A stretch of DNA of 64,000 nucleotides, taken from positions 62,001-126,000 of the forward strand of contig NCGD01000002.1 of NCBI GenBank assembly GCA_002281535.1, read 5' to 3'. Origin of the DNA: Sphingomonas sp. 28-63-12 (lineage in GTDB: Bacteria > Pseudomonadota > Alphaproteobacteria > Sphingomonadales > Sphingomonadaceae). Numbering within the stretch: the first letter of the stretch is position 1; each line of letters starts with the position of its first letter. Below, in pieces: positions 1-64,000 of the stretch. A model generated the notes under the pieces. The model was not told the origin of the DNA and made no database searches. It saw nothing but the letters and a program-made list of their open reading frames with translations. The position numbers were made by a program, and so were the translations under genes.

Positions 1-114
1 GGAATGGGATGGGACGCAAGGCAATCAGGATGGCCCGACGATGAGCGCGGCGGCAGCTCCAGCCCGGCTGCATGCCGGGGCCAGTATCGGCCACGATTCC
101 ACGCAAGCGTTGCG

Positions 115-972
115 TTGAGCTTGATCCGGACCATCTCCCGCGACAGGGTCGACCAACTCGGTGAGGGGTTGTTATGGTCGGCCCGCGACAAGGCTGTCTA
201 TTGGACCGATATCATCGGTCAACGACTGAACCGTCTTCGCCTCGCCGATGACCGGATCGACAGCTGGGCGATGCCCGAGATGATCGGCTGGGTAATCGAG
301 CGGCGGGACGCCCCCGGTTTCATCGCGGGCTTCCAAAGCGGTATCGCGATGCTGACGCTTGATCCATTGACCGTTACGCCCCTCGCCGCGCCCGAGCCGG
401 ATATGACCGGCAACCGGCTGAACGACGCGGTTGCTGACGCTCATGGACGCCTTTGGCTGGGGACGATGCCGATCGGGTGCGACATCCCGAGCGGATCGCT
501 CTACCGATTCGATCCGGACCACAGCGTGACCAAAATCGATACCGGCTATACCGTCACCAACGGCCCCGCGATCAGCGCCGACGGCCAGTGGCTCTATCAT
601 ACCGACAGCCCGATCGGCCGGGTCTACCGCTTCCCGCTGGACCAGGACGGCACTGTCGGCCCGCGCGAAGATTTTATCATCTTTGACCCCGATTGGGGAT
701 CACCCGATGGCATGACGGTCGATGCCGTGGGCGGGCTATGGATCGCGCATTGGGGCGGCAGCTGCATTAGCCGCTTTACACCAGCAGGTCAGCGCGAGCG
801 GTTAATCGCCCTGCCCGCGTCACAGATCACCAACATCGTCTTTGCCGGCGATGCGCTCGATCGCATGTTCGTGACGTCGGCGGCGGACGGCGTCGACGAG
901 CCGCTTGGCGGGGCACTGTTCGAGGTCGCGCCTGGCGTGTGCGGGCTACCGGCCCAGCAGTTCGCGGGTTGA
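115..972 (+). CDS. SMP-30/gluconolactonase family protein (sugar lactonase)
   Basis: Likely hydrolyses a sugar-acid lactone ahead of the dehydratase, kinase and aldolase steps encoded next door. The protein shows the SMP-30 beta-propeller signature: an N-terminal QLGEGLLWS, GNRLNDAVADAHGRLWLGTM in the middle, and a conserved SPDGMTVDAVGGLWIAHWGG. The C-terminus (FEVAPGVCGLPAQQFAG) is the normal family ending, so the gene is complete at that side. The start is uncertain. The frame is open back to an ATG at 4, but homology begins only about 40 residues in, so the TTG at 115 or 121 fits the usual length of about 285 residues. It converges with the truncated GntR gene, only 12 nt away. Confidence 0.8.
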   Translation: MSLIRTISRDRVDQLGEGLLWSARDKAVYWTDIIGQRLNRLRLADDRIDSWAMPEMIGWVIERRDAPGFIAGFQSGIAMLTLDPLTVTPLAAPEPDMTGNRLNDAVADAHGRLWLGTMPIGCDIPSGSLYRFDPDHSVTKIDTGYTVTNGPAISADGQWLYHTDSPIGRVYRFPLDQDGTVGPREDFIIFDPDWGSPDGMTVDAVGGLWIAHWGGSCISRFTPAGQRERLIALPASQITNIVFAGDALDRMFVTSAADGVDEPLGGALFEVAPGVCGLPAQQFAG

Positions 973-984
973 TCGGTGAAAGCG

Positions 985-1296
985 CTACGCCCGGTCCGGC
1001 TGCGTCTCGATCAGCCAGGACACGACATCGGCATCAAACAGGGTCCAACTGCTCGCAGGCTGGACGAATGTGCCTTGGCCCGGCCGGGCGCTGGGCAGGC
1101 CCTTGGTGCCGAGCATCTTGACCGCCTCGCGAGTCACCGATCGGCTGACGCCCTGCGGCTTCGACAATTCTGCCTCGGTCGCGACGGTCTTGCCTGTATC
1201 GGCGCCCGTGACGATCAGCTTGCCGAGATGATCGAGCAGACCCCAGGTCGGATTGCAGCCAGGCGCGCTGCGGATTTCGATCGGATCGGTCGCCAT
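985..1296 (-). pseudogene. Truncated GntR/FadR-family (DgoR-like) regulator, DNA-binding half only
   Basis: The 103 residues contain a GntR winged helix (LGKLIVTGADTGKTVATEAEL, then SRSVTREAVKMLGTKGL and the PGQGTFVQP wing). The first residues of the linker (SSWTLFDADVVSWLIE) follow, as in DgoR-type regulators of galactonate catabolism. The protein then stops. The FCD effector-binding domain, normally another 120-140 residues, is absent, and the downstream bases belong to the convergent lactonase gene. It is divergent from dgoK, where the regulator usually sits. It may be a dead remnant or a ligand-blind DNA-binding protein. Confidence 0.75.
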
Positions 1297-1400
1297 GCAG
1301 CGGTCTCCCCGGCAATTGGTCAGGAATTTCTTGTAAAGAGGCGAGCCGGCACAGGCGCACCAGCGATGGCAGTCGATGACCGAACTAATCGGCGGGCACG

Positions 1401-2288
1401 ATGATCGATGCGGCGTTTATCGCTGTCGACTGGGGAACGACCAATCGCCGAATCTACTCGATCGCGGAGGACGGCACCGTTCTGGCGAGCGAGCGCGACG
1501 GGCACGGCATATTGGCGATGAAGCGGGGCGACTATCCGGGCGAAATCGCCGCGATCCGGGCCCGCCACGGCGACCTGCCGGTTATCTGCGCGGGCATGGT
1601 CGGGTCGAATCGCGGCTGGGCCGAGCTTCCCTATCTACCCTGCCCTGCTGATCTTCCCGCCCTTGCCGCCGGGTTGACCTGGATTGAGCCGGGCCGCACC
1701 GCGATCGTCCCCGGCCTTTCCTTCATTACCGGACAGCGGGGCGACGTGATGCGTGGTGAAGAGGTGCAGTTGCTCGGTGCGGTCGCGGCCGGGTACACGC
1801 CGGCCGACGCGCTGCTCTGTCAGCCAGGCACCCATTGCAAATGGGCGCAGGTCGCGGGCGGCGCGGTGGTATCGATCCGGACCTGCCTGACGGGAGAGCT
1901 GTTCGCGCTGTTGCGGCAACACAGCCTGCTTGCCGACACCATCGCCGGGGATGTCGCCGATGGCCCGGCATTTCTCTCCGGCGTCACCGATGCAGCCAAG
2001 GGACAATTACTGAGCGACCTGTTTGCCATCCGCGCCAGTGCACTGCTTGACCTTCGCCCGGCAGCGGAGGCAGCGTCATATGCCAGCGGCCTGCTGATCG
2101 GCAACGACGTCCGAGAACAGTCGCTTCGTGCAGGTGCGCCTGTCTATGTGCTGGCGGACCCCGCGCTCGGCAGGCTTTATGCGGCTGCAATCAATGCGCG
2201 CGGCGCCAACCCGGTCCTGATCGACAGCCACCTGGCCTTCGCCGCCGGCATCACTGCAATTTGGAGGCTTGCCCATGACTGCCGATGA
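1401..2288 (+). CDS. dgoK: 2-dehydro-3-deoxygalactonokinase
   Basis: Phosphorylates 2-keto-3-deoxygalactonate to the 6-phosphate in the DeLey-Doudoroff pathway. The N-terminus has the family phosphate loop (VDWGTTNRRIY). Other typical blocks are AGMVGSNRGWAELPY, GDVMRGEEVQLLGA and LCQPGTHCKWAQV. Its 295 residues match full length. The ATG at 1401 follows the intergenic region shared with the divergent GntR remnant. The aldolase start lies inside its 3' end, so the two are translationally coupled. Confidence 0.92.
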   Translation: MIDAAFIAVDWGTTNRRIYSIAEDGTVLASERDGHGILAMKRGDYPGEIAAIRARHGDLPVICAGMVGSNRGWAELPYLPCPADLPALAAGLTWIEPGRTAIVPGLSFITGQRGDVMRGEEVQLLGAVAAGYTPADALLCQPGTHCKWAQVAGGAVVSIRTCLTGELFALLRQHSLLADTIAGDVADGPAFLSGVTDAAKGQLLSDLFAIRASALLDLRPAAEAASYASGLLIGNDVREQSLRAGAPVYVLADPALGRLYAAAINARGANPVLIDSHLAFAAGITAIWRLAHDCR

Positions 2289-2913
2289 TGTGCTCGCCGC
2301 CGCCATGACCCGCTGTCCACTCGTCGCCATTCTACGCGGGGTAAGGCCTGACGAAATCGTCGCCATCGCCGACGTCCTGGTTGCAGCCGGCTTCGCGATG
2401 ATCGAGGTACCGCTCAACTCGCCCGATCCATTGGTCAGCATCGCCGAGATCGCCCATCGGTATCCGGCACCGATGCTAATCGGCGCCGGCACGGTCCTGA
2501 CCGTGGCACAGGTGGCGGCAGTGCAGCAAGCCGGCGGACGCCTGATTGTTTCTCCCAATGTCGACACGCCCGTGATCGCCGCGAGCGTCGCCGCCGGGAT
2601 GGTGTCGCTACCCGGCTATTTCACCCCAAGCGAAGCTTTCGCAGCGCTCGGTGCAGGTGCGACTGGCCTGAAGCTGTTCCCGGCGGAAGCCACCAGTCCC
2701 GCCGTACTGCGCGCCCAGCGTGCCGTCCTGCCAAAACTGACACCCATCTTCGTGGTCGGCGGGATCGGTCCCCAATCGATGGCCCCATGGACAGTCGCCG
2801 GCGCGCAGGGCTTCGGGTTAGGGTCAGCATTATACCAGCCAGGCATGTCCCCGGCCGACGTCGCAGCCCGCGCCAACGCCTTTGTCACATTAGCGGCGCA
2901 GATCAAGGATTGA
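2275..2913 (+). CDS. dgoA: 2-dehydro-3-deoxy-6-phosphogalactonate (KDPGal/KDPG) aldolase
   Basis: Cleaves the kinase product to pyruvate and glyceraldehyde 3-phosphate. This is a class I aldolase of the KDPG/KHG family. The Schiff-base lysine is in GLKLFPAE (Lys133 from this start), the general acid-base glutamate is in AMIEVPLNS (Glu44), and IGAGTVL binds phosphate. The ATG at 2275 is chosen because GGAGG at 2263-2267 lies 7 nt upstream; an in-frame TTG at 2269 is the alternative. It overlaps dgoK by 14 bp. Confidence 0.92.
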   Translation: MTADDVLAAAMTRCPLVAILRGVRPDEIVAIADVLVAAGFAMIEVPLNSPDPLVSIAEIAHRYPAPMLIGAGTVLTVAQVAAVQQAGGRLIVSPNVDTPVIAASVAAGMVSLPGYFTPSEAFAALGAGATGLKLFPAEATSPAVLRAQRAVLPKLTPIFVVGGIGPQSMAPWTVAGAQGFGLGSALYQPGMSPADVAARANAFVTLAAQIKD

Positions 2914-3099
2914 GCCGCCGTCCGCGCGTTACTGCACTACCCTAATAGGCAGGACGCGACCCCCGTCGACGGTGCACCGGTCGATATCATCCCGTGTATC
3001 GCGCCGACACAGGCGTTGCAGCGACGGCTTATCGTCGTGACACTCATGAAGCTTTACCGGGACGACGAAGACCCATGAAGACCGCCAAGGTCAGATTGG
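2914..3099. other. Gene-free stretch between the aldolase and the cupin/ManD relic
   Basis: No credible coding frame, RNA gene or terminator hairpin is seen here. It is best read as debris from the deletion and inversion that left the two relics immediately downstream. Confidence 0.5.
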
Positions 3100-3246
3100 T
3101 CATGGCTTGGATTCCGGCAGTGGCTGCCCGTCATGCCGATAGGCAGCGGCTTCGATCAGCACGAACGCGATCCGGCACGGCCGGTCGGTGGTGTTGCGCC
3201 AAAGATGGTTGGTGCCGCGCTGCACGATGATGCCGCCCTGCCGCAC
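3100..3246 (-). pseudogene. Cupin-domain protein, C-terminal remnant
   Basis: The last about 48 residues of a cupin are readable: GGIIVQRGTNHLWRN, then RPCRIAFVLIEA, a typical second cupin motif and final strand of small bacterial cupins. Upstream of position about 3246 the homology stops and the bases instead encode the tail of a mannonate dehydratase on the other strand. The N-terminal two thirds of the cupin are missing, so the gene cannot be functional. Confidence 0.6.
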
Positions 3247-3396
3247 GACTATCATTTTAAAACGGGCGATCTCTATTGCGGGGAGACGCCGGGCCACGGC
3301 GTCGACATCAATGAGACGCTGGCAGCCAAATATCCCTACAAGCCAGCCAGTCTGCCAGTCGTAAGGCTGGAAGACGGCACAATGTGGAACTGGTGA
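3241..3396 (+). pseudogene. D-mannonate dehydratase (ManD/RspA-type) C-terminal remnant
   Basis: The frame from about 3241 reads PHDYHFKTGDLYCGETPGHG, then VDINETLAAKYPYKPA and finally LEDGTMWNW. This is the invariant tail of enolase-superfamily mannonate dehydratases. The roughly 350 residues in front are gone and are replaced by an inverted cupin tail. The stop overlaps the GTG start of the next kinase (GTGA), which suggests the dehydratase and kinase were once translationally coupled. Confidence 0.7.
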
Positions 3397-4307
3397 GCAC
3401 GGCTGCCAAAGTAGTTGTGGTCGGCGAGGGAATGCTGGAACTTTCTCGCCGAGGGGCTGAATGGACGCTTGGCTATGGCGGGGACACGCTGAACACCGCG
3501 GTCCACCTTGCCCGCTACGGCTTCGATACCGAATATTTCAGTGCCTTGGGCAACGATCCGTTCAGCGTGCAATTGCGCGCTGACTGGCAGCAGGCCGGGC
3601 TTGGCACGAATTTCGTGCTGACGGATCCGACCCGCCAAGCTGGACTCTATGCCATTACGACTGATCCTGCGGGTGAACGCAGCTTTACTTACTGGCGCGC
3701 AGACAGTGCAGCGAGGCAGATGTTTTCGTTACCGGAATCGCCGCACGTCGAAGCGATGGCCGGAGCGGCCGATCTGCTGGTGTTTTCGTTGGTCACGCTC
3801 GCGATACTGCCGCCCGAAGGACGCGAGAGACTGCTGGCCGTGTGTCGTGCCGTGCGTTCACATGGTGGCAAAGTCGCGTTTGATGGCAATTATCGCCCGC
3901 GGCTGTGGGCGAATCGCAAGCAAGCCGGCGGCGCCCGCGATGCGGCCATTAGCTGCGCCGATTTCGGACTTCCCACCTTCGAAGACGAAGCGATGCTTTG
4001 CGGCACAACCAATCCGGCGCGCGTTGCGGATGATTGGTATGCGCTGGGCTGCAAAGAAGTCATCGTCAAACTCGGCAGCGAGGGATGTTTGTTGCCTGAC
4101 GGCCGAGCTCATCCGCCGGCAATGAAACTGGCGCCGAAGGATACCAGCGGCGCAGGCGATGCCTTCAACGCTGGCTATCTTGCCGCCCGGTTGAGCGGCG
4201 CGTCGCCCGAGGCCGCCGCACAAGCGGGCCACAAGCTGGCGGCATGGACGGTCATGCGGTCAGGCGCCATCCCGCAACGCGATTCGGATGCCCCATATTC
4301 CAGCTGA
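3393..4307 (+). CDS. kdgK: 2-dehydro-3-deoxygluconokinase, PfkB family
   Basis: Phosphorylates 2-keto-3-deoxygluconate to KDPG, the substrate of the upstream aldolase. PfkB features are visible: GYGGDTLNTAVHLARYG near the N-terminus (sugar binding), FDGNYRPRLW, and the C-terminal signature DTSGAGDAFNAGYLAARL with the catalytic Asp of GAGD. The GTG at 3393 overlaps the stop of the mannonate dehydratase relic; a GTG at 3384 is also possible. With the ManD relic, this points to an ancestral glucuronate/mannonate branch. Confidence 0.88.
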   Translation: MSTAAKVVVVGEGMLELSRRGAEWTLGYGGDTLNTAVHLARYGFDTEYFSALGNDPFSVQLRADWQQAGLGTNFVLTDPTRQAGLYAITTDPAGERSFTYWRADSAARQMFSLPESPHVEAMAGAADLLVFSLVTLAILPPEGRERLLAVCRAVRSHGGKVAFDGNYRPRLWANRKQAGGARDAAISCADFGLPTFEDEAMLCGTTNPARVADDWYALGCKEVIVKLGSEGCLLPDGRAHPPAMKLAPKDTSGAGDAFNAGYLAARLSGASPEAAAQAGHKLAAWTVMRSGAIPQRDSDAPYSS

Positions 4308-4372
4308 ACATCGCACGCGCGTGGAACACGCCGCCCAAAACCATCTGTTGCATCCCGGTAAGGAGAAAATCA

Positions 4373-5977
4373 GTGGCACGCGACTTCAATTCCAATCGCC
4401 GCGACATCCTGGGAATGATGGCGGCCGGCATGGCCGGGTCCGCACTCGGCGCGATGGGACTGGTGCCTGCGGCAGCGCATGTCGCCGCCGACGGCGGGAG
4501 TGGTGACCGGCCAAACCTGATCCTGTTTCTCGTCGACGAATGCCGTGCTGACGCGCTTGGCACTTACGGTAACCCTGTGTGCAAGACGCCCAACTTCGAT
4601 CTGCTCGCCGCTCAGGGCACCCGCTTTGCCGACTGCCACGTCCAGTTTCCGGTCTGCGGCGCATCGCGCTGCAGTATGCTCACCGGGCTACCAACCGCCG
4701 ATACCGGCCATCGCAGCCTCTATTATTTCCTGCGCCGCGACGAACCCAACCTGTTCCGCTATCTGAAGGATGGCGGCTATGACACTTTATGGTTCGGCAA
4801 AAACGATGCGTTCGCGCCGGAAAGCTTCCCGCTCAGCCTCACCGAGTGGCACGATTTGGGATACACACGCTTTCCCGGTGGTTTTCAGATCGACCCTTCG
4901 GCGCCCAACACTATGCAGATCAAGGGCAAGATGGATCGGCGGGCGTTTAACGATTATAAACTGTTGCAGATGGCTATAAAGGTGCTTGAACGGCGCGAAA
5001 AAGATCGCCCTTTCTGCATCTTCCTGCCGCTGGTCGAACCGCACCCGCCCTATTTTGCACCAGACGGCTTCGATACGATGTATAATCCGGCCGATCTGCC
5101 GCCGCTCGCGCCGCCCGGCTTGCCCAGAAGGCCCTCACATCACGACGCGATCCGCAAAGCATATCATCTTGACCAGGTAACCGATCGTGACTTTCGGCAA
5201 ATCAGGGCGACCTATTACGGCCAGGTGAGCTATGCAGATTGGCTGCTGGGCGAATTGATGGAGGCATTGGAACGCACTGGCCATGCCGCCGATACCGTCC
5301 TCATCGCCGCATCCGATCATGGCGATTATGCCGGCGACTATGGGCTTGTCGAGAAATGGCCAAGCGGCCTTGAGACCTGCCTGACCCATGTGCCACTGAT
5401 TGCCCGAATGCCCGGTGGCGCCAAAGGGCATGTCGTGCGCGAAATGACTGAGCTATTCGATATCATGGCAACGTTTCTCGACCTCGGACAAGTCGAGGCC
5501 AAACACACGCATTTTGCCCGGAGCCTGGTCCCGCAGCTTGAGGGCCTTAGCGGAGATCCGACGCGCGCTGCCTTTACCGAGAGCGGCTACGACACGTTCG
5601 AGCCACAGGCGTTTGAGCCACCCCTCACCGGGCCGCCAACCATCTATACAGCCAAGCACGATATTCAAAACCAGCAGCCGCAAACGGTGACGCGCGCTGC
5701 AAGCATCGCTACGCCCGATTACAAGTTCATCGCGCGGCCCGGTGGCCAGTCGGAACTGTATGATCGGCATAAGGACCCGTTGGAACAGCGGAACCTGATC
5801 GATGACCTGCGGTATCAAAAGGTGAAATCCGCCCTGCAGGAGCGGCTAATGAACCGCTATATTTCAACCACCGGGGTTCCGCCGTGGGACCGGGACGGAC
5901 GCGAGACGCCGGCTTTCGATCTGCTAAGCAACTTCGGCGACTCTCGTCAGGCCACCAAAGCGCTGCTCGATCGCTAA
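4373..5977 (+). CDS. Arylsulfatase-family hydrolase with Tat-like signal
   Basis: Probably removes sulfate esters outside the cytoplasm. From the GTG at 4373 (AAGGAG about 8 nt upstream) the protein has 534 residues. It begins with a twin-arginine leader (NSNRRDILGMMAAGMAGSALG) ending in alanines. The sulfatase fold follows: NLILFLVDECRADALGTYG, then CGASR with the formylglycine cysteine at about residue 95, and later ASDHGDYAGDYGL and KWPSGLETCLTHVPLI. The motif is C-x-A-x-R rather than the commoner C-x-P-x-R, a known variant. Proximity to sugar-acid genes suggests a sulfated sugar substrate, but that is inference. Confidence 0.82.
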   Translation: MARDFNSNRRDILGMMAAGMAGSALGAMGLVPAAAHVAADGGSGDRPNLILFLVDECRADALGTYGNPVCKTPNFDLLAAQGTRFADCHVQFPVCGASRCSMLTGLPTADTGHRSLYYFLRRDEPNLFRYLKDGGYDTLWFGKNDAFAPESFPLSLTEWHDLGYTRFPGGFQIDPSAPNTMQIKGKMDRRAFNDYKLLQMAIKVLERREKDRPFCIFLPLVEPHPPYFAPDGFDTMYNPADLPPLAPPGLPRRPSHHDAIRKAYHLDQVTDRDFRQIRATYYGQVSYADWLLGELMEALERTGHAADTVLIAASDHGDYAGDYGLVEKWPSGLETCLTHVPLIARMPGGAKGHVVREMTELFDIMATFLDLGQVEAKHTHFARSLVPQLEGLSGDPTRAAFTESGYDTFEPQAFEPPLTGPPTIYTAKHDIQNQQPQTVTRAASIATPDYKFIARPGGQSELYDRHKDPLEQRNLIDDLRYQKVKSALQERLMNRYISTTGVPPWDRDGRETPAFDLLSNFGDSRQATKALLDR

Positions 5978-6285
5978 ACGTCGCTAGATAACAGAACTCG
6001 AAATATCACGCATGTTGTCAGGACAAAACAATTCGTCACTATCACATAGCGAATGCACAATTTTGCGGTTGGTATGGGGGGCCTCCACCTGTCATCGGAT
6101 TGGCCTCCGTCGCCTTTGAGATTTTGTCAGACCGACTTGAATCATGCTGCCGCGACCGATGCCGGCGGCAAGCCGCACCGTCGAGACGCGGGTCGAGATC
6201 GCCCACCCCTTCCTCTGGGTAGGTGCTCGCTCGGGGTCGGATGGGGACCAGCAGGATCCATCTTCACCGATCAGGAACCGCACGC
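5978..6285. other. 308-bp intergenic region, boundary of sugar block and catabolic block
   Basis: No gene is seen. The region holds one copy of the 16-bp dyad (6088-6103). It is the likely promoter and leader region of the ferredoxin-P450 pair. The start of the ferredoxin at 6286 has only a weak AGGAA upstream. Confidence 0.5.
6088..6103. promoter_or_regulatory. 16-bp dyad, CCTGTC-ATCG-GATTGG
   Basis: Copy 1 of a dyad shared by eleven regions. It deviates at one position in the right arm. It lies 182 nt before the ferredoxin start, the longest distance of the set. Confidence 0.45.
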
Positions 6286-6603
6286 ATGGCCGAATTTACC
6301 GTCACGACCCGATCCGGCGACATCCGCTCAGTTGAGGCGCAAAGCGATCTGTCGGTGATGGAGGCGTTGCGAGACCAGGGATTTGACGAACTGCTCGCGC
6401 TCTGCGGTGGCTGCTGTTCGTGCGCGACCTGTCATGTGCATATCGACCCGGGCTCATTCAACGCCCTGCCAGCCATGACCGCCGACGAAAACGACCTGCT
6501 CGACAGCTCGTCGCATCGCGACACCTATTCACGCCTGTCGTGCCAGCTACGTATCTCGGATCTGCCGCCAGGCGTGATCGTGACGATCGCGCAGGAAGAC
6601 TGA
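6286..6603 (+). CDS. [2Fe-2S] ferredoxin, putidaredoxin type
   Basis: Electron carrier, very probably for the P450 encoded 24 nt downstream. It has 105 residues with the adrenodoxin/putidaredoxin cysteine pattern Cys40-x5-Cys46-x2-Cys49 and Cys86 (in SRLSCQLRI). There is the usual acidic stretch TADENDLLD for partner docking. The matching reductase is not adjacent; the RubB-like protein at 32094 is the only visible candidate. Confidence 0.93.
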
Positions 6604-6627
6604 TCCGGGACGCCACAAGGGAAAGCC

Positions 6628-7902
6628 ATGACTCACTCAACGACGGAACTTGCCGGTCAATTCCTTTCAGTCAGCGATCTCTATGATGGCGGGCTGACTG
6701 ATCCCTTCCCGCTCTATGCCGAACTTCGTGAAGCGACGCCGATCGCCCAAGGCGATATCCTGGCGCGATACGGCGCGCCGCAACAAGCGGACGCCACCCA
6801 ATCCGGCAGGCCCATTGTCACCGTCTATCGCCATGCCGATGTCGCCGAGGTGCTGAAGAACCAGGTCAATTGGTCGAGTGCGCTGCTGATGGACGGGCTG
6901 GGGTCTTTTTTGGGTGACATCATGCTGACTGGCCTGGGTGGCGATGCGCATCGCAAGATGCGCGGGCTGCTCCAGCCATGGTTTTCACCGTCATCGCTCA
7001 AGAAATTCAACGACAGCGTCATCGTACCATTGGTCCGCGACCGGTTCGTGGCGCCGCTGCGCGCGCAGGGACGCATGGAGCTGGTCGGTGCCCTGGCGTT
7101 GCCTTACCCAATCCATGTCGTTTATGCGATGATGGGCTTCCCGAACGATGCCGCGATGATCGAGCGTTTTGCCGGCCAGGCGCTGACAATCCTTGCCAGC
7201 CTGACCGGAGACCCCGAAAAGCTCGTCCAGGCGCGTGCCGATGCGTTCGCCGCCGCCCAGGCGCTGTATGATGACATCAAGCCGATCATCGCAGCGCGGC
7301 GCGCCAGCGGCGGTGAAGGCGATGATCTCATCGCCTTTCTGCTGCACACCCAATTCGAGGGGCTGGCCCTGGACGATCACCAGATCGCCAATGTCGTGCG
7401 CATGCTGCTCCCCGCCGCCGCCGAGACCACCACCCGCACGCTGGCCAATCTGATGGTGGTCCTGTTCGACCATCCCGAAACGCTGGCGCGCGTTCGCGAA
7501 GACCGACATTTGGTGCCCAAAGCGATGAACGAATCGATGCGCTATGATCCGGTCGCGGGCTATCTGGCGCGCCAGGCGACACGCGACGTCACGCTTTCTG
7601 ACGTTACGATCCCGGCTGGCACGGCGGCATCAGTCTCGATCTCGTCCGCCCATCGCGATCCCCGGGTGTTCGAGAACCCCGAAACCTTTGACATTGACCG
7701 TCAGGCCAAGGTCAATCTCGGCTTCGGTTACGGCATTCACCTCTGCCTGGGGATGCCGGTCGCCAAACTCGAGATCGAAGCCGCGGTCAACGCCTTGCTC
7801 GATCTCCCCAATCTTCGGCTCGATCCGGCCATGCCGCCACCGCATATCCGCGGGATCACGATGCGCGGCCCCGCTGCCGTTCACATCGCCTGGGACGGTT
7901 GA
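6628..7902 (+). CDS. Cytochrome P450 (bacterial class I)
   Basis: A soluble monooxygenase of 424 residues. The heme loop FGYGIHLCLG has its ligand at about Cys373. ESMRYD is the ExxR of helix K. The I-helix oxygen motif is AAAETTTR, with Glu in place of the commoner Asp. Forms a unit with the ferredoxin before it. Its last 22 bp overlap the end of the convergent transporter gene. The substrate is unknown. Confidence 0.93.
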   Translation: MTHSTTELAGQFLSVSDLYDGGLTDPFPLYAELREATPIAQGDILARYGAPQQADATQSGRPIVTVYRHADVAEVLKNQVNWSSALLMDGLGSFLGDIMLTGLGGDAHRKMRGLLQPWFSPSSLKKFNDSVIVPLVRDRFVAPLRAQGRMELVGALALPYPIHVVYAMMGFPNDAAMIERFAGQALTILASLTGDPEKLVQARADAFAAAQALYDDIKPIIAARRASGGEGDDLIAFLLHTQFEGLALDDHQIANVVRMLLPAAAETTTRTLANLMVVLFDHPETLARVREDRHLVPKAMNESMRYDPVAGYLARQATRDVTLSDVTIPAGTAASVSISSAHRDPRVFENPETFDIDRQAKVNLGFGYGIHLCLGMPVAKLEIEAAVNALLDLPNLRLDPAMPPPHIRGITMRGPAAVHIAWDG

Positions 7903-9230
7903 ATCTCGCGCAGCAGCGCGGCCGAGGCGCGCCAATAGCAAAAAATGGCGGCGACCAGCACAACGCTGATCGCGAGGATGGCCTGCTGCAAGCCGGTTGC
8001 GGACGCCGTCATGCAGCGATCGGCCTGCATGGCATGGCCGCTGCATGCCAGCGTGTACCCGGGGCCATAAGCGGTGCGCGTGAAAGTATCGCTGAGCGCA
8101 CCGACCACGACCGATCCCAACCCCAACCCGAACACCGTCTGGCCAAAGGCGTGCAGCGCCGCGGCCGAGGCGCGCATATCGGGTGGCACCAGCCGCTGCG
8201 TCACCGTCATGATCGCGGGCAGAAAGGCATAGAGGCACATGCTGGCAACAAAGAGCAGCGCCATCAGCCCGCGCCAATCCGCCTGAAGTACCGCTGCAAT
8301 GATCAGCGGCAGCGCCAGGCACAACGCAATTGCCGGCGCCTTGCCGAACCAGCTCACTGAGCGCTGCCCGAGCCGGTCGGCTAGCAGACCGCCCGAGATC
8401 ATCCCGATTGCCGTCGCCAGGCTGTAGGTGATCGCAAACACGCCGCCCGCCAGCTTCAGATCAAGCCCGTAGCGCCGCACCAGCAGCGGCACCAGAAACA
8501 GGCTGAGCGCATAGCCAACCATTGCCACCATCGCGCTTGCTGCGGTCAGATACAAAAACGCTGGCGATCGCCCGAGATGGCGCAGCACCGCTGCAAATGC
8601 CGGCGCTGCCATGCCCACCCCCAGCCCGCCGACATGCCCTTGGCGCAGGGGTTCGCGCAGCGTCAGCAGGACTGCGAGCGCTAGCACCAGGCCGGGCGCG
8701 CCCACCGCCACAAAGGCAATGCGCCAGCCATAGGCCTGCGCGAGATAGCCACCCGCAATTGCCGCCACCGCACCGCCGATCGGCGCGCCCAGCGTGATCA
8801 GCGAATAGGCCGTCGCCCGCCTGTCGGTGGCAAATTTATCGGCGAGCAGCGATACCAGCGGCGGGGTCAGGCCGGCCTCGCCAATGCCGACGCCCGCCCG
8901 GCATGCAATCAACTGCGCAAAACTGCCGGCGGCGCCACATAACGCGGTCATGACCGACCATATCCCCGTTGCCGCCGCGATCAGCGCGATCCGGCTGTGG
9001 CGATCGGCGATCCGAGCGATCGGGATCCCCATCACCGTGTAGAGCAAGGCAAAGGACAGCCCCCCCATCATGCCCAGCTGCAAATCGGTCAAACCCAGAT
9101 CGCGTCTGATCGCCTCACCCAGGACCGACACAATCGTGCGATCTGCAAAATTCGCGGTGTAGATCAGCCCCATCAGGACGATGAACCACCACTGAGACCG
9201 GATTCGGCGATTGTCTGCCGGTTCAACCAT
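7881..9230 (-). CDS. MFS transporter
   Basis: About 449 residues with 12 hydrophobic segments. The MFS loop signature is GIPIARIADRHSRIALI between helices 2 and 3, and helix 4 has GVGIGEAGLTPPLVSLLADKF, as in the sphingomonad spinster/aromatic-acid-type transporters. The ATG at 9230 (MVEPADNRR) is chosen because the frame upstream of it is polar and unlike the family. It is divergent from the Rieske pair, with a dyad in between. Likely imports or exports the pathway compound. Confidence 0.85.
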   Translation of the reverse strand: MVEPADNRRIRSQWWFIVLMGLIYTANFADRTIVSVLGEAIRRDLGLTDLQLGMMGGLSFALLYTVMGIPIARIADRHSRIALIAAATGIWSVMTALCGAAGSFAQLIACRAGVGIGEAGLTPPLVSLLADKFATDRRATAYSLITLGAPIGGAVAAIAGGYLAQAYGWRIAFVAVGAPGLVLALAVLLTLREPLRQGHVGGLGVGMAAPAFAAVLRHLGRSPAFLYLTAASAMVAMVGYALSLFLVPLLVRRYGLDLKLAGGVFAITYSLATAIGMISGGLLADRLGQRSVSWFGKAPAIALCLALPLIIAAVLQADWRGLMALLFVASMCLYAFLPAIMTVTQRLVPPDMRASAAALHAFGQTVFGLGLGSVVVGALSDTFTRTAYGPGYTLACSGHAMQADRCMTASATGLQQAILAISVVLVAAIFCYWRASAALLREIQPSQAM

Positions 9231-9288
9231 CGCCGCTTTCCTCTGTTGATCACGCTGCGGCGGTGTCGCGCCGACCCCGGAGTCACCA

Positions 9289-9304
9289 CCTGTCAAAAGA
9301 AAGG
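9289..9304. promoter_or_regulatory. 16-bp dyad, CCTGTC-AAAA-GAAAGG
   Basis: Lies between the divergent transporter (start 9230) and the Rieske gene (start 9348): 58 nt from the former and 43 nt from the latter. One right-arm position differs from the perfect palindrome. Confidence 0.55.
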
Positions 9305-9347
9305 TGGGTCGGGTCTTTTGCTCCGTTACATCATTTGACGGAGGATT

Positions 9348-10235
9348 GTGATTTACATGGGCGACGGGGCAATCTGGTGGGCGGTGGCGCGGTCCGAAGA
9401 GGTGACGGCCAAACGGCCCCTCGCGATCGATATCGGCAACCAGCCGGTCGTGCTCTGGCGCGATGCCACCGGCAGCCCCCGCGCGCTGGAAGATCGCTGT
9501 CCGCACCGTCGCGCACCATTGTCGCTTGGCTGTATCAAGCCAGATGGGATGATCCAATGCGGCTATCATGGTTGGATTTACGACGGCGAAACCGGGCGCC
9601 TGAAGGAAATTCCGAATCTGAAGGATCAGCCGAAATTTCCGCCGGTCTATAGGGCCCTGGCCTTTGCAGTGACTGAAAGTGCCGGGTTTGTGCGGGTCTG
9701 CCTGGATGCGAAAGCTCCAGCACCGATTGCGGCCACCACCGTTTTGCCGATGTCAGACTCCGTGCATGTCGCGCTCGATCACACCCAATATGTCGCTGCG
9801 CTGTTCGACGATCCCGGCCTGGTCATGGCGATCCGCGGCGTCCGTTTCACCGCCTATCTCATGTCCGAATTGCGCGAAGAACGCGGCCGTCTCGTCATGG
9901 AGCGCAGCTGCCAATGGCGGGGGTTGCATTGGCCAGCCCCCTTCAGCCCGGAATTCCCGGCCACGTTGCTAACCGCAACTGATCCCGCCACCGGCGAAAC
10001 CGAACTCACCCTGCGCGATGCCAATTTCAAGACGCACCTCCACGCCATGATCGCACCAGTACCATCGGCCCGCGGCGTGACGGCGGTGCGCTGGCGGGCA
10101 GATCGGCCAAAACGGCTGACGGTGCGCGATTCGATCGATGCCGGGGCGTTGCGCACATTGCGGCCATCGGCGTCGCTACATGGCGCTGATCTGCGCGCCG
10201 CCCTGCTCGCCAGTGATGCGGCCCACGCCGCCTGA
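9348..10235 (+). CDS. Rieske [2Fe-2S] protein with degenerate oxygenase domain (half of a split oxygenase)
   Basis: The N-terminal Rieske domain is intact: CPHR and CGYHGW supply Cys51, His53, Cys71 and His74. The remaining about 200 residues resemble a shortened catalytic domain of Rieske non-heme oxygenases. However, the D-x2-H-x4-H iron motif is not present anywhere; the region after SVHVALDHTQY has no such site. It is followed after 13 nt by a gene with exactly the opposite loss. I infer that it supplies electrons to the iron site of that partner within a mixed oligomer. The GTG at 9348 follows GGAGG; an ATG at 9357 is the alternative. Confidence 0.82.
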   Translation: MIYMGDGAIWWAVARSEEVTAKRPLAIDIGNQPVVLWRDATGSPRALEDRCPHRRAPLSLGCIKPDGMIQCGYHGWIYDGETGRLKEIPNLKDQPKFPPVYRALAFAVTESAGFVRVCLDAKAPAPIAATTVLPMSDSVHVALDHTQYVAALFDDPGLVMAIRGVRFTAYLMSELREERGRLVMERSCQWRGLHWPAPFSPEFPATLLTATDPATGETELTLRDANFKTHLHAMIAPVPSARGVTAVRWRADRPKRLTVRDSIDAGALRTLRPSASLHGADLRAALLASDAAHAA

Positions 10236-10248
10236 AAGGATGCCGATC

Positions 10249-11310
10249 ATGCTCGATTCCGATACCCGCCCCGACGCAACGGATGAAACGGCACCGCGCC
10301 CGTCGCTATCGCTGGCCAGCGCCAACCACTGGACGCCGCACGACATCATCATGCGCGACACCTGGTTCCCGCTTGCGCATAGTTTTGCGGTCGGTAAAAA
10401 GCCGGTGCGCCGGGCAGTCTATTCCTACCCCTATTTCCTCTGGCGCGAAGACAGCGTGGCCGTCGCTGCCGAATTCTATCCCAACGAGATCCAGACCCGG
10501 GACAAGAGCAGCTTCACCGATGCGGCAGGCCGCTATCCGGTCATCGAGCGTTATGGCTATGTCTGGGGCTGGTTTGGCAACCCGCGCGCCGCCGATGCCG
10601 CCCATCTGCCCAGCCTGCCCTTCCTGCCGCCCAGCGGTGGCCTGCCCAAATTCATGCTCGGCACCGTCCGCTTTGATTGTTCGGCACCGCTCAGCCTGGA
10701 AAATCTGATCGACCTGACGCACGCCGATTTTCTCCACGCCGATGTCGTTGGCGACGAGAAGATGGACAAGGAGGAAGTCGAGGTTTTCCACGATAGCGAA
10801 ACCATCACGATGGTTCGTCATTGCACGAACAAATCGGTCGCGCCCGTGATGAAATTCTTCAGCGGCATCCGCGCCGATGTCCAGCAGGTCCGCCAGGTCA
10901 TCCGAATTTATCTGCGCAGCCATGCCGCGATCGCCTATGGCCGCTTTTCGCCGGGTGACGATGTGCCGCTGTTTCACCCCTGCGTTCCCGAGACGCGCGA
11001 CAGGACCCGGCTCGATTATGCCATGAACACCTCAAATGCAGGGTTTATGTTCAGCCGGGTCATGCCCAAGGCCAGCTATAAGGTGTCACAACAAGACAGC
11101 CGGATGACCTCGCAGCAGAGCCCGCGCTACATGCATGACACACCGCGCCGCGATCTGCATTCTCCGCTCGACAAGGCCGGGCAGACCTATCGGGTGCTGA
11201 TGCAAAATCTCGCCAGCCGCCAGGCCGGGGGCGATTTCGCCTATCGCGACAATGTCAGCGCCGATTGCAGCGACATTATCGGGCTTCGCAAGGATCTCTT
11301 CAAATATTGA
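10249..11310 (+). CDS. Rieske-family oxygenase chain with iron site but no Rieske cluster (other half)
   Basis: The 353 residues follow the oxygenase alpha fold: an N-terminal RDTWFPLAHS strand and WREDSVAVAAEF, then directly YPVIERYGYVWGWFGNP. The segment that should hold both Cys-x-His pairs is missing, about 35-40 residues. The catalytic motif is intact: NLIDLTHADFLHA gives Asp155, His158 and His163. It must therefore receive electrons from another chain, most simply the Rieske protein encoded just upstream. AAAGGA lies 8 nt before the ATG at 10249; an ATG at 10240 is also in frame. Confidence 0.8.
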   Translation: MLDSDTRPDATDETAPRPSLSLASANHWTPHDIIMRDTWFPLAHSFAVGKKPVRRAVYSYPYFLWREDSVAVAAEFYPNEIQTRDKSSFTDAAGRYPVIERYGYVWGWFGNPRAADAAHLPSLPFLPPSGGLPKFMLGTVRFDCSAPLSLENLIDLTHADFLHADVVGDEKMDKEEVEVFHDSETITMVRHCTNKSVAPVMKFFSGIRADVQQVRQVIRIYLRSHAAIAYGRFSPGDDVPLFHPCVPETRDRTRLDYAMNTSNAGFMFSRVMPKASYKVSQQDSRMTSQQSPRYMHDTPRRDLHSPLDKAGQTYRVLMQNLASRQAGGDFAYRDNVSADCSDIIGLRKDLFKY

Positions 11311-11323
11311 TCGGGCAGGCGCC

Positions 11324-12382
11324 ATGACCACCCAAACCAACGCCGTCGGCGGGGCACGCCGATGGTGGGCGGTGATGCCCATCCTCCGGGCACCGGCCAT
11401 GATGGGGATTGGCCAGGCCATGGAGGCAACGGGGTTTGAAGGCTGCTTCTCCCTGCAGATTTACGGCCCGCCCTTCGTACCGATGGCCGCCGTGGCTGCG
11501 GTTACCAAGACATTGAAGGTCAGCACCGGCATTGCCATTGCGGGCACGCGCAGTCCGCTTGAAACTGCCTTTGCGGCCATGGATGTCGATACGATCAGTG
11601 AGGGGCGTTTCATCCTGGGGTTGGGCAGCAGCATCCACAGTTGCGTCACCGGCATGTATGGCGAGCCCAAACGCAAATTGCTGGCGCACTTGCGGGAAAC
11701 GGTTAAAATCGTTCGCCACATCAATGCCAACGCCCACAAGGGGCTGAACCCCGTTGCCGGGGAATATTTTACTGCCGATTTCGCCGAGATGATGATCACC
11801 GCACCGCCGGTGCGCGACGTCATTCCGATCTGGATCGCGGCCTTGCAGGACAAGATGACGGCCCTGGCGCTTGAAATCGGCGATGGCCTGATGATCCATG
11901 CCCTGTGGTCCGCCGATTACACCCGGACAAAGGCACCGTTCATCGCCGCGACGCTGGCAAAATTCGGCCGCCTGCGCACCGATGTGGAGATCAATGCCTG
12001 GCCGTGGATTGCCGTCAACGATGACAAGCAGCGCGCGATTGACGACAGCCGCGCCACGGTCGCCGCCTATTCGGGCTACAAGGAATATGAGCCATTTTTT
12101 GACGCGATCGGCTTCGGCGATGAAGCCCGCGCCTGCCAGCTAGCTGGCGGCGTACATGGCGATGTCGCCAAGGTCGTCGCCAATGTCAGCGATTCAATGG
12201 TCGAGGCGCTGGTCGCCTGTGGCAGCATCGATCAGGTGCTCGACCGGATCGAACCCTATTGGCAGGTGGTCGATTCAATTTGCCCGATGACCCCCTATCG
12301 TGACCTGACCATGGCGCAGATCACCGCCTATAATGGCGGAATATATGCGATGGTTGCTGAGGCAAAGCGGCGTGCGGACTAG
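11324..12382 (+). CDS. LLM-class flavin/F420-dependent oxidoreductase
   Basis: A luciferase-like TIM-barrel enzyme of 352 residues. Its blocks STGIAIAGTRSPLETAF and SEGRFILGLGSS match the subfamily often annotated as the MSMEG_2256-type F420-dependent oxidoreductases (from memory of the family). It is 13 nt downstream of the iron-site Rieske chain and likely in its operon. F420 use is supported by the F420 biosynthesis genes in this same window but not proven. A close paralogue sits at 24143. Confidence 0.85.
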   Translation: MTTQTNAVGGARRWWAVMPILRAPAMMGIGQAMEATGFEGCFSLQIYGPPFVPMAAVAAVTKTLKVSTGIAIAGTRSPLETAFAAMDVDTISEGRFILGLGSSIHSCVTGMYGEPKRKLLAHLRETVKIVRHINANAHKGLNPVAGEYFTADFAEMMITAPPVRDVIPIWIAALQDKMTALALEIGDGLMIHALWSADYTRTKAPFIAATLAKFGRLRTDVEINAWPWIAVNDDKQRAIDDSRATVAAYSGYKEYEPFFDAIGFGDEARACQLAGGVHGDVAKVVANVSDSMVEALVACGSIDQVLDRIEPYWQVVDSICPMTPYRDLTMAQITAYNGGIYAMVAEAKRRAD

Positions 12383-14029
12383 CTATGTCGCCAAGGTGCA
12401 ACCCGCCACATAGCCCGTGACCATAGCTGGGCCAATATTGCATCCGTGCGCTGGCGATCGCCCGCGCCAGATCGAATTCGCATCGAGGCCGACGGCGTAG
12501 AGACCGCCGATCACCGCGTCCTTGCCGTCGAGCACGCGCATCCGGGCATCAATGCGCAGCCCGACCGTCGATGATCCGTCGCCGGGAAAGATTTTGACGG
12601 CATAGAATGGCGCGGTCGCACAGGAGCCGAAACAGGGGTTGATCGCGTGCACGGGATCACCCATTTCGCGGTCGATCGCGGTGGCACCCTTGGCAAAGCC
12701 AGTGTCGATCCCGCCCGGCGCATCGCGATTGACCTGCGCGACGCTCGTCGCCAGACCGGTCGCATCAATGCCGATTTTGGCGGCAAGCGCAGCAAGCGTT
12801 GGCGCCTCGACAATATAGCCGGCGGCAAGCAGCTTCTTGAGGCCACCACCGCCCGGGAAGACCATGCCCAAACCATAGGATTTCACGAACGATGCATCGG
12901 CGACCAGCCAGGCCGGCACGCTGGCAGTCTTGTGCATCGCCTCGGCAAACATTGGCGACGCTTCATTGCCGAAGCGTTCGCCACGCGCATTGACCGCAAT
13001 ACAGCCGGGCTTGGCCATGTCGATCAGATGAGCGTAGCGGGCAAGGCTGCCGTCTTCGCGCTTCAACGTGGAAACCACGGCCCAAACGCCGTTGCCACCA
13101 TGATTGACCCCGTCAACAACGGCACCGTTGTCGAGCGCCAGATTCATCCCGTCGCCGGTGCTCCCGGCCTGCATGATCGAAACATGATCATCGGCAAACG
13201 GCATATAGGCCTTGCGCAATTGCGGGTTCATCGACCAGCCGCCGGTGGCGAGAACGACGCCCTTGCTGGCCAGCACCGTCTCGCCGCCCGGCAGAGTGAC
13301 GCCGCTCACCCGGCCATGATCGATCTGCAGACCAGCGACCGAAACCGACTTGCGCAATTCGACACCGGCATCCAGCGCCGAGCGGATCAGGCGGGCCGCC
13401 AGCGCGTTGCCCATCGTCAGGCGCGTGCCGCGCGGATAGCCGCGCAGCCTGTCCGCGAGGAAGCGCAGCACCAGTTTGCCCATATATAATGTCGAGGTCA
13501 GCGACTTGCCGATCCCGGCAAGGTGCGGCAAATCGAACAGGTCGATCATGAACCCGCCCGGCGCGTTGAACTCGGTACGCGCCGGCGTCAGATCGGCAAA
13601 TGCTTTGCCCAGTTTCTTGCCATCATATTCGCAGATCGCCAGCAGCCGCCCGGTATCGCGTGCGCCCGGGATATCGGGATACCAGTCCCAGCTCGGCGGC
13701 GCATTGACGAAGTTGACCTGTGTCTTCCCGGCGAGAAAGTCGATCATCGCCGGGCCATTGCCGAGATAGGCGTCGACCAATTCGGGACGCACCCCTTCCC
13801 CCACCGCATCGAGGATATATTGGCGCGCGACCGGCACGGGATCGACGATCCCGGCGGCCATGGCGTGGCGATTGCCCGGGATCCAGACACCGCCGCCCGA
13901 CACTGCCGTCGTGCCGCCGAAATGATTCATTTTTTCAAGGACAAGGACCTTCAGTCCCTTATGCGCGGCAGTCACGGCGGCGGTCAGCCCTGCCCCACCC
14001 GATCCGATCACGATCACATCATAGCTCAT
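12383..14029 (-). CDS. FAD-dependent 3-ketosteroid-delta1-dehydrogenase-like flavoprotein
   Basis: A 548-residue FAD_binding_2 enzyme. The N-terminal dinucleotide motif is VIGSGGAGLTAAVTAAHKG, followed by GGTTAVSGGGVWIPGN, a block typical of KstD and related flavoproteins. ATGGWSMNPQLR and the C-terminal GLYAVGLDANSIWRG plus GCNIGPAMVTGYVAG complete the FAD site. Probably dehydrogenates a ketone-activated ring. Whether the substrate is a steroid is unknown. Its start overlaps the stop of the SnoaL-like gene by 4 bp, and it is convergent and flush with the LLM gene. Confidence 0.85.
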   Translation of the reverse strand: MSYDVIVIGSGGAGLTAAVTAAHKGLKVLVLEKMNHFGGTTAVSGGGVWIPGNRHAMAAGIVDPVPVARQYILDAVGEGVRPELVDAYLGNGPAMIDFLAGKTQVNFVNAPPSWDWYPDIPGARDTGRLLAICEYDGKKLGKAFADLTPARTEFNAPGGFMIDLFDLPHLAGIGKSLTSTLYMGKLVLRFLADRLRGYPRGTRLTMGNALAARLIRSALDAGVELRKSVSVAGLQIDHGRVSGVTLPGGETVLASKGVVLATGGWSMNPQLRKAYMPFADDHVSIMQAGSTGDGMNLALDNGAVVDGVNHGGNGVWAVVSTLKREDGSLARYAHLIDMAKPGCIAVNARGERFGNEASPMFAEAMHKTASVPAWLVADASFVKSYGLGMVFPGGGGLKKLLAAGYIVEAPTLAALAAKIGIDATGLATSVAQVNRDAPGGIDTGFAKGATAIDREMGDPVHAINPCFGSCATAPFYAVKIFPGDGSSTVGLRIDARMRVLDGKDAVIGGLYAVGLDANSIWRGRSPAHGCNIGPAMVTGYVAGCTLAT

Positions 14030-14412
14030 CCGGCCATCACCGCCTGAAAGGCATCGACGACCTTGGTATCGAGATATTCGCGGCCGGCAACGATCAGGCC
14101 GCCCCGGATGACGAACAGATCGTGATATTGGTTGCGATAGACCCGGTCGCCAAAATGCATTTCAGACACGATCTCGGCGGCGACCCTGTCGCCCTCGGCG
14201 ATCATCGAGATGATCGTCACGCTGCGCGATGTCGCCGCAGCGATCATCGACCCCACAGCGGCGCTAAACACCGCGCGGGTCATGTCGCCATAGCCGAGCA
14301 CCCACCACGTCGCATCGCGCGCCTGCAGTGCATCGGCGGCGGCAGCATCGCCCGCGCCAACCGCTTCCATATAGCGTCGCACAATGGCTTTGTTGGCTTC
14401 GACATCCGGCAT
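14026..14412 (-). CDS. SnoaL/NTF2-like small protein
   Basis: A 128-residue alpha+beta cone fold protein (NKAIVRRYMEAVGAGDAAAADAL at the start, then EMHFGDRVYRNQYHDLFVIRGGLIVAGREYLD). This family includes ketosteroid isomerase-like enzymes and small hydratases/cyclases. It is co-transcribed with the KstD-like flavoprotein (4-bp overlap), which would fit an isomerase or hydratase step beside a dehydrogenase. The exact reaction is not determinable. The ATG at 14412 is chosen as the first Met of the conserved fold. Confidence 0.8.
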   Translation of the reverse strand: MPDVEANKAIVRRYMEAVGAGDAAAADALQARDATWWVLGYGDMTRAVFSAAVGSMIAAATSRSVTIISMIAEGDRVAAEIVSEMHFGDRVYRNQYHDLFVIRGGLIVAGREYLDTKVVDAFQAVMAG

Positions 14413-14459
14413 TGGTCTCTCCCTTGACCACAACGTCGCAAGCCAGGTGCCATTGCCCG

Positions 14460-14475
14460 CCTGTCCTCCGACAGG
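14460..14475. promoter_or_regulatory. 16-bp perfect dyad, CCTGTC-CTCC-GACAGG
   Basis: Perfect 6-4-6 inverted repeat in the middle of the divergent promoter region, 47 nt from the SnoaL-like start (14412) and 52 nt from the P450 start (14528). Confidence 0.65.
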
Positions 14476-14527
14476 TTTGCAATCGGCAGCGTCGCCCGAT
14501 CCCGTCGCGCGAAGAGGAGCGTGCCGC

Positions 14528-15739
14528 ATGCTAGCCAACCCCGTTGAACGTCCCGCGCATGTCCCGGGCGATCTTGTCCGCCCCTATCCGATCCCTTTTG
14601 GCGGGATCATGGACGGCAGCCCGTTCGACGGCACGTTTCAGGCGCTGCGCAATGAGCCCGACATTTTCTATTCGATGGATGCCTATCCAGGCGGCCGCCC
14701 GACATGGATCCTGCGCCGGATCGCCGATATGCGCACCGTCTATCTCGACAATGAGCATTTTTCGACCAAGGACTTCGCCCCCTTCGCCCAACTCGTCGGC
14801 GAGACCTGGAGTTCGATGCCGGTCGAAACCGATCCGCCGATGCACGGCCTCTATCGCTCGTTCGTCAATCCGCTGTTTGCGCCCAAGGCGATGGCCGCGA
14901 TGGAGGACAAGATCCGGCTTTACGCCCGCGACTATATCCTCAGCATCAAGACCAAGGGCCATTGCGAGTTCCTGAAGGACTTTGCATTCGAATTTCCGAT
15001 CAAGGTGTTCCTTGAGATGATGGGGCTGCCGCTCGCCAAGACCGCCGAGTTCATGGCGTGGGAGATGGACCTGCTCCACAACAGCGATCTGAACGCCATC
15101 GCTGCGGCAACGCGGAACGTGGTAACGTATCTGCGCGGTGAGATCGCCGACCGTCGCGTCAATCCCACCGATGACATCATCACTTATGGCGTGCAGGGCA
15201 AGGTTGATGGCCGGCCGCTGACCGATGACGAGCTGGTCGGCTTCACCTTCAACCTGTTTATCGGCGGGCTCGATACAGTCTCCACCAACATGGCGTGGCA
15301 GTTCAAACATCTAGCGACCCACCCGGAAGACCAGGCATTTTTGCGAGCCAATCCAGGTGAAATTCCCAAGGCCATCGAGGAATTGATGCGCGCCTATGCC
15401 GCCGTTACCACCTATCGGACCTGCATCAAGCCGGTCACCATCAATGGTGTCGCGATGCTGCCGGGCGACAAAGTGGCGATGGCGACGCCGCTGGCGGGGC
15501 GCGATTCGGCCGAATTCGACGATCCCGACACCGTGCGCCTCGATCGCCGGCCGCGGCATGTCAGCTTCGGCTATGGAATCCATACCTGTGTGGGCATGCA
15601 ACTTGCCAACCGTGAGATGCGGATTGCGATGGAGGAATTCCTCGCCGAGATTCCACCATTCCGGATCGACCCGACGGTGCCTGAGCGTACGTTGCTCGGC
15701 GGCATGATCCAACCCGAATCCGTGCCGCTCGTCTGGTGA
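14528..15739 (+). CDS. Cytochrome P450
   Basis: 403 residues. The heme loop is FGYGIHTCVG (Cys about 354), the I-helix is FIGGLDTVST, and EELMRAYA carries a shifted ExxR-like helix K. The ATG at 14528 has GAGGAG upstream. It resembles the P450 at 51225 (shared MKVF/GLPLA-type helices and LFIGGLDTV versus LYLGGLDTV). The transporter gene starts within its stop codon. No ferredoxin is adjacent, so it must share one. Confidence 0.92.
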   Translation: MLANPVERPAHVPGDLVRPYPIPFGGIMDGSPFDGTFQALRNEPDIFYSMDAYPGGRPTWILRRIADMRTVYLDNEHFSTKDFAPFAQLVGETWSSMPVETDPPMHGLYRSFVNPLFAPKAMAAMEDKIRLYARDYILSIKTKGHCEFLKDFAFEFPIKVFLEMMGLPLAKTAEFMAWEMDLLHNSDLNAIAAATRNVVTYLRGEIADRRVNPTDDIITYGVQGKVDGRPLTDDELVGFTFNLFIGGLDTVSTNMAWQFKHLATHPEDQAFLRANPGEIPKAIEELMRAYAAVTTYRTCIKPVTINGVAMLPGDKVAMATPLAGRDSAEFDDPDTVRLDRRPRHVSFGYGIHTCVGMQLANREMRIAMEEFLAEIPPFRIDPTVPERTLLGGMIQPESVPLVW

Positions 15740-17037
15740 CACCCGCCCCGGCCACCGGCCGCTACAAATGGTATGTACTCGGCATCTTAACCTTGGCGCA
15801 GACCTGCCATTCGATCGATCGCGCGATCATCGGGCTGGTGCTTGAACCGGTCGGCAGCGAATTCGGCCTGTCGGACACGCAGCGCGGGATTATTGCGGGC
15901 TTTGCCTATGGCATCTTCTTTGCGCTTGCCGCGATCCCGTTTGGCATCGCGGTAGACCGCTTCAACCGGCGCAAGTTGATGACAATCGCCCTCACCCTGT
16001 GGAGCGGATGCACCGCACTGTGCGGCTTTGCGACGGGGTTTTGGAGCCTCCTCCTCGGGCGCGCCGCGGTCGGCATCACCGAGGCTGGCGGCACACCAAT
16101 GGGCATGTCGTTGCTCAGCGACTATTTCGTCAAGGAGCAGCGTGCCACGGCACTCGGCATCTGGTATTTGAGCTCGGGCGTGGGGCTGAGCATCGCGTTT
16201 TTCGTTGGCGGCTGGGTGATTGCGGATCATGGCTGGCGCAGCGCCTTTTTCGCAGCCGGCATCCCCGGGCTGCTCCTCGCGCCTATATTGTATCTGACGC
16301 TGCGCGAACCGGTACGCGGCAATACGGACGCGGCGCCGACCACAATCGCGACAACCGGGCTGTGGCGACGCATCGGCGAACTCGCCGCAATACCCGGACT
16401 CACGCATTGCTTCATTGCAATCGTCCTGATCGCCACCGGCATTTACGGCATGAGCACCTGGATCACCTCTTTCCTGATCCGTACCCATGGGGTGCCGATC
16501 AAACAGGCGGGGCTGCTTGTCGCCATTACTTATGGGGTGCTGGGGTCGGTCGGCGGATTTGCTGCCGGATGGGGCGTCGACTGGCTCAATGCCCGACGCG
16601 GCGGCTTCGATGCAGCGCGGACGGCGGCGTTCGGGTCGGTCATCCCGTTGCTGACGGCGGCGAGCGGGATGGCGGCGATGATCGCCCCAAGCCTCAATCT
16701 TTGCCTGATCTTCCTGTTCGCCTGCGGCTTTTTCAGCGCATCTTATAATGGGCCGATCTATGCTGTGATCGTCACGCTTGCCGGGCCGGACCTGCGCGGG
16801 CTTGCCGTGTCGATCGTCCAGATGGGCGCCAATCTGATCGGCGTCGGTGCCGGCGCCTTTCTGATCGGAGCGATCAGCCAATATGTTGGCGGCACGCATG
16901 GCGTTGCCTGGGGGATCGGAATTGCCCTGCTTTTCACCTTGTGGGGCGGGCTGCACCTTTGGCTGGCGAGCCGGACGATCCGGCGGGCCGCTTCACCAGC
17001 GGCGGCGGCGCTGCACACCCCGGCGGCGATGGCGTAG
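15736..17037 (+). CDS. MFS transporter
   Basis: 433 residues with 12 predicted membrane helices. The MFS loop signature is AIPFGIAVDRFNRRKLMTIA, and helix 4 has GRAAVGITEAGGTPMGMSLLSDYF. The GTG start at 15736 overlaps the TGA of the P450 gene (GTGA), so the two are translated together. It belongs to the same general family as the transporter at 7881. The 3' end overlaps the convergent DUF1214 gene by 45 bp. Confidence 0.85.
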   Translation: MTPAPATGRYKWYVLGILTLAQTCHSIDRAIIGLVLEPVGSEFGLSDTQRGIIAGFAYGIFFALAAIPFGIAVDRFNRRKLMTIALTLWSGCTALCGFATGFWSLLLGRAAVGITEAGGTPMGMSLLSDYFVKEQRATALGIWYLSSGVGLSIAFFVGGWVIADHGWRSAFFAAGIPGLLLAPILYLTLREPVRGNTDAAPTTIATTGLWRRIGELAAIPGLTHCFIAIVLIATGIYGMSTWITSFLIRTHGVPIKQAGLLVAITYGVLGSVGGFAAGWGVDWLNARRGGFDAARTAAFGSVIPLLTAASGMAAMIAPSLNLCLIFLFACGFFSASYNGPIYAVIVTLAGPDLRGLAVSIVQMGANLIGVGAGAFLIGAISQYVGGTHGVAWGIGIALLFTLWGGLHLWLASRTIRRAASPAAAALHTPAAMA

Positions 17038-18153
17038 CGCGGCTTCGCGTGCTTCGGGCGTGATCAGCGGCGTATCACAGGGCAGATGCGCGCGCAGGTC
17101 AGCGCACGGCACCGATGTAAGGATGGGCGCGGGCCCCGAAGTCGCCTCGGTCCAGCGTAGCATCACCAGCCCATCGCGCCAGCCGGCCGGATCGAGCCAA
17201 TTGGGCACGCCGGGATCTTCCAGCGCGATCACCGCGCGAAACTTGCCATCGCTGTCGATCTGCGCCTGCCCCCCATTGACGCTCGACTGGTGATTGAGCC
17301 AATCAACCGCGTTCCACAGCGGATCGGAAAGCTGGACATTCCAGTAGCGGACCGTTTCGGGCAGCGCAGTTTCCAGGATCAGCAGCTGGCCGGGTTCGAT
17401 CCGGAACAGCCCCTGATAATAATGCTGGCCCGTCACGCCGCCGCGTCCCGCCCAATCATCATGTTCGAAAGCGTTTAATAATTGCTTGGCGCGCTGGCCG
17501 GCCATGAACTTGAGCGCGAGGCCAGCAAAGCGTTCCGGGTGGCTGAGCAGCCGCTGCAGACGTTTCGCAGTTTCTGCCGGCGTAATCCTGGCGCTCGCGA
17601 CGGGACGGTCGATCCGCTCGATCGTCAGCCGGGCATCATCACCGGCGCCCCAATCATAGCTTGCTTGGCGTACCGCCAGGGTCTTGGCGGCCGGATCTAG
17701 TGCACGCCAGTCGCCCGTCCACGCCGGCGGGCGCGTACTGCTCAACAGCAGATCGATGCTACCGTCCGGCCCCAGATTGAGCGTATCGAAATCGACGAGC
17801 GCAAGCGACGGGCCGAGATCGTCCATCGCGCCCAGGCCGCCCGCTGCGATATCCATCAACAGGAACAGGCCATCGCCCCGATTGCCGGTGATGCGATACT
17901 GGCCGCTGCCGTCGACGGCAGCATGATAATAGATAAAATCCGGATTGACGCCCACGGCATTGTGCGCGGTGTTGACGGCGGGCACGAAATCGGGTCGGTC
18001 GGGATCGGCAAAGGCCGTCATATAGCCCGATGAGAGGCTTAAAAAAATGAGCCTGTGCGCCGCCGCCGCCAGATCGGGATCGTCGGGTTTTTCAAGCATC
18101 GCCGTCAGGCCGCCCAGCCGCCGGAACCCCTCGGCATAGTCATCCCAGCCCAT
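16993..18153 (-). CDS. DUF1214-domain protein
   Basis: 386 residues. The C-terminal half shows the DUF1214 pattern: LLILETALPETVRYWNVQLSDPLWN, then NWLDPAGWRDGLVMLRW. The biochemical role of the family is not established, although members often sit in steroid or aromatic catabolic loci. The start codon overlaps the stop of the sulfotransferase gene by 1 nt, so the two form an operon. The arginine-rich C-terminus (RHRRRGVQRRRRW) extends into the convergent transporter gene. Confidence 0.75.
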   Translation of the reverse strand: MGWDDYAEGFRRLGGLTAMLEKPDDPDLAAAAHRLIFLSLSSGYMTAFADPDRPDFVPAVNTAHNAVGVNPDFIYYHAAVDGSGQYRITGNRGDGLFLLMDIAAGGLGAMDDLGPSLALVDFDTLNLGPDGSIDLLLSSTRPPAWTGDWRALDPAAKTLAVRQASYDWGAGDDARLTIERIDRPVASARITPAETAKRLQRLLSHPERFAGLALKFMAGQRAKQLLNAFEHDDWAGRGGVTGQHYYQGLFRIEPGQLLILETALPETVRYWNVQLSDPLWNAVDWLNHQSSVNGGQAQIDSDGKFRAVIALEDPGVPNWLDPAGWRDGLVMLRWTEATSGPAPILTSVPCADLRAHLPCDTPLITPEAREAALRHRRRGVQRRRRW

Positions 18154-19298
18154 CAGATATGATCCGCATAAGCGGCAATATAATCGGCATAGACGCTGCG
18201 CACGCGATCTTCGGTGAGCCCGAAATCGCCAAGTTCATAGCGGTGGGCGCCGTGTTTGCCGGCCGGGTTGTCGACAAGCCAGCGGTGCATCGCCGCTTCG
18301 CCCGTCGTCGTCCACTCGATACCGGCAAAATCATAGATGCGCCGTGCCATGGCGACGGGGTCGGCAACCAGCGCGCGATAGCCGATATCCAAGATCGGCA
18401 ATGCAGGTCGCGCCTGGCGCGCCGCCATCGAGGCGACCTGCCCGTCATTCCACAGGTGCAATAATTCCTCGCCCAGCGCGGCGCGATCCTGCTGCGCGAA
18501 TGCGACACTGCGGATCACCTCGATCAACCGGGAAATCGACGCGAGCACCGTGACCGGATCGCGATGGGGCTGCACGAACATCGCGTCGGGATAGGCCGAT
18601 AGCAGTTCGGGCAGATGATAGGCATGTTCCTGCACCTTTAACACCCAGCGCGCGCGCGGATTGCGCCATGCCAGATGCTGAAGCCACATTTTATGGACTC
18701 GGTAGCCAAAGCTCGTGTCGGCGCTGCGATACCATTGGTAAAAGGCGGGCACCGAAAACATCATCGCCGGATTAATGCCCTGAAACGCGCTTTCGAGGAT
18801 CATGCCACATTCTTGCGGGATGCGTGCGCCGATCGGATGGGCTTTTTTTACATCGGCCCATTTGCCGCTGAAATTGGCATCGACATACCCATCAAAGGCG
18901 TCTGCCCGGGCGTCGGTATCAAAGGTTGCCGCTTCGGGGGGCGGCGACGGAATCGCCACTTCCCAGGACAGCGGCGTTCGGATCAACGGATCGGCCCCGA
19001 TCAACGCGTGGAGCATCGATGTCCCGCATCGTGGCAAACCCAGAATAAACACCGGGCGATCGATCACGACATCGGCAATTTCGGGATGGGCTTTCCGGTC
19101 GGCGACAATCGCCGCAAGCCTGCCCAAATTGCCCTGAAACTGGGCCATTGCCTGGGCCCGGCCTTCGGTGGTCAGCCCCTGCACATCGGCAAGTGAAGCC
19201 AGAGCGACTTCCAATCCGGGGACTACCCCAGCCCGCATGTCGCCGGTCAAACCGGCATCGTCGATCAATTTGGTCGCAATGGTCATCGTCGATCGCAT
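18153..19298 (-). CDS. Sulfotransferase family protein
   Basis: 381 residues. The 5'-phosphosulfate loop of PAPS-dependent sulfotransferases is visible (FILGLPRCGTSMLHALI, about residues 84-100). The 3'-phosphate region follows (MFVQPHRDPVTVLASI). It may transfer sulfate to a hydroxylated lipid or steroid-like substrate, or may have been recruited for another acyl or hydroxyl chemistry. It is divergent from the SDR-GMC-ALDH operon, with a dyad between them. Confidence 0.82.
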   Translation of the reverse strand: MRSTMTIATKLIDDAGLTGDMRAGVVPGLEVALASLADVQGLTTEGRAQAMAQFQGNLGRLAAIVADRKAHPEIADVVIDRPVFILGLPRCGTSMLHALIGADPLIRTPLSWEVAIPSPPPEAATFDTDARADAFDGYVDANFSGKWADVKKAHPIGARIPQECGMILESAFQGINPAMMFSVPAFYQWYRSADTSFGYRVHKMWLQHLAWRNPRARWVLKVQEHAYHLPELLSAYPDAMFVQPHRDPVTVLASISRLIEVIRSVAFAQQDRAALGEELLHLWNDGQVASMAARQARPALPILDIGYRALVADPVAMARRIYDFAGIEWTTTGEAAMHRWLVDNPAGKHGAHRYELGDFGLTEDRVRSVYADYIAAYADHI

Positions 19299-19380
19299 CC
19301 TTCATCCCTAAGCGGCAAGGCTAGGGGGCAGGCGCCCCCCCTCACCCCCCGCCCGATAGGTGCCGATTGCAGCGCACTGG

Positions 19381-19396
19381 TCTGTCAGGAGACAGC
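19381..19396. promoter_or_regulatory. 16-bp dyad, TCTGTC-AGGA-GACAGC (inner 14 bp perfect)
   Basis: CTGTC-AGGA-GACAG is a perfect 5-4-5 repeat; the outermost pair differs from the consensus. It is 16 nt from the SDR start, unusually close, and 82 nt from the sulfotransferase start. AAGGAG lies between it and the ATG. Confidence 0.55.
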
Positions 19397-19412
19397 AAAA
19401 AAGGAGCAGCTA

Positions 19413-20186
19413 ATGGCAGTCGATTTCACGGCGATTTTTGGCCTGGAGGGCAAGGTCGCCATCGTCACTGGGGCGGCGCAGGGCATGGGCGAGGCATTCT
19501 CGCGCAACTTTGCCGCAGCCGGCTGTTCGGTGGTTCTTGCCGACGTCAATCGCGCGCAGGCCGAAATAGTCGCCCGCGACATTGGTGGGGCCGCCGTCGC
19601 GGTCGAATGCAACATGGCTGAAGAAGCGCAAGTGATCGCCTTGGTCGAAGGTACTCGATCCCGCTTTGGGCGGATCGATATCCTCGTCAATTGCGCCGGC
19701 GTGCAGGACCGCAATTTTATCGAGGACATGACGGTCGATTATTGGGACCGTGTACAGGCGATCAACCTGCGTGGTCCGATGATTGCGACCCGCGAAGTGG
19801 TGAAGATCATGCGGGCAGACGCCACGCGCGGGGCCATCGTCAACATCGCGTCAAACAGCGCCAAACACGCAATGGCCCCAAGTCTGATCGCCTATGCCGC
19901 CTCAAAGGCAGGCGTTGTCGCCCTCACCCGCGGGACTGCGATGGAAGTTGCCAAGGATGGCATCCGCGTCAACGCCGTCCTGCCGGGCAATACCACCACT
20001 CCCGGGCAGTTCACCGCAACCGGCCCCGGATTTTCTGCGGATGTAATCGCCAAATTCATGCCCCCCATCGGGCGGGCGGGAACGCCGCAGGATATCGCTA
20101 ATGCGGTGTTGTTCCTCGCCTCCAATGCTTCGGCGTTCATCACGGGCGAAACCCTGGTCATCGACGGCGGCCAACTGACGTGCTGA
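19413..20186 (+). CDS. SDR family NAD(P)-dependent oxidoreductase
   Basis: A 257-residue classical SDR: the TGAAQGMG cofactor loop, NCAGVQD, a serine in NIASNSAK, the catalytic YAASK, and the C-terminal ITGETLVIDGGQL. Likely oxidises or reduces a hydroxyl/ketone pair. First gene of an alcohol-to-acid operon with the GMC and aldehyde dehydrogenase genes. AAGGAG precedes the ATG. Confidence 0.9.
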   Translation: MAVDFTAIFGLEGKVAIVTGAAQGMGEAFSRNFAAAGCSVVLADVNRAQAEIVARDIGGAAVAVECNMAEEAQVIALVEGTRSRFGRIDILVNCAGVQDRNFIEDMTVDYWDRVQAINLRGPMIATREVVKIMRADATRGAIVNIASNSAKHAMAPSLIAYAASKAGVVALTRGTAMEVAKDGIRVNAVLPGNTTTPGQFTATGPGFSADVIAKFMPPIGRAGTPQDIANAVLFLASNASAFITGETLVIDGGQLTC

Positions 20187-21802
20187 GCGACAGCTATGAC
20201 TATATCATCGTGGGGGCAGGATCGTCGGGCTGCGCGGTGGCCAATCGGCTGTCGGCAAACCCGGCATACCGCGTCTTGGTCATCGAAAGCGGCCCCGACG
20301 ACACCAGCCCGCTGATCAAGATGCCGCGCGGCATCGGCAAGCTGTTGGCGCCGGGGAATCCGCACGTCTGGGATTATATGGTGTCGCCCGGCGGCAACCA
20401 GCCCGAAGAAGTCTGGCTGAAGGGACGTACTGTCGGCGGTTCGAGTTCAGTCAACGGCATGGTCTATATGCGCGGGGCGCCGGCCGATTATGACGGGTGG
20501 GAAGCGCTTGGCTGCACCGGCTGGGGCTGGGACGAAATCGGGCCAAAATTCGTCGCGCTTGAGGATCATCAGCTAGGGGCAGGCAAGGATCGCGGCGCTG
20601 GCGGCCCGTTGAAGGTGACCGTCCATCCGCGCGGCAATCCGCTTTGCGCGGCAATGATCGAAGCCGCCAAACAATTGGGCGTGGCCGAAGTGGCTGACGT
20701 CAACGGCGCCACCGCCACCGCCGATGGCGGAATCGGTTTCCAGACCAACAGCATCGCCGGCGGGCAACGCTTCAGCGCCGCTCGCGCCTTTCTGACGCCG
20801 GTGCGCCACCGTCCAAATCTGACGGTGTTGCCCCAGACGGACGTGCTGCGGATCCTGTTTGACCGAACTCGCGCCTCGGGCGTGGTCGTCCGCGACAAAT
20901 CGGGCGAACGCACCATTGCCGCCGCGCGCGAAATTATCGTGTCGGCAGGTGCCATCCAGTCCCCCAAATTGCTGCAATTGAGCGGCATCGGCCCTGCCGG
21001 CCTGCTCTCCGCTCATGGCATTCCGATCATCGCAGATCGCCCCAATGTCGGCAAGAATCTGCGGGAACATCGCTATCTCTCCACGCAATATCGGGTGAAG
21101 GGCAACAGTCTGAATAGCCGCTTCTTGGGGCTTGGATTGCTTCAGTCGGTCCTCGACTATTTCATTCGCCACAAGGGCCCCCTCACCCATAGCGCGCATG
21201 AAGTCGGCGGGTTCGTGAAGACCCGGCCCGGCCTCGACCGGCCCGATGCCCAGATCGGCTTTGGGCTTTATTCGGTGCATGCCGATGAAGGCGGCGTTGT
21301 CGTCGATAAAAACCCCGGCATCACTATCCTCGGCTATTTTACGCGCCCGGAAAGCCAGGGCGAGATCCGCATCCGCTCAGCCGCGCCCGACGACAAGCCG
21401 ATCATTGAGGCCAACCATTTTTCCGCCGAAATCGATCGCGTCGCCGCCGTGTCGTTGTTCCGCTGGTTGCGCGCGCTCGGCCAGACGCCAGCGCTGGCCG
21501 AATGGATCATCGAAGAGACTGCGCCCGGGCCATCGATCGAGAGCGATGCCGATATCCTCGACAATGCGCTCAGCCTAGGCGGCACGTCCTATCATGTCAG
21601 CGGCACCTGCCGGATGGGCAGCGATCCGGAATCGGTGGTCGATCCGCAGCTGCGCGTGCGCGGCGTGCAAGGACTGCGCGTTGTCGATACATCGATCATG
21701 CCGACGCTCGTGTCGGGAAACACCAACGCACCCGCGATGGTCATCGGCATGCGCGCCGCCGATTTCATTCTTGCCGACGCAACCAAGGCTTTAGCTGCAT
21801 GA
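20180..21802 (+). CDS. GMC-family FAD alcohol oxidase/dehydrogenase
   Basis: 540 residues. The N-terminal FAD motif is YIIVGAGSSGCAVANRLS, followed by the GMC signatures KGRTVGGSSSVNGMVYMRG and GAIQSPKLLQLSGIGP. The C-terminal active-site histidine is in GTSYHVSGTCRMG, with NTNAPAMVIGMRAAD closing the fold. Probably oxidises a primary alcohol to an aldehyde for the next enzyme. The GTG start at 20180 overlaps the SDR stop, and the stop overlaps the dehydrogenase start. Confidence 0.92.
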   Translation: MLSDSYDYIIVGAGSSGCAVANRLSANPAYRVLVIESGPDDTSPLIKMPRGIGKLLAPGNPHVWDYMVSPGGNQPEEVWLKGRTVGGSSSVNGMVYMRGAPADYDGWEALGCTGWGWDEIGPKFVALEDHQLGAGKDRGAGGPLKVTVHPRGNPLCAAMIEAAKQLGVAEVADVNGATATADGGIGFQTNSIAGGQRFSAARAFLTPVRHRPNLTVLPQTDVLRILFDRTRASGVVVRDKSGERTIAAAREIIVSAGAIQSPKLLQLSGIGPAGLLSAHGIPIIADRPNVGKNLREHRYLSTQYRVKGNSLNSRFLGLGLLQSVLDYFIRHKGPLTHSAHEVGGFVKTRPGLDRPDAQIGFGLYSVHADEGGVVVDKNPGITILGYFTRPESQGEIRIRSAAPDDKPIIEANHFSAEIDRVAAVSLFRWLRALGQTPALAEWIIEETAPGPSIESDADILDNALSLGGTSYHVSGTCRMGSDPESVVDPQLRVRGVQGLRVVDTSIMPTLVSGNTNAPAMVIGMRAADFILADATKALAA

Positions 21803-23289
21803 CCACCCCGTTCACCCATCTCGACAAACTCTATATCGATGGCGGCTGGGTGCCCGCGAGCGGCGGCTTTGACGATGTCATCAACCCCGCCACCGAAGTG
21901 TCAATCGGCCGGGCGCCGGTGGGCGGGAAGGCGGAGGCCGAACATGCCATCGCCGCTGCCCGCCAGGCATTCGACCATGGGCCATGGCCGCGCATGAACA
22001 TGGCCGAGCGCGCCGATGTGATGCGCAAGATGCACGCCGCCCTGATCGCCAGAAAAGCGGAGATCGCATCGCTGATCATGGCCGAAGTCGGCTGCGCGGC
22101 CGGGGTCACGCACATGATGCAGGTCGCCATGCCGATCGACCATTTACTCGATGCGATCAACCAGTGCACCGGCGATGCCACACGCTATCTGCCCATCACC
22201 GCGACTCCAAACATGATGGACCCAAGCGCCCCAAAAACGCTGGGCGGCACCACCGTCGTTCGCGAACCCGTCGGCGTCGTCGCGGGGATCACCGGGTATA
22301 ATTTCCCGTTTCTGCTCAACCTGGCCAAAATCACGCCGGCTTTGCTTGCCGGCAATACGCTGGTGCTCAAACCGGCACCGCAGACGCCGTTCTCGGCATT
22401 GCTGTTCGGCCTGGTTGCCGACGAGATCGGCTTGCCAAGGGGGGTGCTGAATATCATCACCGGTGGCCCCGATGTCGGCGGTTTGCTGTCAAGCCATCCA
22501 CAGGTCGATCTGGTGACCTTCACCGGATCCGAGGGCGTCGGCGCCATGATCATGGCGCAGGCCGCCCCCACGCTGAAACGGGTCCACCTCGAACTTGGGG
22601 GAAAATCGCCCTATATCGTTCGTCACGATGCCGATGTCCTGCTGGCGGCGCAGCGAGCCGTCGGCTTCCTCACTGTTAATGCCGGCCAGGGCTGTGCGAT
22701 CCCGACCCGGCTGATCGTCCACAACGCCATCCGGCCGCAATTCGTTGCTGCCGCCGTGGCGGTTGCCGCCCATTTCAGGATCGGCAATGCCGTCGATCCC
22801 GGCGTGCTGATGGGCCCGTTGATCAGCGCTGCCCAGCGCGCCAAAGTCGAAACGCTGATCCAGACGGCGCGCGATGAAGGGGCGACGCTGGTCCATGGCG
22901 GCGGGCGGCCTGCCGGCCTGACCAAGGGATGGTTTACCGACGTCACCTTGTTCGACAATGTCGATAATGCGTCTACCCTCGCCCAGGAGGAAGTCTTTGG
23001 CCCGGTCGGCGCGATTATAGGCTTTGACGACGATGACGAGGCGATCGCGATTGCCAATGCCTCGCGTTATGGCCTCGCCGGTGCAATCGATTCGGCAGAT
23101 GCCGCGACGGCCTGGGCAATCGCGCACCGCCTGCGCACCGGTAGCGTCGCAATCAATGGCGGCACCGGCACCATGGCGTTTGCACCGATCGGCGGCTACA
23201 AACGATCGGGCATTGGGCGCGAATATGGCCCCGACTGGCTGCGCGAATTTCAGGAAGAAAAGTCGCTCTTCTATCCCCTGGGCCGTTAG
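21799..23289 (+). CDS. NAD(P)-dependent aldehyde dehydrogenase
   Basis: 496 residues with the full ALDH active site: Asn168 in GYNFPF, Glu265 in LELGGKSP and the nucleophile Cys299 in GQGCAIPTR. The ATG at 21799 overlaps the GMC stop (ATGA). Completes oxidation of the alcohol to an acid, which could then be CoA-activated. The 3' end overlaps the convergent phosphatase gene by 4 bp. Confidence 0.93.
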   Translation: MTTPFTHLDKLYIDGGWVPASGGFDDVINPATEVSIGRAPVGGKAEAEHAIAAARQAFDHGPWPRMNMAERADVMRKMHAALIARKAEIASLIMAEVGCAAGVTHMMQVAMPIDHLLDAINQCTGDATRYLPITATPNMMDPSAPKTLGGTTVVREPVGVVAGITGYNFPFLLNLAKITPALLAGNTLVLKPAPQTPFSALLFGLVADEIGLPRGVLNIITGGPDVGGLLSSHPQVDLVTFTGSEGVGAMIMAQAAPTLKRVHLELGGKSPYIVRHDADVLLAAQRAVGFLTVNAGQGCAIPTRLIVHNAIRPQFVAAAVAVAAHFRIGNAVDPGVLMGPLISAAQRAKVETLIQTARDEGATLVHGGGRPAGLTKGWFTDVTLFDNVDNASTLAQEEVFGPVGAIIGFDDDDEAIAIANASRYGLAGAIDSADAATAWAIAHRLRTGSVAINGGTGTMAFAPIGGYKRSGIGREYGPDWLREFQEEKSLFYPLGR

Positions 23290-24056
23290 GCGGCGGGCAT
23301 CAGCATCGCGTCGCGAAGCGCGATCACCCGCGCCTGATCGATCCCGGCAACCGCCAGATAGCCAGCCATACCGCCCCATTCTTCGCCAATAACGGCGAAT
23401 GCCGCTTCAAGAAACACCGGGTGGACGCCCATCAATGTCTCGATCACCTCGTCGTTCGGGACAAAGCCGAAATGGGCATTGAAGCTATGGGCAAGCGATT
23501 CACCCATCGGCCGGTTCTTCGAAAATACATCCGAACGAAGATAGTCCTGCATGATATCGACCTGGGCCACACCCAGCGCGCGCATCAACACGGCCAGCAG
23601 CACACCGGTCCGGTCCTTGCCGGCGGTACAATGCACCAGCATCGGGGTTTCGCGCTTGATCAGCGCGTCGACGAAATCGGCCAGTTGCGGCAATAAGGCA
23701 CCCGGCATCGCGGCGTAGTTGTGCCGCATCGCGGCAAGCGCGCCGTCGCGGGTCGGGTTTTCGCGGAGAAGTGCCCAGCCATCATTGCTGCCCGCCCGCA
23801 AATCGGTGTTCATATCCAGGTCGAGCACCCGCACGTCAGCGGTCAGCCAGCGATGCGGATCGCGGTCGCGCTCGACGGCCGATCGCAGGTCGCACACCAA
23901 CCGAATCGGCAGCCCCCGGAGTTCGGCGCCATGGACATCATCGAAACTGCCCGGCCCTTCGGATCGATAGACCAGGCCCTTGCGGATCAGCCGTCCGTTG
24001 TCACCAGGGATGCCGCCGATGTCGCGAAAATTGAGGTGGAGGAGGGTTGTTGTCAT
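23286..24056 (-). CDS. Tyrosine/dual-specificity phosphatase-like protein
   Basis: 256 residues of the bacterial tyrosine-phosphatase family 3 type. NFRDIGG near the N-terminus and the P-loop VHCTAGKDRTG (Cys143, Arg149) give the C-x5-R signature. Asp in the loop VRVLDLDMNTDL may be the general acid. It is divergent from an LLM oxidoreductase gene, with a dyad between them. The substrate may be a phosphoprotein or small phosphate ester; its role in a catabolic locus is unclear. Confidence 0.85.
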   Translation of the reverse strand: MTTTLLHLNFRDIGGIPGDNGRLIRKGLVYRSEGPGSFDDVHGAELRGLPIRLVCDLRSAVERDRDPHRWLTADVRVLDLDMNTDLRAGSNDGWALLRENPTRDGALAAMRHNYAAMPGALLPQLADFVDALIKRETPMLVHCTAGKDRTGVLLAVLMRALGVAQVDIMQDYLRSDVFSKNRPMGESLAHSFNAHFGFVPNDEVIETLMGVHPVFLEAAFAVIGEEWGGMAGYLAVAGIDQARVIALRDAMLMPAA

Positions 24057-24093
24057 GGTCGTTCCAAATGGCCTGCGCGCATCGGTGGCTGGA

Positions 24094-24109
24094 CCTGCCC
24101 GACGAAAGG
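24094..24109. promoter_or_regulatory. 16-bp dyad, CCTGCC-CGAC-GAAAGG
   Basis: Between the divergent phosphatase (start 24056, 37 nt) and LLM gene (start 24143, 33 nt). The arms deviate from a perfect palindrome but keep CCT and AGG at the ends and the 16-bp length. Confidence 0.45.
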
Positions 24110-24142
24110 TTGTGCCGGGCTAGGCCGGGCTACATCAGCAGC

Positions 24143-25168
24143 ATGGGCGGAGCACGCAAGGCAATTTGGGCACAGCTACCCCCGCTTCCGGCGGCCAACC
24201 TGGCGGAGCTCGTCCGCGGCTATGAAAATGCTGGCCTGGCCGGCATCTGGTCGCCACAGCTGTTCGGATCGCCATTCTCCACGCTTGCCGCCGCCGCGAT
24301 GGTCAGCGACAAATTGCAGCTCGGGACGGGGATCGCGCTCGCCTTTACCCGCAGCCCGCTTGAAACGGCGTGCGATGCGCTTGATCTTGATATCATCTCC
24401 AATGGCCGCTGCGTCCTTGGTCTAGGGTCGAGCGCGGAGAGCCAGATTACCGGCTCATTCGGATCGACCTATGGCAAACCGCTGGCGCACATGCGCGAGG
24501 TCGTCGCGATCATCCGCGCGGTCGTCGAACACGGACATAGTGGAACGCTGACGACGCTGGGTGGCGATTATCACACGCTCGATCTTCGGCGCTTCCGCAC
24601 GCTGGCCGCGCCGGTTCGCGACGCCATCCCGATCTATTTGCCGGCGGTGTTCGGCAAAGCGTGCGCGCAGGCAGGAGAGATCGTTGACGGTCTGCTCGGT
24701 CACCCGCTCTGGAACGATCACTGGATTCGCAATTGCGTCCCCGTCCATCTCAAGACGGGACTCGACAGATCCGGCAGGGACCGGCAGGCGCTGGCGCTCA
24801 ACCTCATGGTCTTCACCGTGATCAACGCGGACAAGGCCGAAGGGATCGAGGACGCCCGCGCCACCATCGCCTATTACAGCCAGTCCGCGCAATATCTGCC
24901 CTATTTCGATGCAATCGGGTTCGGCACCGAGGCGCGTGCCATCCAGGCGGCGTTCGCCGCCAATGATTTCATCGCGATGGCAGTCGCTTGCAGCGACGCG
25001 ATGGTCGAAAGCATCGCACTCGTCGGCCCGGCTGATATGGTTCGCGCCCGGATGGCGCAGCGCAGCGCGACGGCCGATGCCATCACCCCGGTCATCCCGC
25101 ATTTCGGCTTAAGTCACGACAAGACAGCATTTTATACAAATGCCATCGCCGATAATTTTTACGGCTGA
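24143..25168 (+). CDS. LLM-class flavin/F420-dependent oxidoreductase
   Basis: 341 residues, paralogue of the enzyme at 11324: GTGIALAFTRSPLETACDALDLDIIS and GRCVLGLGSSAE align block by block. The ATG at 24143 (MGGARKAIW) is the first Met that fits the family start. It is followed by an SDR gene after 12 nt. The subfamily is one inferred to use coenzyme F420 rather than FMN; the reaction is unknown. Confidence 0.85.
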   Translation: MGGARKAIWAQLPPLPAANLAELVRGYENAGLAGIWSPQLFGSPFSTLAAAAMVSDKLQLGTGIALAFTRSPLETACDALDLDIISNGRCVLGLGSSAESQITGSFGSTYGKPLAHMREVVAIIRAVVEHGHSGTLTTLGGDYHTLDLRRFRTLAAPVRDAIPIYLPAVFGKACAQAGEIVDGLLGHPLWNDHWIRNCVPVHLKTGLDRSGRDRQALALNLMVFTVINADKAEGIEDARATIAYYSQSAQYLPYFDAIGFGTEARAIQAAFAANDFIAMAVACSDAMVESIALVGPADMVRARMAQRSATADAITPVIPHFGLSHDKTAFYTNAIADNFYG

Positions 25169-25180
25169 AGGAGAAAAAGA

Positions 25181-25981
25181 ATGAATCGACTCCAGGGCAA
25201 GGTCGCGATCATCACGGGCGGCGGTGGCGGAATCGGTGGTGCAGTGGCTCGCCGGTTCGCCGCCGAAGGCGCGCAGGTCGCCGTTGCCGATATCTTCATC
25301 GATACCGCACGCGCAGTCGCCGACGCGATCGGCGACGCCGCCATTGCGCTCGAATTCGATGCCAGCGACGAAGCCTCGATCAAGGCGATGATCGCCGCAA
25401 CCGTGGCCAAATTCGGCCGGCTCGACGTTCTTCACAACAACGCGGCGATGACCGATCCTCTGCTCTCGCCACAGGATACGACCGCACCCGACATTCCGCT
25501 CAGCGTCTGGAATCTGGTTCAAACGGTCAACGTCACGGGCTATATGCTGGGCTGCAAATATGCCGTGCCGGCCATGATTGCCGGCGGCGGCGGATCGATC
25601 ATCAACACCGCATCAGGATCGGGCAGCGCGGGCGATCTGGCGCGCATCGCCTATGGCTCTTCCAAGGGCGCGATCATCGCGATGACCAAATATGTCGCCA
25701 CCCAGCACGGCCACCAGAACATCCGCTGTAATTCGGTCTCGCCCGGCGTGGTGATGACTCCGGCGCTTGAGGCCACCGTTCCAGGCCTGAAGGAAATCAT
25801 CAAGCGCCATATCCTGACACCCGAATTCGGCGTGCCCGAGGATATCGCCGCGCTCGTCGCCTTCCTCGCCTCCGACGAATCCCGCTATATCACCGGGCAA
25901 GACATCGCGATCAACGGCGGCAGCTTGTCGCATCAGCCGCATTATGCCGATTTGGGTCAGGCAATGGGGTTGTTCGACTGA
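25181..25981 (+). CDS. SDR family oxidoreductase
   Basis: 266 residues: TGGGGGIGG cofactor loop, NNAAMTD, serine in NTASGSGS, catalytic YGSSK, and ITGQDIAINGG near the C-terminus. AAGGAG lies just before the ATG. Probably works with the upstream LLM enzyme on a common carbonyl/alcohol substrate. Confidence 0.9.
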   Translation: MNRLQGKVAIITGGGGGIGGAVARRFAAEGAQVAVADIFIDTARAVADAIGDAAIALEFDASDEASIKAMIAATVAKFGRLDVLHNNAAMTDPLLSPQDTTAPDIPLSVWNLVQTVNVTGYMLGCKYAVPAMIAGGGGSIINTASGSGSAGDLARIAYGSSKGAIIAMTKYVATQHGHQNIRCNSVSPGVVMTPALEATVPGLKEIIKRHILTPEFGVPEDIAALVAFLASDESRYITGQDIAINGGSLSHQPHYADLGQAMGLFD

Positions 25982-25984
25982 GGA

Positions 25985-27064
25985 TCAATCCAGCCGGGCA
26001 TAGGCCGATCGATCGAATGGCGCGAATGGCGCCCCGATTGCCGCCTTCTGCACCCAGGCCGGGTCCATCAACAACGCCCGGCCGAGCGCGACGAGATCGA
26101 ATTCGCCACGCTCGAACCGGCGCATCACCGCGTCCAGATTGTCGATCGCTTCGGTCGGCTCGGCAAAGCTCGCCGCAAGCTCCGTTGAAAAGCCAATGCC
26201 GCCCACCGTCATTGTCGGTTTGCCGGTCAGGTCCCGGACCCATCCCGCCAGCCCCCGGTCCGATCCGGCAAAGGCGGGCGTCGAGAATATCCGGGTACTG
26301 ACGTCGAAAATATCGACGCCGGCGGCGGATAACGGGGCCAGGATTGCCGCAAGCGCCGCCGGGGAGTCTGCCAGCCGGGCGTCATAATCCTGCAATTTCC
26401 ATTGCGAAAAGCGCTGGATGATCGGAAAATCGGGCCCGACAGCGGCGCGGATCGCTGCGATCAGGGCGACGGCAAAGTGCGTGCGGCGCAGCGCGTCGCC
26501 GCCCCACTGATCATCGCGGCGGTTGGTATCGTGCCACAAAAAGGCGTCGATCAGATAGCCGTGACCACCATGCAGCGCGACGCCGTCAAACCCAGCTGCC
26601 TTGGCATTGATCGCGCTGCGCACAAATGCAGCGATGATGTCGGCGATGTCGCTCTCGGTCATCATCATCGGGTCCATCGACGGCGCGGCGGGATGGGGCG
26701 GCGTCCCGGCTTTGCGCAACGCGCCCATGTGCCACAGCTGCGGCACGATCTTGCCCCCCGCCGCATGCACCCCCGCCACCACCTGGCACCAACCCGCCAG
26801 CGCGGCGCCGCCATGCAGCGCCGGGATGTTTTCCTCGCCCATTGTGCCATGACCGATCGCTGATGGATGATCGACGCCGACCCCTTCGGTGATGATCAGC
26901 CCGACATTGGCCATGGCGCGCCGCTGGTAATAGCCCGCGACATTGGCGCCGGGCACCCCACCGGGTGAAAAATTGCGCGTCATCGGCGACATCGCAAAAT
27001 GGTTGCGCAGGCTGAGCGAGCCGAGCGTGACCGGCGCCAGCAACGCCGAAATGTCGGTGGTCAA
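25985..27064 (-). CDS. Old yellow enzyme-family NADH:flavin oxidoreductase
   Basis: 359 residues of FMN TIM-barrel. LGSLSLRNHFAMSPMTR at the N-terminus and VALHGGHGYLIDAFL plus NRRDDQWGGDALRR mark the OYE family. VALGRALLMDPAWV closes the FMN phosphate site. It may reduce the C=C bond of an enone or enoyl-CoA. The start is a TTG overlapping the stop of the kinase-like gene. Last gene of a three-gene operon starting at 29255. Confidence 0.87.
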   Translation of the reverse strand: MTTDISALLAPVTLGSLSLRNHFAMSPMTRNFSPGGVPGANVAGYYQRRAMANVGLIITEGVGVDHPSAIGHGTMGEENIPALHGGAALAGWCQVVAGVHAAGGKIVPQLWHMGALRKAGTPPHPAAPSMDPMMMTESDIADIIAAFVRSAINAKAAGFDGVALHGGHGYLIDAFLWHDTNRRDDQWGGDALRRTHFAVALIAAIRAAVGPDFPIIQRFSQWKLQDYDARLADSPAALAAILAPLSAAGVDIFDVSTRIFSTPAFAGSDRGLAGWVRDLTGKPTMTVGGIGFSTELAASFAEPTEAIDNLDAVMRRFERGEFDLVALGRALLMDPAWVQKAAIGAPFAPFDRSAYARLD

Positions 27065-28173
27065 CGCTCTTCCTCGACAGGCGTCAGATTCGCCATGAAG
27101 GCGAAAAAATCGGGACCGAGCACGGGCACGTCCATCCCAAGCCGCGCGGCCAGATAGGTGCTCATCAGATTGGCGTTGAGCGACACATTATCCGCCGCGA
27201 TATTGCCGAGCGCCACCTGCCGATCGAACGCGCCGACCGCGACCAGCGCCATTCGCAGCGCCGCCAGAATATCATAATAGGCAAGATTCTCGGCCTTACG
27301 CCCGACGGCTGCTTCCCACAGCGCAATCGTCTCATCGCGCGTCGGCAGCCCCGGCAGGCGCTTGATCCCGAAGCGCGTGCTAAACAGGTCGTCGAAATAC
27401 AGCCACCATGCCAGATCGAGCTCGGCCGGTCCCAGCGCCGCCAGTTCCCAATCGATAAGCGCCACAACGTTGCCGTCGTCATCCCACATCACATTGGAAG
27501 GGGTGGGATCGCCCCATAATATATTGACCGGTGCATCGGCCGGCGCATGATCGACGACATAGGCCATCGCTGCATCGACAATCGGCATCGATCGCCCGCG
27601 CCCTGCCGCGCGGTGCCAATCGGCAATTTGGGCAAGATATTGCGGTAGCCCCGGCGCGCCCATCGCGGGCTTGGCCATGAACCCGAAATCGTCGCGCCAG
27701 TCGATATGCGCCATCTTCGCCCAGGTCTGAATGGCGTTGCGAAAGGTCTGGCCGCGCTTTTCGGGCGTAAAATCGGCCAGCCACCCTTCGACATTATAGA
27801 CCGGGCGTTGCGTTGCGGCATGACCATCGACCTTGCCCATCACCAGAAACGGCGCCCCAAGCAGTGCTGGATCGGTCTCGATCCCGATCCATGCCGGGAC
27901 CGGTACATCGCCGCGCCGGTGGAGCGCTGCCATCATTCCAGCCTGGAGTTCAAGGCTGCTGCCATAGACGACTTCGTTGTTGCTAGACTGGCGGCGCACG
28001 ACAAGCGTGCGTTGCTGGGGCCCTTGCGCGCATTGATACCACACATCGATAAAGGCGATTTCGGCTGAAAAGCCCGACCCGAGCTGGACCTCAACGGGGG
28101 AAACTTCGATATCGCGCCATCCCAGCGGCTGCGCAGCAAGCCAGCCGCGCAGCTTCTCGGCCGTTTCGGTCAT
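27061..28173 (-). CDS. Aminoglycoside phosphotransferase-like (APH-fold) protein
   Basis: 370 residues. The kinase core reads LWGDPTPSNVMW (Brenner motif, with Trp replacing the usual His before Gly-Asp) and ALIDWELAALGPAELDLAWW (the metal-binding DWE). In catabolic loci this family is often next to acyl-CoA enzymes. The substrate is unknown and antibiotic resistance is not implied. Its start overlaps the LLM stop by 4 bp and its stop overlaps the OYE start. Confidence 0.83.
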   Translation of the reverse strand: MTETAEKLRGWLAAQPLGWRDIEVSPVEVQLGSGFSAEIAFIDVWYQCAQGPQQRTLVVRRQSSNNEVVYGSSLELQAGMMAALHRRGDVPVPAWIGIETDPALLGAPFLVMGKVDGHAATQRPVYNVEGWLADFTPEKRGQTFRNAIQTWAKMAHIDWRDDFGFMAKPAMGAPGLPQYLAQIADWHRAAGRGRSMPIVDAAMAYVVDHAPADAPVNILWGDPTPSNVMWDDDGNVVALIDWELAALGPAELDLAWWLYFDDLFSTRFGIKRLPGLPTRDETIALWEAAVGRKAENLAYYDILAALRMALVAVGAFDRQVALGNIAADNVSLNANLMSTYLAARLGMDVPVLGPDFFAFMANLTPVEEER

Positions 28174-29255
28174 GCCCCTGCCCGCAACGCCAGTGCGCGC
28201 TTCAATTCGGTGGTCAGTGGCCCCATGTCGAATGGCGACGCACCGTGCAGCAGGATTTCGTCGGCGCCCGCATCAAGATAGGCCATCAGCTGATCAGCGC
28301 ATGCCGCCGCTGTCCCCATCGCCGCCCCTTCGCGCATCCAGTGATCGGGCAGGATCCGGCTTACTTCGACCAGTTCCTGTCGGGTATAGGCCTGATCGGC
28401 CGGCTTGCCGTTCAGCTTGGCAATCATCGGATGCGCCCGGAGCTTGTCGAGCACGGTGCGATCCCACCCGTTAATGTCGACGATCAGCTCGCCAAAGGTC
28501 GGCAGTTCGAAATAGGTCACGGCACGGCCGCGCACGACCGCATCTTCCTCGTCCTTGGGCAAATCCGGCGCCACAATGATGTTGTGATGGATGCGTACGG
28601 ACATCGGATCGCGACCCGCCTGTTCGGCGGCATCGCGCACAATCTTGGTTGAGGCAGCAACACCTGCGGGGGAGAAGAACGGGTGCAGCAGCACGCCATC
28701 GCAATGCGTGCCGCCAAAGGCCAATGCCTTGGGCCCCATTGCGGTAAAGATAATCGGCGGCGGCGGCCCCTGATAGCGGTCGGTCAGCGTCAGTGACGGG
28801 AAATTGCCCAATATCCCTTCATATTTCACGGTTTCGCCGGCCCAGAGCCGCCGCATGATCGAGATATAATCGGCAAGCCGCGGAAAAGTGATCGGCGGCG
28901 AACCCAGCATCGCGAGATAGGCCGGCACGGCGCGGGCAAACATGATGCTCGATCGGTCGCGCGACATCGCCTGCATCAGGTTTGCCACGCTCGCGGTGAC
29001 GATCGGGTGGCGCATCGTCGCATAATAAGTGCCGCAAATGCGGATCTTCGACGTCGCTTCGCTGACGGCGCCGGACATGACGGCCGGCTCCTTGACGGCA
29101 TAGCGTTCGGAAATCCACACGCGACCAAGGCCGATCCGCTCCGCTTCCTGTGCTTCGTCGATTCCTCGGCGCGGATCGCTCACGCGACCGGGCAGGATAT
29201 AGGTGCCGAACTTGTCAAACAGCGCTTTCGCGCCATGTTCGTCGGGCGTAGCCAT
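28170..29255 (-). CDS. LLM-class F420-dependent oxidoreductase (different subfamily)
   Basis: 361 residues. DKFGTYILPGRVSDPRRGID and GRVWISERYAVKEPAVMSGA match the subfamily commonly called MSMEG_2249-type F420-dependent oxidoreductase (from memory). It is distinct from the pair at 11324 and 24143. The ATG at 29255 is chosen because GAGGA sits about 9 nt upstream; an ATG at 29270 is the alternative. It heads the operon with the APH-like and OYE genes and is divergent from a SnoaL-like gene. Confidence 0.85.
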   Translation of the reverse strand: MATPDEHGAKALFDKFGTYILPGRVSDPRRGIDEAQEAERIGLGRVWISERYAVKEPAVMSGAVSEATSKIRICGTYYATMRHPIVTASVANLMQAMSRDRSSIMFARAVPAYLAMLGSPPITFPRLADYISIMRRLWAGETVKYEGILGNFPSLTLTDRYQGPPPPIIFTAMGPKALAFGGTHCDGVLLHPFFSPAGVAASTKIVRDAAEQAGRDPMSVRIHHNIIVAPDLPKDEEDAVVRGRAVTYFELPTFGELIVDINGWDRTVLDKLRAHPMIAKLNGKPADQAYTRQELVEVSRILPDHWMREGAAMGTAAACADQLMAYLDAGADEILLHGASPFDMGPLTTELKRALALRAGA

Positions 29256-29312
29256 TAGGTGTATCCTCATTTCCGGTTTGGATCAGTTATGGCGCGGTAT
29301 GCGCCTTGCTCG

Positions 29313-29328
29313 CCTGCCATCGGACAGG
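29313..29328. promoter_or_regulatory. 16-bp dyad, CCTGCC-ATCG-GACAGG
   Basis: Between the divergent LLM gene (57 nt from the start at 29255) and the SnoaL-like gene (36 nt from the start at 29365). There is one mismatch between arms. Confidence 0.6.
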
Positions 29329-29364
29329 AGAGTCAGCGGCTGTCTCAGGGCCAATTTCACCCCG

Positions 29365-29790
29365 ATGACCGATCATGATGCCCTTCAAGCGCTCAAAGCG
29401 CGCTATTGCCGCTTGCTCGACACCAAGGACTGGGCCGGCTTTGCCGATCTCTTCACAGAAGACGCCGTGCTTGATGTCACCGCCGATACAGGCCAGCCGC
29501 CTTTTTGCGGCCGTGGCGCCTTGATCGCTGCAATCCAGCACGCCGTCGCCCACGCCCGCACCGCGCATCACGTGCATAGCCCCGAAATCACCGTTGAGGG
29601 TGATCGGGCAACCGCGATCTGGGCGATGCAGGACCGTGTCATCTGGGACAGCGGCCAATCGCCGATCCCGCCCCATACCGGCATCACCGGCTATGGTCAT
29701 TATCACGAAACCTATCGGCGCGCCGATAGCGACAACTGGCGAATCGCTTCACTCACGCTGACACGGCTGCTGGTGGAAATGGACGATTAA
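29365..29790 (+). CDS. SnoaL/NTF2-like protein
   Basis: 141 residues: ALKARYCRLLDTKDWAGFADLFTEDAVLDV at the start, then HHVHSPEITVEGDRATAIWAMQDRVIW, typical of the SnoaL-4 group (nuclear-transport-factor-2 fold). It could be a hydratase, isomerase or binding protein. The stop overlaps the stop region of the convergent ferredoxin gene. A relative is at 14026, but similarity between the two is only at fold level. Confidence 0.82.
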   Translation: MTDHDALQALKARYCRLLDTKDWAGFADLFTEDAVLDVTADTGQPPFCGRGALIAAIQHAVAHARTAHHVHSPEITVEGDRATAIWAMQDRVIWDSGQSPIPPHTGITGYGHYHETYRRADSDNWRIASLTLTRLLVEMDD

Positions 29791-30008
29791 GCCGGCACCA
29801 GCTTCAACGCGGATTGCGGGCACCCCTCTGCCCCTTCGGTGGCCAATGCCTCCAGACCTGCCGGCACCAGATCGTCATCGACATACACCACGCCCTTGGC
29901 GTCGAGCTTGTACATAGCCGGGCAGATATCGTGGCAAATCCCATAACCGCAACATGCGGCCTTATCGATCACCACACGCAATCGGCCTGCGGTCGCACTG
30001 TCAGACAT
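29787..30008 (-). CDS. Small [3Fe-4S]/[4Fe-4S] ferredoxin
   Basis: 73 residues with Cys19-x5-Cys25-x3-Cys29-Pro and Cys63-Pro (CCGYGICHDICP ... GCPQSA). This is the single-cluster type that usually serves P450s or Rieske oxygenases. It is divergent from the dioxygenase alpha-subunit gene and shares a regulatory region containing a 33-bp inverted repeat, so it is the likely electron donor of that enzyme. Whether it binds a three- or four-iron cluster cannot be decided here. Confidence 0.88.
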   Translation of the reverse strand: MSDSATAGRLRVVIDKAACCGYGICHDICPAMYKLDAKGVVYVDDDLVPAGLEALATEGAEGCPQSALKLVPA

Positions 30009-30033
30009 ATCTCTCTCCTTGGCCTAATTGAAA

Positions 30034-30066
30034 ATACATATTGAACAGTTCTTGGTCAATGTGTAT
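30034..30066. promoter_or_regulatory. 33-bp inverted repeat (11-11-11) in the ferredoxin/dioxygenase promoter region
   Basis: ATACATATTGA at 30034-30044 and TCAATGTGTAT at 30056-30066 are inverted copies with one mismatch. They are separated by 11 nt that include GAACAGTTC, itself a 4-1-4 palindrome (30043-30051). It lies between the divergent starts at 30008 and 30112, is AT-rich relative to its surroundings, and differs from the 16-bp dyad. The TetR-family gene inside the downstream operon is the natural candidate binder. Confidence 0.6.
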
Positions 30067-30111
30067 ATATCGAGCGGACGACGATATAGAAGCGTTGCGG
30101 AGGAGAGTAGC

Positions 30112-31503
30112 ATGCTTGATAAGCCCCGCCTTACATTGCGCGACGGCACGACGATGGATGACCTCATCAACGTCGAGAAGCACGAAGTGTCGCTGCGCGT
30201 GATGAACGATCCCGAGTTGCACCGCATCGAACTCGAACGGATTTTTGCCAAGACCTGGCTGCTGCTCGGCCACGACACCGAAATTCCAAAGGCTGGCGAT
30301 TTCATCGTCCGCGACATGGCCGAGGATCAGGTAATCGTCTCGCGCGACCGTAGCGGCGACGTCAATGTCGTCCTCAACGTCTGCCCGCATCGCGGCATGA
30401 AGGTATGCACGGCCGAAGCCGGCAATGCCGCGGCCCACCGCTGCAATTATCATGGTTGGGCATTCAAGCCGAACGGCGATTTCATCGGTGCGCCGGTGGA
30501 AAAGGAAAAAATGTATGGCGACATGCTGCCCAAGGCAGAGCTCGGCCTGCGCAAGGCACGGGTCGCACTTTATGGCGGGCTGATCTTTGCGACCTGGAAC
30601 ATCGATGGCCCGTCGTTCGACGAATTTCTCGGCGAGTCCAAATTCTATTTCGACCAGCTGTTTTGCCGCACTGACAATGGCCTTGAGCTGCTTGGCCCGC
30701 CGCAGCGGTTCATGATCAATGCCAATTGGAAAATCGGGTCCGAGCAATCGGCATCCGATGGCTTCCACACGCTGACGCTACATCGCTCGCTGATGGAAGG
30801 CGGCATCATGGGCGGCACTGCCGAATCCATCTACGACATGGCCCCGGGCATGTACGGTGTCGATGTCTCGTGCGAGGAAGGCCATTCGCTTCGCTGTCTC
30901 GAAGCCGCGCAGACGTTCAAGATGTTCTCTGACATCAGCTTTGAAGGCAAGACGGTCGACGAGCGGCTGCACATGCTGATGCCGCCGGGGATCACCCCCG
31001 AGCTCATCCCGCAACTGCACAAAAACCTCTCGCCCGATCAGGTCGAGATGCTCGCGACGATCCCGCCCCAGGTTGGCGGCATGTTCCCCAATATCCTGGT
31101 GCTATTCATCTTCGCCCCGCGCACCGATGGCGGCGCATCGGGCGTGCTGGCACTCCACGCCTATATTCCGCGCGGCCCCGATCATTTCGAGTTCGTGAAC
31201 TATATCTTCGCGGAAAAGGACGCGCCCGAGCAGGTCAAGCGCGACATGCTACAAAACGCCATCCAGCAATCGGGCACGTCGGGCACGATCGAACAGGATG
31301 ACAGCGACACCTGGCCGCAAATCCACCGCAACACTCGCGGCGCGATCGGGCGGCAGTCGACCCTGAAATATCAGGCGCTGACCGGGCACAGCAGGCCGGA
31401 CGGGTGGACTGGTGGTGGCCTGACCTATCCCGGTTTCACCAAAGACGACACGCAGTGGAACTGGTGGCTGAACTATCGCCGCCTGATGAACATTCCGGCT
31501 TGA
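30112..31503 (+). CDS. Aromatic ring-hydroxylating dioxygenase, alpha subunit
   Basis: 463 residues with both sites complete. The Rieske cluster is at Cys91-x-His93 and Cys111-x2-His114 (CPHRGMKVC, CNYHGW). The mononuclear iron site is in SASDGFHTLTLHRS (His219, His224). The ATG at 30112 has GGAGGAGAG upstream. Together with the beta subunit, reductase and divergent ferredoxin it forms a full dioxygenase system. It probably cis-dihydroxylates or monohydroxylates a ring; the substrate is unknown. Confidence 0.93.
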   Translation: MLDKPRLTLRDGTTMDDLINVEKHEVSLRVMNDPELHRIELERIFAKTWLLLGHDTEIPKAGDFIVRDMAEDQVIVSRDRSGDVNVVLNVCPHRGMKVCTAEAGNAAAHRCNYHGWAFKPNGDFIGAPVEKEKMYGDMLPKAELGLRKARVALYGGLIFATWNIDGPSFDEFLGESKFYFDQLFCRTDNGLELLGPPQRFMINANWKIGSEQSASDGFHTLTLHRSLMEGGIMGGTAESIYDMAPGMYGVDVSCEEGHSLRCLEAAQTFKMFSDISFEGKTVDERLHMLMPPGITPELIPQLHKNLSPDQVEMLATIPPQVGGMFPNILVLFIFAPRTDGGASGVLALHAYIPRGPDHFEFVNYIFAEKDAPEQVKRDMLQNAIQQSGTSGTIEQDDSDTWPQIHRNTRGAIGRQSTLKYQALTGHSRPDGWTGGGLTYPGFTKDDTQWNWWLNYRRLMNIPA

Positions 31504-31514
31504 AGGGACTGACG

Positions 31515-32093
31515 ATGACCGACCGTTCAACCGCCGCTGTCGACAAATCCGCGATCATGCGCGGGCTTGTCTCGAAAACCCGGGTGCCGTTGGGTTCGGC
31601 AATCTACAACCGCCTGCTCGAGACGCTCTATGACGAAGCCGCCGCGCTTGATGAGCGGCGCTTTGACGATTGGGTCGCGATGCTGGCCGAGGACCTGCTC
31701 TATACAGCCCCGATCCGCCTGACGCGCACCGGCCCGAACAAGGATCGCGACGTGATGCGGACGATGGGGCATTTCGATGACGATTATAACTCGATCCTGA
31801 TGCGCACCGGCCGGCTGAGCAAAAGCGCTTGGGCAGAAGACCCCCCGTCACGCACCCGCCGATTTATCACCAATGTCCGCGTCGGCGAGACCGAAGCGGC
31901 GGACGAATATGAAGTCGTCAGCTATCTTAACGTCGAGCGCAGCCGCTTTGACAGTCCGCATAACGAACGCACCACCTGCGAACGCCGCGATGTCTGGCGG
32001 TTGGTCGATGACCAATATAAATTGTCGCGGCGCGAGATCCGTCGATCAGTCGACGCTCTCGATGTCCAACTTCGCGATCTTCCTGTGATCTGA
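31515..32093 (+). CDS. Aromatic ring-hydroxylating dioxygenase, beta subunit
   Basis: 192 residues of the NTF2-like beta-subunit fold: YDEAAALDERRFDDWVAMLAEDLLYTAPIRLTR at the front, and VVSYLNVERSRFDSPHNERTTCERRDVWRLV at the end. Located 11 nt after the alpha subunit, as expected for an alpha3-beta3 oxygenase. It has no metal site of its own. Confidence 0.9.
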   Translation: MTDRSTAAVDKSAIMRGLVSKTRVPLGSAIYNRLLETLYDEAAALDERRFDDWVAMLAEDLLYTAPIRLTRTGPNKDRDVMRTMGHFDDDYNSILMRTGRLSKSAWAEDPPSRTRRFITNVRVGETEAADEYEVVSYLNVERSRFDSPHNERTTCERRDVWRLVDDQYKLSRREIRRSVDALDVQLRDLPVI

Positions 32094-33272
32094 ATGGCAC
32101 AGCCCGCATCCCTTCATGTCGTCGTCATTGGCGCGGGCCTGGCCGGCTATGGCGTGCTGCGCGAGCTGCGCCGGCTGGCACCCGACGCGCGGCTGACGCT
32201 GATCGCCGCCGATGATGGGCATTTCTATTCGAAGCCGGCGCTGTCGACCGCATTAGCCAAAGGCAAAACGGCCAAATCATTGGTCACGATTCCGGCCGCC
32301 AAGATGGCAGCCAGCCTCAACCTCGACATCCGCAGCGGGCGCATTGTCGAGGCGATCATTGCCGATCAGCAGGTCATTCTGACCACGGGCGGCCCTTTGG
32401 CCTATGACAAGTTGGTGATCGCGATGGGCGCCCACCCAATCCGGGCCGCGATCGACGGCGACGGCGCGCTGCGCGCCGTGTCGGTTAATCATCTCGATCA
32501 TTATGCCGATTTTCGCCAACGCCTGCCCGCCGGCGGCCGCGTCCTCATCATCGGGGCGGGGCTGGTCGGCACCGAATTCGCCAATGATCTTGCCAGCAGC
32601 GGCTATGCGCCGATCGTGGTCGATATGCTGGGCGCGCCGCTCGCCCAGCTTGTCCCACCCGAAGCGGGCGACGCCATCCGGGCAGCCCTGTCTGCCAAGG
32701 GTGTCGCCTGGCATTTCGGCCGCCGGGTCGGGGCGATCCACCGCAATGGCGCCGCCAGCCGCGCGGTGCTGGACGACGGCACCGTCATCGATTGCGACGC
32801 CGTCCTGTCTGCCGTCGGGCTCAGGCCCAATACAGCGCTGGCGCGTGATGCCGGCCTTACCGTTGCAGACGCCATCATCGTCGATTCAACCGGCCGGACC
32901 AGCGATCCGCATATTTTTGCGATAGGCGATTGCGCGCAATATCCGTCGGGTGTTGCCGCTTACGTTACCCCGATCATGGCAGCCGCGCGAGCGATCGCGC
33001 CAAGCGTGCTCGGCACACCGACCGCAATCGATTTTCCGCCCTTGTCGGTCCAGGTAAAGACGACGCTGTGCCCGATGGTGCTGCTCCCCGTGCGCGCCGG
33101 CACGCCCGGCGCCTGGGCAACGGTCGAATCCGACGAGACAGGCGCCAAATATCTGTTTCGCAATTCGGATGGCACCATGCTGGGCTATGTACTGACCCAT
33201 GACAAATGCGCGAGCCGCGTCGATCTTGATCGCGAAATCGCTGCGCAAGCCGCATATAAGGAAGCCGCATGA
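32094..33272 (+). CDS. FAD-dependent ferredoxin/rubredoxin reductase (RubB-like)
   Basis: 392 residues: FAD motif VVIGAGLAGYGVLRELR, GHFYSKPALSTALAKGK as in rubredoxin-NAD reductases, NAD motif LIIGAGLVGTEFANDLA and the second FAD motif HIFAIGDCAQYP. Transfers electrons from NAD(P)H to the ferredoxin of the dioxygenase. It could also serve the [2Fe-2S] ferredoxin and the P450s in this window. Starts directly after the beta-subunit stop. Confidence 0.88.
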   Translation: MAQPASLHVVVIGAGLAGYGVLRELRRLAPDARLTLIAADDGHFYSKPALSTALAKGKTAKSLVTIPAAKMAASLNLDIRSGRIVEAIIADQQVILTTGGPLAYDKLVIAMGAHPIRAAIDGDGALRAVSVNHLDHYADFRQRLPAGGRVLIIGAGLVGTEFANDLASSGYAPIVVDMLGAPLAQLVPPEAGDAIRAALSAKGVAWHFGRRVGAIHRNGAASRAVLDDGTVIDCDAVLSAVGLRPNTALARDAGLTVADAIIVDSTGRTSDPHIFAIGDCAQYPSGVAAYVTPIMAAARAIAPSVLGTPTAIDFPPLSVQVKTTLCPMVLLPVRAGTPGAWATVESDETGAKYLFRNSDGTMLGYVLTHDKCASRVDLDREIAAQAAYKEAA

Positions 33273-34081
33273 CGGGTCTGCTCGCCAACAAGATCGCTAT
33301 TGTCACCGGCGGCGCCAAGGGGCTCGGCAATGGCATCTCGCGCGCCCTGGCACGCGAGGGCGCAACCCTGCTGATCAGCGGCCGCGACGGGGCCGCGGCG
33401 GAAAAGATCGCTGCCGAGATTACCGCCGAATTTGGCACCGAGGCGATCGGCATGGCTGCCGATATGGGCGTGAAGGCCGATGTCCTCGCGATGATCGAAC
33501 GCGCCGTCACGGCATTTGGTGGCCTCGACATTCTGGTCAACAATGCCTCGCAGCTCTCCGCCGGCGTCCTGCTTGAGGACAAGACCGATGCGATGCTGCA
33601 ACGCACGCTCGATATCGGCATCTGGGGCAATTGGTGGGGCATGCAGGCTGCGTTTGCGCATATGAAAGCGCGCGGCGGCGGGTCGATCGTCAACTTCAGC
33701 TCGATCGACGCGCAAACCGGCGCCTGGCTGCACAGCGACTACAATATCAACAAACTGGGCATTATCGGGCTGACGCGCAGTGCGGCGGTCGAATGGGGCC
33801 GGTTCAACATCCGGGTCAACGCGATCGCCCCCACCGGGCTCGGCCAGGTATTCGCGCAGCTGGTCAAGGACGTACCGGGCTTTCTTGAAAACGTGGTCGC
33901 CACCAATCCGCTCAAGCGTGCCGGTGATCCGGAAAAGGACATTGGCCCGGTCGTGGTCTTCCTTGCCTCCGAAATGTCGCGGTTCATCACCGGCGAACTG
34001 ATCAATGTCGATGGCGGCCAGAACCTGCCCGGCTATGTCAGCATTCCCCACAACCTCGCCGAATTGGAGGCACAAGGCTGA
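33269..34081 (+). CDS. SDR family oxidoreductase
   Basis: 270 residues: TGGAKGLGN cofactor loop, NNASQLS, NFSSIDAQ serine, catalytic YNINK and ITGELINVDGGQN. Overlaps the reductase by 4 bp. In this position a dihydrodiol or hydroxy-intermediate dehydrogenase is likely. Confidence 0.9.
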   Translation: MTGLLANKIAIVTGGAKGLGNGISRALAREGATLLISGRDGAAAEKIAAEITAEFGTEAIGMAADMGVKADVLAMIERAVTAFGGLDILVNNASQLSAGVLLEDKTDAMLQRTLDIGIWGNWWGMQAAFAHMKARGGGSIVNFSSIDAQTGAWLHSDYNINKLGIIGLTRSAAVEWGRFNIRVNAIAPTGLGQVFAQLVKDVPGFLENVVATNPLKRAGDPEKDIGPVVVFLASEMSRFITGELINVDGGQNLPGYVSIPHNLAELEAQG

Positions 34082-34707
34082 TGGATATGGCGACCACCCC
34101 CGTTTCGGCGCCGGCGGAACCCCTGTCGCCCAGCGTCATCAAGATCCTTGAAGGCGCGATCCGCGCCATCGGCGCGCGCGGCGCGCGACGCCTGTCGATG
34201 AGCGACGTGATCGAGGCCAGCGGCGTCTCGCGGGGCACGCTGTACAAGTATTTCTCGGACAAGAATGATGTGCTGTCCGCCGTCAGCGAGTTTGTATCGG
34301 TCAATTTCGAGAACGGCGTGCGCGAAGCGGCGGCCGCCCATCGCGACCCGATCGAACGCTTTCGCGCGGTCATGCTTTTTTATTCGGCGTACACCCAGGA
34401 TCAGGCGCCGGCGCGTGTGCTCGAATTCGAGCCGGCCTTTCATCTCGAATTCTTCCGGACGCATTTCACGCGCCACAAGATGGCGGTCGGCGATGCGCTC
34501 GCGCAAACCTTTGATCATCTCGACGGTCTCTGCCGGGTTGCGCTCGACCGCGATGTCGTCGTCGAATCGCTGGTGCGGATGCAGTTGAGCACGCTCATCG
34601 TCCCCGCTGATCCGCGCTGGACGGGGCAATGGGACGCGGCCGCCGAAGATATCACATCATGGATAATGACGCTGGCGGGTATCGTCCCGCCTGAACAGGA
34701 GACGTAA
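34081..34707 (+). CDS. TetR/AcrR-family regulator
   Basis: 208 residues. The N-terminal HTH reads ILEGAIRAIGARGARRLSMSDVIEASGVSRGTLYKYFSDKNDVL, a standard TetR DNA-binding domain, and is followed by an all-helical ligand domain. It is embedded in the dioxygenase operon (1-nt overlap with the SDR), so it probably regulates that operon. The 33-bp inverted repeat at 30034 is the best operator candidate. Confidence 0.9.
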   Translation: MDMATTPVSAPAEPLSPSVIKILEGAIRAIGARGARRLSMSDVIEASGVSRGTLYKYFSDKNDVLSAVSEFVSVNFENGVREAAAAHRDPIERFRAVMLFYSAYTQDQAPARVLEFEPAFHLEFFRTHFTRHKMAVGDALAQTFDHLDGLCRVALDRDVVVESLVRMQLSTLIVPADPRWTGQWDAAAEDITSWIMTLAGIVPPEQET

Positions 34708-34708
34708 G

Positions 34709-35935
34709 ATGGCAGCCGCAGCAACTCTGGCGCATCGGGCCGGCGATTTCACAACCTTTGGCGACGCGACGCCGTTTATCGCCAAGGTCAAGGAACTTGT
34801 GCCACTGTTTGCGGCCAACGCGGCCGAGGGCGAAAAGCTTCGCGCTCCGACAGCGGCTGTCGATAAGGCCCTGCGCGACAATGGCCTGCTCACATTGCTG
34901 CTGCCGAAGCGGCTTGGTGGTGCTGGGCTTTCCTTTAGCGATTATTCGAAATTCCAGATTGAGGCGGCGAAGGGCGATCCCTCGATCTCATGGGTCATTC
35001 AGATCCTGAACGGTTGCACCTGGGTCGCCAGCCTCGCTTCGGACGCGCTGCAGGATGAACTCTTCAAAAACGGCGCTGTGCCGATTTGCAGCGCCTATAA
35101 CCCACCCGGCAAAGCCAGGAAGGTCGATGGCGGCTGGATCATCAACGGCGCCTGGCCCTATTCTTCCGGGTCGCGCCAGGCGCAGTGGATTCAGGCCGGC
35201 GTCGTGCTTGAAGGCTATGACGGCCCGGTCGTCCCCGGCATCTACATGGTTTATATCCCGATGAGCGAGATCGAGATCAAGAACACCTGGTTCATGACGG
35301 GTATGCAGGGCACCGGATCGGACACAAGCATCGCCCGTGACGTGTTTGTTCCCGATCATATGATGGTGATGATGGACAAGCCCTATGGCCATATCGAAGA
35401 CGGCAAGCGCAACATCGGCGCCCCTTCGGACAATCTGACCGTCGTCCCCGTCGTCCGCACCACCGGCATCGCGCAATTGATCGGCATGGCCGAAGCGATG
35501 CAGGCCATTGTCGAATCCGAAATGACGATCAAGCCCGTGCTAACAACATTTTACGCCAAGCGAGTCGACTCGGGCGCGCATGTCCACGAAATCGGCCGGA
35601 TCGCAGCGCAGATCGACGCGGCCAAGGTGATCCTGTTCGATGCGCTGGCAACGCTTGATGATGTGGCTTTGACCGGGCGCGACTTCACCATTGCCGAACG
35701 GGCCCGCAACAAGGCAGCGTGCGGCCAGGTGATCGATCTGGTTCACAAGTCGGTCGAGGAACTCATGTTCATGGCGGGGTCGTCGGCCTTTGCCCTCGAC
35801 AAGCCGATCAGCCGCTTCTGGCGCGATTGCCACGTCGCGATGCGCCATGTGCAGAACATTCCGATGCTGGGCTATGAAATCTACGGGCGCGACCGGTTGG
35901 GCGTGCCGAACATCTCGCCGCCGGGCGCCTATTGA
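34709..35935 (+). CDS. Flavin-dependent monooxygenase, acyl-CoA dehydrogenase fold (HsaA/DszC-like)
   Basis: 408 residues of acyl-CoA dehydrogenase fold with the type-2 C-terminal domain. LLLPKRLGGAGLSFSDYSKFQIEAAKGDPSISWV and GGWIINGAWPYSSGS mark the group. FWRDCHVAMRHVQNIPMLGYEIYGR replaces the catalytic-glutamate loop of true acyl-CoA dehydrogenases. Probably an oxygenase that uses reduced flavin from a separate reductase, which is not seen nearby. AGGAG lies before the ATG; the 3' end overlaps the convergent cofC gene by 7 bp. Confidence 0.82.
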   Translation: MAAAATLAHRAGDFTTFGDATPFIAKVKELVPLFAANAAEGEKLRAPTAAVDKALRDNGLLTLLLPKRLGGAGLSFSDYSKFQIEAAKGDPSISWVIQILNGCTWVASLASDALQDELFKNGAVPICSAYNPPGKARKVDGGWIINGAWPYSSGSRQAQWIQAGVVLEGYDGPVVPGIYMVYIPMSEIEIKNTWFMTGMQGTGSDTSIARDVFVPDHMMVMMDKPYGHIEDGKRNIGAPSDNLTVVPVVRTTGIAQLIGMAEAMQAIVESEMTIKPVLTTFYAKRVDSGAHVHEIGRIAAQIDAAKVILFDALATLDDVALTGRDFTIAERARNKAACGQVIDLVHKSVEELMFMAGSSAFALDKPISRFWRDCHVAMRHVQNIPMLGYEIYGRDRLGVPNISPPGAY

Positions 35936-36498
35936 CCCGAAAAGCCGAGGCGGATGGCCTGTTGCAGGTCCTCCGCCTCATCGACATCGAGCGACAGGCC
36001 CTGGCGATCCCGGACGATGACAGCGCCCGGCGCCTGCTCGCAATGGCGTTGAAAGCTGCCCGGCCCGAAGCACAGCGTGAAGGGATTGCCCGAACCAAGT
36101 GCCAGCGCATTGGTGCCAATTGCGGCCCGATCGGGGGCAATCGCTGACTGCCCCGCGCCGAGCCGCAGGAAATGATCGACATCGGCGACCGTCAGCAGCG
36201 GCAAGTCGGCATGAATGATCAGCTGCGGCACCTGCCCGGCGGCGTGCCGCGCCCGTTCAAGCTCGGCATTGAGCCCACCCCCCTTGTCGGCGATCCATTC
36301 CAGCCCGGCCATCAGCATTGGCCCCTCAGACAGGACGATGATCCGCGTCACCGCCGCGCAGGCCTGCAGGGTCTGGACGACGTGGTAAAACAGGTTTTCG
36401 ACCAGTTCCTCGCGCCCGATTGCGGACAGATGCGCTGCCAGCCGGGTCTTGCGCCTACCGACGGCCTTGATCGGCACGATCGCCGTCCAGCCGGTCAT
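35929..36498 (-). CDS. cofC: 2-phospho-L-lactate (or PEP/3-PG) guanylyltransferase, CofC/FbiD
   Basis: Makes the GDP-activated three-carbon unit for coenzyme F420. 189 residues with the CofC start WTAIVPIKAVGRRKTRLAAHL (nucleotidyltransferase P-loop-like region) and IIHADLPLLTVADVDHF, then NALALGSGNPFTLCFGPGSFQRH. Whether it uses 2-phospholactate, PEP or 3-phosphoglycerate differs between lineages and cannot be read here. It is the last gene of the F420 run and overlaps cofD by 4 bp. Confidence 0.9.
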   Translation of the reverse strand: MTGWTAIVPIKAVGRRKTRLAAHLSAIGREELVENLFYHVVQTLQACAAVTRIIVLSEGPMLMAGLEWIADKGGGLNAELERARHAAGQVPQLIIHADLPLLTVADVDHFLRLGAGQSAIAPDRAAIGTNALALGSGNPFTLCFGPGSFQRHCEQAPGAVIVRDRQGLSLDVDEAEDLQQAIRLGFSGQ

Positions 36499-37400
36499 TG
36501 CCGCAGCGTGGCAGCGAAATCGAGGGCCGACTGCGCCACCCGCGCCCGATCGGCCAGCGTCGTCATCAGCGTCCCGGTGCGGGCATGCGGCAGGTCAGGC
36601 GCGTCGTCGTCACCGTCGATTAACAGGCCGTCGATCAGCCCGTCATAATGCGCCGCGATGCTGGCATTGGTGACAGGAATTGCCAGTTCCAGCATCAATT
36701 TGGCGGTCGGCCCTTTTACTGCGGTGCCACCAACCAAAGGCGACACCGCGACGACGGGTGCTTTGGTAGCCCGCAAGGCCTCGACGATGCCGGGGATCGC
36801 TAGGATGGGATCGACGCTGAGCCAAGGGTTTGATGGCGCGATCAGGATCACATCGGCGTCGGCAAGCGCCGCGATCACCCCGGCAGCCGGGCGCGCCGCC
36901 GCCGCCCCCAAAAAGCTGATATGGTGCACGACCGGCGCGCAACGGCGCTCCACGAAATAGGTCTGAAATGCCAGGCGGCCAATATCGGTGTCGATCATCG
37001 TCGATACCCGGTCGTCGCTCATCGGCAGCATCCGCACGCCGATGCCCCAGGCACGGGCAAATCTCGCGGTTGTTTCAGACAGGCCGCCCCCGGCCAGCCG
37101 CATGACGTGCAACGCCAGATCACCATCGCCAAGGTTGAACCAGTCGGGCCCGCCGAGCGACTTGAGCGCGGCCATGAATGCCCAGCTCTCATTTTCACGG
37201 CCCCAGCCCTGCGCGGCATTGGCCTTGCCCGACAATGTGTAAAGCAGAGTATCAATGTCAGGCGAAATCGGCAGCCCGAGATGCTCGAAATCATCACCGG
37301 TATTCACGATCGCCGTGATGGATGGCGGCGGTATGATCTGGGCCAGGCCCAGCACCAGCTTGGCACCCCCGACGCCACCGGTCAGCACGGTCACCCTCAC
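36495..37400 (-). CDS. cofD: 2-phospho-L-lactate transferase, CofD/FbiA
   Basis: Joins the activated three-carbon unit to Fo, giving F420-0 (or dehydro-F420-0). The N-terminus VTVLTGGVGGAKLVLGLAQI and NTGDDFEHLGLPISPDIDTLLYTLSG are diagnostic. IAPSNPWLSVDPILAIPGI and GTAVKGPTAKLMLEL complete the family signature. The GTG at 37400 overlaps the cofE stop (GTGA). Confidence 0.95.
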   Translation of the reverse strand: MRVTVLTGGVGGAKLVLGLAQIIPPPSITAIVNTGDDFEHLGLPISPDIDTLLYTLSGKANAAQGWGRENESWAFMAALKSLGGPDWFNLGDGDLALHVMRLAGGGLSETTARFARAWGIGVRMLPMSDDRVSTMIDTDIGRLAFQTYFVERRCAPVVHHISFLGAAAARPAAGVIAALADADVILIAPSNPWLSVDPILAIPGIVEALRATKAPVVAVSPLVGGTAVKGPTAKLMLELAIPVTNASIAAHYDGLIDGLLIDGDDDAPDLPHARTGTLMTTLADRARVAQSALDFAATLRQ

Positions 37401-38122
37401 TGAAACAAATCCTCGGATAGCGGCCGGATCAGCGACGACGCAGGCGCCATTGGCGCATCGAGCGTCATTCCCCGGATGATCACCGCCGGAATTCCCTCGC
37501 TCCCCTCGCCCATCGCCAGACCAGCCGCGCTGGCGATCAGATCGGCCAGCGCAATCTGCGTCACTTCCATCGGCCGGCCGTTGCGATCCAGATTGCCGCG
37601 CCGGTCGATCAACGCGGGCAGTCCCGCTGCACCAATGGCGATATTGACCACACCATAGCGCCACGGCCGCCCGAAGCTATCGGATATGACGACGGCCGGC
37701 GCAGACACCCCCAGCGCTGTCCGCAGCCGCGCTGCGCTGTGATCAGGGTCGCGCGGCAGCAGCAGCACCCGATCGGCGTCACCGTCGCCGATATTCGATT
37801 GGTCGATGCCGGCATTGGCCATCACGCAGCCGCAATGGTGGCGGGTGATGAGCACATGCGGCACGGCCCGAACCACTGCCGTCGATTCGCGCAACACCAG
37901 GGCAACCAGGCGCGGATCCTTGCGCGTCACGGCCGCAAGCGCCAGCGCCGCTGCATCCGGCGTCACCGTTGCGAGATCGACAAACAGGTTGTCGGCTTTC
38001 GACACGATTTTTTGCGTGATCACCAGGATGTCACCGGCCTCGAAATCACGGCGCAGCATTGCCGCCAGATCGGCGCCCGGCCGGACTTCGGGCAATCCGT
38101 CAAGCGGGATGATCGTGATCAT
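37397..38122 (-). CDS. cofE: Coenzyme F420-0:L-glutamate ligase, CofE
   Basis: Adds the glutamate tail to F420-0. 241 residues: DILVITQKIVSKADN at the front, RHHCGCVMANAGIDQSNI in the middle and VISDSFGRPWRYGVVNIAIG, all CofE hallmarks. The protein ends with the ligase domain. The C-terminal nitroreductase-like domain that forms actinobacterial FbiB is absent, and no separate gene for it is seen in this window. Confidence 0.95.
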   Translation of the reverse strand: MITIIPLDGLPEVRPGADLAAMLRRDFEAGDILVITQKIVSKADNLFVDLATVTPDAAALALAAVTRKDPRLVALVLRESTAVVRAVPHVLITRHHCGCVMANAGIDQSNIGDGDADRVLLLPRDPDHSAARLRTALGVSAPAVVISDSFGRPWRYGVVNIAIGAAGLPALIDRRGNLDRNGRPMEVTQIALADLIASAAGLAMGEGSEGIPAVIIRGMTLDAPMAPASSLIRPLSEDLFQ

Positions 38123-38134
38123 GAACAGGCGGCC

Positions 38135-38746
38135 TCAGTCGACGGGATCGATCAGCGTTCCAGTGATTTTGATTCCGGCGCCATCGACCTTGTATGTCTT
38201 GTTGAGGAAAATGAGAACAGAGGTCAGCGCTTCGGCGGCCGCGCTGTTGATCAGCGCGCCGCCATGTAGCCCACGCAATCCGGCCGCCTCGGCCAGCGCG
38301 ATGCCGATGCCGCGCGCCACCTTGTCATCGCCGAACACCAGCACATCGCAATCAACGTACTGATCGGTCGCCAGCTTGTGCGCAGCCACATTGTGAAACC
38401 CCGAAATCACGGTAACTCCGTCACCCAGCAACGCCTTGGCAGCCATCGCCGCGCTGCCTTCGGGCGGCAACTGCACCCGCATCACCTTGGGCGGCACCAA
38501 CGGCACGGTGGTATCGATCACGATCTTGCCAGCCACCTGCGAGGCAATATCGGCGATCGTCGCGGCCTGGGCGGCAAACGGAACGGTGACGACGACGATA
38601 TCGGCCAGCGCCGCTGCCGCCGCATTCGGCATTCCCGCGCGCGAACCGATAATGACGTTCAGACCCGCCTTTTGCCATCGCCCGGCCAGCGCACCGCCAA
38701 GCTTGCCGCTGCCGCCAATCACCGCAATCGTCTTGCCTTCAAGCAT
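38135..38746 (-). CDS. npdG: NADPH-dependent F420 reductase (Fno/NpdG)
   Basis: Reduces F420 with NADPH to supply F420H2. 203 residues with the N-terminal NADP motif TIAVIGGSGKLGGALAGRW and an SR pair in NVIIGSRAG for the phosphate. VISGFHNVAAHKL and GGALINSAAAEALTSVLIFLNKTY follow as in F420 oxidoreductases. It overlaps the SDR upstream by 8 bp and lies 12 nt before cofE. It links the cofactor pathway to the LLM enzymes in this window. Confidence 0.93.
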   Translation of the reverse strand: MLEGKTIAVIGGSGKLGGALAGRWQKAGLNVIIGSRAGMPNAAAAALADIVVVTVPFAAQAATIADIASQVAGKIVIDTTVPLVPPKVMRVQLPPEGSAAMAAKALLGDGVTVISGFHNVAAHKLATDQYVDCDVLVFGDDKVARGIGIALAEAAGLRGLHGGALINSAAAEALTSVLIFLNKTYKVDGAGIKITGTLIDPVD

Positions 38747-39575
38747 GGGTCGTCATCCTCAACATATCGGCATAAATTGGCGAATGGCTGGTAAAGCCGC
38801 CATCGACCGGGATTGCTGCGCCCGTGATGAATCGTGCTTCGTCCGACAGCAGCCACGCGACAGCGCGCGCAACATCCTCGGCACGGCCTAGCGCCGGGGT
38901 CAAATGATGCTCCAGCATCAGTGCCTGAACCGCTGCGGGGAGGTTGGCATCAAGCGTCGCGGTCATGACAAGCCCGATCTGAACGAGATTGCAGCGCAGA
39001 CCCTGCTTGCCATATTGGGTGGCAATATAGCGAACCAAACTTTCCAAACCGGCCTTTGACGCGCCATAAGCCGGGTGATCGAAATCGCCCTGACGCGCCT
39101 TGCCCGATCCTGAAAACACAATTGCGCCTCCGCCGCTCGCCAGCAGATGTGGAATGCAATGCTTGGCCAGCACCGCGTTGCCACGCAGATTGATCGCCAG
39201 GGTTGCATCCCAGGTGGCGAGATCGAGATCCGCGACCAGGCCGTCCTTGGCCATCGCCGCCGGCTCGGTCATCGCCGCATTGCCATGGACGAGATCGAGC
39301 TTCCCGAAGTGCGCCACGGCCAGGCTCACCGCAGTTGCAATCGAGTCCTCATTGGTGACGTCGCACGCCAGCGCGATGGATTCAGCGCCGGTGGCGTTAA
39401 TCGCGTCACGTACTGCTTCGAGTTCGTCGAGCCGCAACCCGGCCAGCGCCACTTTCGCGCCGCGATGCGCCAGCAACTGCGCGGTGGCTTGGCCGATGCC
39501 GGTGCCGGCACCCGTCACCAGGGCGACATGGCCGACGAGACTGAAACGATCCTCCACGATATTCTCCAAGGTCAT
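38739..39575 (-). CDS. SDR family oxidoreductase within the F420 operon
   Basis: 278 residues: TGAGTGIGQ cofactor loop, GNAAMTEPA, VFSGSGKARQG serine region, catalytic YGASK and ITGAAIPVDGG. It overlaps both fbiC (4 bp) and npdG (8 bp), so it is firmly part of the operon. Not a known F420 biosynthesis step; probably a catabolic enzyme carried along. Confidence 0.88.
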   Translation of the reverse strand: MTLENIVEDRFSLVGHVALVTGAGTGIGQATAQLLAHRGAKVALAGLRLDELEAVRDAINATGAESIALACDVTNEDSIATAVSLAVAHFGKLDLVHGNAAMTEPAAMAKDGLVADLDLATWDATLAINLRGNAVLAKHCIPHLLASGGGAIVFSGSGKARQGDFDHPAYGASKAGLESLVRYIATQYGKQGLRCNLVQIGLVMTATLDANLPAAVQALMLEHHLTPALGRAEDVARAVAWLLSDEARFITGAAIPVDGGFTSHSPIYADMLRMTTHA

Positions 39576-41893
39576 GCAAAGGCGGGAATGTCGACACGCC
39601 CGTAAAGTGTCGTGCGCTGCCGCGCCGGCCGTCCGATCCGGCGCGCCACATCGTGCATCATCGCGACGTCGAAACTTTGGCCATGCTGCCCGCCGGCCGC
39701 GCGGGTGATGGATTCATCCATCAACACGCCACCAAGATCGTTCGCCCCGGCGCGTAATGCCTGCGCAGCGCCATCGGCGCCAAGCTTTACCCAGCTGGCC
39801 TGGATATTGTCGATGAGGCCATGCAGCACGAGGCGCGCTACGCTGTGCATCAGGATCGTCTCCCGATAACTGGGGCCCGAACGGGCCGCGCCCTGGCGCC
39901 AGATCGGCGCTTCCATATGCACAAACGGCAATGGCACAAATTCGGTAAAGCCGCCGGTATCCGCCTGCAGATCGCGCACCGACAGAAGATGCCGGGCCCA
40001 GTGGCGATAGCCATCGACATGACCGAACATGATTGTCGCCGTTGACCGCAGGCCAACCGCATGCGCCGTCCGCATCACGTCTAGCCAGGCCGCCGCGCCG
40101 ATCTTGTCGGGGCAGATAATCGCGCGAATCTCTTCATCCAGGATCTCAGCAGCCGTCCCCGGCAGGGTCGACAGGCCTGCATCGCTGAGCTGGGTAAGGA
40201 AGGCAGTCAGAGACAAGCCGAGAGTCTGCGCGCCATGCGTGACCTCCAGCGGCGAGAAGGCATGAATATGAATATCGGGGGCGCCGGCTTTGACTGCAGC
40301 GAGGATATGCAGATAGGTGTTGCCGTCATATTTCGGATGGATGCCGCCCTGCAGGCAGACCTCGGTTGCGCCCCGCGCCGCAGCCTCGGCCGCGCGTTGG
40401 CCGACCATATCGTTATCAAGCGTATAGGCCGGGCCGCGCAGATCGCGGGTGCTGCCCTTGGAAAAGGCGCAGAAGCCGCATTTGTAGAGGCAAATATTAG
40501 TATAATTGATATTGCGGTTGATAACATAAGTGACGTCGCCACCCGCGACATCGGCCCGCAGGCAATCGGCATGCGCCATGACCGCATCGGCATCAGCACC
40601 ATCGGCTTCGAACAGCCGGACGATCTGGCTTTCGTTGAGCCGAACCCCCTTATCGACGGCGGTCAGAATTGCGGCGATTTCGCGCGTGACCGGTGTCGAC
40701 GATGGCGACGGCAGCGCGGGCGTGGCGATCCCCATGCCCGGGCGCCAATGCTCAACTACCGGCAATCCGCGAGCGTCGACCATGTGGCGGACCCTGGTCT
40801 GCAGGCCATGATCGAGCCATATCTCCGGCGCCCTGGCGAAGCGCGGCCCGATCGCCAGCCGTTCGCGCAGCACTCGCCCGGCCCGCACCGTTGCCGTAGC
40901 AAGCGAGTCGAGATGCGGCCAGGGCGCTTCGGGATTGACGTGATCAGGCGTCACCGGCGACACCCCGCCCCAATCATTCACGCCGGCCCGGATCAGCGCC
41001 CCGAGCGCGTTGAGCTGGAGGTTCGGCGGCGCCTGAATCGACATTGCCGCGCCCAAAACCAGCCGTGCCGCCGCAATCGTCCAGAGATGCTCGTCAAGCG
41101 GCAGCTCGGGATGGGCCGCCATCTTGGTATCATGCTTGGGCCGAAAATTCTGGATGATGACTTCTTGAATATGGCCATGGCGCGCATGCAGATCTCGGAT
41201 GACGACCAGCGCCTCAATCCGCTCGCGCCGGGTTTCGCCAATGCCGATCAGCAAGCCTGTCGTGAAGGGAATTCGGGCCCGGCCGGCAGCTTCGATCGCG
41301 GCAATCCGCGCAGCGGGAAGCTTGTCGGGCGATCCAAAATGCGGGCCGCCCGGCGCCGAAAGACGATCAGCGGCGGTCTCCAGCATCAACCCCATTGATG
41401 CCGACACCGGCCGCAATGCGGCATAATCGGCATCGTCCATCAGCCCGGGATTGAGGTGCGGCAATAGCCCGGTTTCGGCCAGCACCATCGCCGCCGCTTC
41501 CTGCAGATAGGCCAATGTTGTCGCATGCCCCATCGCGGCAAGCTCGGCCGCGGCGGCAGGAAAGCGCAATTCGGGCTTGTCCCCCAGCGTGAAGAGGGCC
41601 TCCCGGCATCCCGCCACCTTGCCCGCCTCGGCAATCGCGCGGACCCGGTCGAGGCTGAGATAAGCAGCGTCGACCCGCTTGGGCGTCTTGGCGAAGGTGC
41701 AATAATGGCAGACATCGCGACACAACTCGGTGAGCGGGATGAAAACCTTTCGCGAATAGGTCACCAGTGGCCCATGCGCCGCCAGCGTCATCGCCTCGGC
41801 TGTCGCCAGCATGTCGGCAAGCGGGCGTGTTTCAAGGCACGCCCAGATCTCGGCGGCGGCAGTCATGGGGGCGAAGGACAGCAGCCTTTTCAT
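39572..41893 (-). CDS. fbiC: Fo synthase, fused CofG/CofH (FbiC)
   Basis: Makes the deazaflavin Fo from the 5-amino-6-ribitylamino-uracil and tyrosine with two radical SAM domains. Both clusters are visible: CRDVCHYC in the N-terminal CofG half and CLYKCGFC in the CofH half about 410 residues later. Each half has its family blocks (IPFTTGLLIGIGETRRER; EVCLQGGIHPKYDGN). Length is about 773 residues. The ATG at 41893 lies 35 nt from a dyad; a GTG at 41908 and an ATG at 41866 are alternatives. The fused form is the one known from actinobacteria and some proteobacteria. Confidence 0.95.
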   Translation of the reverse strand: MKRLLSFAPMTAAAEIWACLETRPLADMLATAEAMTLAAHGPLVTYSRKVFIPLTELCRDVCHYCTFAKTPKRVDAAYLSLDRVRAIAEAGKVAGCREALFTLGDKPELRFPAAAAELAAMGHATTLAYLQEAAAMVLAETGLLPHLNPGLMDDADYAALRPVSASMGLMLETAADRLSAPGGPHFGSPDKLPAARIAAIEAAGRARIPFTTGLLIGIGETRRERIEALVVIRDLHARHGHIQEVIIQNFRPKHDTKMAAHPELPLDEHLWTIAAARLVLGAAMSIQAPPNLQLNALGALIRAGVNDWGGVSPVTPDHVNPEAPWPHLDSLATATVRAGRVLRERLAIGPRFARAPEIWLDHGLQTRVRHMVDARGLPVVEHWRPGMGIATPALPSPSSTPVTREIAAILTAVDKGVRLNESQIVRLFEADGADADAVMAHADCLRADVAGGDVTYVINRNINYTNICLYKCGFCAFSKGSTRDLRGPAYTLDNDMVGQRAAEAAARGATEVCLQGGIHPKYDGNTYLHILAAVKAGAPDIHIHAFSPLEVTHGAQTLGLSLTAFLTQLSDAGLSTLPGTAAEILDEEIRAIICPDKIGAAAWLDVMRTAHAVGLRSTATIMFGHVDGYRHWARHLLSVRDLQADTGGFTEFVPLPFVHMEAPIWRQGAARSGPSYRETILMHSVARLVLHGLIDNIQASWVKLGADGAAQALRAGANDLGGVLMDESITRAAGGQHGQSFDVAMMHDVARRIGRPARQRTTLYGRVDIPAFA

Positions 41894-41928
41894 GATCCGA
41901 TAGGTCACGCCTCAACCGGCTTTGACAA

Positions 41929-41944
41929 CCTGCCCGGCGATAGG
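41929..41944. promoter_or_regulatory. 16-bp dyad, CCTGCC-CGGC-GATAGG, before fbiC
   Basis: In the short gap between the hydrolase stop (41946) and fbiC, 35 nt before the ATG at 41893. Both arms fit the consensus. Suggests a second promoter that drives fbiC and the downstream F420 genes independently of the upstream enzymes. Confidence 0.55.
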
Positions 41945-41945
41945 C

Positions 41946-43289
41946 TTATCGTGCCGACAGCTGACGATCGAACATGACCGCTGCCATGGCCAGGCTTTCG
42001 TCACGGTCGGCTGCAAGCATGACACCTCCCTCGATTGCATGGTCAAGTGCGTCGCCGAACTGCGCCAGATAGGCGTCGCGGCCGCCGGGATAAAGCGTCG
42101 CCAGAATCGCCGCATCAAACATCACCGTCGATCCAAACAGCACCGCAAAACCGTCTCCCGGCTGACCAATTCCGGAATATGTCGCGATCGGCACATCGAC
42201 CCAGGGGGTGCGGATACCGCCGATTGCGTTGCCGCCACTGTCGAGTTCAAGCACCTCGTTGATCGCCAGCTTTGGTGTCGCCGGCGGTGGAGTCCCAGTG
42301 CGCACCCAGCGATCAAGCGCGTCAAGTGCAGCCTGCAGCACATAATGATGCTGCGGTGCCGCGTTGATCGATTTTGGCATTGTCTGACCGAACAAGGTAT
42401 CCAGCGGCGCAAAGATCGAGGCGAGCTGGGTTGCGGTTGCCCGTCCAGTGTCGATCGCGCCGCCGCGCAGGGTATAGGTGTCGGCATGGGCCGTGCCGGC
42501 GACTTCCCAGGTTCGGATCCGGCCGGTGTCGCGCTGGCGCGCCGGCCGATAGCCGACCACGGGCATCATCAAATCGGTCTCGGTGATAAACATCAGTACA
42601 GGGACACGAGCATCCTCGCGGATCGGCACCGGATCGATCGCCCTGCCAGCGCCAAGCGCCTGGACGCTGATCAGATACGCCCCATCAAGTGGTGCCGCAC
42701 CCCGAAAACGCGAATGGAGCAAGAATCCGTCGAAAATTGGCGCAACCGGGTCGATCGCATTGACATAGGTGGTCAGGAAGCCCGCAGATTGCGACTCCCC
42801 GATCGCCAGCACGCGGTGCGGGATCAGCCCACCCAATAGCATCGGCACGGCGCGGCCTGCCTGGCTGAAAATATCATAAGCCCAGGCGTCGCCTGGATGA
42901 TGCAAGCTTTTGTAGCGCTCGGGATCGGCCGCCTTGAGCGGGAGCGCCCCCGGCAGGCCGCTCGCCCCCAGCTCGACCCCCGCCTGCTGGGCCGAGACGC
43001 CGACATAGGCATAGCCCCCACGCACAATCTCCCGGTGCAGATAATTCCAGTCGGCCGGCGCATCGGTCCCACCGCTGACATTGAGCCATTCGACAAGGAC
43101 CGTGCCGTTGAAATCAGCGCCAGCCGCCGGACGAATGATGACCAGCCGGGTGACGAACGCAGCTGGCTTGCCTTGGGCCACGGCCTCACCGCGCAGGAAA
43201 TATTCCGCCGCAATATAATTGTCGGGCAGCGCGGCAAAATCGACCAATGCCAAAAACGGCATCCCTGCGACCGCACCGAGTGTCGTCAT
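41946..43289 (-). CDS. Alpha/beta-hydrolase domain protein (large, PF20091-like)
   Basis: 447 residues. The nucleophile elbow is GESQSAGFL, with VEWLNVSGGTDAPADW upstream and AGTAHADTYTL near the catalytic His. These blocks are typical of the large alpha/beta hydrolase family that is common in actinobacterial and sphingomonad catabolic loci. It may open a lactone or ester. Overlaps the CoA-transferase-family gene by 4 bp. Confidence 0.75.
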   Translation of the reverse strand: MTTLGAVAGMPFLALVDFAALPDNYIAAEYFLRGEAVAQGKPAAFVTRLVIIRPAAGADFNGTVLVEWLNVSGGTDAPADWNYLHREIVRGGYAYVGVSAQQAGVELGASGLPGALPLKAADPERYKSLHHPGDAWAYDIFSQAGRAVPMLLGGLIPHRVLAIGESQSAGFLTTYVNAIDPVAPIFDGFLLHSRFRGAAPLDGAYLISVQALGAGRAIDPVPIREDARVPVLMFITETDLMMPVVGYRPARQRDTGRIRTWEVAGTAHADTYTLRGGAIDTGRATATQLASIFAPLDTLFGQTMPKSINAAPQHHYVLQAALDALDRWVRTGTPPPATPKLAINEVLELDSGGNAIGGIRTPWVDVPIATYSGIGQPGDGFAVLFGSTVMFDAAILATLYPGGRDAYLAQFGDALDHAIEGGVMLAADRDESLAMAAVMFDRQLSAR

Positions 43290-44386
43290 CGCTGATTCCA
43301 GCGCGCCACCGCCGTCGCAACATCACTGGCGCTTGGTTCGCGAACGATGCTGGCATCGGGCGCAAATTTTGGTGCCGGCGCGGCCTGGCTGACGCCGTCC
43401 CGCGTTACAAAGCTGGTCCGGTGGCGGTTATGGGGGTGATCGGGGGCTTCGGCCAAGGTCAACACCGGCGACACACAGGCGTCGGTTTCGGCAAACAGCG
43501 CCGCCCAGGCATCGCGCGTCCGGGTTTTGAAGGTCGTTTCGAATTCCGCGCGCATCGCCGGCCAGGTCGCCCGATCGTTCTGGCGAAAAAGTTGGGGATC
43601 CAGGCCGAGTCCCTGAAGACAGGCCGCAAAAAATTGCGGTTCGAGACAGCCGACAGCAACATGGCGGCCATCTGCGCATGCATAGCAGCGATAAAACGGC
43701 GCACCGCCATCAAGCAGATTGGCCTCGCGTTGATCCTGCCAGCTACCGGTGGCATGATAGGAATGGAACATCGACAGCAGCGTCGCCGCGCCTTCGGTCA
43801 TCGCGACATCGACGATCTGACCCCGGCCGGTCGTGCGCGCGGCGAGCAATGCCGCCAGCACCCCGGCGACCAGAAACATCGCCCCGCCGCCATAGTCGCC
43901 GACCAGGTTGAGCGGTACTGTCGGCGGTTCATCGGGCTTGCCAATGGCGTGGAGGGCACCGGTAATCGCGATATAATTGATATCATGCCCGGCACGCAGC
44001 GCCAGCGGCCCGCTTTGCCCCCAACCGGTCATCCGGGCAAAGATCAGCTTTGGATTGCGCGCCAGGCCGATATCGGGGCCGATGCCAAGCCGCTCCATCA
44101 CACCGGGGCGGAAGCCCTCGACCACCGCGTCGGCCCTGGCGATCAAGTCGAGCACCTGCGCGCGGTCATCAGGATTTTTCAAATCGACATGCACGACCGA
44201 ACGGCTGCGGTGCAGCACTGATCCGCCGACATCATCCCATGCCGTAACTGCGCCAGCCGGCCGTGCCAGTCGCACGATATCCGCGCCCATATCCGCAAGG
44301 ATCATGGCCGCGAGCGGCACTGGCCCGATCGCGTCGAATTCGACGATGCGGATGCCGCTGAGCGGCCCGCCCGAACTTTCGATCAT
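43286..44386 (-). CDS. CaiB/BaiF CoA-transferase family protein, alpha-methylacyl-CoA racemase-like
   Basis: 366 residues: VEFDAIGPVPLAAMILADMGADIVRL at the front, VEGFRPGVMERLGIGPD, then TGWGQSGPLALRAGHDINYIAITGALHAIG, the last block being typical of alpha-methylacyl-CoA racemases. Likely epimerises a 2-methyl-branched acyl-CoA, which hints at an isoprenoid-type carbon skeleton. The ATG at 44386 lies 2 nt after the stop of the cleavage enzyme gene. Confidence 0.87.
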   Translation of the reverse strand: MIESSGGPLSGIRIVEFDAIGPVPLAAMILADMGADIVRLARPAGAVTAWDDVGGSVLHRSRSVVHVDLKNPDDRAQVLDLIARADAVVEGFRPGVMERLGIGPDIGLARNPKLIFARMTGWGQSGPLALRAGHDINYIAITGALHAIGKPDEPPTVPLNLVGDYGGGAMFLVAGVLAALLAARTTGRGQIVDVAMTEGAATLLSMFHSYHATGSWQDQREANLLDGGAPFYRCYACADGRHVAVGCLEPQFFAACLQGLGLDPQLFRQNDRATWPAMRAEFETTFKTRTRDAWAALFAETDACVSPVLTLAEAPDHPHNRHRTSFVTRDGVSQAAPAPKFAPDASIVREPSASDVATAVARWNQR

Positions 44387-44388
44387 GG

Positions 44389-45318
44389 TCAGATTGCCGT
44401 CCGATCTGCACCCTTGAGATCGAGGATGGCGCGCGCTTCGGCAGGTGTCGCCACCGCCAGACCCAGCCCTTCGATGATCTGTCGCGCCAGACCGACCTGT
44501 TCGGCGTTGCTCTGCGCGAGCCTGCCCGGCCCCGCCCACAGCGAATCCTCCAGCCCGACACGGACATTGCCGCCCATCGATGCCGCCATGGCGACAATCG
44601 ACATTTGCCGCGCACCGGCCCCCAGCACCGACCATTCATATTGGTCGCCAAACAGGCGATCGGCCGTGCGTTTCATATGCATCACATCGTCGGGATGACT
44701 GCCGATGCCCCCTAAAATCCCGAAGCAGGTCTGGATGAACAGGGGTGCCCGGACGAGGCCACGATCGAGGAAATAGGCAAGGTTGTAGAGATGGCTGGTG
44801 TCATAGCATTCGAATTCGAACCGCGTACCTAGCGGCGACAACAGGTTCAGCAGACCTTCGATATCTGCATAGGTGTTCTTGAAAACCAGGTCTCGCGATG
44901 CCTCGAGCGTCCGGCGCTCCCAGTCAAATTTGAAATCCTTGTAGCGATCAAGCATCGGGAACAGCCCAAACCCCATCGTTCCCATATTGAGCGATGCCAC
45001 TTCGGGCTCGAAGGTTGTGGCTGGGCGCAGCCGCTCGGCAAGCGTCATCGACGGATGGCCACCGGTCGTCAGGTTGATCACCGCGTCCGAGCGTTGCTTG
45101 ATCACCTTGAGAAATGGCTCGAACAAATCGGGGTTCTGGTCGGGCTGGCCAGTTTCAGGATTGCGGGCGTGGAGATGAATGATGGCGGCGCCAGCCTCCG
45201 CCGCAGCGATCGCCGATTCAGCAATTTCCGCGGCAGTTACCGGCAGATAGGGCGACATTGAGGGTGTGTGGATCGCGCCCGTGACCGCACAGCTGATGAT
45301 TACTTTGCCTTTTGCCAT
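44389..45318 (-). CDS. Beta-keto acid cleavage enzyme (BKACE/3-keto-5-aminohexanoate cleavage family)
   Basis: Condenses a beta-keto acid with acetyl-CoA to give acetoacetate and a new acyl-CoA. 309 residues: the N-terminus VIISCAVTGAIHTPSMSPYLPVTAAEIAE and the zinc ligands in IIHLHARNPETG (His48, His50). INLTTGGHPSMT and ECYDTSHLYNLAYF follow. First gene of the run that leads into the F420 genes, preceded by a dyad at 45352-45367. Real substrate unknown. Confidence 0.9.
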   Translation of the reverse strand: MAKGKVIISCAVTGAIHTPSMSPYLPVTAAEIAESAIAAAEAGAAIIHLHARNPETGQPDQNPDLFEPFLKVIKQRSDAVINLTTGGHPSMTLAERLRPATTFEPEVASLNMGTMGFGLFPMLDRYKDFKFDWERRTLEASRDLVFKNTYADIEGLLNLLSPLGTRFEFECYDTSHLYNLAYFLDRGLVRAPLFIQTCFGILGGIGSHPDDVMHMKRTADRLFGDQYEWSVLGAGARQMSIVAMAASMGGNVRVGLEDSLWAGPGRLAQSNAEQVGLARQIIEGLGLAVATPAEARAILDLKGADRTAI

Positions 45319-45351
45319 GCGCCATTCTCCACCAGGCTAAGACGGGCGCCA

Positions 45352-45367
45352 TCTTTCTTTGGATAGG
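45352..45367. promoter_or_regulatory. 16-bp dyad, TCTTTC-TTTG-GATAGG, before the BKACE-F420 operon
   Basis: 33 nt before the BKACE start and directly next to the stop codon of the LuxR-type regulator gene. The left arm is weaker (TCTTTC, matching the GAAAGG arm variant seen at other sites). Confidence 0.45.
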
Positions 45368-45368
45368 G

Positions 45369-48044
45369 TCAGGCCAGGATGCCAAGCTGGCGCGCGCGCA
45401 TCACCGCCTGCGGACGACGGCGCACCCCGAGCTTGTCGTAAATCTGCTGCATATACCATTTGACCGTGCCCTCGGTCAGGCCGAGCCGGTCGCCAATCTC
45501 CCGGTTGCGCAAACCGCCCCCCACCATCTGCAGAATTTCGATTTCCCGCCCGACCAGCTTGCTGCTGAGACCAAAATCCTCCTCGGTTTCAATGTCCGGC
45601 GTGCCGTTGAATTCGGCCACCAGCCGGGCAGCGAACCGGTCGGGCACGCTATCGAGCGACGGCCCATGATCATAGGCATCGACCAACAGCGATCCGATCG
45701 CTTCACCTTCGTCATGGAAGATGCGGTTCCACCCCATCGGCGCTGCCAGCGTCACCGCCTCGCGCACTGCACGCCGCGCTTCGGACCGGTCGCCGGCCAG
45801 CACCGCGATCTCGGCAATCAGGAGCTCGAACAGAATCGCCGAGCGCGTCGCCCCGTTGCGCCGGACAAATTCGCTCCAGCGCTTCGCAACCTTGCGCGCG
45901 CGCACCAGCCGGTGGTTCTGCATTTCGAGCCGCAACCAGGCAACCGCAATGCTCTCATTGCGACGCGTTGGGTTCATCGTCGGCACCGGTTCGTCGGTCA
46001 CGTTGAGATCGCCGGCTTCAAAAGCGGCCTGGGCCGCCTTGATCTGTCCGCTCTTGAGCAACAGCCGGACCTGTTCCGACACGACAAAGGCCCGCAAGCG
46101 GTCCAGGCCACATTCAATCGCCACGATATGTGCCTCGGCAAGTCCGGCAAGCGCCCCCTTCAGATCGCCATCGGCATTGAGCAGGCGCGCCTTTATCAGG
46201 TGCCCAGCTGCCAATTGATCGACAAAGCCCCATTGGCGCACCGTCGCCAGATAGCCGTCGACCAGTACGCGCGCTTCCTCCAGATTGCCCTCATTATAGA
46301 GCAGCTCGGCGAGCGGCAGCGCGGGCAAGGCAGCTAGCCCGGACCCCTCGCCCTGGATTGACTGGGCCAGCGCCAGCGCTTCGCGCAGCATATCGCGCGC
46401 GGTTTCGGTCTTGCCTTGCACCATCAAGGTTGGCGCAACCGACGATTTCAGGGCGATCGAGGCAAAATCGGAGCCCGGGCGGCCGAGCGCCTTGCGGGTC
46501 TCCGCCTCCATCCGCAGCATGTCGTGGAAATGATAAAGCTCGCGCCGCGCCGTCATCAACTGCGCGAGCAAGGTGCAGCTGAGATAGGGTTCATCGTCAC
46601 CAAATTCCCCGAGCAGCACATTGGCTCGATGCTCAACGGTCACCATATCGTCCATGGCCGCATCGAGCATGATGCGCCGATGCTCGATCAATCGACCGAA
46701 GCGCTTGCAGTCATACTCGTCGAACGCGCCGCGCTCCTTAAGCGTGGCGACGCAAGATTCGGCAGCATCGATCATATTGGCGGCCGACTGAAACGCCAGC
46801 CGCCGTATCCGGCGCCAGGCCAGCGCCAGCAGCAAGGAGGGCCGCACCGACAAGACGTGCCAGGGCATGTCGGACGCGAGCTCGTCGATCCGGTAAAGAT
46901 AGCCGGTATAGGTGAGCGGCTCCGCCAAGGCATCGAGCTGATCGGCCAGGAAAACCACATCCTTGGCTTTTTCGGCATGATCGACGGCAAGGCAAGGCTC
47001 GCCTGTCACAGCATAATGCAGGCTCGCGCGGCGATGGAGCTCGCACGCCCGGGCCGGCATGATATCGGCCATCCGCCGCAGGACCATTTCGCGGAAAAGA
47101 GGATGATAGCGATAGCTGCCGCGCTCCTGATCCGTCGGGGCGAGAAACAGCCCCATATCGGCGACATCCTCAAGAGTCTTTCGGCTGGTCTCATGCCCCG
47201 TCACAGCGGCACACGCCGATGGCGTTAAATCTTGGAGCACCGCCGTATCCGCGATGAAATTGCGGATATCGAGTGGTTGCGGCAGCATGACCTCCTCGGC
47301 GAAATACTCCTCGAATTCGCGGCGCAACCCGCTCGGCCGCGTCGGGCTGTCAAGCGTTTGGCTCCAATCAGTATGATCGAGCGAACAGGCCATGACGATC
47401 CCAGCCGGCCACCCCAATGTATCGGCAACAAGCTGTTCGACCACGGCAAGATCAACGACCTTACGCACGTTGACCGCCAGAAATTCGGCTGCTTCGGCCA
47501 CAGAAAACGCCAAATCACGGGCATCGACCTCCAGCAGCATGCCAAGCGAGCGCAACCGCCCCATGCGGATCGCCGAGCGCCCGCGCGTGGCGATGATGGT
47601 CGTCAGCGAATCGCGCCCACTGGCGATCATCTGCTCGATGAACAGGTGCACGTCATCAGGCAGAAACTGCGCATCATCCAGAATGAGCACCAGCCGCCCG
47701 GACTGCCCGCCGGCAAGCGCGGCAAGCAGGGCTTTGGCGCTCGGATGATTTGCGACATCGGGCCACACCAACCCCGCATCGGCTGCAGCGGCACTCAGCG
47801 ATACGACGAAATCGTCGATGCTGGTGATACCCGCCCGGGCAGCAAGCCACAATACGGTGCGCCCCTGCGCCACGATCGCGTCGCGCCACAGCAGCATGGC
47901 ACAGGTCTTGCCATATCCCGCTGGCGCGCAGATCATCGTCACCCGGCTTTTATCAACTCGGCCGGCAAGATCGGCCAAACGCTTTCGCGAGATCAGCGCC
48001 AACGGCGCGCGGGGCGGCGCGATTGCTGTTGAGACAACAGCCAT
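45369..48044 (-). CDS. MalT-like LuxR-family transcriptional regulator with ATPase domain
   Basis: 891 residues. The N-terminal STAND-type ATPase has Walker A CAPAGYGKT (about residues 39-47) and Walker B LVLILDDAQFL. A long helical repeat region follows, and the C-terminal GerE/LuxR HTH ends the protein (LVGREIEILQMVGGGLRNREIGDRLGLTEGT, then VKWYMQQIYDKLGV). The ATG at 48044 has GAGAGGA 8 nt upstream. It is divergent from an acyl-CoA dehydrogenase gene. A large signal-integrating activator of this type is the best candidate for reading the 16-bp dyads that flank it on both sides. Confidence 0.9.
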   Translation of the reverse strand: MAVVSTAIAPPRAPLALISRKRLADLAGRVDKSRVTMICAPAGYGKTCAMLLWRDAIVAQGRTVLWLAARAGITSIDDFVVSLSAAAADAGLVWPDVANHPSAKALLAALAGGQSGRLVLILDDAQFLPDDVHLFIEQMIASGRDSLTTIIATRGRSAIRMGRLRSLGMLLEVDARDLAFSVAEAAEFLAVNVRKVVDLAVVEQLVADTLGWPAGIVMACSLDHTDWSQTLDSPTRPSGLRREFEEYFAEEVMLPQPLDIRNFIADTAVLQDLTPSACAAVTGHETSRKTLEDVADMGLFLAPTDQERGSYRYHPLFREMVLRRMADIMPARACELHRRASLHYAVTGEPCLAVDHAEKAKDVVFLADQLDALAEPLTYTGYLYRIDELASDMPWHVLSVRPSLLLALAWRRIRRLAFQSAANMIDAAESCVATLKERGAFDEYDCKRFGRLIEHRRIMLDAAMDDMVTVEHRANVLLGEFGDDEPYLSCTLLAQLMTARRELYHFHDMLRMEAETRKALGRPGSDFASIALKSSVAPTLMVQGKTETARDMLREALALAQSIQGEGSGLAALPALPLAELLYNEGNLEEARVLVDGYLATVRQWGFVDQLAAGHLIKARLLNADGDLKGALAGLAEAHIVAIECGLDRLRAFVVSEQVRLLLKSGQIKAAQAAFEAGDLNVTDEPVPTMNPTRRNESIAVAWLRLEMQNHRLVRARKVAKRWSEFVRRNGATRSAILFELLIAEIAVLAGDRSEARRAVREAVTLAAPMGWNRIFHDEGEAIGSLLVDAYDHGPSLDSVPDRFAARLVAEFNGTPDIETEEDFGLSSKLVGREIEILQMVGGGLRNREIGDRLGLTEGTVKWYMQQIYDKLGVRRRPQAVMRARQLGILA

Positions 48045-48137
48045 AACCACATCCTCTCTTCCAACTTCCCACGCGATACGTGTCGCGCGATGTCTTGCGG
48101 GAATGGACCTGATAATCTGCCTTAGCAACCACTCATT

Positions 48138-48153
48138 CCTATCGGTCGATAGG
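48138..48153. promoter_or_regulatory. 16-bp perfect dyad, CCTATCG-GT-CGATAGG
   Basis: A 7-2-7 perfect inverted repeat, the best copy of the set, between the LuxR-type regulator (93 nt from 48044) and the acyl-CoA dehydrogenase (67 nt from 48221). Confidence 0.7.
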
Positions 48154-48220
48154 TTCTGAAATCACCTCGATGACTAGCCGATCGTGGAGCCGAAGACGGC
48201 CAGCGCGCAGGAGTGGCACA

Positions 48221-49384
48221 TTGGATTTCGATCTCAGCGAAGAAGATCGCGCTTTTCGCGACATGGTGCGGCGCTGGGTGGACAACGAAACGCCAAAGAG
48301 CTGGGCGCGCGAGCTTGAACGCGACGAACATCATTATCCACATGCGCTGTGGGACAAGTTCAGCAAAGCCGGGTTTCATGGCATCGGCATTGCCGAAGAA
48401 TATGGCGGCCAGGGCGGCGACGTGCTGACCCAGATGCTGCTCGCGCGCGAACTGGCGCGCGCGCTGGGTGGTCTCGCCTGGATTTGGGGGATCACGTCCT
48501 TTGCCGGTTCAAAATCGATCGGCCTGTACGGCACAGCGGACCAAAAAGCGGCGTTTCTGCCGCGTATCGCCGCGGGCGATCTGAAGGCGGCAATCGCCTT
48601 TACTGAACCGGCCGGCGGCACCGATCTGCTCGGCGCGATGGCGACGACAGCAAGACGCGGCGATGGTGGCTGGATCATCAATGGCGAGAAAATATGGAGC
48701 TCGTCGGCGCATGTCGCCGACTATCTTTTGCTCATCGCCCGCAGTGATCCGACCGCCGAGAAGAAGCATCAGGGGCTCACGCTGTTCTGGCTGCCAACCA
48801 GCTCGCCGGGGTTAACGATCACCCCGCTCGCCAAGCTTGGCATGCGATCAATGGGGTCGTGCGCCATTCATCTCGACAATGTGTTCGTGCCCGACACTCT
48901 CGTACTGGGGGAACCGCACAAGGCCTGGTACACCCTGCTGCCGACCCTCAACAACGAGCGGGTAATGGTCGGCGCATTTTGCCTGGGAGTGATCGACGGC
49001 GTGCTTGAGGACGCAGTCGACTACGCCAAACAGCGCAAGGCCTTTGGCAAACCGATCGGCCAGTTTCAGGCGATTCAGCATTTCATTGCCGACATCGCGA
49101 CAATGCAGCTGACGACCGAATTGATGCTTCATTATTGCGCGTCGAAGCTCGCCAGCGGCGCGTCGGCCGGCAACGAAGCCAATATGCTGAAGCTGATGGC
49201 GTCCGAAAACGCCAATGCCGCCGCCGATCTTGGCATCCAGATTCTGGGCGGCATGGGCTATTCGGCAGAAACCGACATGCAGCGGTACTGGCGCGATTCC
49301 CGCCTGTGGCGGATCGGGCCGATCACCAACGAAATGGTCAGGAACGGCATTGCCGAAAGCCTCGGCCTCCCCCGCTCCTTCTAA
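48221..49384 (+). CDS. Acyl-CoA dehydrogenase
   Basis: About 387 residues. Introduces a double bond into an acyl-CoA or acts on a related ring substrate. ACAD blocks: HGIGIAEEYGGQGGD, AIAFTEPAGGTDL, GWIINGEKIWSSSA and YAKQRKAFGKPIGQFQ. The start is a TTG at 48221 (LDFDLSEEDRAFRDMVRRWV) with AGGAG 7 nt upstream. The paralogue at 63805 begins with ATG at the aligned position (MDFTLSEEQTAFRDMVRRWV), which supports this choice. Confidence 0.9.
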   Translation: MDFDLSEEDRAFRDMVRRWVDNETPKSWARELERDEHHYPHALWDKFSKAGFHGIGIAEEYGGQGGDVLTQMLLARELARALGGLAWIWGITSFAGSKSIGLYGTADQKAAFLPRIAAGDLKAAIAFTEPAGGTDLLGAMATTARRGDGGWIINGEKIWSSSAHVADYLLLIARSDPTAEKKHQGLTLFWLPTSSPGLTITPLAKLGMRSMGSCAIHLDNVFVPDTLVLGEPHKAWYTLLPTLNNERVMVGAFCLGVIDGVLEDAVDYAKQRKAFGKPIGQFQAIQHFIADIATMQLTTELMLHYCASKLASGASAGNEANMLKLMASENANAAADLGIQILGGMGYSAETDMQRYWRDSRLWRIGPITNEMVRNGIAESLGLPRSF

Positions 49385-49395
49385 GGACTCTTGCC

Positions 49396-50397
49396 ATGCA
49401 GATTCTCACCCTCGCCTCCCCCGATGGCCTCGACGCTGTGTCGCTCGCCACGGTTGAAAAGCCCGAACCAAAACCGGGCGAGGTGCGCGTGGCGATCAAG
49501 GCGGCGGCGCTTAACCACCGGGAATTATGGATTCTCAAGGGCCAATATCCGGGGATGACCTTCCCGACGACCCTGGGCGCGGATGGCGCAGGAACCGTCG
49601 ATGCGGTTGGCACTGGCGTCGATCCCGCGATGATCGGCATGGATGTTGTGCTCTATCCGGCGTTCAACTGGGGCGATGATCCGGCGCTCTACGCGCCCGA
49701 TTTTGCGCTGCTCGGCATGCCTGGCCCCGGCACCATCGGCGAGGCGATCTGCGTTGCCGCTGATGCCGTCGTCGCCAAGCCGGCACATCTCGATTTCGTT
49801 AACGCAGCAGCGGTGCCGCTCGCCGCGCTGACCGCCTGGCGCGGCCTGACCACCAAAGGGGCGATCAAGGCGGGCGACCGGCTGCTCGTCACCGGGGCCG
49901 GCGGCGGGGTCGCGACCTTTGCCATCTTGCTTGGCCTGGCGATGGGCGCAACGGTCTATGTCACCAGCGGGTCGGACGCCACGATTGCCCGCGCGGTAGC
50001 GCTCGGCGCGACGGCGGGGTTCAACTACACCAATGATGGTTGGAACAAGGCCCTGGCCAAAGCCAGCGGCGGGATCGATCTGGTGTTCGACGGGGCGCCA
50101 GCCGGTGGCTATGCAGGCTATGGTCGCGCCCTCGCCATGGGCGCGCGGGTGGTGATCTATGGCTCCACCGGGGGCATGAGTTTTCCCGTCAACGCGCCCG
50201 AACTGTTCCTTAAAAACGTCACGCTCAAAGGCACCAACATGGGCAATCCGCAGGAATTTCGCGACATGATCGCATTCGTCGACGCCAAAAAACTGATGCC
50301 GGTGATCGACCGCAGCTTCCCGCTCGCCGAGGCCAAGGATGCGCTCGCCTATCTCGAAACCGGGCATAGCTTCGGCAAGATCGTGATCACCATATGA
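49396..50397 (+). CDS. Zinc-type alcohol dehydrogenase/NADPH:quinone reductase-like (MDR)
   Basis: 333 residues of medium-chain dehydrogenase fold: AALNHRELWILKGQYPG, TLGADGAGTVDAVG, and the cofactor site LLVTGAGGGVATFAILLGLAMGATVYVTSGS. No catalytic-zinc cysteine is seen in the usual place, so a reductase (enoyl or quinone type) is more likely than an alcohol dehydrogenase. Begins 11 nt after the acyl-CoA dehydrogenase and overlaps the SDR by 4 bp. Confidence 0.87.
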   Translation: MQILTLASPDGLDAVSLATVEKPEPKPGEVRVAIKAAALNHRELWILKGQYPGMTFPTTLGADGAGTVDAVGTGVDPAMIGMDVVLYPAFNWGDDPALYAPDFALLGMPGPGTIGEAICVAADAVVAKPAHLDFVNAAAVPLAALTAWRGLTTKGAIKAGDRLLVTGAGGGVATFAILLGLAMGATVYVTSGSDATIARAVALGATAGFNYTNDGWNKALAKASGGIDLVFDGAPAGGYAGYGRALAMGARVVIYGSTGGMSFPVNAPELFLKNVTLKGTNMGNPQEFRDMIAFVDAKKLMPVIDRSFPLAEAKDALAYLETGHSFGKIVITI

Positions 50398-51176
50398 ACG
50401 CGTCGCTCTTCGATCTCACCGGCAAATACGCGCTGGTGACCGGTGGTGCCCAGGGCCTTGGGCGGATGATCGCCGCCGGCCTGCTCAACGCGGGTGCCAC
50501 GGTGACGATCACGACCCGCAACGCCGACACCGCTGCCGAAGCCGCCGCCGACCTGTCCAGCCTTGGCCCCTGCACGGCGCTGGTCGCCGACCTGTCCACA
50601 CCCGAACAGGCTGAGACTCTGGCCGCGCAATATTGCGCGCGCGGCCATGGCCTCGATATCCTTGTCAACAATGCCGGTAAGACCTGGGGCGGGCCGATTG
50701 ACAGCTTTCCCGACCGCGCCTGGCCGAGCGTGATGGCGGTAAATGTCCAGATGCCGTTCAAGTTGACCCAGCTGTTCCTGCCCGAACTAACGGCCAGCGG
50801 GACGGACGACGATCCGTCGCGGGTAATCAATATTGGTTCGGTAGCCGGCAAGCGCATCGAGCCACTTCAGGCCTATAGCTATACGGCGAGCAAGGCCGCG
50901 ATCCACATGTTGAGCCGCCAGATGGCGGCCGACCTGGCGGATCGCAACATCACCGTGAATGCCGTTCTTCCGGGTTTCTTCCCGACCAAGATGACTGCCC
51001 ATTTGCGCGACGAGAATGACAAGCCGCAGGGCGCGATCAACGATCATATCCCGCTGCGCCGGCTGGGGCGTCCGGACGATATCGCTGGCCTGGTGGTCTT
51101 CCTGGCATCGCGCGCCGGCGCTTATGTAACAGGCGCGGAGATTCCGGTCGATGGCGGCATCACCGGCTGCCGCTAA
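50394..51176 (+). CDS. SDR family oxidoreductase
   Basis: 260 residues: TGGAQGLGR loop, NNAGKTW, VINIGSVAGKRIEP and catalytic YTASK, then VTGAEIPVDGG. Closely similar in layout to the SDR at 62988 (VINIGSVGALKIGP, YQASK), pointing to paralogy. Third gene of the operon after the acyl-CoA dehydrogenase and reductase. Confidence 0.9.
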   Translation: MNASLFDLTGKYALVTGGAQGLGRMIAAGLLNAGATVTITTRNADTAAEAAADLSSLGPCTALVADLSTPEQAETLAAQYCARGHGLDILVNNAGKTWGGPIDSFPDRAWPSVMAVNVQMPFKLTQLFLPELTASGTDDDPSRVINIGSVAGKRIEPLQAYSYTASKAAIHMLSRQMAADLADRNITVNAVLPGFFPTKMTAHLRDENDKPQGAINDHIPLRRLGRPDDIAGLVVFLASRAGAYVTGAEIPVDGGITGCR

Positions 51177-51224
51177 ACCGGCCAAGGCACCCGCCGACGA
51201 ACCCCAAACCGACCTGAGCCGGCG

Positions 51225-52451
51225 TCAACATTCACGTCCCCATGCCAGCTCAAGCCGCTGGACGTGCAGGATGTTGCCAACGAAAAAGGGCACGTCGGTG
51301 CCATCCTTCACCCGGAAATCGGGGATCGCGGCCAGCCATTGCTCGATGGCGATCTGAAGCTCGCGCCGCGCGAGGTGCATCCCAAGACATTTGTGAATGC
51401 CGCCACCCAGCGCAATGATGCTCGGTTTGCGATCGAAGCGGATTTCATCGGGTTGATCATAGGCAAGCGGGTCGCGACCGACGAGCCCGGTCGCAACGGA
51501 GACATAGTCCCCCGGCATGAACTGCACGCCGTGAAACATGATCGGCTTGGCGCATATCCGAAAGCTCGTCACCGGTGCAAAGGCGCGGAGCAATTCTTCC
51601 ACGGCGACAATGATCAACTTCGGGTCATCACGCAATTGTTGTTGATGCCCTGGATTGCGCGCAAGAAACTGGAACATCAGCCCCAAAAGCGACGTCACCG
51701 TATCGAGACCACCGAGGTAGAGATTGAAACAATGGCCGAGCACTTCGTCGTCGGTCCATTTACGTCCGTCAAAATCGAAATCGAAGATGCGCGTTATATA
51801 GTCATCCTGTGGCACCCGACGGCGGCTTTCGATCTCTTCCAGGAGATAATTTTTCACGGCACGGGTGGCGTTGCCGCGCACAGCAAGGTCGTCCGTGTGG
51901 AGCATGTCGCGTTCCCAGCGCAAAAACTCGCGCATCCGCGCCTGGGGCAAACCAAGCAAATCCAGGACAATGTTGACCGGGTAGCTTTCGGAAAAATCCG
52001 CGATGAAATCGCACGAACCGCGATCCTTGAACTGATCAATCAGCCCGCGCGCACGTTCCCGGATCTGGTCGGTCAGGCCCATCATTTTGGCGGGTGTAAA
52101 ATGCTCGTTGAGCGCCTTGCGATAATGCGCATGTTCAGGCGGGTCGGCTTCGGTTGGGATCACCAGCCAGTTTTCACCAATCCCTTGCGACCATTGCCCC
52201 ATACCGCGCTTTTCGAAATTCTCGGTATCCTGCAGCAATGTGCGGACATCCTCGGCACGCTTCAGCATCCAGCCCGGGCGCTTGCCCGGAAATATGTTGG
52301 TCACATAGGACACCCGCGGATAGTCCGCGTGGATCGCGGGGATCATGGACTCATACGGGCTTTCGGTGCTCGCCACGCGGTCAAACAGCGGACAAGTCCG
52401 GACGAGGTCAGGCGGGACGTGCGCTGCTATCGTGCCTGATGCTTGCATCAC
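51225..52451 (-). CDS. Cytochrome P450
   Basis: 408 residues. The heme loop reads ALGGGIHKCLG (Cys about 355), where Leu replaces the usual Phe; the I-helix is LYLGGLDTVTS and helix K is EELLRAFA. Similar to the P450 at 14528. The start overlaps the MaoC stop by 4 bp, so it is the last gene of a beta-oxidation operon, an unusual place that suggests it hydroxylates the same acid that is then degraded. Confidence 0.9.
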   Translation of the reverse strand: MMQASGTIAAHVPPDLVRTCPLFDRVASTESPYESMIPAIHADYPRVSYVTNIFPGKRPGWMLKRAEDVRTLLQDTENFEKRGMGQWSQGIGENWLVIPTEADPPEHAHYRKALNEHFTPAKMMGLTDQIRERARGLIDQFKDRGSCDFIADFSESYPVNIVLDLLGLPQARMREFLRWERDMLHTDDLAVRGNATRAVKNYLLEEIESRRRVPQDDYITRIFDFDFDGRKWTDDEVLGHCFNLYLGGLDTVTSLLGLMFQFLARNPGHQQQLRDDPKLIIVAVEELLRAFAPVTSFRICAKPIMFHGVQFMPGDYVSVATGLVGRDPLAYDQPDEIRFDRKPSIIALGGGIHKCLGMHLARRELQIAIEQWLAAIPDFRVKDGTDVPFFVGNILHVQRLELAWGREC

Positions 52452-53317
52452 GCCTTCTCCTTCATGAATGTAGCCGATCCGCCATCAACAACGAAAGCTT
52501 CGCGCTTCAGCACCCGCGCGCGAAAGCGCACGCTGCCTGCCTCGTCCCAGATGTCGGTGAGCACCTCGTCACCGGGCAGGACGGGTGCGGTGAAGCGCAT
52601 CTTGATTGCCGTCAATCGTGCGGCGTCACCGTCGCCGCATGCCTGTATTAGCGCCCGGGCGACCAGCCCCATCGTCGCGAGGCCGTGCAATATCGGTCGA
52701 TCAAAGCCTGCCTGCTCGGCGATGTCGGGCAAAACATGCAACGGGTTACGGTCCCCGGTCAGCCGATATAGTAACGCCTGATTGCGCGCGGTCGGCAATG
52801 CCACCGATCGATCGGGAAGGCGGGTGGGCATTGGCGCTAGTCCGATGCCGAGCGGGATGTTCTCGCCGCCAAAGCCACCGGCGCCGCGCAATAGCCATAG
52901 CTCCTCCATCTCCGCCACCAAGGCCTGGGTCGTGGGATCATAAAGGTGCCGGATACAGTGCAACAACGCCGCCCTGCCCGCCCCCTTGTCGGACAGCGGC
53001 CCGATCCAGGTCTTGCCGATCAGGTCGCCCTGCGCGGGCAAGGGCCGATGGAGTTTGAGCGACTGTTCGCCGTGCAGAATTTGTGCCCAGTCAAGCCCCA
53101 GATCGGGCTCCATCAGCCAGAAACCTGGCGTCCCGAGCGTTAGCGCCATGGTGGGCAGCGCGACCAGCCCCGCTTCATAGACAAAGCGCGTCTCGTCGCT
53201 ACTGCCCAACGCCGCCCCGACCCCCAAAGCATAGCGGATGGTGTCGCGCACGTCCCAGCGGCTGCGCACATCGGGCACCGCGTAGCCGCGCAGGCGTTCA
53301 GGCCAGCTTGCGGTCAT
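52448..53317 (-). CDS. MaoC-family dehydratase (2-enoyl-CoA hydratase 2 type)
   Basis: 289 residues with a double hot-dog layout. RYALGVGAALGSSDETRFVYE is the N-terminal hot dog of the 17-beta-HSD type 4 hydratase group. DRNPLHVLPDIAEQAGFDRPILHGLATMGL is the catalytic hydratase-2 motif (Asp and His). Hydrates trans-2-enoyl-CoA to the R-3-hydroxyacyl-CoA. The ATG at 53317 is preferred; a TTG at 53338 is possible. The start lies within the end of the acyl-CoA dehydrogenase gene. Confidence 0.88.
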   Translation of the reverse strand: MTASWPERLRGYAVPDVRSRWDVRDTIRYALGVGAALGSSDETRFVYEAGLVALPTMALTLGTPGFWLMEPDLGLDWAQILHGEQSLKLHRPLPAQGDLIGKTWIGPLSDKGAGRAALLHCIRHLYDPTTQALVAEMEELWLLRGAGGFGGENIPLGIGLAPMPTRLPDRSVALPTARNQALLYRLTGDRNPLHVLPDIAEQAGFDRPILHGLATMGLVARALIQACGDGDAARLTAIKMRFTAPVLPGDEVLTDIWDEAGSVRFRARVLKREAFVVDGGSATFMKEKA

Positions 53318-54455
53318 CCAGCCCCAGACTTCGCCCAATGATTTCCTTCATGATCTCGCTCGTCCCGCCGAAAATGCGCGTGATCCGCGCGTCGGTGTAC
53401 ATCCGGGCGATCCGATATTCGGCCATATATCCTGCACCGCCGTGCAGTTGGACACAGGCATCCATAACGCGGCCTTCGAGTTCGGTGGCCAGCAGCTTCG
53501 CAGCGGCGCCGTCCTCGGCGCTCAACGCCTTGTCATTATAGAGCAGCACGAGCTGATCGACATAAGTCTGCATTGAATCCAACTCGGCGCGAAGCTGCGC
53601 CATCACAAATCGCGTGTTCTGGAACGCCCCGATCGGCTTGCCAAAGGCCCGGCGCTGTTTGACATAATCGAGCGTCAGATCGAACGCAGTTTGCGCGCAT
53701 GCCATCGATCCCACGGCCGCCACCAGCCGCTCCCCGGCAAGAAATTTCGAAAGGTAGCGGAACCCGGCGGTCGCCTGGCCGAGTACGTTGTCCTTGGGCA
53801 CCTTCACATCGTTGAAGAACAGCTCGGACGTATCCTGCGCTTCCATCCCCATTTTCTTCAGCCGTTGGCCGCGGTCAAACCCCGGCATCCCGGCCTCGAC
53901 AACAAACAGGCCAAGGCCGTGTTTGGACGCCGGATCGGTGCGCGCGGCAACGACGACAAGGTCGGCGAGCTGACCGTTCGAGATATAGGTCTTCGACCCG
54001 TTCAACAGCCAATGGTCGCCATTGTCCTCGGCTTTGGCCTTCATCCCGGCGAGATCACTGCCCGCGCCCGGTTCGGTCATCGCAACGGCAAGGATGTGCC
54101 GACCCGCGATGACACCCGGCAACCAGCGTTGCTTCTGCTCATCGCTCCCGAGATCGGCGAGATAGGGTGCGACGATGTTGCTGTGGAGATTGATGTAAAA
54201 CCCCAGCTCACCATGGCGCATATTCTCTTCGATGATGATCTGTTCAAAGCGGAAATCAGCAATACCGAGGCCACCATAGGCCTCATCCGCCCAGGTGCAG
54301 AGCAACCCCTGATCGCCCGCTTTGGTATAGATGTCACGATCGACAAATCCCTGGTCGCGCCAGCGTTCGGCATGCGGCGCGACTTCAGCAAGCATGAACT
54401 TGCGGACCGACTCCCGAAACTGGTCGTGATCGCTGTCAAAGATCAGGCGGCGCAC
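53298..54455 (-). CDS. Acyl-CoA dehydrogenase
   Basis: 385 residues of canonical ACAD: GFYINLHSNIVAPYL, AVAMTEPGAGSDLAGMKAKAE, WLLNGSKTYISNGQ, and QRRAFGKPIGAFQN. The C-terminus has QLHGGAGYMAEYRIARMYTDARITRIFGGTSEIMKEIIGR. Oxidises a long-chain or modified acyl-CoA. GTG start, overlapping the FadB-like gene by 13 bp. Confidence 0.93.
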   Translation of the reverse strand: MRRLIFDSDHDQFRESVRKFMLAEVAPHAERWRDQGFVDRDIYTKAGDQGLLCTWADEAYGGLGIADFRFEQIIIEENMRHGELGFYINLHSNIVAPYLADLGSDEQKQRWLPGVIAGRHILAVAMTEPGAGSDLAGMKAKAEDNGDHWLLNGSKTYISNGQLADLVVVAARTDPASKHGLGLFVVEAGMPGFDRGQRLKKMGMEAQDTSELFFNDVKVPKDNVLGQATAGFRYLSKFLAGERLVAAVGSMACAQTAFDLTLDYVKQRRAFGKPIGAFQNTRFVMAQLRAELDSMQTYVDQLVLLYNDKALSAEDGAAAKLLATELEGRVMDACVQLHGGAGYMAEYRIARMYTDARITRIFGGTSEIMKEIIGRSLGLDDRKLA

Positions 54456-56608
54456 GCAACTGCCTCCGCCGATGCCGGGTAGAATCCTTCGTCCTTGGCA
54501 ACCTTGGCGCGCAACCAGGGCGATGGCAGGAAGCGCGGGCCATATTTCTGGGCCAGCAGATCAGCCTGTTGCACGAAGGTCCGCACGCCGATGGTGTCGA
54601 TATATGACAGCGTGCCGCCGGTCCAGGCGGGGAAACCCCAACCATAAACCGCGCCGAGATCCGCGTCTTCGGGCGTTTCTAGAACGCCTTCTTCAAGGCA
54701 GCGCGCAGTCTCCATTGCCTGGGCGAACAGATAGCGGCGCTTGAGTTCTTCGACGTCATAGTCCGCCGCGATCGGGAAATGCTCGGCAAGCCCCGTCCAA
54801 AGCCGCTTCTTGCCGCCTTCGGGATAGTCGTAAAAGCCCCCGCCGCCCTTGCGCCCCGATCGACCAATCTCATCGCGCATCCTGCGAAGCACCGGCACGC
54901 CAGCCGGCAAAATATAGGCAGGACCATCCTGCGCGATTGCCTGATCGACGATCTTGAGCGGCAGATCGAATGTCAGTTCATCGAGCAGCGCCAAGGGGCC
55001 GACCGGCATGCCGACCGCCTTTGCCGCATTCTCGATCACGGCAGGCGGCACGCCTTCGGTAAGCATCGCCGCGCCTTCGTGGATCAGCGTTTGGAATACC
55101 CGGCTGGTGTAAAAGCCGCGGCTGTCGTTGACGACAATCGGTGTTTTGCGCAGCAGCGCAATAAAATCGAGGCTCTTGGCCAGAGTCTCGGCGCTGGTCG
55201 ATTTGCCCATGATCACTTCGACCAGCCCCATCCGCTCAACGGGCGAAAAGAAGTGCAAGCCGATGAACTGGTCTGGCCGCACCGAGGCTTGGGCAAGCGC
55301 GGTAATCGGCAGGGTCGAGGTATTGGTCGCGTAGATCGCCGTCGCAGGCAGGACGGCTTCGGCCTTACGGGTCGTTTCGGCCTTGATGTCGACGTCTTCG
55401 AACACCGCCTCGACAACCAGGTCGCAGCCAGTCAAGTGCGCAAAATCATCGGTCGGGGTGATGCGCGCCAGCACGGCCGCCACCATGTCCGGCGTTGTCG
55501 CGCCCTTGTCGAGCGATTTGCCGAGCACCTTGACCGCATAGGCCTTGCCTTTTTCGGCCGAAGGCACGTCGCGATCGATCAGGATCACCTCAATCCCCGC
55601 CTGCGCGGCGACCAAGGCGATGCCAGCGCCCATCATGCCGGCGCCGATGACCCCGATCTTCGTGAAATGCGCTTTGGCCACGCCGGCGGGCCGCCGCGCA
55701 CCGCGTTCGGCGGCATTCTTGCTGAGAAACGTGGTGCGGATGATGTTGCGTGCGACCGGGTCGGTGAGCAGCTTGGCGAAATATTTCGATTCGACCGACA
55801 GCGCCTTATCGAAGGGCAGTTGCACGCCTTCGAATATCACCGACAGGATGGCGGGCGCCGCGGGCTGGTTATAGCCGGCCTTGCCGGCGACGCTGCCGGC
55901 CGCAAAGCTGAACAGCATCGACATTTCGGGGACGATCATCCCGCGGGCCTCGGGCATCGCGAAGCCCTTGACGTCCCAGGGTTTGACGGAAGTTGGGCCG
56001 GTCGCCAGCCAGGCGCGCGCCTGATCGATCAGCGAATCGGCGGCGGCAATTTCGTCGACAATGCCCAGCGTGAGCGCCTCGGCTGGCTTCACGGCGCGGC
56101 CCGACAGCAGCAGATCGATCGCGACCTTCACGCCGGCAATCCGGATCAGCCGCTGCGTACCGCCCGAACCCGGCAGCAAGCCGACATTGACTTCGGGAAG
56201 GCCGACCACGGCCTTTGGATCATCGACAAGGATCCGGTGATGGCACGCAAGCGCAAGCTCGAACCCGCCGCCCAGGGCCAGGCCGTTGATCACCGCAACC
56301 CATGGCTTGCCCGATTGCTCGATCGCGCGGTGCATCGCGCTTGCCCGCTGACTGAACGCAAAGGCCTGCGCCCGGGTCAATCTGCCATAGCCCTCGACCA
56401 GCTGTTTGAGGTCTGCGCCCGCCATGAAGGCCTTTTTGGCAGAGGTCAGGATAACGCCCTTGACCGCGTCATCGCCGGCCAGGGCCGCGATCGCGGATTC
56501 CATTTCGGCAATGAACGCGTCGGAGACGAGGTTCATCGACTCATCGGCATTGTCCATGACAAGCGTGGCAAACCCATCGCTGGCGGTTTCGATTTTCAGA
56601 TGTCGCAT
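54443..56608 (-). CDS. Bifunctional enoyl-CoA hydratase/3-hydroxyacyl-CoA dehydrogenase (FadB/FadJ-like)
   Basis: 721 residues. The N-terminal crotonase domain has AFMAGADLKQL, GLALGGGFELALACH and LPEVNVGLLPGSGGTQRL with the two active-site glutamates. The dehydrogenase domain starts near residue 318 (IGVIGAGMMGAGIALVAAQAG) and includes NTSTLPITAL, GLHFFSPVERMGLVEVI and NDSRGFYTSRV. The ATG at 56608 is the start of the crotonase domain. Lies 14 nt after the thiolase. Confidence 0.95.
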   Translation of the reverse strand: MRHLKIETASDGFATLVMDNADESMNLVSDAFIAEMESAIAALAGDDAVKGVILTSAKKAFMAGADLKQLVEGYGRLTRAQAFAFSQRASAMHRAIEQSGKPWVAVINGLALGGGFELALACHHRILVDDPKAVVGLPEVNVGLLPGSGGTQRLIRIAGVKVAIDLLLSGRAVKPAEALTLGIVDEIAAADSLIDQARAWLATGPTSVKPWDVKGFAMPEARGMIVPEMSMLFSFAAGSVAGKAGYNQPAAPAILSVIFEGVQLPFDKALSVESKYFAKLLTDPVARNIIRTTFLSKNAAERGARRPAGVAKAHFTKIGVIGAGMMGAGIALVAAQAGIEVILIDRDVPSAEKGKAYAVKVLGKSLDKGATTPDMVAAVLARITPTDDFAHLTGCDLVVEAVFEDVDIKAETTRKAEAVLPATAIYATNTSTLPITALAQASVRPDQFIGLHFFSPVERMGLVEVIMGKSTSAETLAKSLDFIALLRKTPIVVNDSRGFYTSRVFQTLIHEGAAMLTEGVPPAVIENAAKAVGMPVGPLALLDELTFDLPLKIVDQAIAQDGPAYILPAGVPVLRRMRDEIGRSGRKGGGGFYDYPEGGKKRLWTGLAEHFPIAADYDVEELKRRYLFAQAMETARCLEEGVLETPEDADLGAVYGWGFPAWTGGTLSYIDTIGVRTFVQQADLLAQKYGPRFLPSPWLRAKVAKDEGFYPASAEAVACAA

Positions 56609-56622
56609 GGTTTTCAGCCCGA

Positions 56623-57828
56623 TCAGAGTCGTTCGATGATGGTGGCGCTGCCAAGGCCATTGGCGGCGCATAAGGTGACCAGTCCGGTAGACAGATCGCG
56701 GCGCTCGAGTTCGTCGAGCAGCGTGCCGAGGATCATGGCACCCGTCGCGCCGAGCGGATGGCCCATCGCGATCGCGCCGCCGCACACATTGATGCGGTCA
56801 TGGTCGATTTTCAGCGCCCGCATGTATCGCAGCACCACGCTGGCAAAAGCCTCATTCAATTCGAACAAATCGATATCACCAACGGTCATGCCGGCGATCT
56901 TGAGCGCCTTTTCGGATACCGATACCGGCGCCGTCAGCATGATGGTCGGCTCCGAGCCGATCGAGGCGTAGGATCGGATCCGCGCGCGGGGCTTGATGCC
57001 TGAGCGCTCGCCAAAATTCTTCGACCCCACCAGCACGATGCCCGATCCATCGACGATGCCCGAGCTGTTGCCGCCGTGATGGACATAATCAATCTCTTCG
57101 ATTTCGGGATATTTCGCCTTGGCGACCGCGGCGAAGCCGCCCGCGCCCATCCCGGCAAAGGCCGGCTTCAAATTCGCCAGGCTCTCCACGGTCGTTTGCG
57201 GCCGCATATGTTCGTCGCGATCAAGGATGACCTCGCCCATGGCGTCCTTGACCGGCACGATTGCCCCGGCAAAGCGTCCCTCATCCCAGCTTTGCGCGGC
57301 GCGGCGCTGGCTCTCGGCGGCAAAACTGTCGACATCGGTGCGCGTGAAGCCGTCAAGCGTTGCGATCATGTCGGCGCCAATCCCCTGGGGGGCATAGTGA
57401 TTGTTGAAGGCGACACGCGGATCAGATGTCCAAGCGCCGCTGTCATAGCCCATGATCGTGCGGCTCATCGATTCAACACCACCGCCGATCCCGGCATCGA
57501 TCATGCCGGCCATGACCTGGGCGGAAACAAGATTGACGGCATCGAGCGCGGAGGCACAAAAGCGATGGACCTGCTGACCACCGACGGTTTCAGCATAACC
57601 GGCATTCAGCACCGCAGCGCGCGCCAGCACGCCGCCCTGTTCGCCCACGGGCTGCGCCGCCCCGATGATAACATCATCGAGCAGTCCGGTGTCGAGATCG
57701 TTGCGGTCACGCACAGCTTGCAACAGCTGCGTGACCAGCTCTACCGACGGGATCTCATGCAGCGCGCCATCTGGCCGCCCCTTGCCGCGCGGGGTGCGCA
57801 CGTGATCGTAAATAAGGGCTTCGGCCAT
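56623..57828 (-). CDS. Acetyl-CoA C-acyltransferase (thiolase)
   Basis: 401 residues. Nucleophilic cysteine in VHRFCASALDAVN (Cys91), NEAFASVVLRYM, GHPLGATGAMILGTL and CAANGLGSATIIERL, the last carrying the second active-site Cys. Releases acetyl-CoA or propionyl-CoA in the final beta-oxidation step. The ATG at 57828 heads the operon thiolase, FadB-like, acyl-CoA dehydrogenase, MaoC, P450, and faces the acyl-CoA ligase gene across a dyad. Confidence 0.94.
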   Translation of the reverse strand: MAEALIYDHVRTPRGKGRPDGALHEIPSVELVTQLLQAVRDRNDLDTGLLDDVIIGAAQPVGEQGGVLARAAVLNAGYAETVGGQQVHRFCASALDAVNLVSAQVMAGMIDAGIGGGVESMSRTIMGYDSGAWTSDPRVAFNNHYAPQGIGADMIATLDGFTRTDVDSFAAESQRRAAQSWDEGRFAGAIVPVKDAMGEVILDRDEHMRPQTTVESLANLKPAFAGMGAGGFAAVAKAKYPEIEEIDYVHHGGNSSGIVDGSGIVLVGSKNFGERSGIKPRARIRSYASIGSEPTIMLTAPVSVSEKALKIAGMTVGDIDLFELNEAFASVVLRYMRALKIDHDRINVCGGAIAMGHPLGATGAMILGTLLDELERRDLSTGLVTLCAANGLGSATIIERL

Positions 57829-57890
57829 GCAAGGGTCCTGTACAAACAGACGGGGAAGGCCTCCCCTCGGCCGGCATCGCCCCCTCAACA

Positions 57891-57906
57891 CCTATCCATA
57901 GAAAGG
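57891..57906. promoter_or_regulatory. 16-bp dyad, CCTATC-CATA-GAAAGG
   Basis: Between the divergent thiolase operon (62 nt from 57828) and acyl-CoA ligase operon (86 nt from 57993). One arm position deviates from a palindrome. Confidence 0.55.
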
Positions 57907-57992
57907 CGCGCACAGAGCATCACCGGGCATGGAGAAGGCGGAGAGCGAGCCGCTCGCTTAACGCCTAAGTCAGGCAAGGGGTTGATCACGCG

Positions 57993-59678
57993 ATGGCAAA
58001 GACGGGGGAAGATCCAGCAAAAATGCGGGTCAGCGCCACCACCCTGGGTGACCTTTTGCTGGTGGCCTGGGACCGCGATCCTGAAAAGCTGGCGGTCGTT
58101 TTTCCCGAAAACAGCGTCTCCTTTGATGCGCTTGTCACCCGCGTCCTGCAGCGGGCACGCGGATTCGTCGCGCTGGGGGTTCGTCCCGGCGACCATGTCG
58201 GGATTTTGTTGCCGTCGGGAATCAGCTTTACCGAAACATTGTTTGCGCTCGCCATGTGCGGCGCTGTCAGCGTCCTGTTGAACGCCCGCTACCGCGCGCC
58301 CGAACTTGCCTATGTCGCCGAAAATGCCGATCTGACCGCCATCGTTACCAGCGACGAGATTGCCGGCCATACCGATTTCGTCGCCCGGCTGACCGAAGCC
58401 TTTCCCGACATCGCCACCAGCGACTCCCGTCAAAAGCTGTCGATCACCGCAGCGCCGAAGTTGCGGCACCTGATATTGTTCGGCAAATCGTGTGCGCCGG
58501 GCTTTATCGATGAAGCCCAATTGGCCCGTGCAGCGGAGAGCCAGGACGACAGCGCGGTCCACAAGGCCCGGCTTGGCGTCCGGCTGCGCGACACCTGCAT
58601 GATACTCTACACCTCGGGGACGTCGGCAAACCCCAAGGGCTGTCTGCTGAGCCATGAAGCAATCGTCCGCGAGGCGATCAATCTCGGCCGCAACCGTTGG
58701 ACTTTCGACTCGGCCGACCGTATTTGGTCGCCGATGCCGCTGTTCCATATCGCGGCCTTGTTGGCGATGCTGGCAGCGATCGACGCCGGCGCTACTTTTT
58801 ATGGCCAGTCGCATTTCGACGCCGGCACCAGCCTGAAACAGATCGAACAGGACCGACCGACGATGCTGTTCCTGCCCTTCGTCACTTTCTATCAGGCAAT
58901 GATCGCGCATCCCGATTTCGAGGCGACCGATATGGGTTCGGTCCGGCTGATGAACAGCTGCTTTGCGATGATGCCCGCCAGCGTTTCGGACGCGTTTCGG
59001 CGCAAGGTGCCGGGCGCGCTGCAATGCGGTACCTTTGGCATGACCGAGGCGAGCGGCATCGCCACCACCGGCGGCTATGGAATGGACCCGGCGCTCGGCC
59101 TGACCCAGCTTGGATTTCCGCTGGCGGGAATTGATCTGCGCATCATCGACATCGACACTGGCGCGACGGTTGAGGCCGGCATGCGGGGCGAAGTCCTGAT
59201 CAAGGGCTATAGCCTGTTCGATGGCTATTATCGCGATGCCGAACGGACCGCGCAGGCGCTCGACGAGGATGGCTGGTTCCACAGCGGCGATATCGGTTCG
59301 CTCGACCCCAACGGCCATCTGATGTTCCATGGCAGGTTCAAGGATATGCTCAAGGTTGGCGGCGAAAATGTCGCCGCCGCCGAAGTCGAAGCCGTGCTTG
59401 CCAAGCATCCCGGGGTTCGCCTGGCGCAAGTCGTCGGCATCCCGGACGAGCGACTCGCCGAAGTCCCCGCAGCCTTCATCGAACGCGCCGGTGGTCAGGC
59501 GGCGACCGAGGCCGAGTTGATCGACTTTGCGCGGACCCAGATCGCGTCGTTCAAGGTCCCGCGCCATATCCGCTTCGTCGACGAATGGCCGATGGGTGCG
59601 TCCAAAATTCAGAAGTTCAAATTGCGGCAGGCGCTGGTCGATGAACTGGGCTTGGACGGCCATGGAGCGGGAAGTTGA
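57993..59678 (+). CDS. AMP-dependent acyl-CoA synthetase/ligase
   Basis: 561 residues. The adenylation motif is LYTSGTSANPKGCLLSHEA, then TFGMTEASGIATTGGYG, and the hinge region DGWFHSGDIGSLDPNGHLMFHGRFKDMLKVGGENV. The catalytic lysine is in GASKIQKFKLRQ near the C-terminus. Activates the acid formed upstream in the pathway for beta-oxidation. First gene of a plus-strand operon; the next SDR starts in its stop codon. Confidence 0.93.
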   Translation: MAKTGEDPAKMRVSATTLGDLLLVAWDRDPEKLAVVFPENSVSFDALVTRVLQRARGFVALGVRPGDHVGILLPSGISFTETLFALAMCGAVSVLLNARYRAPELAYVAENADLTAIVTSDEIAGHTDFVARLTEAFPDIATSDSRQKLSITAAPKLRHLILFGKSCAPGFIDEAQLARAAESQDDSAVHKARLGVRLRDTCMILYTSGTSANPKGCLLSHEAIVREAINLGRNRWTFDSADRIWSPMPLFHIAALLAMLAAIDAGATFYGQSHFDAGTSLKQIEQDRPTMLFLPFVTFYQAMIAHPDFEATDMGSVRLMNSCFAMMPASVSDAFRRKVPGALQCGTFGMTEASGIATTGGYGMDPALGLTQLGFPLAGIDLRIIDIDTGATVEAGMRGEVLIKGYSLFDGYYRDAERTAQALDEDGWFHSGDIGSLDPNGHLMFHGRFKDMLKVGGENVAAAEVEAVLAKHPGVRLAQVVGIPDERLAEVPAAFIERAGGQAATEAELIDFARTQIASFKVPRHIRFVDEWPMGASKIQKFKLRQALVDELGLDGHGAGS

Positions 59679-60460
59679 TGCGGATCGTTGTTACCGGGGC
59701 CGCCAGCGGCATTGGCCGCGCCGTCGCCGAGCAGCTCTTTGCCGGCCGGCTGATCGCGGGAGACCATCGCGTGCTGCTCGTTGATCGTGACGCCGCCGGG
59801 CTGGACGCTGTCGCGCGCGCGCTCGGGCCTCACGCCGCAGTGCTCGTTGCCGATGTGCTGGCCGATACGATCGGCGACCAGATCGTCGATGCGGCGCGCG
59901 TGCACATGGGCGGAATCGACGGCGTTGCCAGCAATGCCGGGATTATCGGCAGCGGCAGTCTGAATGCCATGACGATCGCCGATTATGATCGAATCTTCGG
60001 GATCAACACGCGAGCGAACTGGCTGATCGCCCAGGCGGTCTTCCCCCTGCTCAAGGAAAACGGCGGCAGCTTCGTCGCCACCGCATCGATGTCAGCGCAT
60101 CAGCCCACCCCTGGCCTGTCGGCTTATTCGGCGAGCAAGGCGGCGCTATTGATGCTGGTACGGCAATTATCGGTCGAATGGGGACCGGAGGGCGTCCGCT
60201 GCAACAGCGTGTCACCGGGGCCGACCATGACCCCGATGACGGCTGGCGGCTATGCCGATGCTGATCGCAAAGCGCAGCGCGAAGCTTCAATCCCGTTGCG
60301 CAAACTCGGCTCAGCCGTCGATATCGCCAACGCGATACTGTTTTTGCTGAGCGATTATGCCATACATATCAATGGTATAGATGTTCTCGTCGATGGCGGG
60401 ATGAGCAACAATCTGATGGGCGTATCGGGCGCCGGCACTGGCCAGACGCCGCAGCACTAA
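59678..60460 (+). CDS. SDR family oxidoreductase
   Basis: 260 residues: TGAASGIGRAVAEQL loop right at the N-terminus, SNAGIIGS, TASMSAHQ serine, catalytic YSASK and INGIDVLVDGGM. The ATG shares one base with the ligase stop (TGATG). Confidence 0.9.
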   Translation: MRIVVTGAASGIGRAVAEQLFAGRLIAGDHRVLLVDRDAAGLDAVARALGPHAAVLVADVLADTIGDQIVDAARVHMGGIDGVASNAGIIGSGSLNAMTIADYDRIFGINTRANWLIAQAVFPLLKENGGSFVATASMSAHQPTPGLSAYSASKAALLMLVRQLSVEWGPEGVRCNSVSPGPTMTPMTAGGYADADRKAQREASIPLRKLGSAVDIANAILFLLSDYAIHINGIDVLVDGGMSNNLMGVSGAGTGQTPQH

Positions 60461-60481
60461 GTTTACAACGGAGAGCAGATC

Positions 60482-61324
60482 ATGCGCATCGCGCGAATTT
60501 CAAAGAACGGAACCGTCGGCGTCGCCCTTCAGCAGGGCAGCGAGGTCCGGGCTGTGTTCGGCAATGCCGCGCTGAGCGATGTCGATAGCCTTATCGCCAC
60601 GGGCACGCTGGCCGATGCAGCAGCGCAGATCGCCAAGGGCGAAATCATCGACATGGCGGCAATCGCCTATCTGCCGCCGCTCGTCCGCCCGCCCAAGATC
60701 ATTTGCCTTGGCCTCAATTATCGCGATCATGCCGAGGAATCGGGCCTCGGCATCCCCGACTTCCCGGTATTGTTCGGCCGCTTTGCGTCGAGCCTGATCG
60801 GCCATCAGGCACCGATCATCCTGCCCAAGGTGTCGAGCGATCTCGACTATGAAGCCGAAATGGTCGCGGTCGTCGGCGTCGGCGGCAAGAACATCGCCGA
60901 AAGCGACGCGCTCAACCACATCATCGGCTATTCGATCTTCAACGACGCCTCGATCCGCGATTACCAGCTGCGCACCCCGCAATGGACCGCCGGCAAGAAT
61001 TTCGACAACACCGGGGCGTTCGGTCCATGGCTGGTCACTACCGACGAGGTGCCGGCTGGCGGCGCGGGGCTGAAGATCGAATGTCGCCTCAACGGCGCTG
61101 TGATGCAGAGCTCGAACACATCGAACCTGATCTTCGACGTCGCAAAAACAGTCCATCTGCTCTCGACGTTCATGACGCTGGAAGCCGGCGATGTCCTCGT
61201 CATGGGTACGCCGGGCGGGGTCGGGCTGGCGCGCAAGCCGCCGGTCTGGATGAAAGCCGGCGACATTTGCGAGGTCGAAATCGAGGGCCTTGGCCTGTTG
61301 AGCAACCCCATCGTCGCTGAATAG
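60482..61324 (+). CDS. Fumarylacetoacetate hydrolase (FAH) family protein
   Basis: 280 residues. The core blocks are ICLGLNYRDHAEESG, LPKVSSDLDYEAEMVAVVG with the paired Glu metal ligands, IIGYSIFNDASIRDYQLR and the C-terminal GDVLVMGTPGGVGLARKPPVWMKAGD. Hydrolyses or hydrates/decarboxylates diketo or dienoate intermediates, so it fits ring-cleavage products from the neighbouring dioxygenase-like gene. Confidence 0.92.
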   Translation: MRIARISKNGTVGVALQQGSEVRAVFGNAALSDVDSLIATGTLADAAAQIAKGEIIDMAAIAYLPPLVRPPKIICLGLNYRDHAEESGLGIPDFPVLFGRFASSLIGHQAPIILPKVSSDLDYEAEMVAVVGVGGKNIAESDALNHIIGYSIFNDASIRDYQLRTPQWTAGKNFDNTGAFGPWLVTTDEVPAGGAGLKIECRLNGAVMQSSNTSNLIFDVAKTVHLLSTFMTLEAGDVLVMGTPGGVGLARKPPVWMKAGDICEVEIEGLGLLSNPIVAE

Positions 61325-61333
61325 GAACAGGCT

Positions 61334-62266
61334 ATGCCGCAGAAACGCGCCGGCGCCTTGGGCGTCCATTCGATCGATCAATTCGTCCTGCAAGTCCCCG
61401 ACATTGCCGAAGCGCGTCATTATTATGAGGCGTTCGGCCTTGACGTGCATCAGGATGGCGAGGCCCTGGCGCTGCATACTCGCGGCCATCCGCATCGCTG
61501 GGGCACGATCGTGCCCGGGCCGGTCAAGCAGCTCCAGTCGCTGATTTTCGCCATTTATGCCGAGGATGAAGCGGCGATGGCGGCGCATCTCGATTCGATT
61601 GGCGTTGCGCGGATCGCCGGCCCCGGCGACGGTATCTGGATTGCGGGGTTCGACGGCCTGCCGATCAACATCCGGGTCGCCGGTAAGTGCTCGCCCGATG
61701 CCAAGACCCGCTTCGAGACGCATTCGGCGCCATCGGGAAGTTCAGGTGCGATCTTCAATTCGGCCGCTCCCAAGGTCCACCCGCGCCACATGTCGCACGT
61801 CGCGCTGTATACAACCGACGTGATCGCCGCGACGTCATGGTATGAAACCACGCTCGGGCTGCGTTTGTCCGACGGCAGCGGCCCGGTTGTCGCCTTTCTC
61901 CACGGCCCGCACGGCAGCGATCATCATTTGCTCGCCCTCGTCGGATCAACCCATCGCGGACTGCACCATATCAGCTGGGATGTCCCTTCTTTTCAAGATG
62001 TTGGCCTTGGCTCCGCACAAATGATGCGAAGTGGATACAAAGAAGGCTGGGGAGTTGGGCGCCATGTGCTTGGCGGGAATTATTTCTACTATGCCCGCGA
62101 TCCCTGGGGCAGCTATTGCGAATATTCGGCTGATATCGACTATATTCCAGCCGACTGCGTCTGGCCATCGGCCCAGCATGCCCCCGAGGACAGCTTCTAC
62201 CTGTGGGGCCCCGATGTACCGCCCGAACTCGTCGCGAATCTCGAACCAGGAGGCCCATCGGCATGA
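61334..62266 (+). CDS. Vicinal-oxygen-chelate protein, extradiol dioxygenase-like
   Basis: 310 residues with two VOC modules. The second module holds a possible 2-His-1-Glu iron triad: His155 in RHMSHVAL, His211/212 in GLHHISWDV and Glu263 in SYCEYSADIDY, spaced as in catechol 2,3-dioxygenases. Probably cleaves a catechol-like ring. 9 nt after the FAH gene, overlapped by the hydrolase. Confidence 0.85.
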   Translation: MPQKRAGALGVHSIDQFVLQVPDIAEARHYYEAFGLDVHQDGEALALHTRGHPHRWGTIVPGPVKQLQSLIFAIYAEDEAAMAAHLDSIGVARIAGPGDGIWIAGFDGLPINIRVAGKCSPDAKTRFETHSAPSGSSGAIFNSAAPKVHPRHMSHVALYTTDVIAATSWYETTLGLRLSDGSGPVVAFLHGPHGSDHHLLALVGSTHRGLHHISWDVPSFQDVGLGSAQMMRSGYKEGWGVGRHVLGGNYFYYARDPWGSYCEYSADIDYIPADCVWPSAQHAPEDSFYLWGPDVPPELVANLEPGGPSA

Positions 62267-62988
62267 CGACATTTTTATTGATGCATGGCGGCGGCATGGG
62301 CGGCTGGACCTGGAAATTCGTGCGTGAAGGCCTTGAGGCCAAAGGCCACCGCGTGCTGACGCCCACCTTTACCGGCTTTGGTGAACGCAACCACCTGATC
62401 AGCCGGGATGCAGGCAATGCGATGCACGTCACCGACATCGTCAATGTCCTCCATTATGAGGATCTGCACGACGTCGTCCTGGTCGCGCATAGCTATGCCG
62501 GCGTCGTCGCCCCTGGCATCGTCGCACAGGCGGGTGAGCGAATTGCGCGGGTGATTTATCTCGATGCGATCGTGCCGCATGCCGGCGAACGGATTGTCTC
62601 GATGATGGGGTTCGCGAGTGAGGCCGATATGATCGGGCTCGACGCGCTGCTCGAGGCGGGCGAAGGTCCGATCGGTTCGGGTGTCCATGAACAGCAGCGC
62701 GCCATGGCAAAGGATCATCCACACCTAATGAGTGCCGAGCGACAGGCTTGGCTCCTCGCCAATCTTACCGATCAGCCGATGCGCGCCACCTGCTGCGCGA
62801 TTACCGTCGGCGCCGAAAGCATCTCCAAGCCGGTCGATTATGTCGCCGCCGCACAGACGATCATGACGATGATGCACCCCCGCGCCGCGGCACTTGGCTG
62901 GACGATGCATCATCATGAGGGCGACCACGCCTTCCTGGTCGGCGACCCGGAAGGCACCGTTGACCTGATCCTGAAGATCGCTGCCTGA
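62263..62988 (+). CDS. Alpha/beta hydrolase (esterase/C-C hydrolase-like)
   Basis: 241 residues. LLMHGGGMGGWTWKFV forms the oxyanion region, LTPTFTGFGERNHL follows, the nucleophile is Ser77 in VAHSYAGVV, and the catalytic histidine is in EGDHAFLVGDPE. The type is that of small plant-esterase-like bacterial hydrolases. Could act on a ring-cleavage product or on an ester. ATGA overlap with the VOC gene. Confidence 0.87.
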   Translation: MTTFLLMHGGGMGGWTWKFVREGLEAKGHRVLTPTFTGFGERNHLISRDAGNAMHVTDIVNVLHYEDLHDVVLVAHSYAGVVAPGIVAQAGERIARVIYLDAIVPHAGERIVSMMGFASEADMIGLDALLEAGEGPIGSGVHEQQRAMAKDHPHLMSAERQAWLLANLTDQPMRATCCAITVGAESISKPVDYVAAAQTIMTMMHPRAAALGWTMHHHEGDHAFLVGDPEGTVDLILKIAA

Positions 62989-63752
62989 TGGACATCGGGG
63001 ACCTGTTTTCGGTGCGGGGCCGCGTCGCCCTGGTAACAGGCGGCAGCGCCGGCATTGGCCGGATGATTGCCACCGGGCTCGCCGCTGCCGGGGCGAAAGT
63101 CTACATTTGCGCGCGCTCCGCCGACAAAATAGAGGCGGCGGCCGGAGCAATCCAGGGCGAGGTGATCGGCCTGACCAGCGACCTGTCATCGGTGGCCGGC
63201 GTCGAGGATTTGGCCGCCGAGATTGCCGCCCGGGAAGGCGCCCTGCACATTCTGGTCAACAATGCCGGCACACTCACGGACCATCCCCTTGACGAGTTCA
63301 CTGAGGCGGCGTGGGACGATGTGATCGACCTCAACCTCAAAGCGCCCTTTTTCCTGATGCAAAAGCTTCTCCCGCTGCTTCGCGCCGGTGCAACGGCGGA
63401 ACGGCCAGCAAGCGTGATCAACATCGGTTCGGTCGGGGCGCTCAAGATTGGCCCGCGCGAGGTTTATAGTTATCAGGCATCGAAGGGCGCCATCCACTGG
63501 TTGACCAAGTCGATCGCCAAGAAACTTGGGCCGGAAAACATCACCGTCAACGCCATCGCGCCGGGCTTTTTCGAAAGTGATATGACCGTGATCACGTCGG
63601 ACGAAATGCGCAGCATGGTGATCGGCATGGTTCCGCGTCGCCGTACAGGCACGCCGGAGGATGTCGCCGGAGCGGCAATCTATCTGGCGTCTCGCGCCGG
63701 TGCCTATGTGACGGGATCAGTGATTCCGGTCGAAGGCGGGCTCGCGATCTGA
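62988..63752 (+). CDS. SDR family oxidoreductase
   Basis: 254 residues: TGGSAGIGRMIATGLAAAG loop, NNAGTLTD, VINIGSVGALK serine, catalytic YQASK and VTGSVIPVEGG. Paralogue of the SDR at 50394. The ATG shares one base with the preceding stop. Confidence 0.9.
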   Translation: MDIGDLFSVRGRVALVTGGSAGIGRMIATGLAAAGAKVYICARSADKIEAAAGAIQGEVIGLTSDLSSVAGVEDLAAEIAAREGALHILVNNAGTLTDHPLDEFTEAAWDDVIDLNLKAPFFLMQKLLPLLRAGATAERPASVINIGSVGALKIGPREVYSYQASKGAIHWLTKSIAKKLGPENITVNAIAPGFFESDMTVITSDEMRSMVIGMVPRRRTGTPEDVAGAAIYLASRAGAYVTGSVIPVEGGLAI

Positions 63753-63753
63753 C

Positions 63754-63769
63754 CCTATATTCCGATAGG
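63754..63769. promoter_or_regulatory. 16-bp dyad, CCTATA-TTCC-GATAGG
   Basis: 35 nt before the acyl-CoA dehydrogenase start at 63805. It differs from the copy before the paralogue at 48221 only in the centre, and CGATAGGTT is shared by both. Confidence 0.6.
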
Positions 63770-63804
63770 TTGTTTGCAGCCGCTGTTGCGGCATCGCTTC
63801 GCGC

Positions 63805-64000
63805 ATGGATTTCACACTTTCCGAAGAACAAACCGCGTTCCGCGATATGGTGCGACGCTGGGTCAATAAGGAAGCGCCCAAGGACTGGATGCGCGCGCTT
63901 GAGGCCGATGAAGAAAATTATCCCTACGCGCTGTGGGATAAGCTGAAAGAGCAAGGCTTTTTCGGGATCGGCATCCCCGAAGAATGGGGCGGCCTGGGTG
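63805..64000 (+). CDS. Acyl-CoA dehydrogenase, N-terminal part (runs off the window)
   Basis: The first 65 residues are visible: MDFTLSEEQTAFRDMVRRWV, then ALWDKLKEQGFFGIGIPEEWG. It is a clear paralogue of the enzyme at 48221 (WDKFSKAGFHGIGIAEEYGG at the same place). The gene is cut by the window end, so completeness cannot be judged. Confidence 0.88.
   Translation, partial: MDFTLSEEQTAFRDMVRRWVNKEAPKDWMRALEADEENYPYALWDKLKEQGFFGIGIPEEWGGLG

Follow-up and report, generated by a model that had tools for sequence, protein, structure and literature searches.

A 16-bp dyad with the refined consensus CCTDYC-N4-GRHAGG, often followed by a T, recurs between the genes of a catabolic block in the DNA analysed here (the window, 64,000 nt of contig NCGD01000002.1 of Sphingomonas sp. 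28-63-12). It is enriched in intergenic regions, recurs at orthologous operons in related genomes, is linked to one regulator gene and stands at a fixed distance from a -10-like A in target promoters. The dyad very likely serves as the operator of a cluster-restricted regulon and would be bound by a LAL/MalT-type LuxR protein (45369..48044, minus strand) acting as a class II activator.

The dyad and its sites in the window

CCTATC-N4-GATAGG ranked first among all 6-bp dyads in a search of three relatives that used no window data (35 intergenic occurrences, 1.15 expected from coding sequence), and the motif was also first in a search of the same type on this contig (9 against 0.37). The conserved core comprises the 16 bp plus one further T on either side. 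A scoring matrix was built from 53 sites of the three relatives, with window data left out; these training sites were picked by two consensus words chosen after the motif of an earlier note on this DNA and the result of the dyad search had been seen. At a threshold of 12 bits the matrix finds 10 intergenic and one coding match in the window (Fisher p 5e-13), of which 4.7-4.8% is intergenic according to gene calls from our own script, not an annotation. After the start of the MFS transporter gene was moved from 9569 to 9230, the counts are 11 and 0 (Fisher p 3e-15). With up to three mismatches to the consensus, the window holds 94 matches (57.7 +/- 8.2 in 100 shuffles). Perfect consensus matches number three in the whole genome; this contig holds them all, with two inside the window and the third 12 kb past its end. 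Further intergenic matches lie past the window at 72693, 76220 and 78685 in window coordinates (12.4, 19.0 and 12.7 bits), the series of sites extending 12-15 kb beyond its end.

The eleven 16-mers listed in the earlier note are all present where it placed them. Ten are borne out by the relatives-trained matrix, with scores of 12.2-20.5 bits, and the dyad at 19381..19396, 24 nt from an SDR start, is not (6.0 bits; leave-one-out 7.3). This is probably not the functional site; a weak dyad at 19345..19360 (9.0 bits) is a candidate in its place, at the usual distance from the starts of both the sulfotransferase-type gene (minus strand, 66 nt) and the SDR gene (plus strand, 60 nt). The orthologs of this pair in two relatives share one site, at 102/65 nt in G049 and 61/60 nt in G071. 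The list was also incomplete, as it lacked a dyad at 6208..6223 (14.4 bits), which precedes the ferredoxin gene (6286) by 70 nt. The one it gave for this gene, at 6088..6103 (12.2 bits), is 190 nt from the start rather than 182 nt and is probably secondary; at the orthologs of the ferredoxin gene the distance is 85 nt in G071 and 68 nt in G156.

Seven of the eleven listed sites lie between divergent genes by our gene calls, where six had been counted. The dyad at 9289..9304 (17.7 bits) separates the MFS transporter gene (minus strand, ATG 9230, 66 nt) from a Rieske gene (plus strand, ATG 9357, 60 nt). The dyads at 14460..14475 (19.7 bits) and 48138..48153 (20.5 bits) have perfect 6-bp arms, as the earlier note said; the first lies between a 128-aa gene (minus strand, 55 nt) and a P450 gene (plus strand, 60 nt), and the second between the LAL regulator gene (minus strand, 101 nt) and an acyl-CoA dehydrogenase gene (plus strand, 75 nt). 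Among genes named by domain matches, a phosphatase-type gene (minus strand, 45 nt) and an LLM gene (plus strand, 41 nt) flank 24094..24109 (16.7 bits), an LLM gene (minus strand, 65 nt) and a SnoaL-like gene (plus strand, 44 nt) flank 29313..29328 (15.7 bits), which is kept in G071 and G156, and a thiolase gene (minus strand, 70 nt) and a CoA ligase gene (plus strand, 94 or 124 nt depending on the start chosen) flank 57891..57906 (20.1 bits). The remaining sites precede an fbiC gene, a BKACE gene and a further acyl-CoA dehydrogenase gene. The dyad at 41929..41944 (16.5 bits) is 43 nt before the fbiC start (CofH domain), which was moved to 41893 by alignment and heads an F420 operon (domains CofH_C, F420_oxidored, F420_ligase, CofD and CofC). 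Those at 45352..45367 (16.4 bits) and 63754..63769 (16.5 bits) precede, respectively, the BKACE gene at 45318 (minus strand) by 41 nt and the acyl-CoA dehydrogenase gene at 63805 (plus strand) by 43 nt; the odd left arm of the latter site is kept in G049 and G071. As had been observed by eye, the sugar block and the region before the Rieske dioxygenase at 30112 are devoid of intergenic matches of at least 7 bits.

Recurrence in relatives and extent of the regulon

The earlier note held that its proposal would fail if the sites were not conserved upstream of orthologous operons, or if a genome scan found the motif as often inside genes. The sites do recur: one of at least 10 bits is found upstream of the gene or operon head in 39 of 50 gene-genome pairs (35/45 without the site outside the window), and only 1/74 genes outside the cluster pass the same test. 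In the relatives' regions 175 of 293 genes pass with the true matrix and 4/293 with a reversed one; thus the main message of the 39/50 is that the regulon takes in the region as a whole. In the genome scan, 22 of 25 near-matches on other contigs are inside genes, which suggests a regulon local to the cluster. Across 49 named loci, intergenic matches number 137 (4.4 with permuted matrices) and coding matches 55 (23.4), the latter excess perhaps arising partly from over-long gene calls.

Conservation differs among sites. In the named loci, each of the 39 BKACE orthologs has a site scoring 10 bits or more, and sites are found at 15/15 thiolase, 16/16 CoA ligase and 21/22 acyl-CoA dehydrogenase (63805) orthologs, with none at the orthologs of two operon-internal genes (0/26 and 0/21). 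Site 14460 is kept at the 128-aa gene in 3/3 relatives, and is poorly conserved on its P450 side (1/3). Sites 9289 and 41929 are also poorly conserved; in three relatives the second Rieske gene's ortholog lacks the former. Control of F420 synthesis, claimed in the earlier note, depends on the single site 41929; of 26 fbiC orthologs elsewhere, none is directly preceded by a site.

In the four genomes that carry orthologs, 9 of 10 perfect matches are on the contig or no more than 50 kb away from the regulator; the 10 perfect matches in 20 other genomes tested are scattered. In the single chromosome of G071, 14/43 near-matches fall within 130 kb around the regulator, and the refined word places 10 of 15 occurrences on contig C34 in this genome and 13 of 20 on the regulator's contig in G156. 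Genome totals of this word fail to distinguish genomes that have the regulator from those that lack it (G071, 18 against 19 in the control; G001, 12 against 4). A genome-wide regulon was rejected, since near-matches on other contigs are mostly coding and only clustering near the regulator separates genomes. Four gammaproteobacterial loci with homologs of 27-32% identity have intergenic sites, most of them 58-82 nt from a start. No intergenic site was found within about 5 kb of sphingomonad paralogs of 29-33% identity (L025-L029), nor in the Devosia locus (L107) or L118, and the Achromobacter locus (L111) has one weak site.

The candidate regulator and promoter geometry

The gene at 45369..48044 encodes 891 aa from the ATG at 48044, a start set by alignment with G071 and G156 and seen in the sequence. 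The N-terminal part has the E. coli MalT chain 8bob as its best solved match (E 2.9e-32, residues 35-437) and is a P-loop NTPase with aligned Walker A and B motifs APAGYGKT and LVLILDDAQ; it is followed by TPR_MalT in the middle (E 1.9e-22) and a C-terminal GerE/LuxR helix-turn-helix (HTH; E 1.9e-13, residues 859-912). With an NTPase, MalT-like TPR and GerE HTH, the protein is a member of a known family, the LAL/MalT-type LuxR regulators. The earlier note named no regulator.

Of 47 tested loci (homologs at least 45% identical), 44 have a site preceding the regulator gene, and two of these 44 (L062 and L090) are the training genomes G049 and G156; no site was found at the regulator in L067, L095 and L102, the last being a partial match. 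The evidence points to this LAL protein as the likely cognate regulator of the dyad. The common regulator over the block suggested earlier is supported by intergenic enrichment, recurrence at orthologous operons and fixed promoter geometry.

With regulator promoters left out, 51/80 target promoters have an A at one and the same distance from the dyad centre, 31.5 nt, replicated in 38/61 promoters from other loci; TTG at +17.5, the -35 place, is present in only 1/80 and 0/61. If the A is read as part of a -10 element, the dyad is centred near -42.5, a fixed position replacing the -35 element, as is typical of class II activators, and transcription is predicted to start near +42. In the second promoter set 4/61 start codons are less than 41 nt away, which does not fit this start unless they are miscalled. 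At the regulator's own promoter the geometry is shifted by about one helical turn and a TTGC -35 is present.

This TTGC, found beside the dyad at some promoters and above all at the regulator's own, would suit a LAL protein that binds the dyad as a repressor or dual regulator, and AlkS itself represses one promoter according to PMC8784404. Such a role is improbable given the near absence of TTG at the -35 place of targets and the fixed distance from dyad to A. Slightly less probable again is that the dyad is a repressor operator of another regional regulator, such as the TetR protein encoded at 34081-34707. Palindromes are the usual targets of TetR proteins, the gene is in the block, and sequence alone cannot tell a repressor from an activator; however, this gene sits in the dioxygenase operon 30112-35935, which is without a site, its homologs occur in only 3/32 full-length regulator loci compared with the site before the LAL gene in 44/47, and the fixed -10 distance and missing -35 suit an activator. 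The TetR protein was rejected as not linked to the sites.

The dyad's shape would allow an RNA hairpin in 5' leaders (6-bp stem, 4-nt loop), but this is highly improbable and was rejected for want of arm covariation: the most variable pair forms standard pairs in 54% of 212 distinct sites, compared with 51% in shuffles (highest of 500, 58%). In addition, a single site is often shared by two divergent genes, and transcription is predicted to start downstream of the dyad. The independent variation of the half-sites fits a protein dimer on DNA. Equally remote is the possibility that the eleven sites are chance matches selected visually in this GC-rich stretch, which near-matches on other contigs, close to the control level and mostly coding, would suggest (36 places genome-wide with at most one mismatch, 16 for the reversed control), and which recurrence in independent genomes already contradicts, as do the dyad search, the relatives-trained matrix, the regulator-linked sites and the fixed geometry.

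Proposed mechanism and known systems

In the preferred reading, activation by the LAL protein, two of its GerE HTH domains would bind the two half-sites. At targets the dimer, in place of the -35 element, would recruit RNA polymerase to a weak alphaproteobacterial -10, class II activation being suggested by the fixed spacing, and a symmetric site between divergent genes could act on both of them. As with MalT and AlkS, the regulator would be switched on by assembly that depends on ligand and ATP, with a pathway substrate or CoA ester as the putative trigger. At its own promoter, the dyad further upstream and next to a recognisable TTGC -35 would give the regulator a basal promoter plus feedback. 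A wider proposal is made tentatively, as somewhat under an even chance: a single LAL regulator may run a catabolic island that is transferable and exceeds 70 kb, using one 16-bp dyad in two helical settings. At targets the dyad would sit near -42.5 with no -35, often acting on two divergent promoters together, and several genes of this genome would have leaderless messages; before the regulator's own gene it would lie about one turn further upstream, accompanied by a -35. F420 would then be produced on demand, exclusively within that pathway. Spacing of one operator would separate target promoters from the regulator's own, and inducible F420 production in Proteobacteria becomes directly testable.

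The regulator's HTH matches GerE-type chains including NarL and ComA, which are response regulators with a receiver domain and not LAL proteins. The ComA operator is an inverted repeat with 6-4-6 spacing. According to PMC6099782, the NarL operator comprises two inverted heptamers, an inverted repeat as here, whereas MalT of Escherichia coli, which shares the architecture of the regulator, binds direct-repeat decanucleotides, and TpdR of Rhodococcus jostii TMP1, likewise a LAL activator of a catabolic operon (tetramethylpyrazine degradation), has a proposed 15-nt direct repeat. A further parallel is AlkS/PalkB of Pseudomonas putida GPo1, also a LuxR/MalT-family regulator of a catabolic cluster (alkane degradation), with an inverted-repeat operator upstream of both a target promoter and its own gene, as described in PMC8784404 and PMC3664771. 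The dyad here is likewise upstream of the regulator gene (48138) and of catabolic operons. However, the AlkS operator is a 20-bp inverted repeat rather than a 16-bp 6-4-6 dyad, the present dyad serves a dozen or more promoters, and AlkS is known to be induced by alkanes.

No description of this operator, regulon or regulator was found in the open-licence PMC literature searched; PMC2628434 concerns TetR-type LuxR and is of no help here. As to the pathway, the bile-salt clusters of Sphingobium Chol11 and Caenibius tardaugens were rejected, with no mention of "LuxR" in the two papers searched, and a search of the resin-acid literature gave no lead. For this large degradation cluster the analysis provides a named and testable candidate regulator together with an operator matrix and predicted start points of transcription. 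The cluster occurs in sphingomonads and in a small number of other proteobacteria, some of which carry it on large plasmids (Novosphingobium resinovorum pSA2, Croceicoccus marinus).

The dyad motif and its genes

The coordinates of all eleven intergenic 16-mers listed in the earlier note, which proposed a dyad of about CCTRTC-N4-GAYAGG, were confirmed. To avoid circularity, motif discovery was kept free of window data: every 6-bp inverted word, at seven spacings, was searched in regions of three relatives (G049, G071 and G156) chosen because each has an ortholog of the LAL regulator encoded in the window. The top-ranked word is CCTATC-N4-GATAGG (35 intergenic occurrences vs 1.15 expected from coding), and ranks 2-6 are five variants of it with identical spacing. 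In the same type of search on the window's own contig, CCTGTC-N4-GACAGG ranks first (9 vs 0.37) and CCTATC-N4-GATAGG is tied for second. A scoring matrix was built from 53 sites of the relatives. Ten of the eleven sites score 12.2 to 20.5 bits with this matrix, but that at 19381 only 6.0 bits; 19345 (9.0 bits) is a weak alternative to it, though better placed. Matches of at least 12 bits in the window number 10 intergenic and 1 coding, or 11 and 0 once one gene start is corrected, with an intergenic share of the window below 5%. The earlier list lacked a site at 6208 (14.4 bits). The dyad is predicted to act as DNA rather than RNA, because its two arms vary independently of each other over 212 distinct sites.

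By domain searches, dyad-preceded genes encode a P450, a Rieske protein, LLM oxidoreductases, a ferredoxin, a thiolase, a CoA ligase, acyl-CoA dehydrogenases and a BKACE enzyme; the F420 operon is also dyad-preceded. As previously claimed, no dyad is found at the ring-hydroxylating dioxygenase operon (30112-35935) when the window is scanned with the relatives-trained matrix. This operon, whose best solved matches are naphthalene and biphenyl dioxygenases, includes its own TetR gene and is probably under separate control. Consecutive fumarylacetoacetate hydrolase, glyoxalase/dioxygenase-type and alpha/beta hydrolase genes (60482-62988) resemble a set for meta-cleavage of an aromatic ring. A 386-aa protein (16993-18153) is without an NCBIfam or Pfam match.

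The F420 biosynthesis set (35929-41908: CofC, CofD, F420 ligase, F420 oxidoreductase and CofH-type) lies within the aerobic catabolic block. Of 32 full-length loci, 22 have an fbiC homolog no more than 10 kb from the regulator; pSA2, a conjugative plasmid of Novosphingobium resinovorum SA1, also carries one. The link with the F420 cluster is clear from gene neighbourhood. No dyad lies directly upstream of fbiC orthologs in named loci (0/26); at the operon head before fbiC, G049 has a site of 13.1 bits, G071 and G156 at best 7.5 bits. F420 synthesis is inferred to be under dyad control.

Extent of the proposed regulon

The strongest match beyond the window, at position 138220 of the contig (76220 counted from the window start; 19.0 bits), is flanked by genes for a TonB receptor and a SnoaL-like protein. 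Weaker intergenic matches at 72693 (12.4 bits) and 78685 (12.7 bits) place the right edge 12 to 15 kb past the window. In the 3.48-Mb genome there are 15 occurrences of the refined word CCTDYC-N4-GRHAGG, vs 4 of the control. The regulon looks local to this region, because 10 of these 15 occurrences are on the window's contig (between contig positions 68208 and 145087) and 22 of the 25 places on other contigs that nearly match the first pattern are coding.

The proposed LAL regulator and conservation of sites

The product of 45369-48044 is of the MalT type, carries a GerE HTH and is placed in the LAL family by the family tests; searches of open-licence papers gave no description of its predicted operator and regulon. 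Among 199 family genomes, its own included, orthologs are found in three others (58-63% identity) and more distant homologs in five (29-33%). Scanning named genomes yielded 57 loci with a regulator match, 49 of them at 45% identity or more; two are cut at contig ends, leaving 47 for the upstream test. The regulator is preceded by a site scoring 10 bits or more in 44 of the 47, two of these positives (L062, L090) being training genomes of the matrix. Loci L105 and L108 (Sphingobium indicum BiD32) have two strong sites with centres 26 nt apart before 45-46% identical homologs, which may be a doubled operator. Sphingobium fontiphilum has three regulator homologs (L075, L093, L095), with a site upstream of all except L095. 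In Sphingobium sp. Ant17 (L116, 10001-12528) the reading frame of the regulator record seems shifted, because the match length is not a multiple of three and stops occur in the translated end.

With a window-trained matrix, the 49 loci have 137 intergenic matches of at least 12 bits vs 4.4 with permuted matrices; coding matches are also raised (55 vs 23.4). Sites are kept at orthologs of BKACE (39/39), thiolase (15/15), CoA ligase (16/16) and acyl-CoA dehydrogenase (21/22) in named loci, where two operon-internal genes have none (0/26 and 0/21). In a comparison with G049, G071 and G156, a site precedes the gene, or the head of its operon, in 39 of 50 ortholog pairs. The baseline for the same test outside the cluster is 1/74 genes, but 175 of the 293 in the relatives' regions also pass, since sites are abundant throughout those regions. 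The unusual arms of 45352 and 63754 are preserved in G049 and G071. In four loci of Gammaproteobacteria whose homologs are 27-32% identical (L110, L112, L114, L115), intergenic sites are found at genes other than the regulator, mostly 58-82 nt from a start. Achromobacter (L111) has a single weak intergenic match, Devosia (L107) and L118 have no intergenic match, and sphingomonad paralogs (29-33% identity) have zero in about 5 kb each.

Promoter geometry

Two sets of target promoters, regulator promoters excluded, were aligned by dyad centre: 80 non-redundant from four genomes and 61 from other named loci. The two strongest signals in both are T at +8.5, which makes the dyad motif longer, and an A at +31.5 (51/80, p 5e-15; 38/61, p 1.4e-10; p before correction for 208 tests per set). 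If the latter is read as -11A, the dyad centre would be near -42.5; the lux box of LuxR has its centre at -42.5. A lone A would be explained by the absence of the T at -7 from most alphaproteobacterial sigma-70 promoters (PMC8407463). Start codons in the four-genome set are either 41-45 nt away or at least 55 nt away, with none at 46-54; the second set is less clean (4/61 below 41 nt, 3 at 46-54). The inferred reading of such a gap is that transcription would begin near +42, with messages either leaderless or long enough for a ribosome site. The regulator promoters (29 non-redundant) differ: TTGC spans +17.5 to +20.5 and the A is at +41.5 (22/29), about one turn further out than at targets, and a -35 is present. 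The window's own regulator promoter has the same letters.
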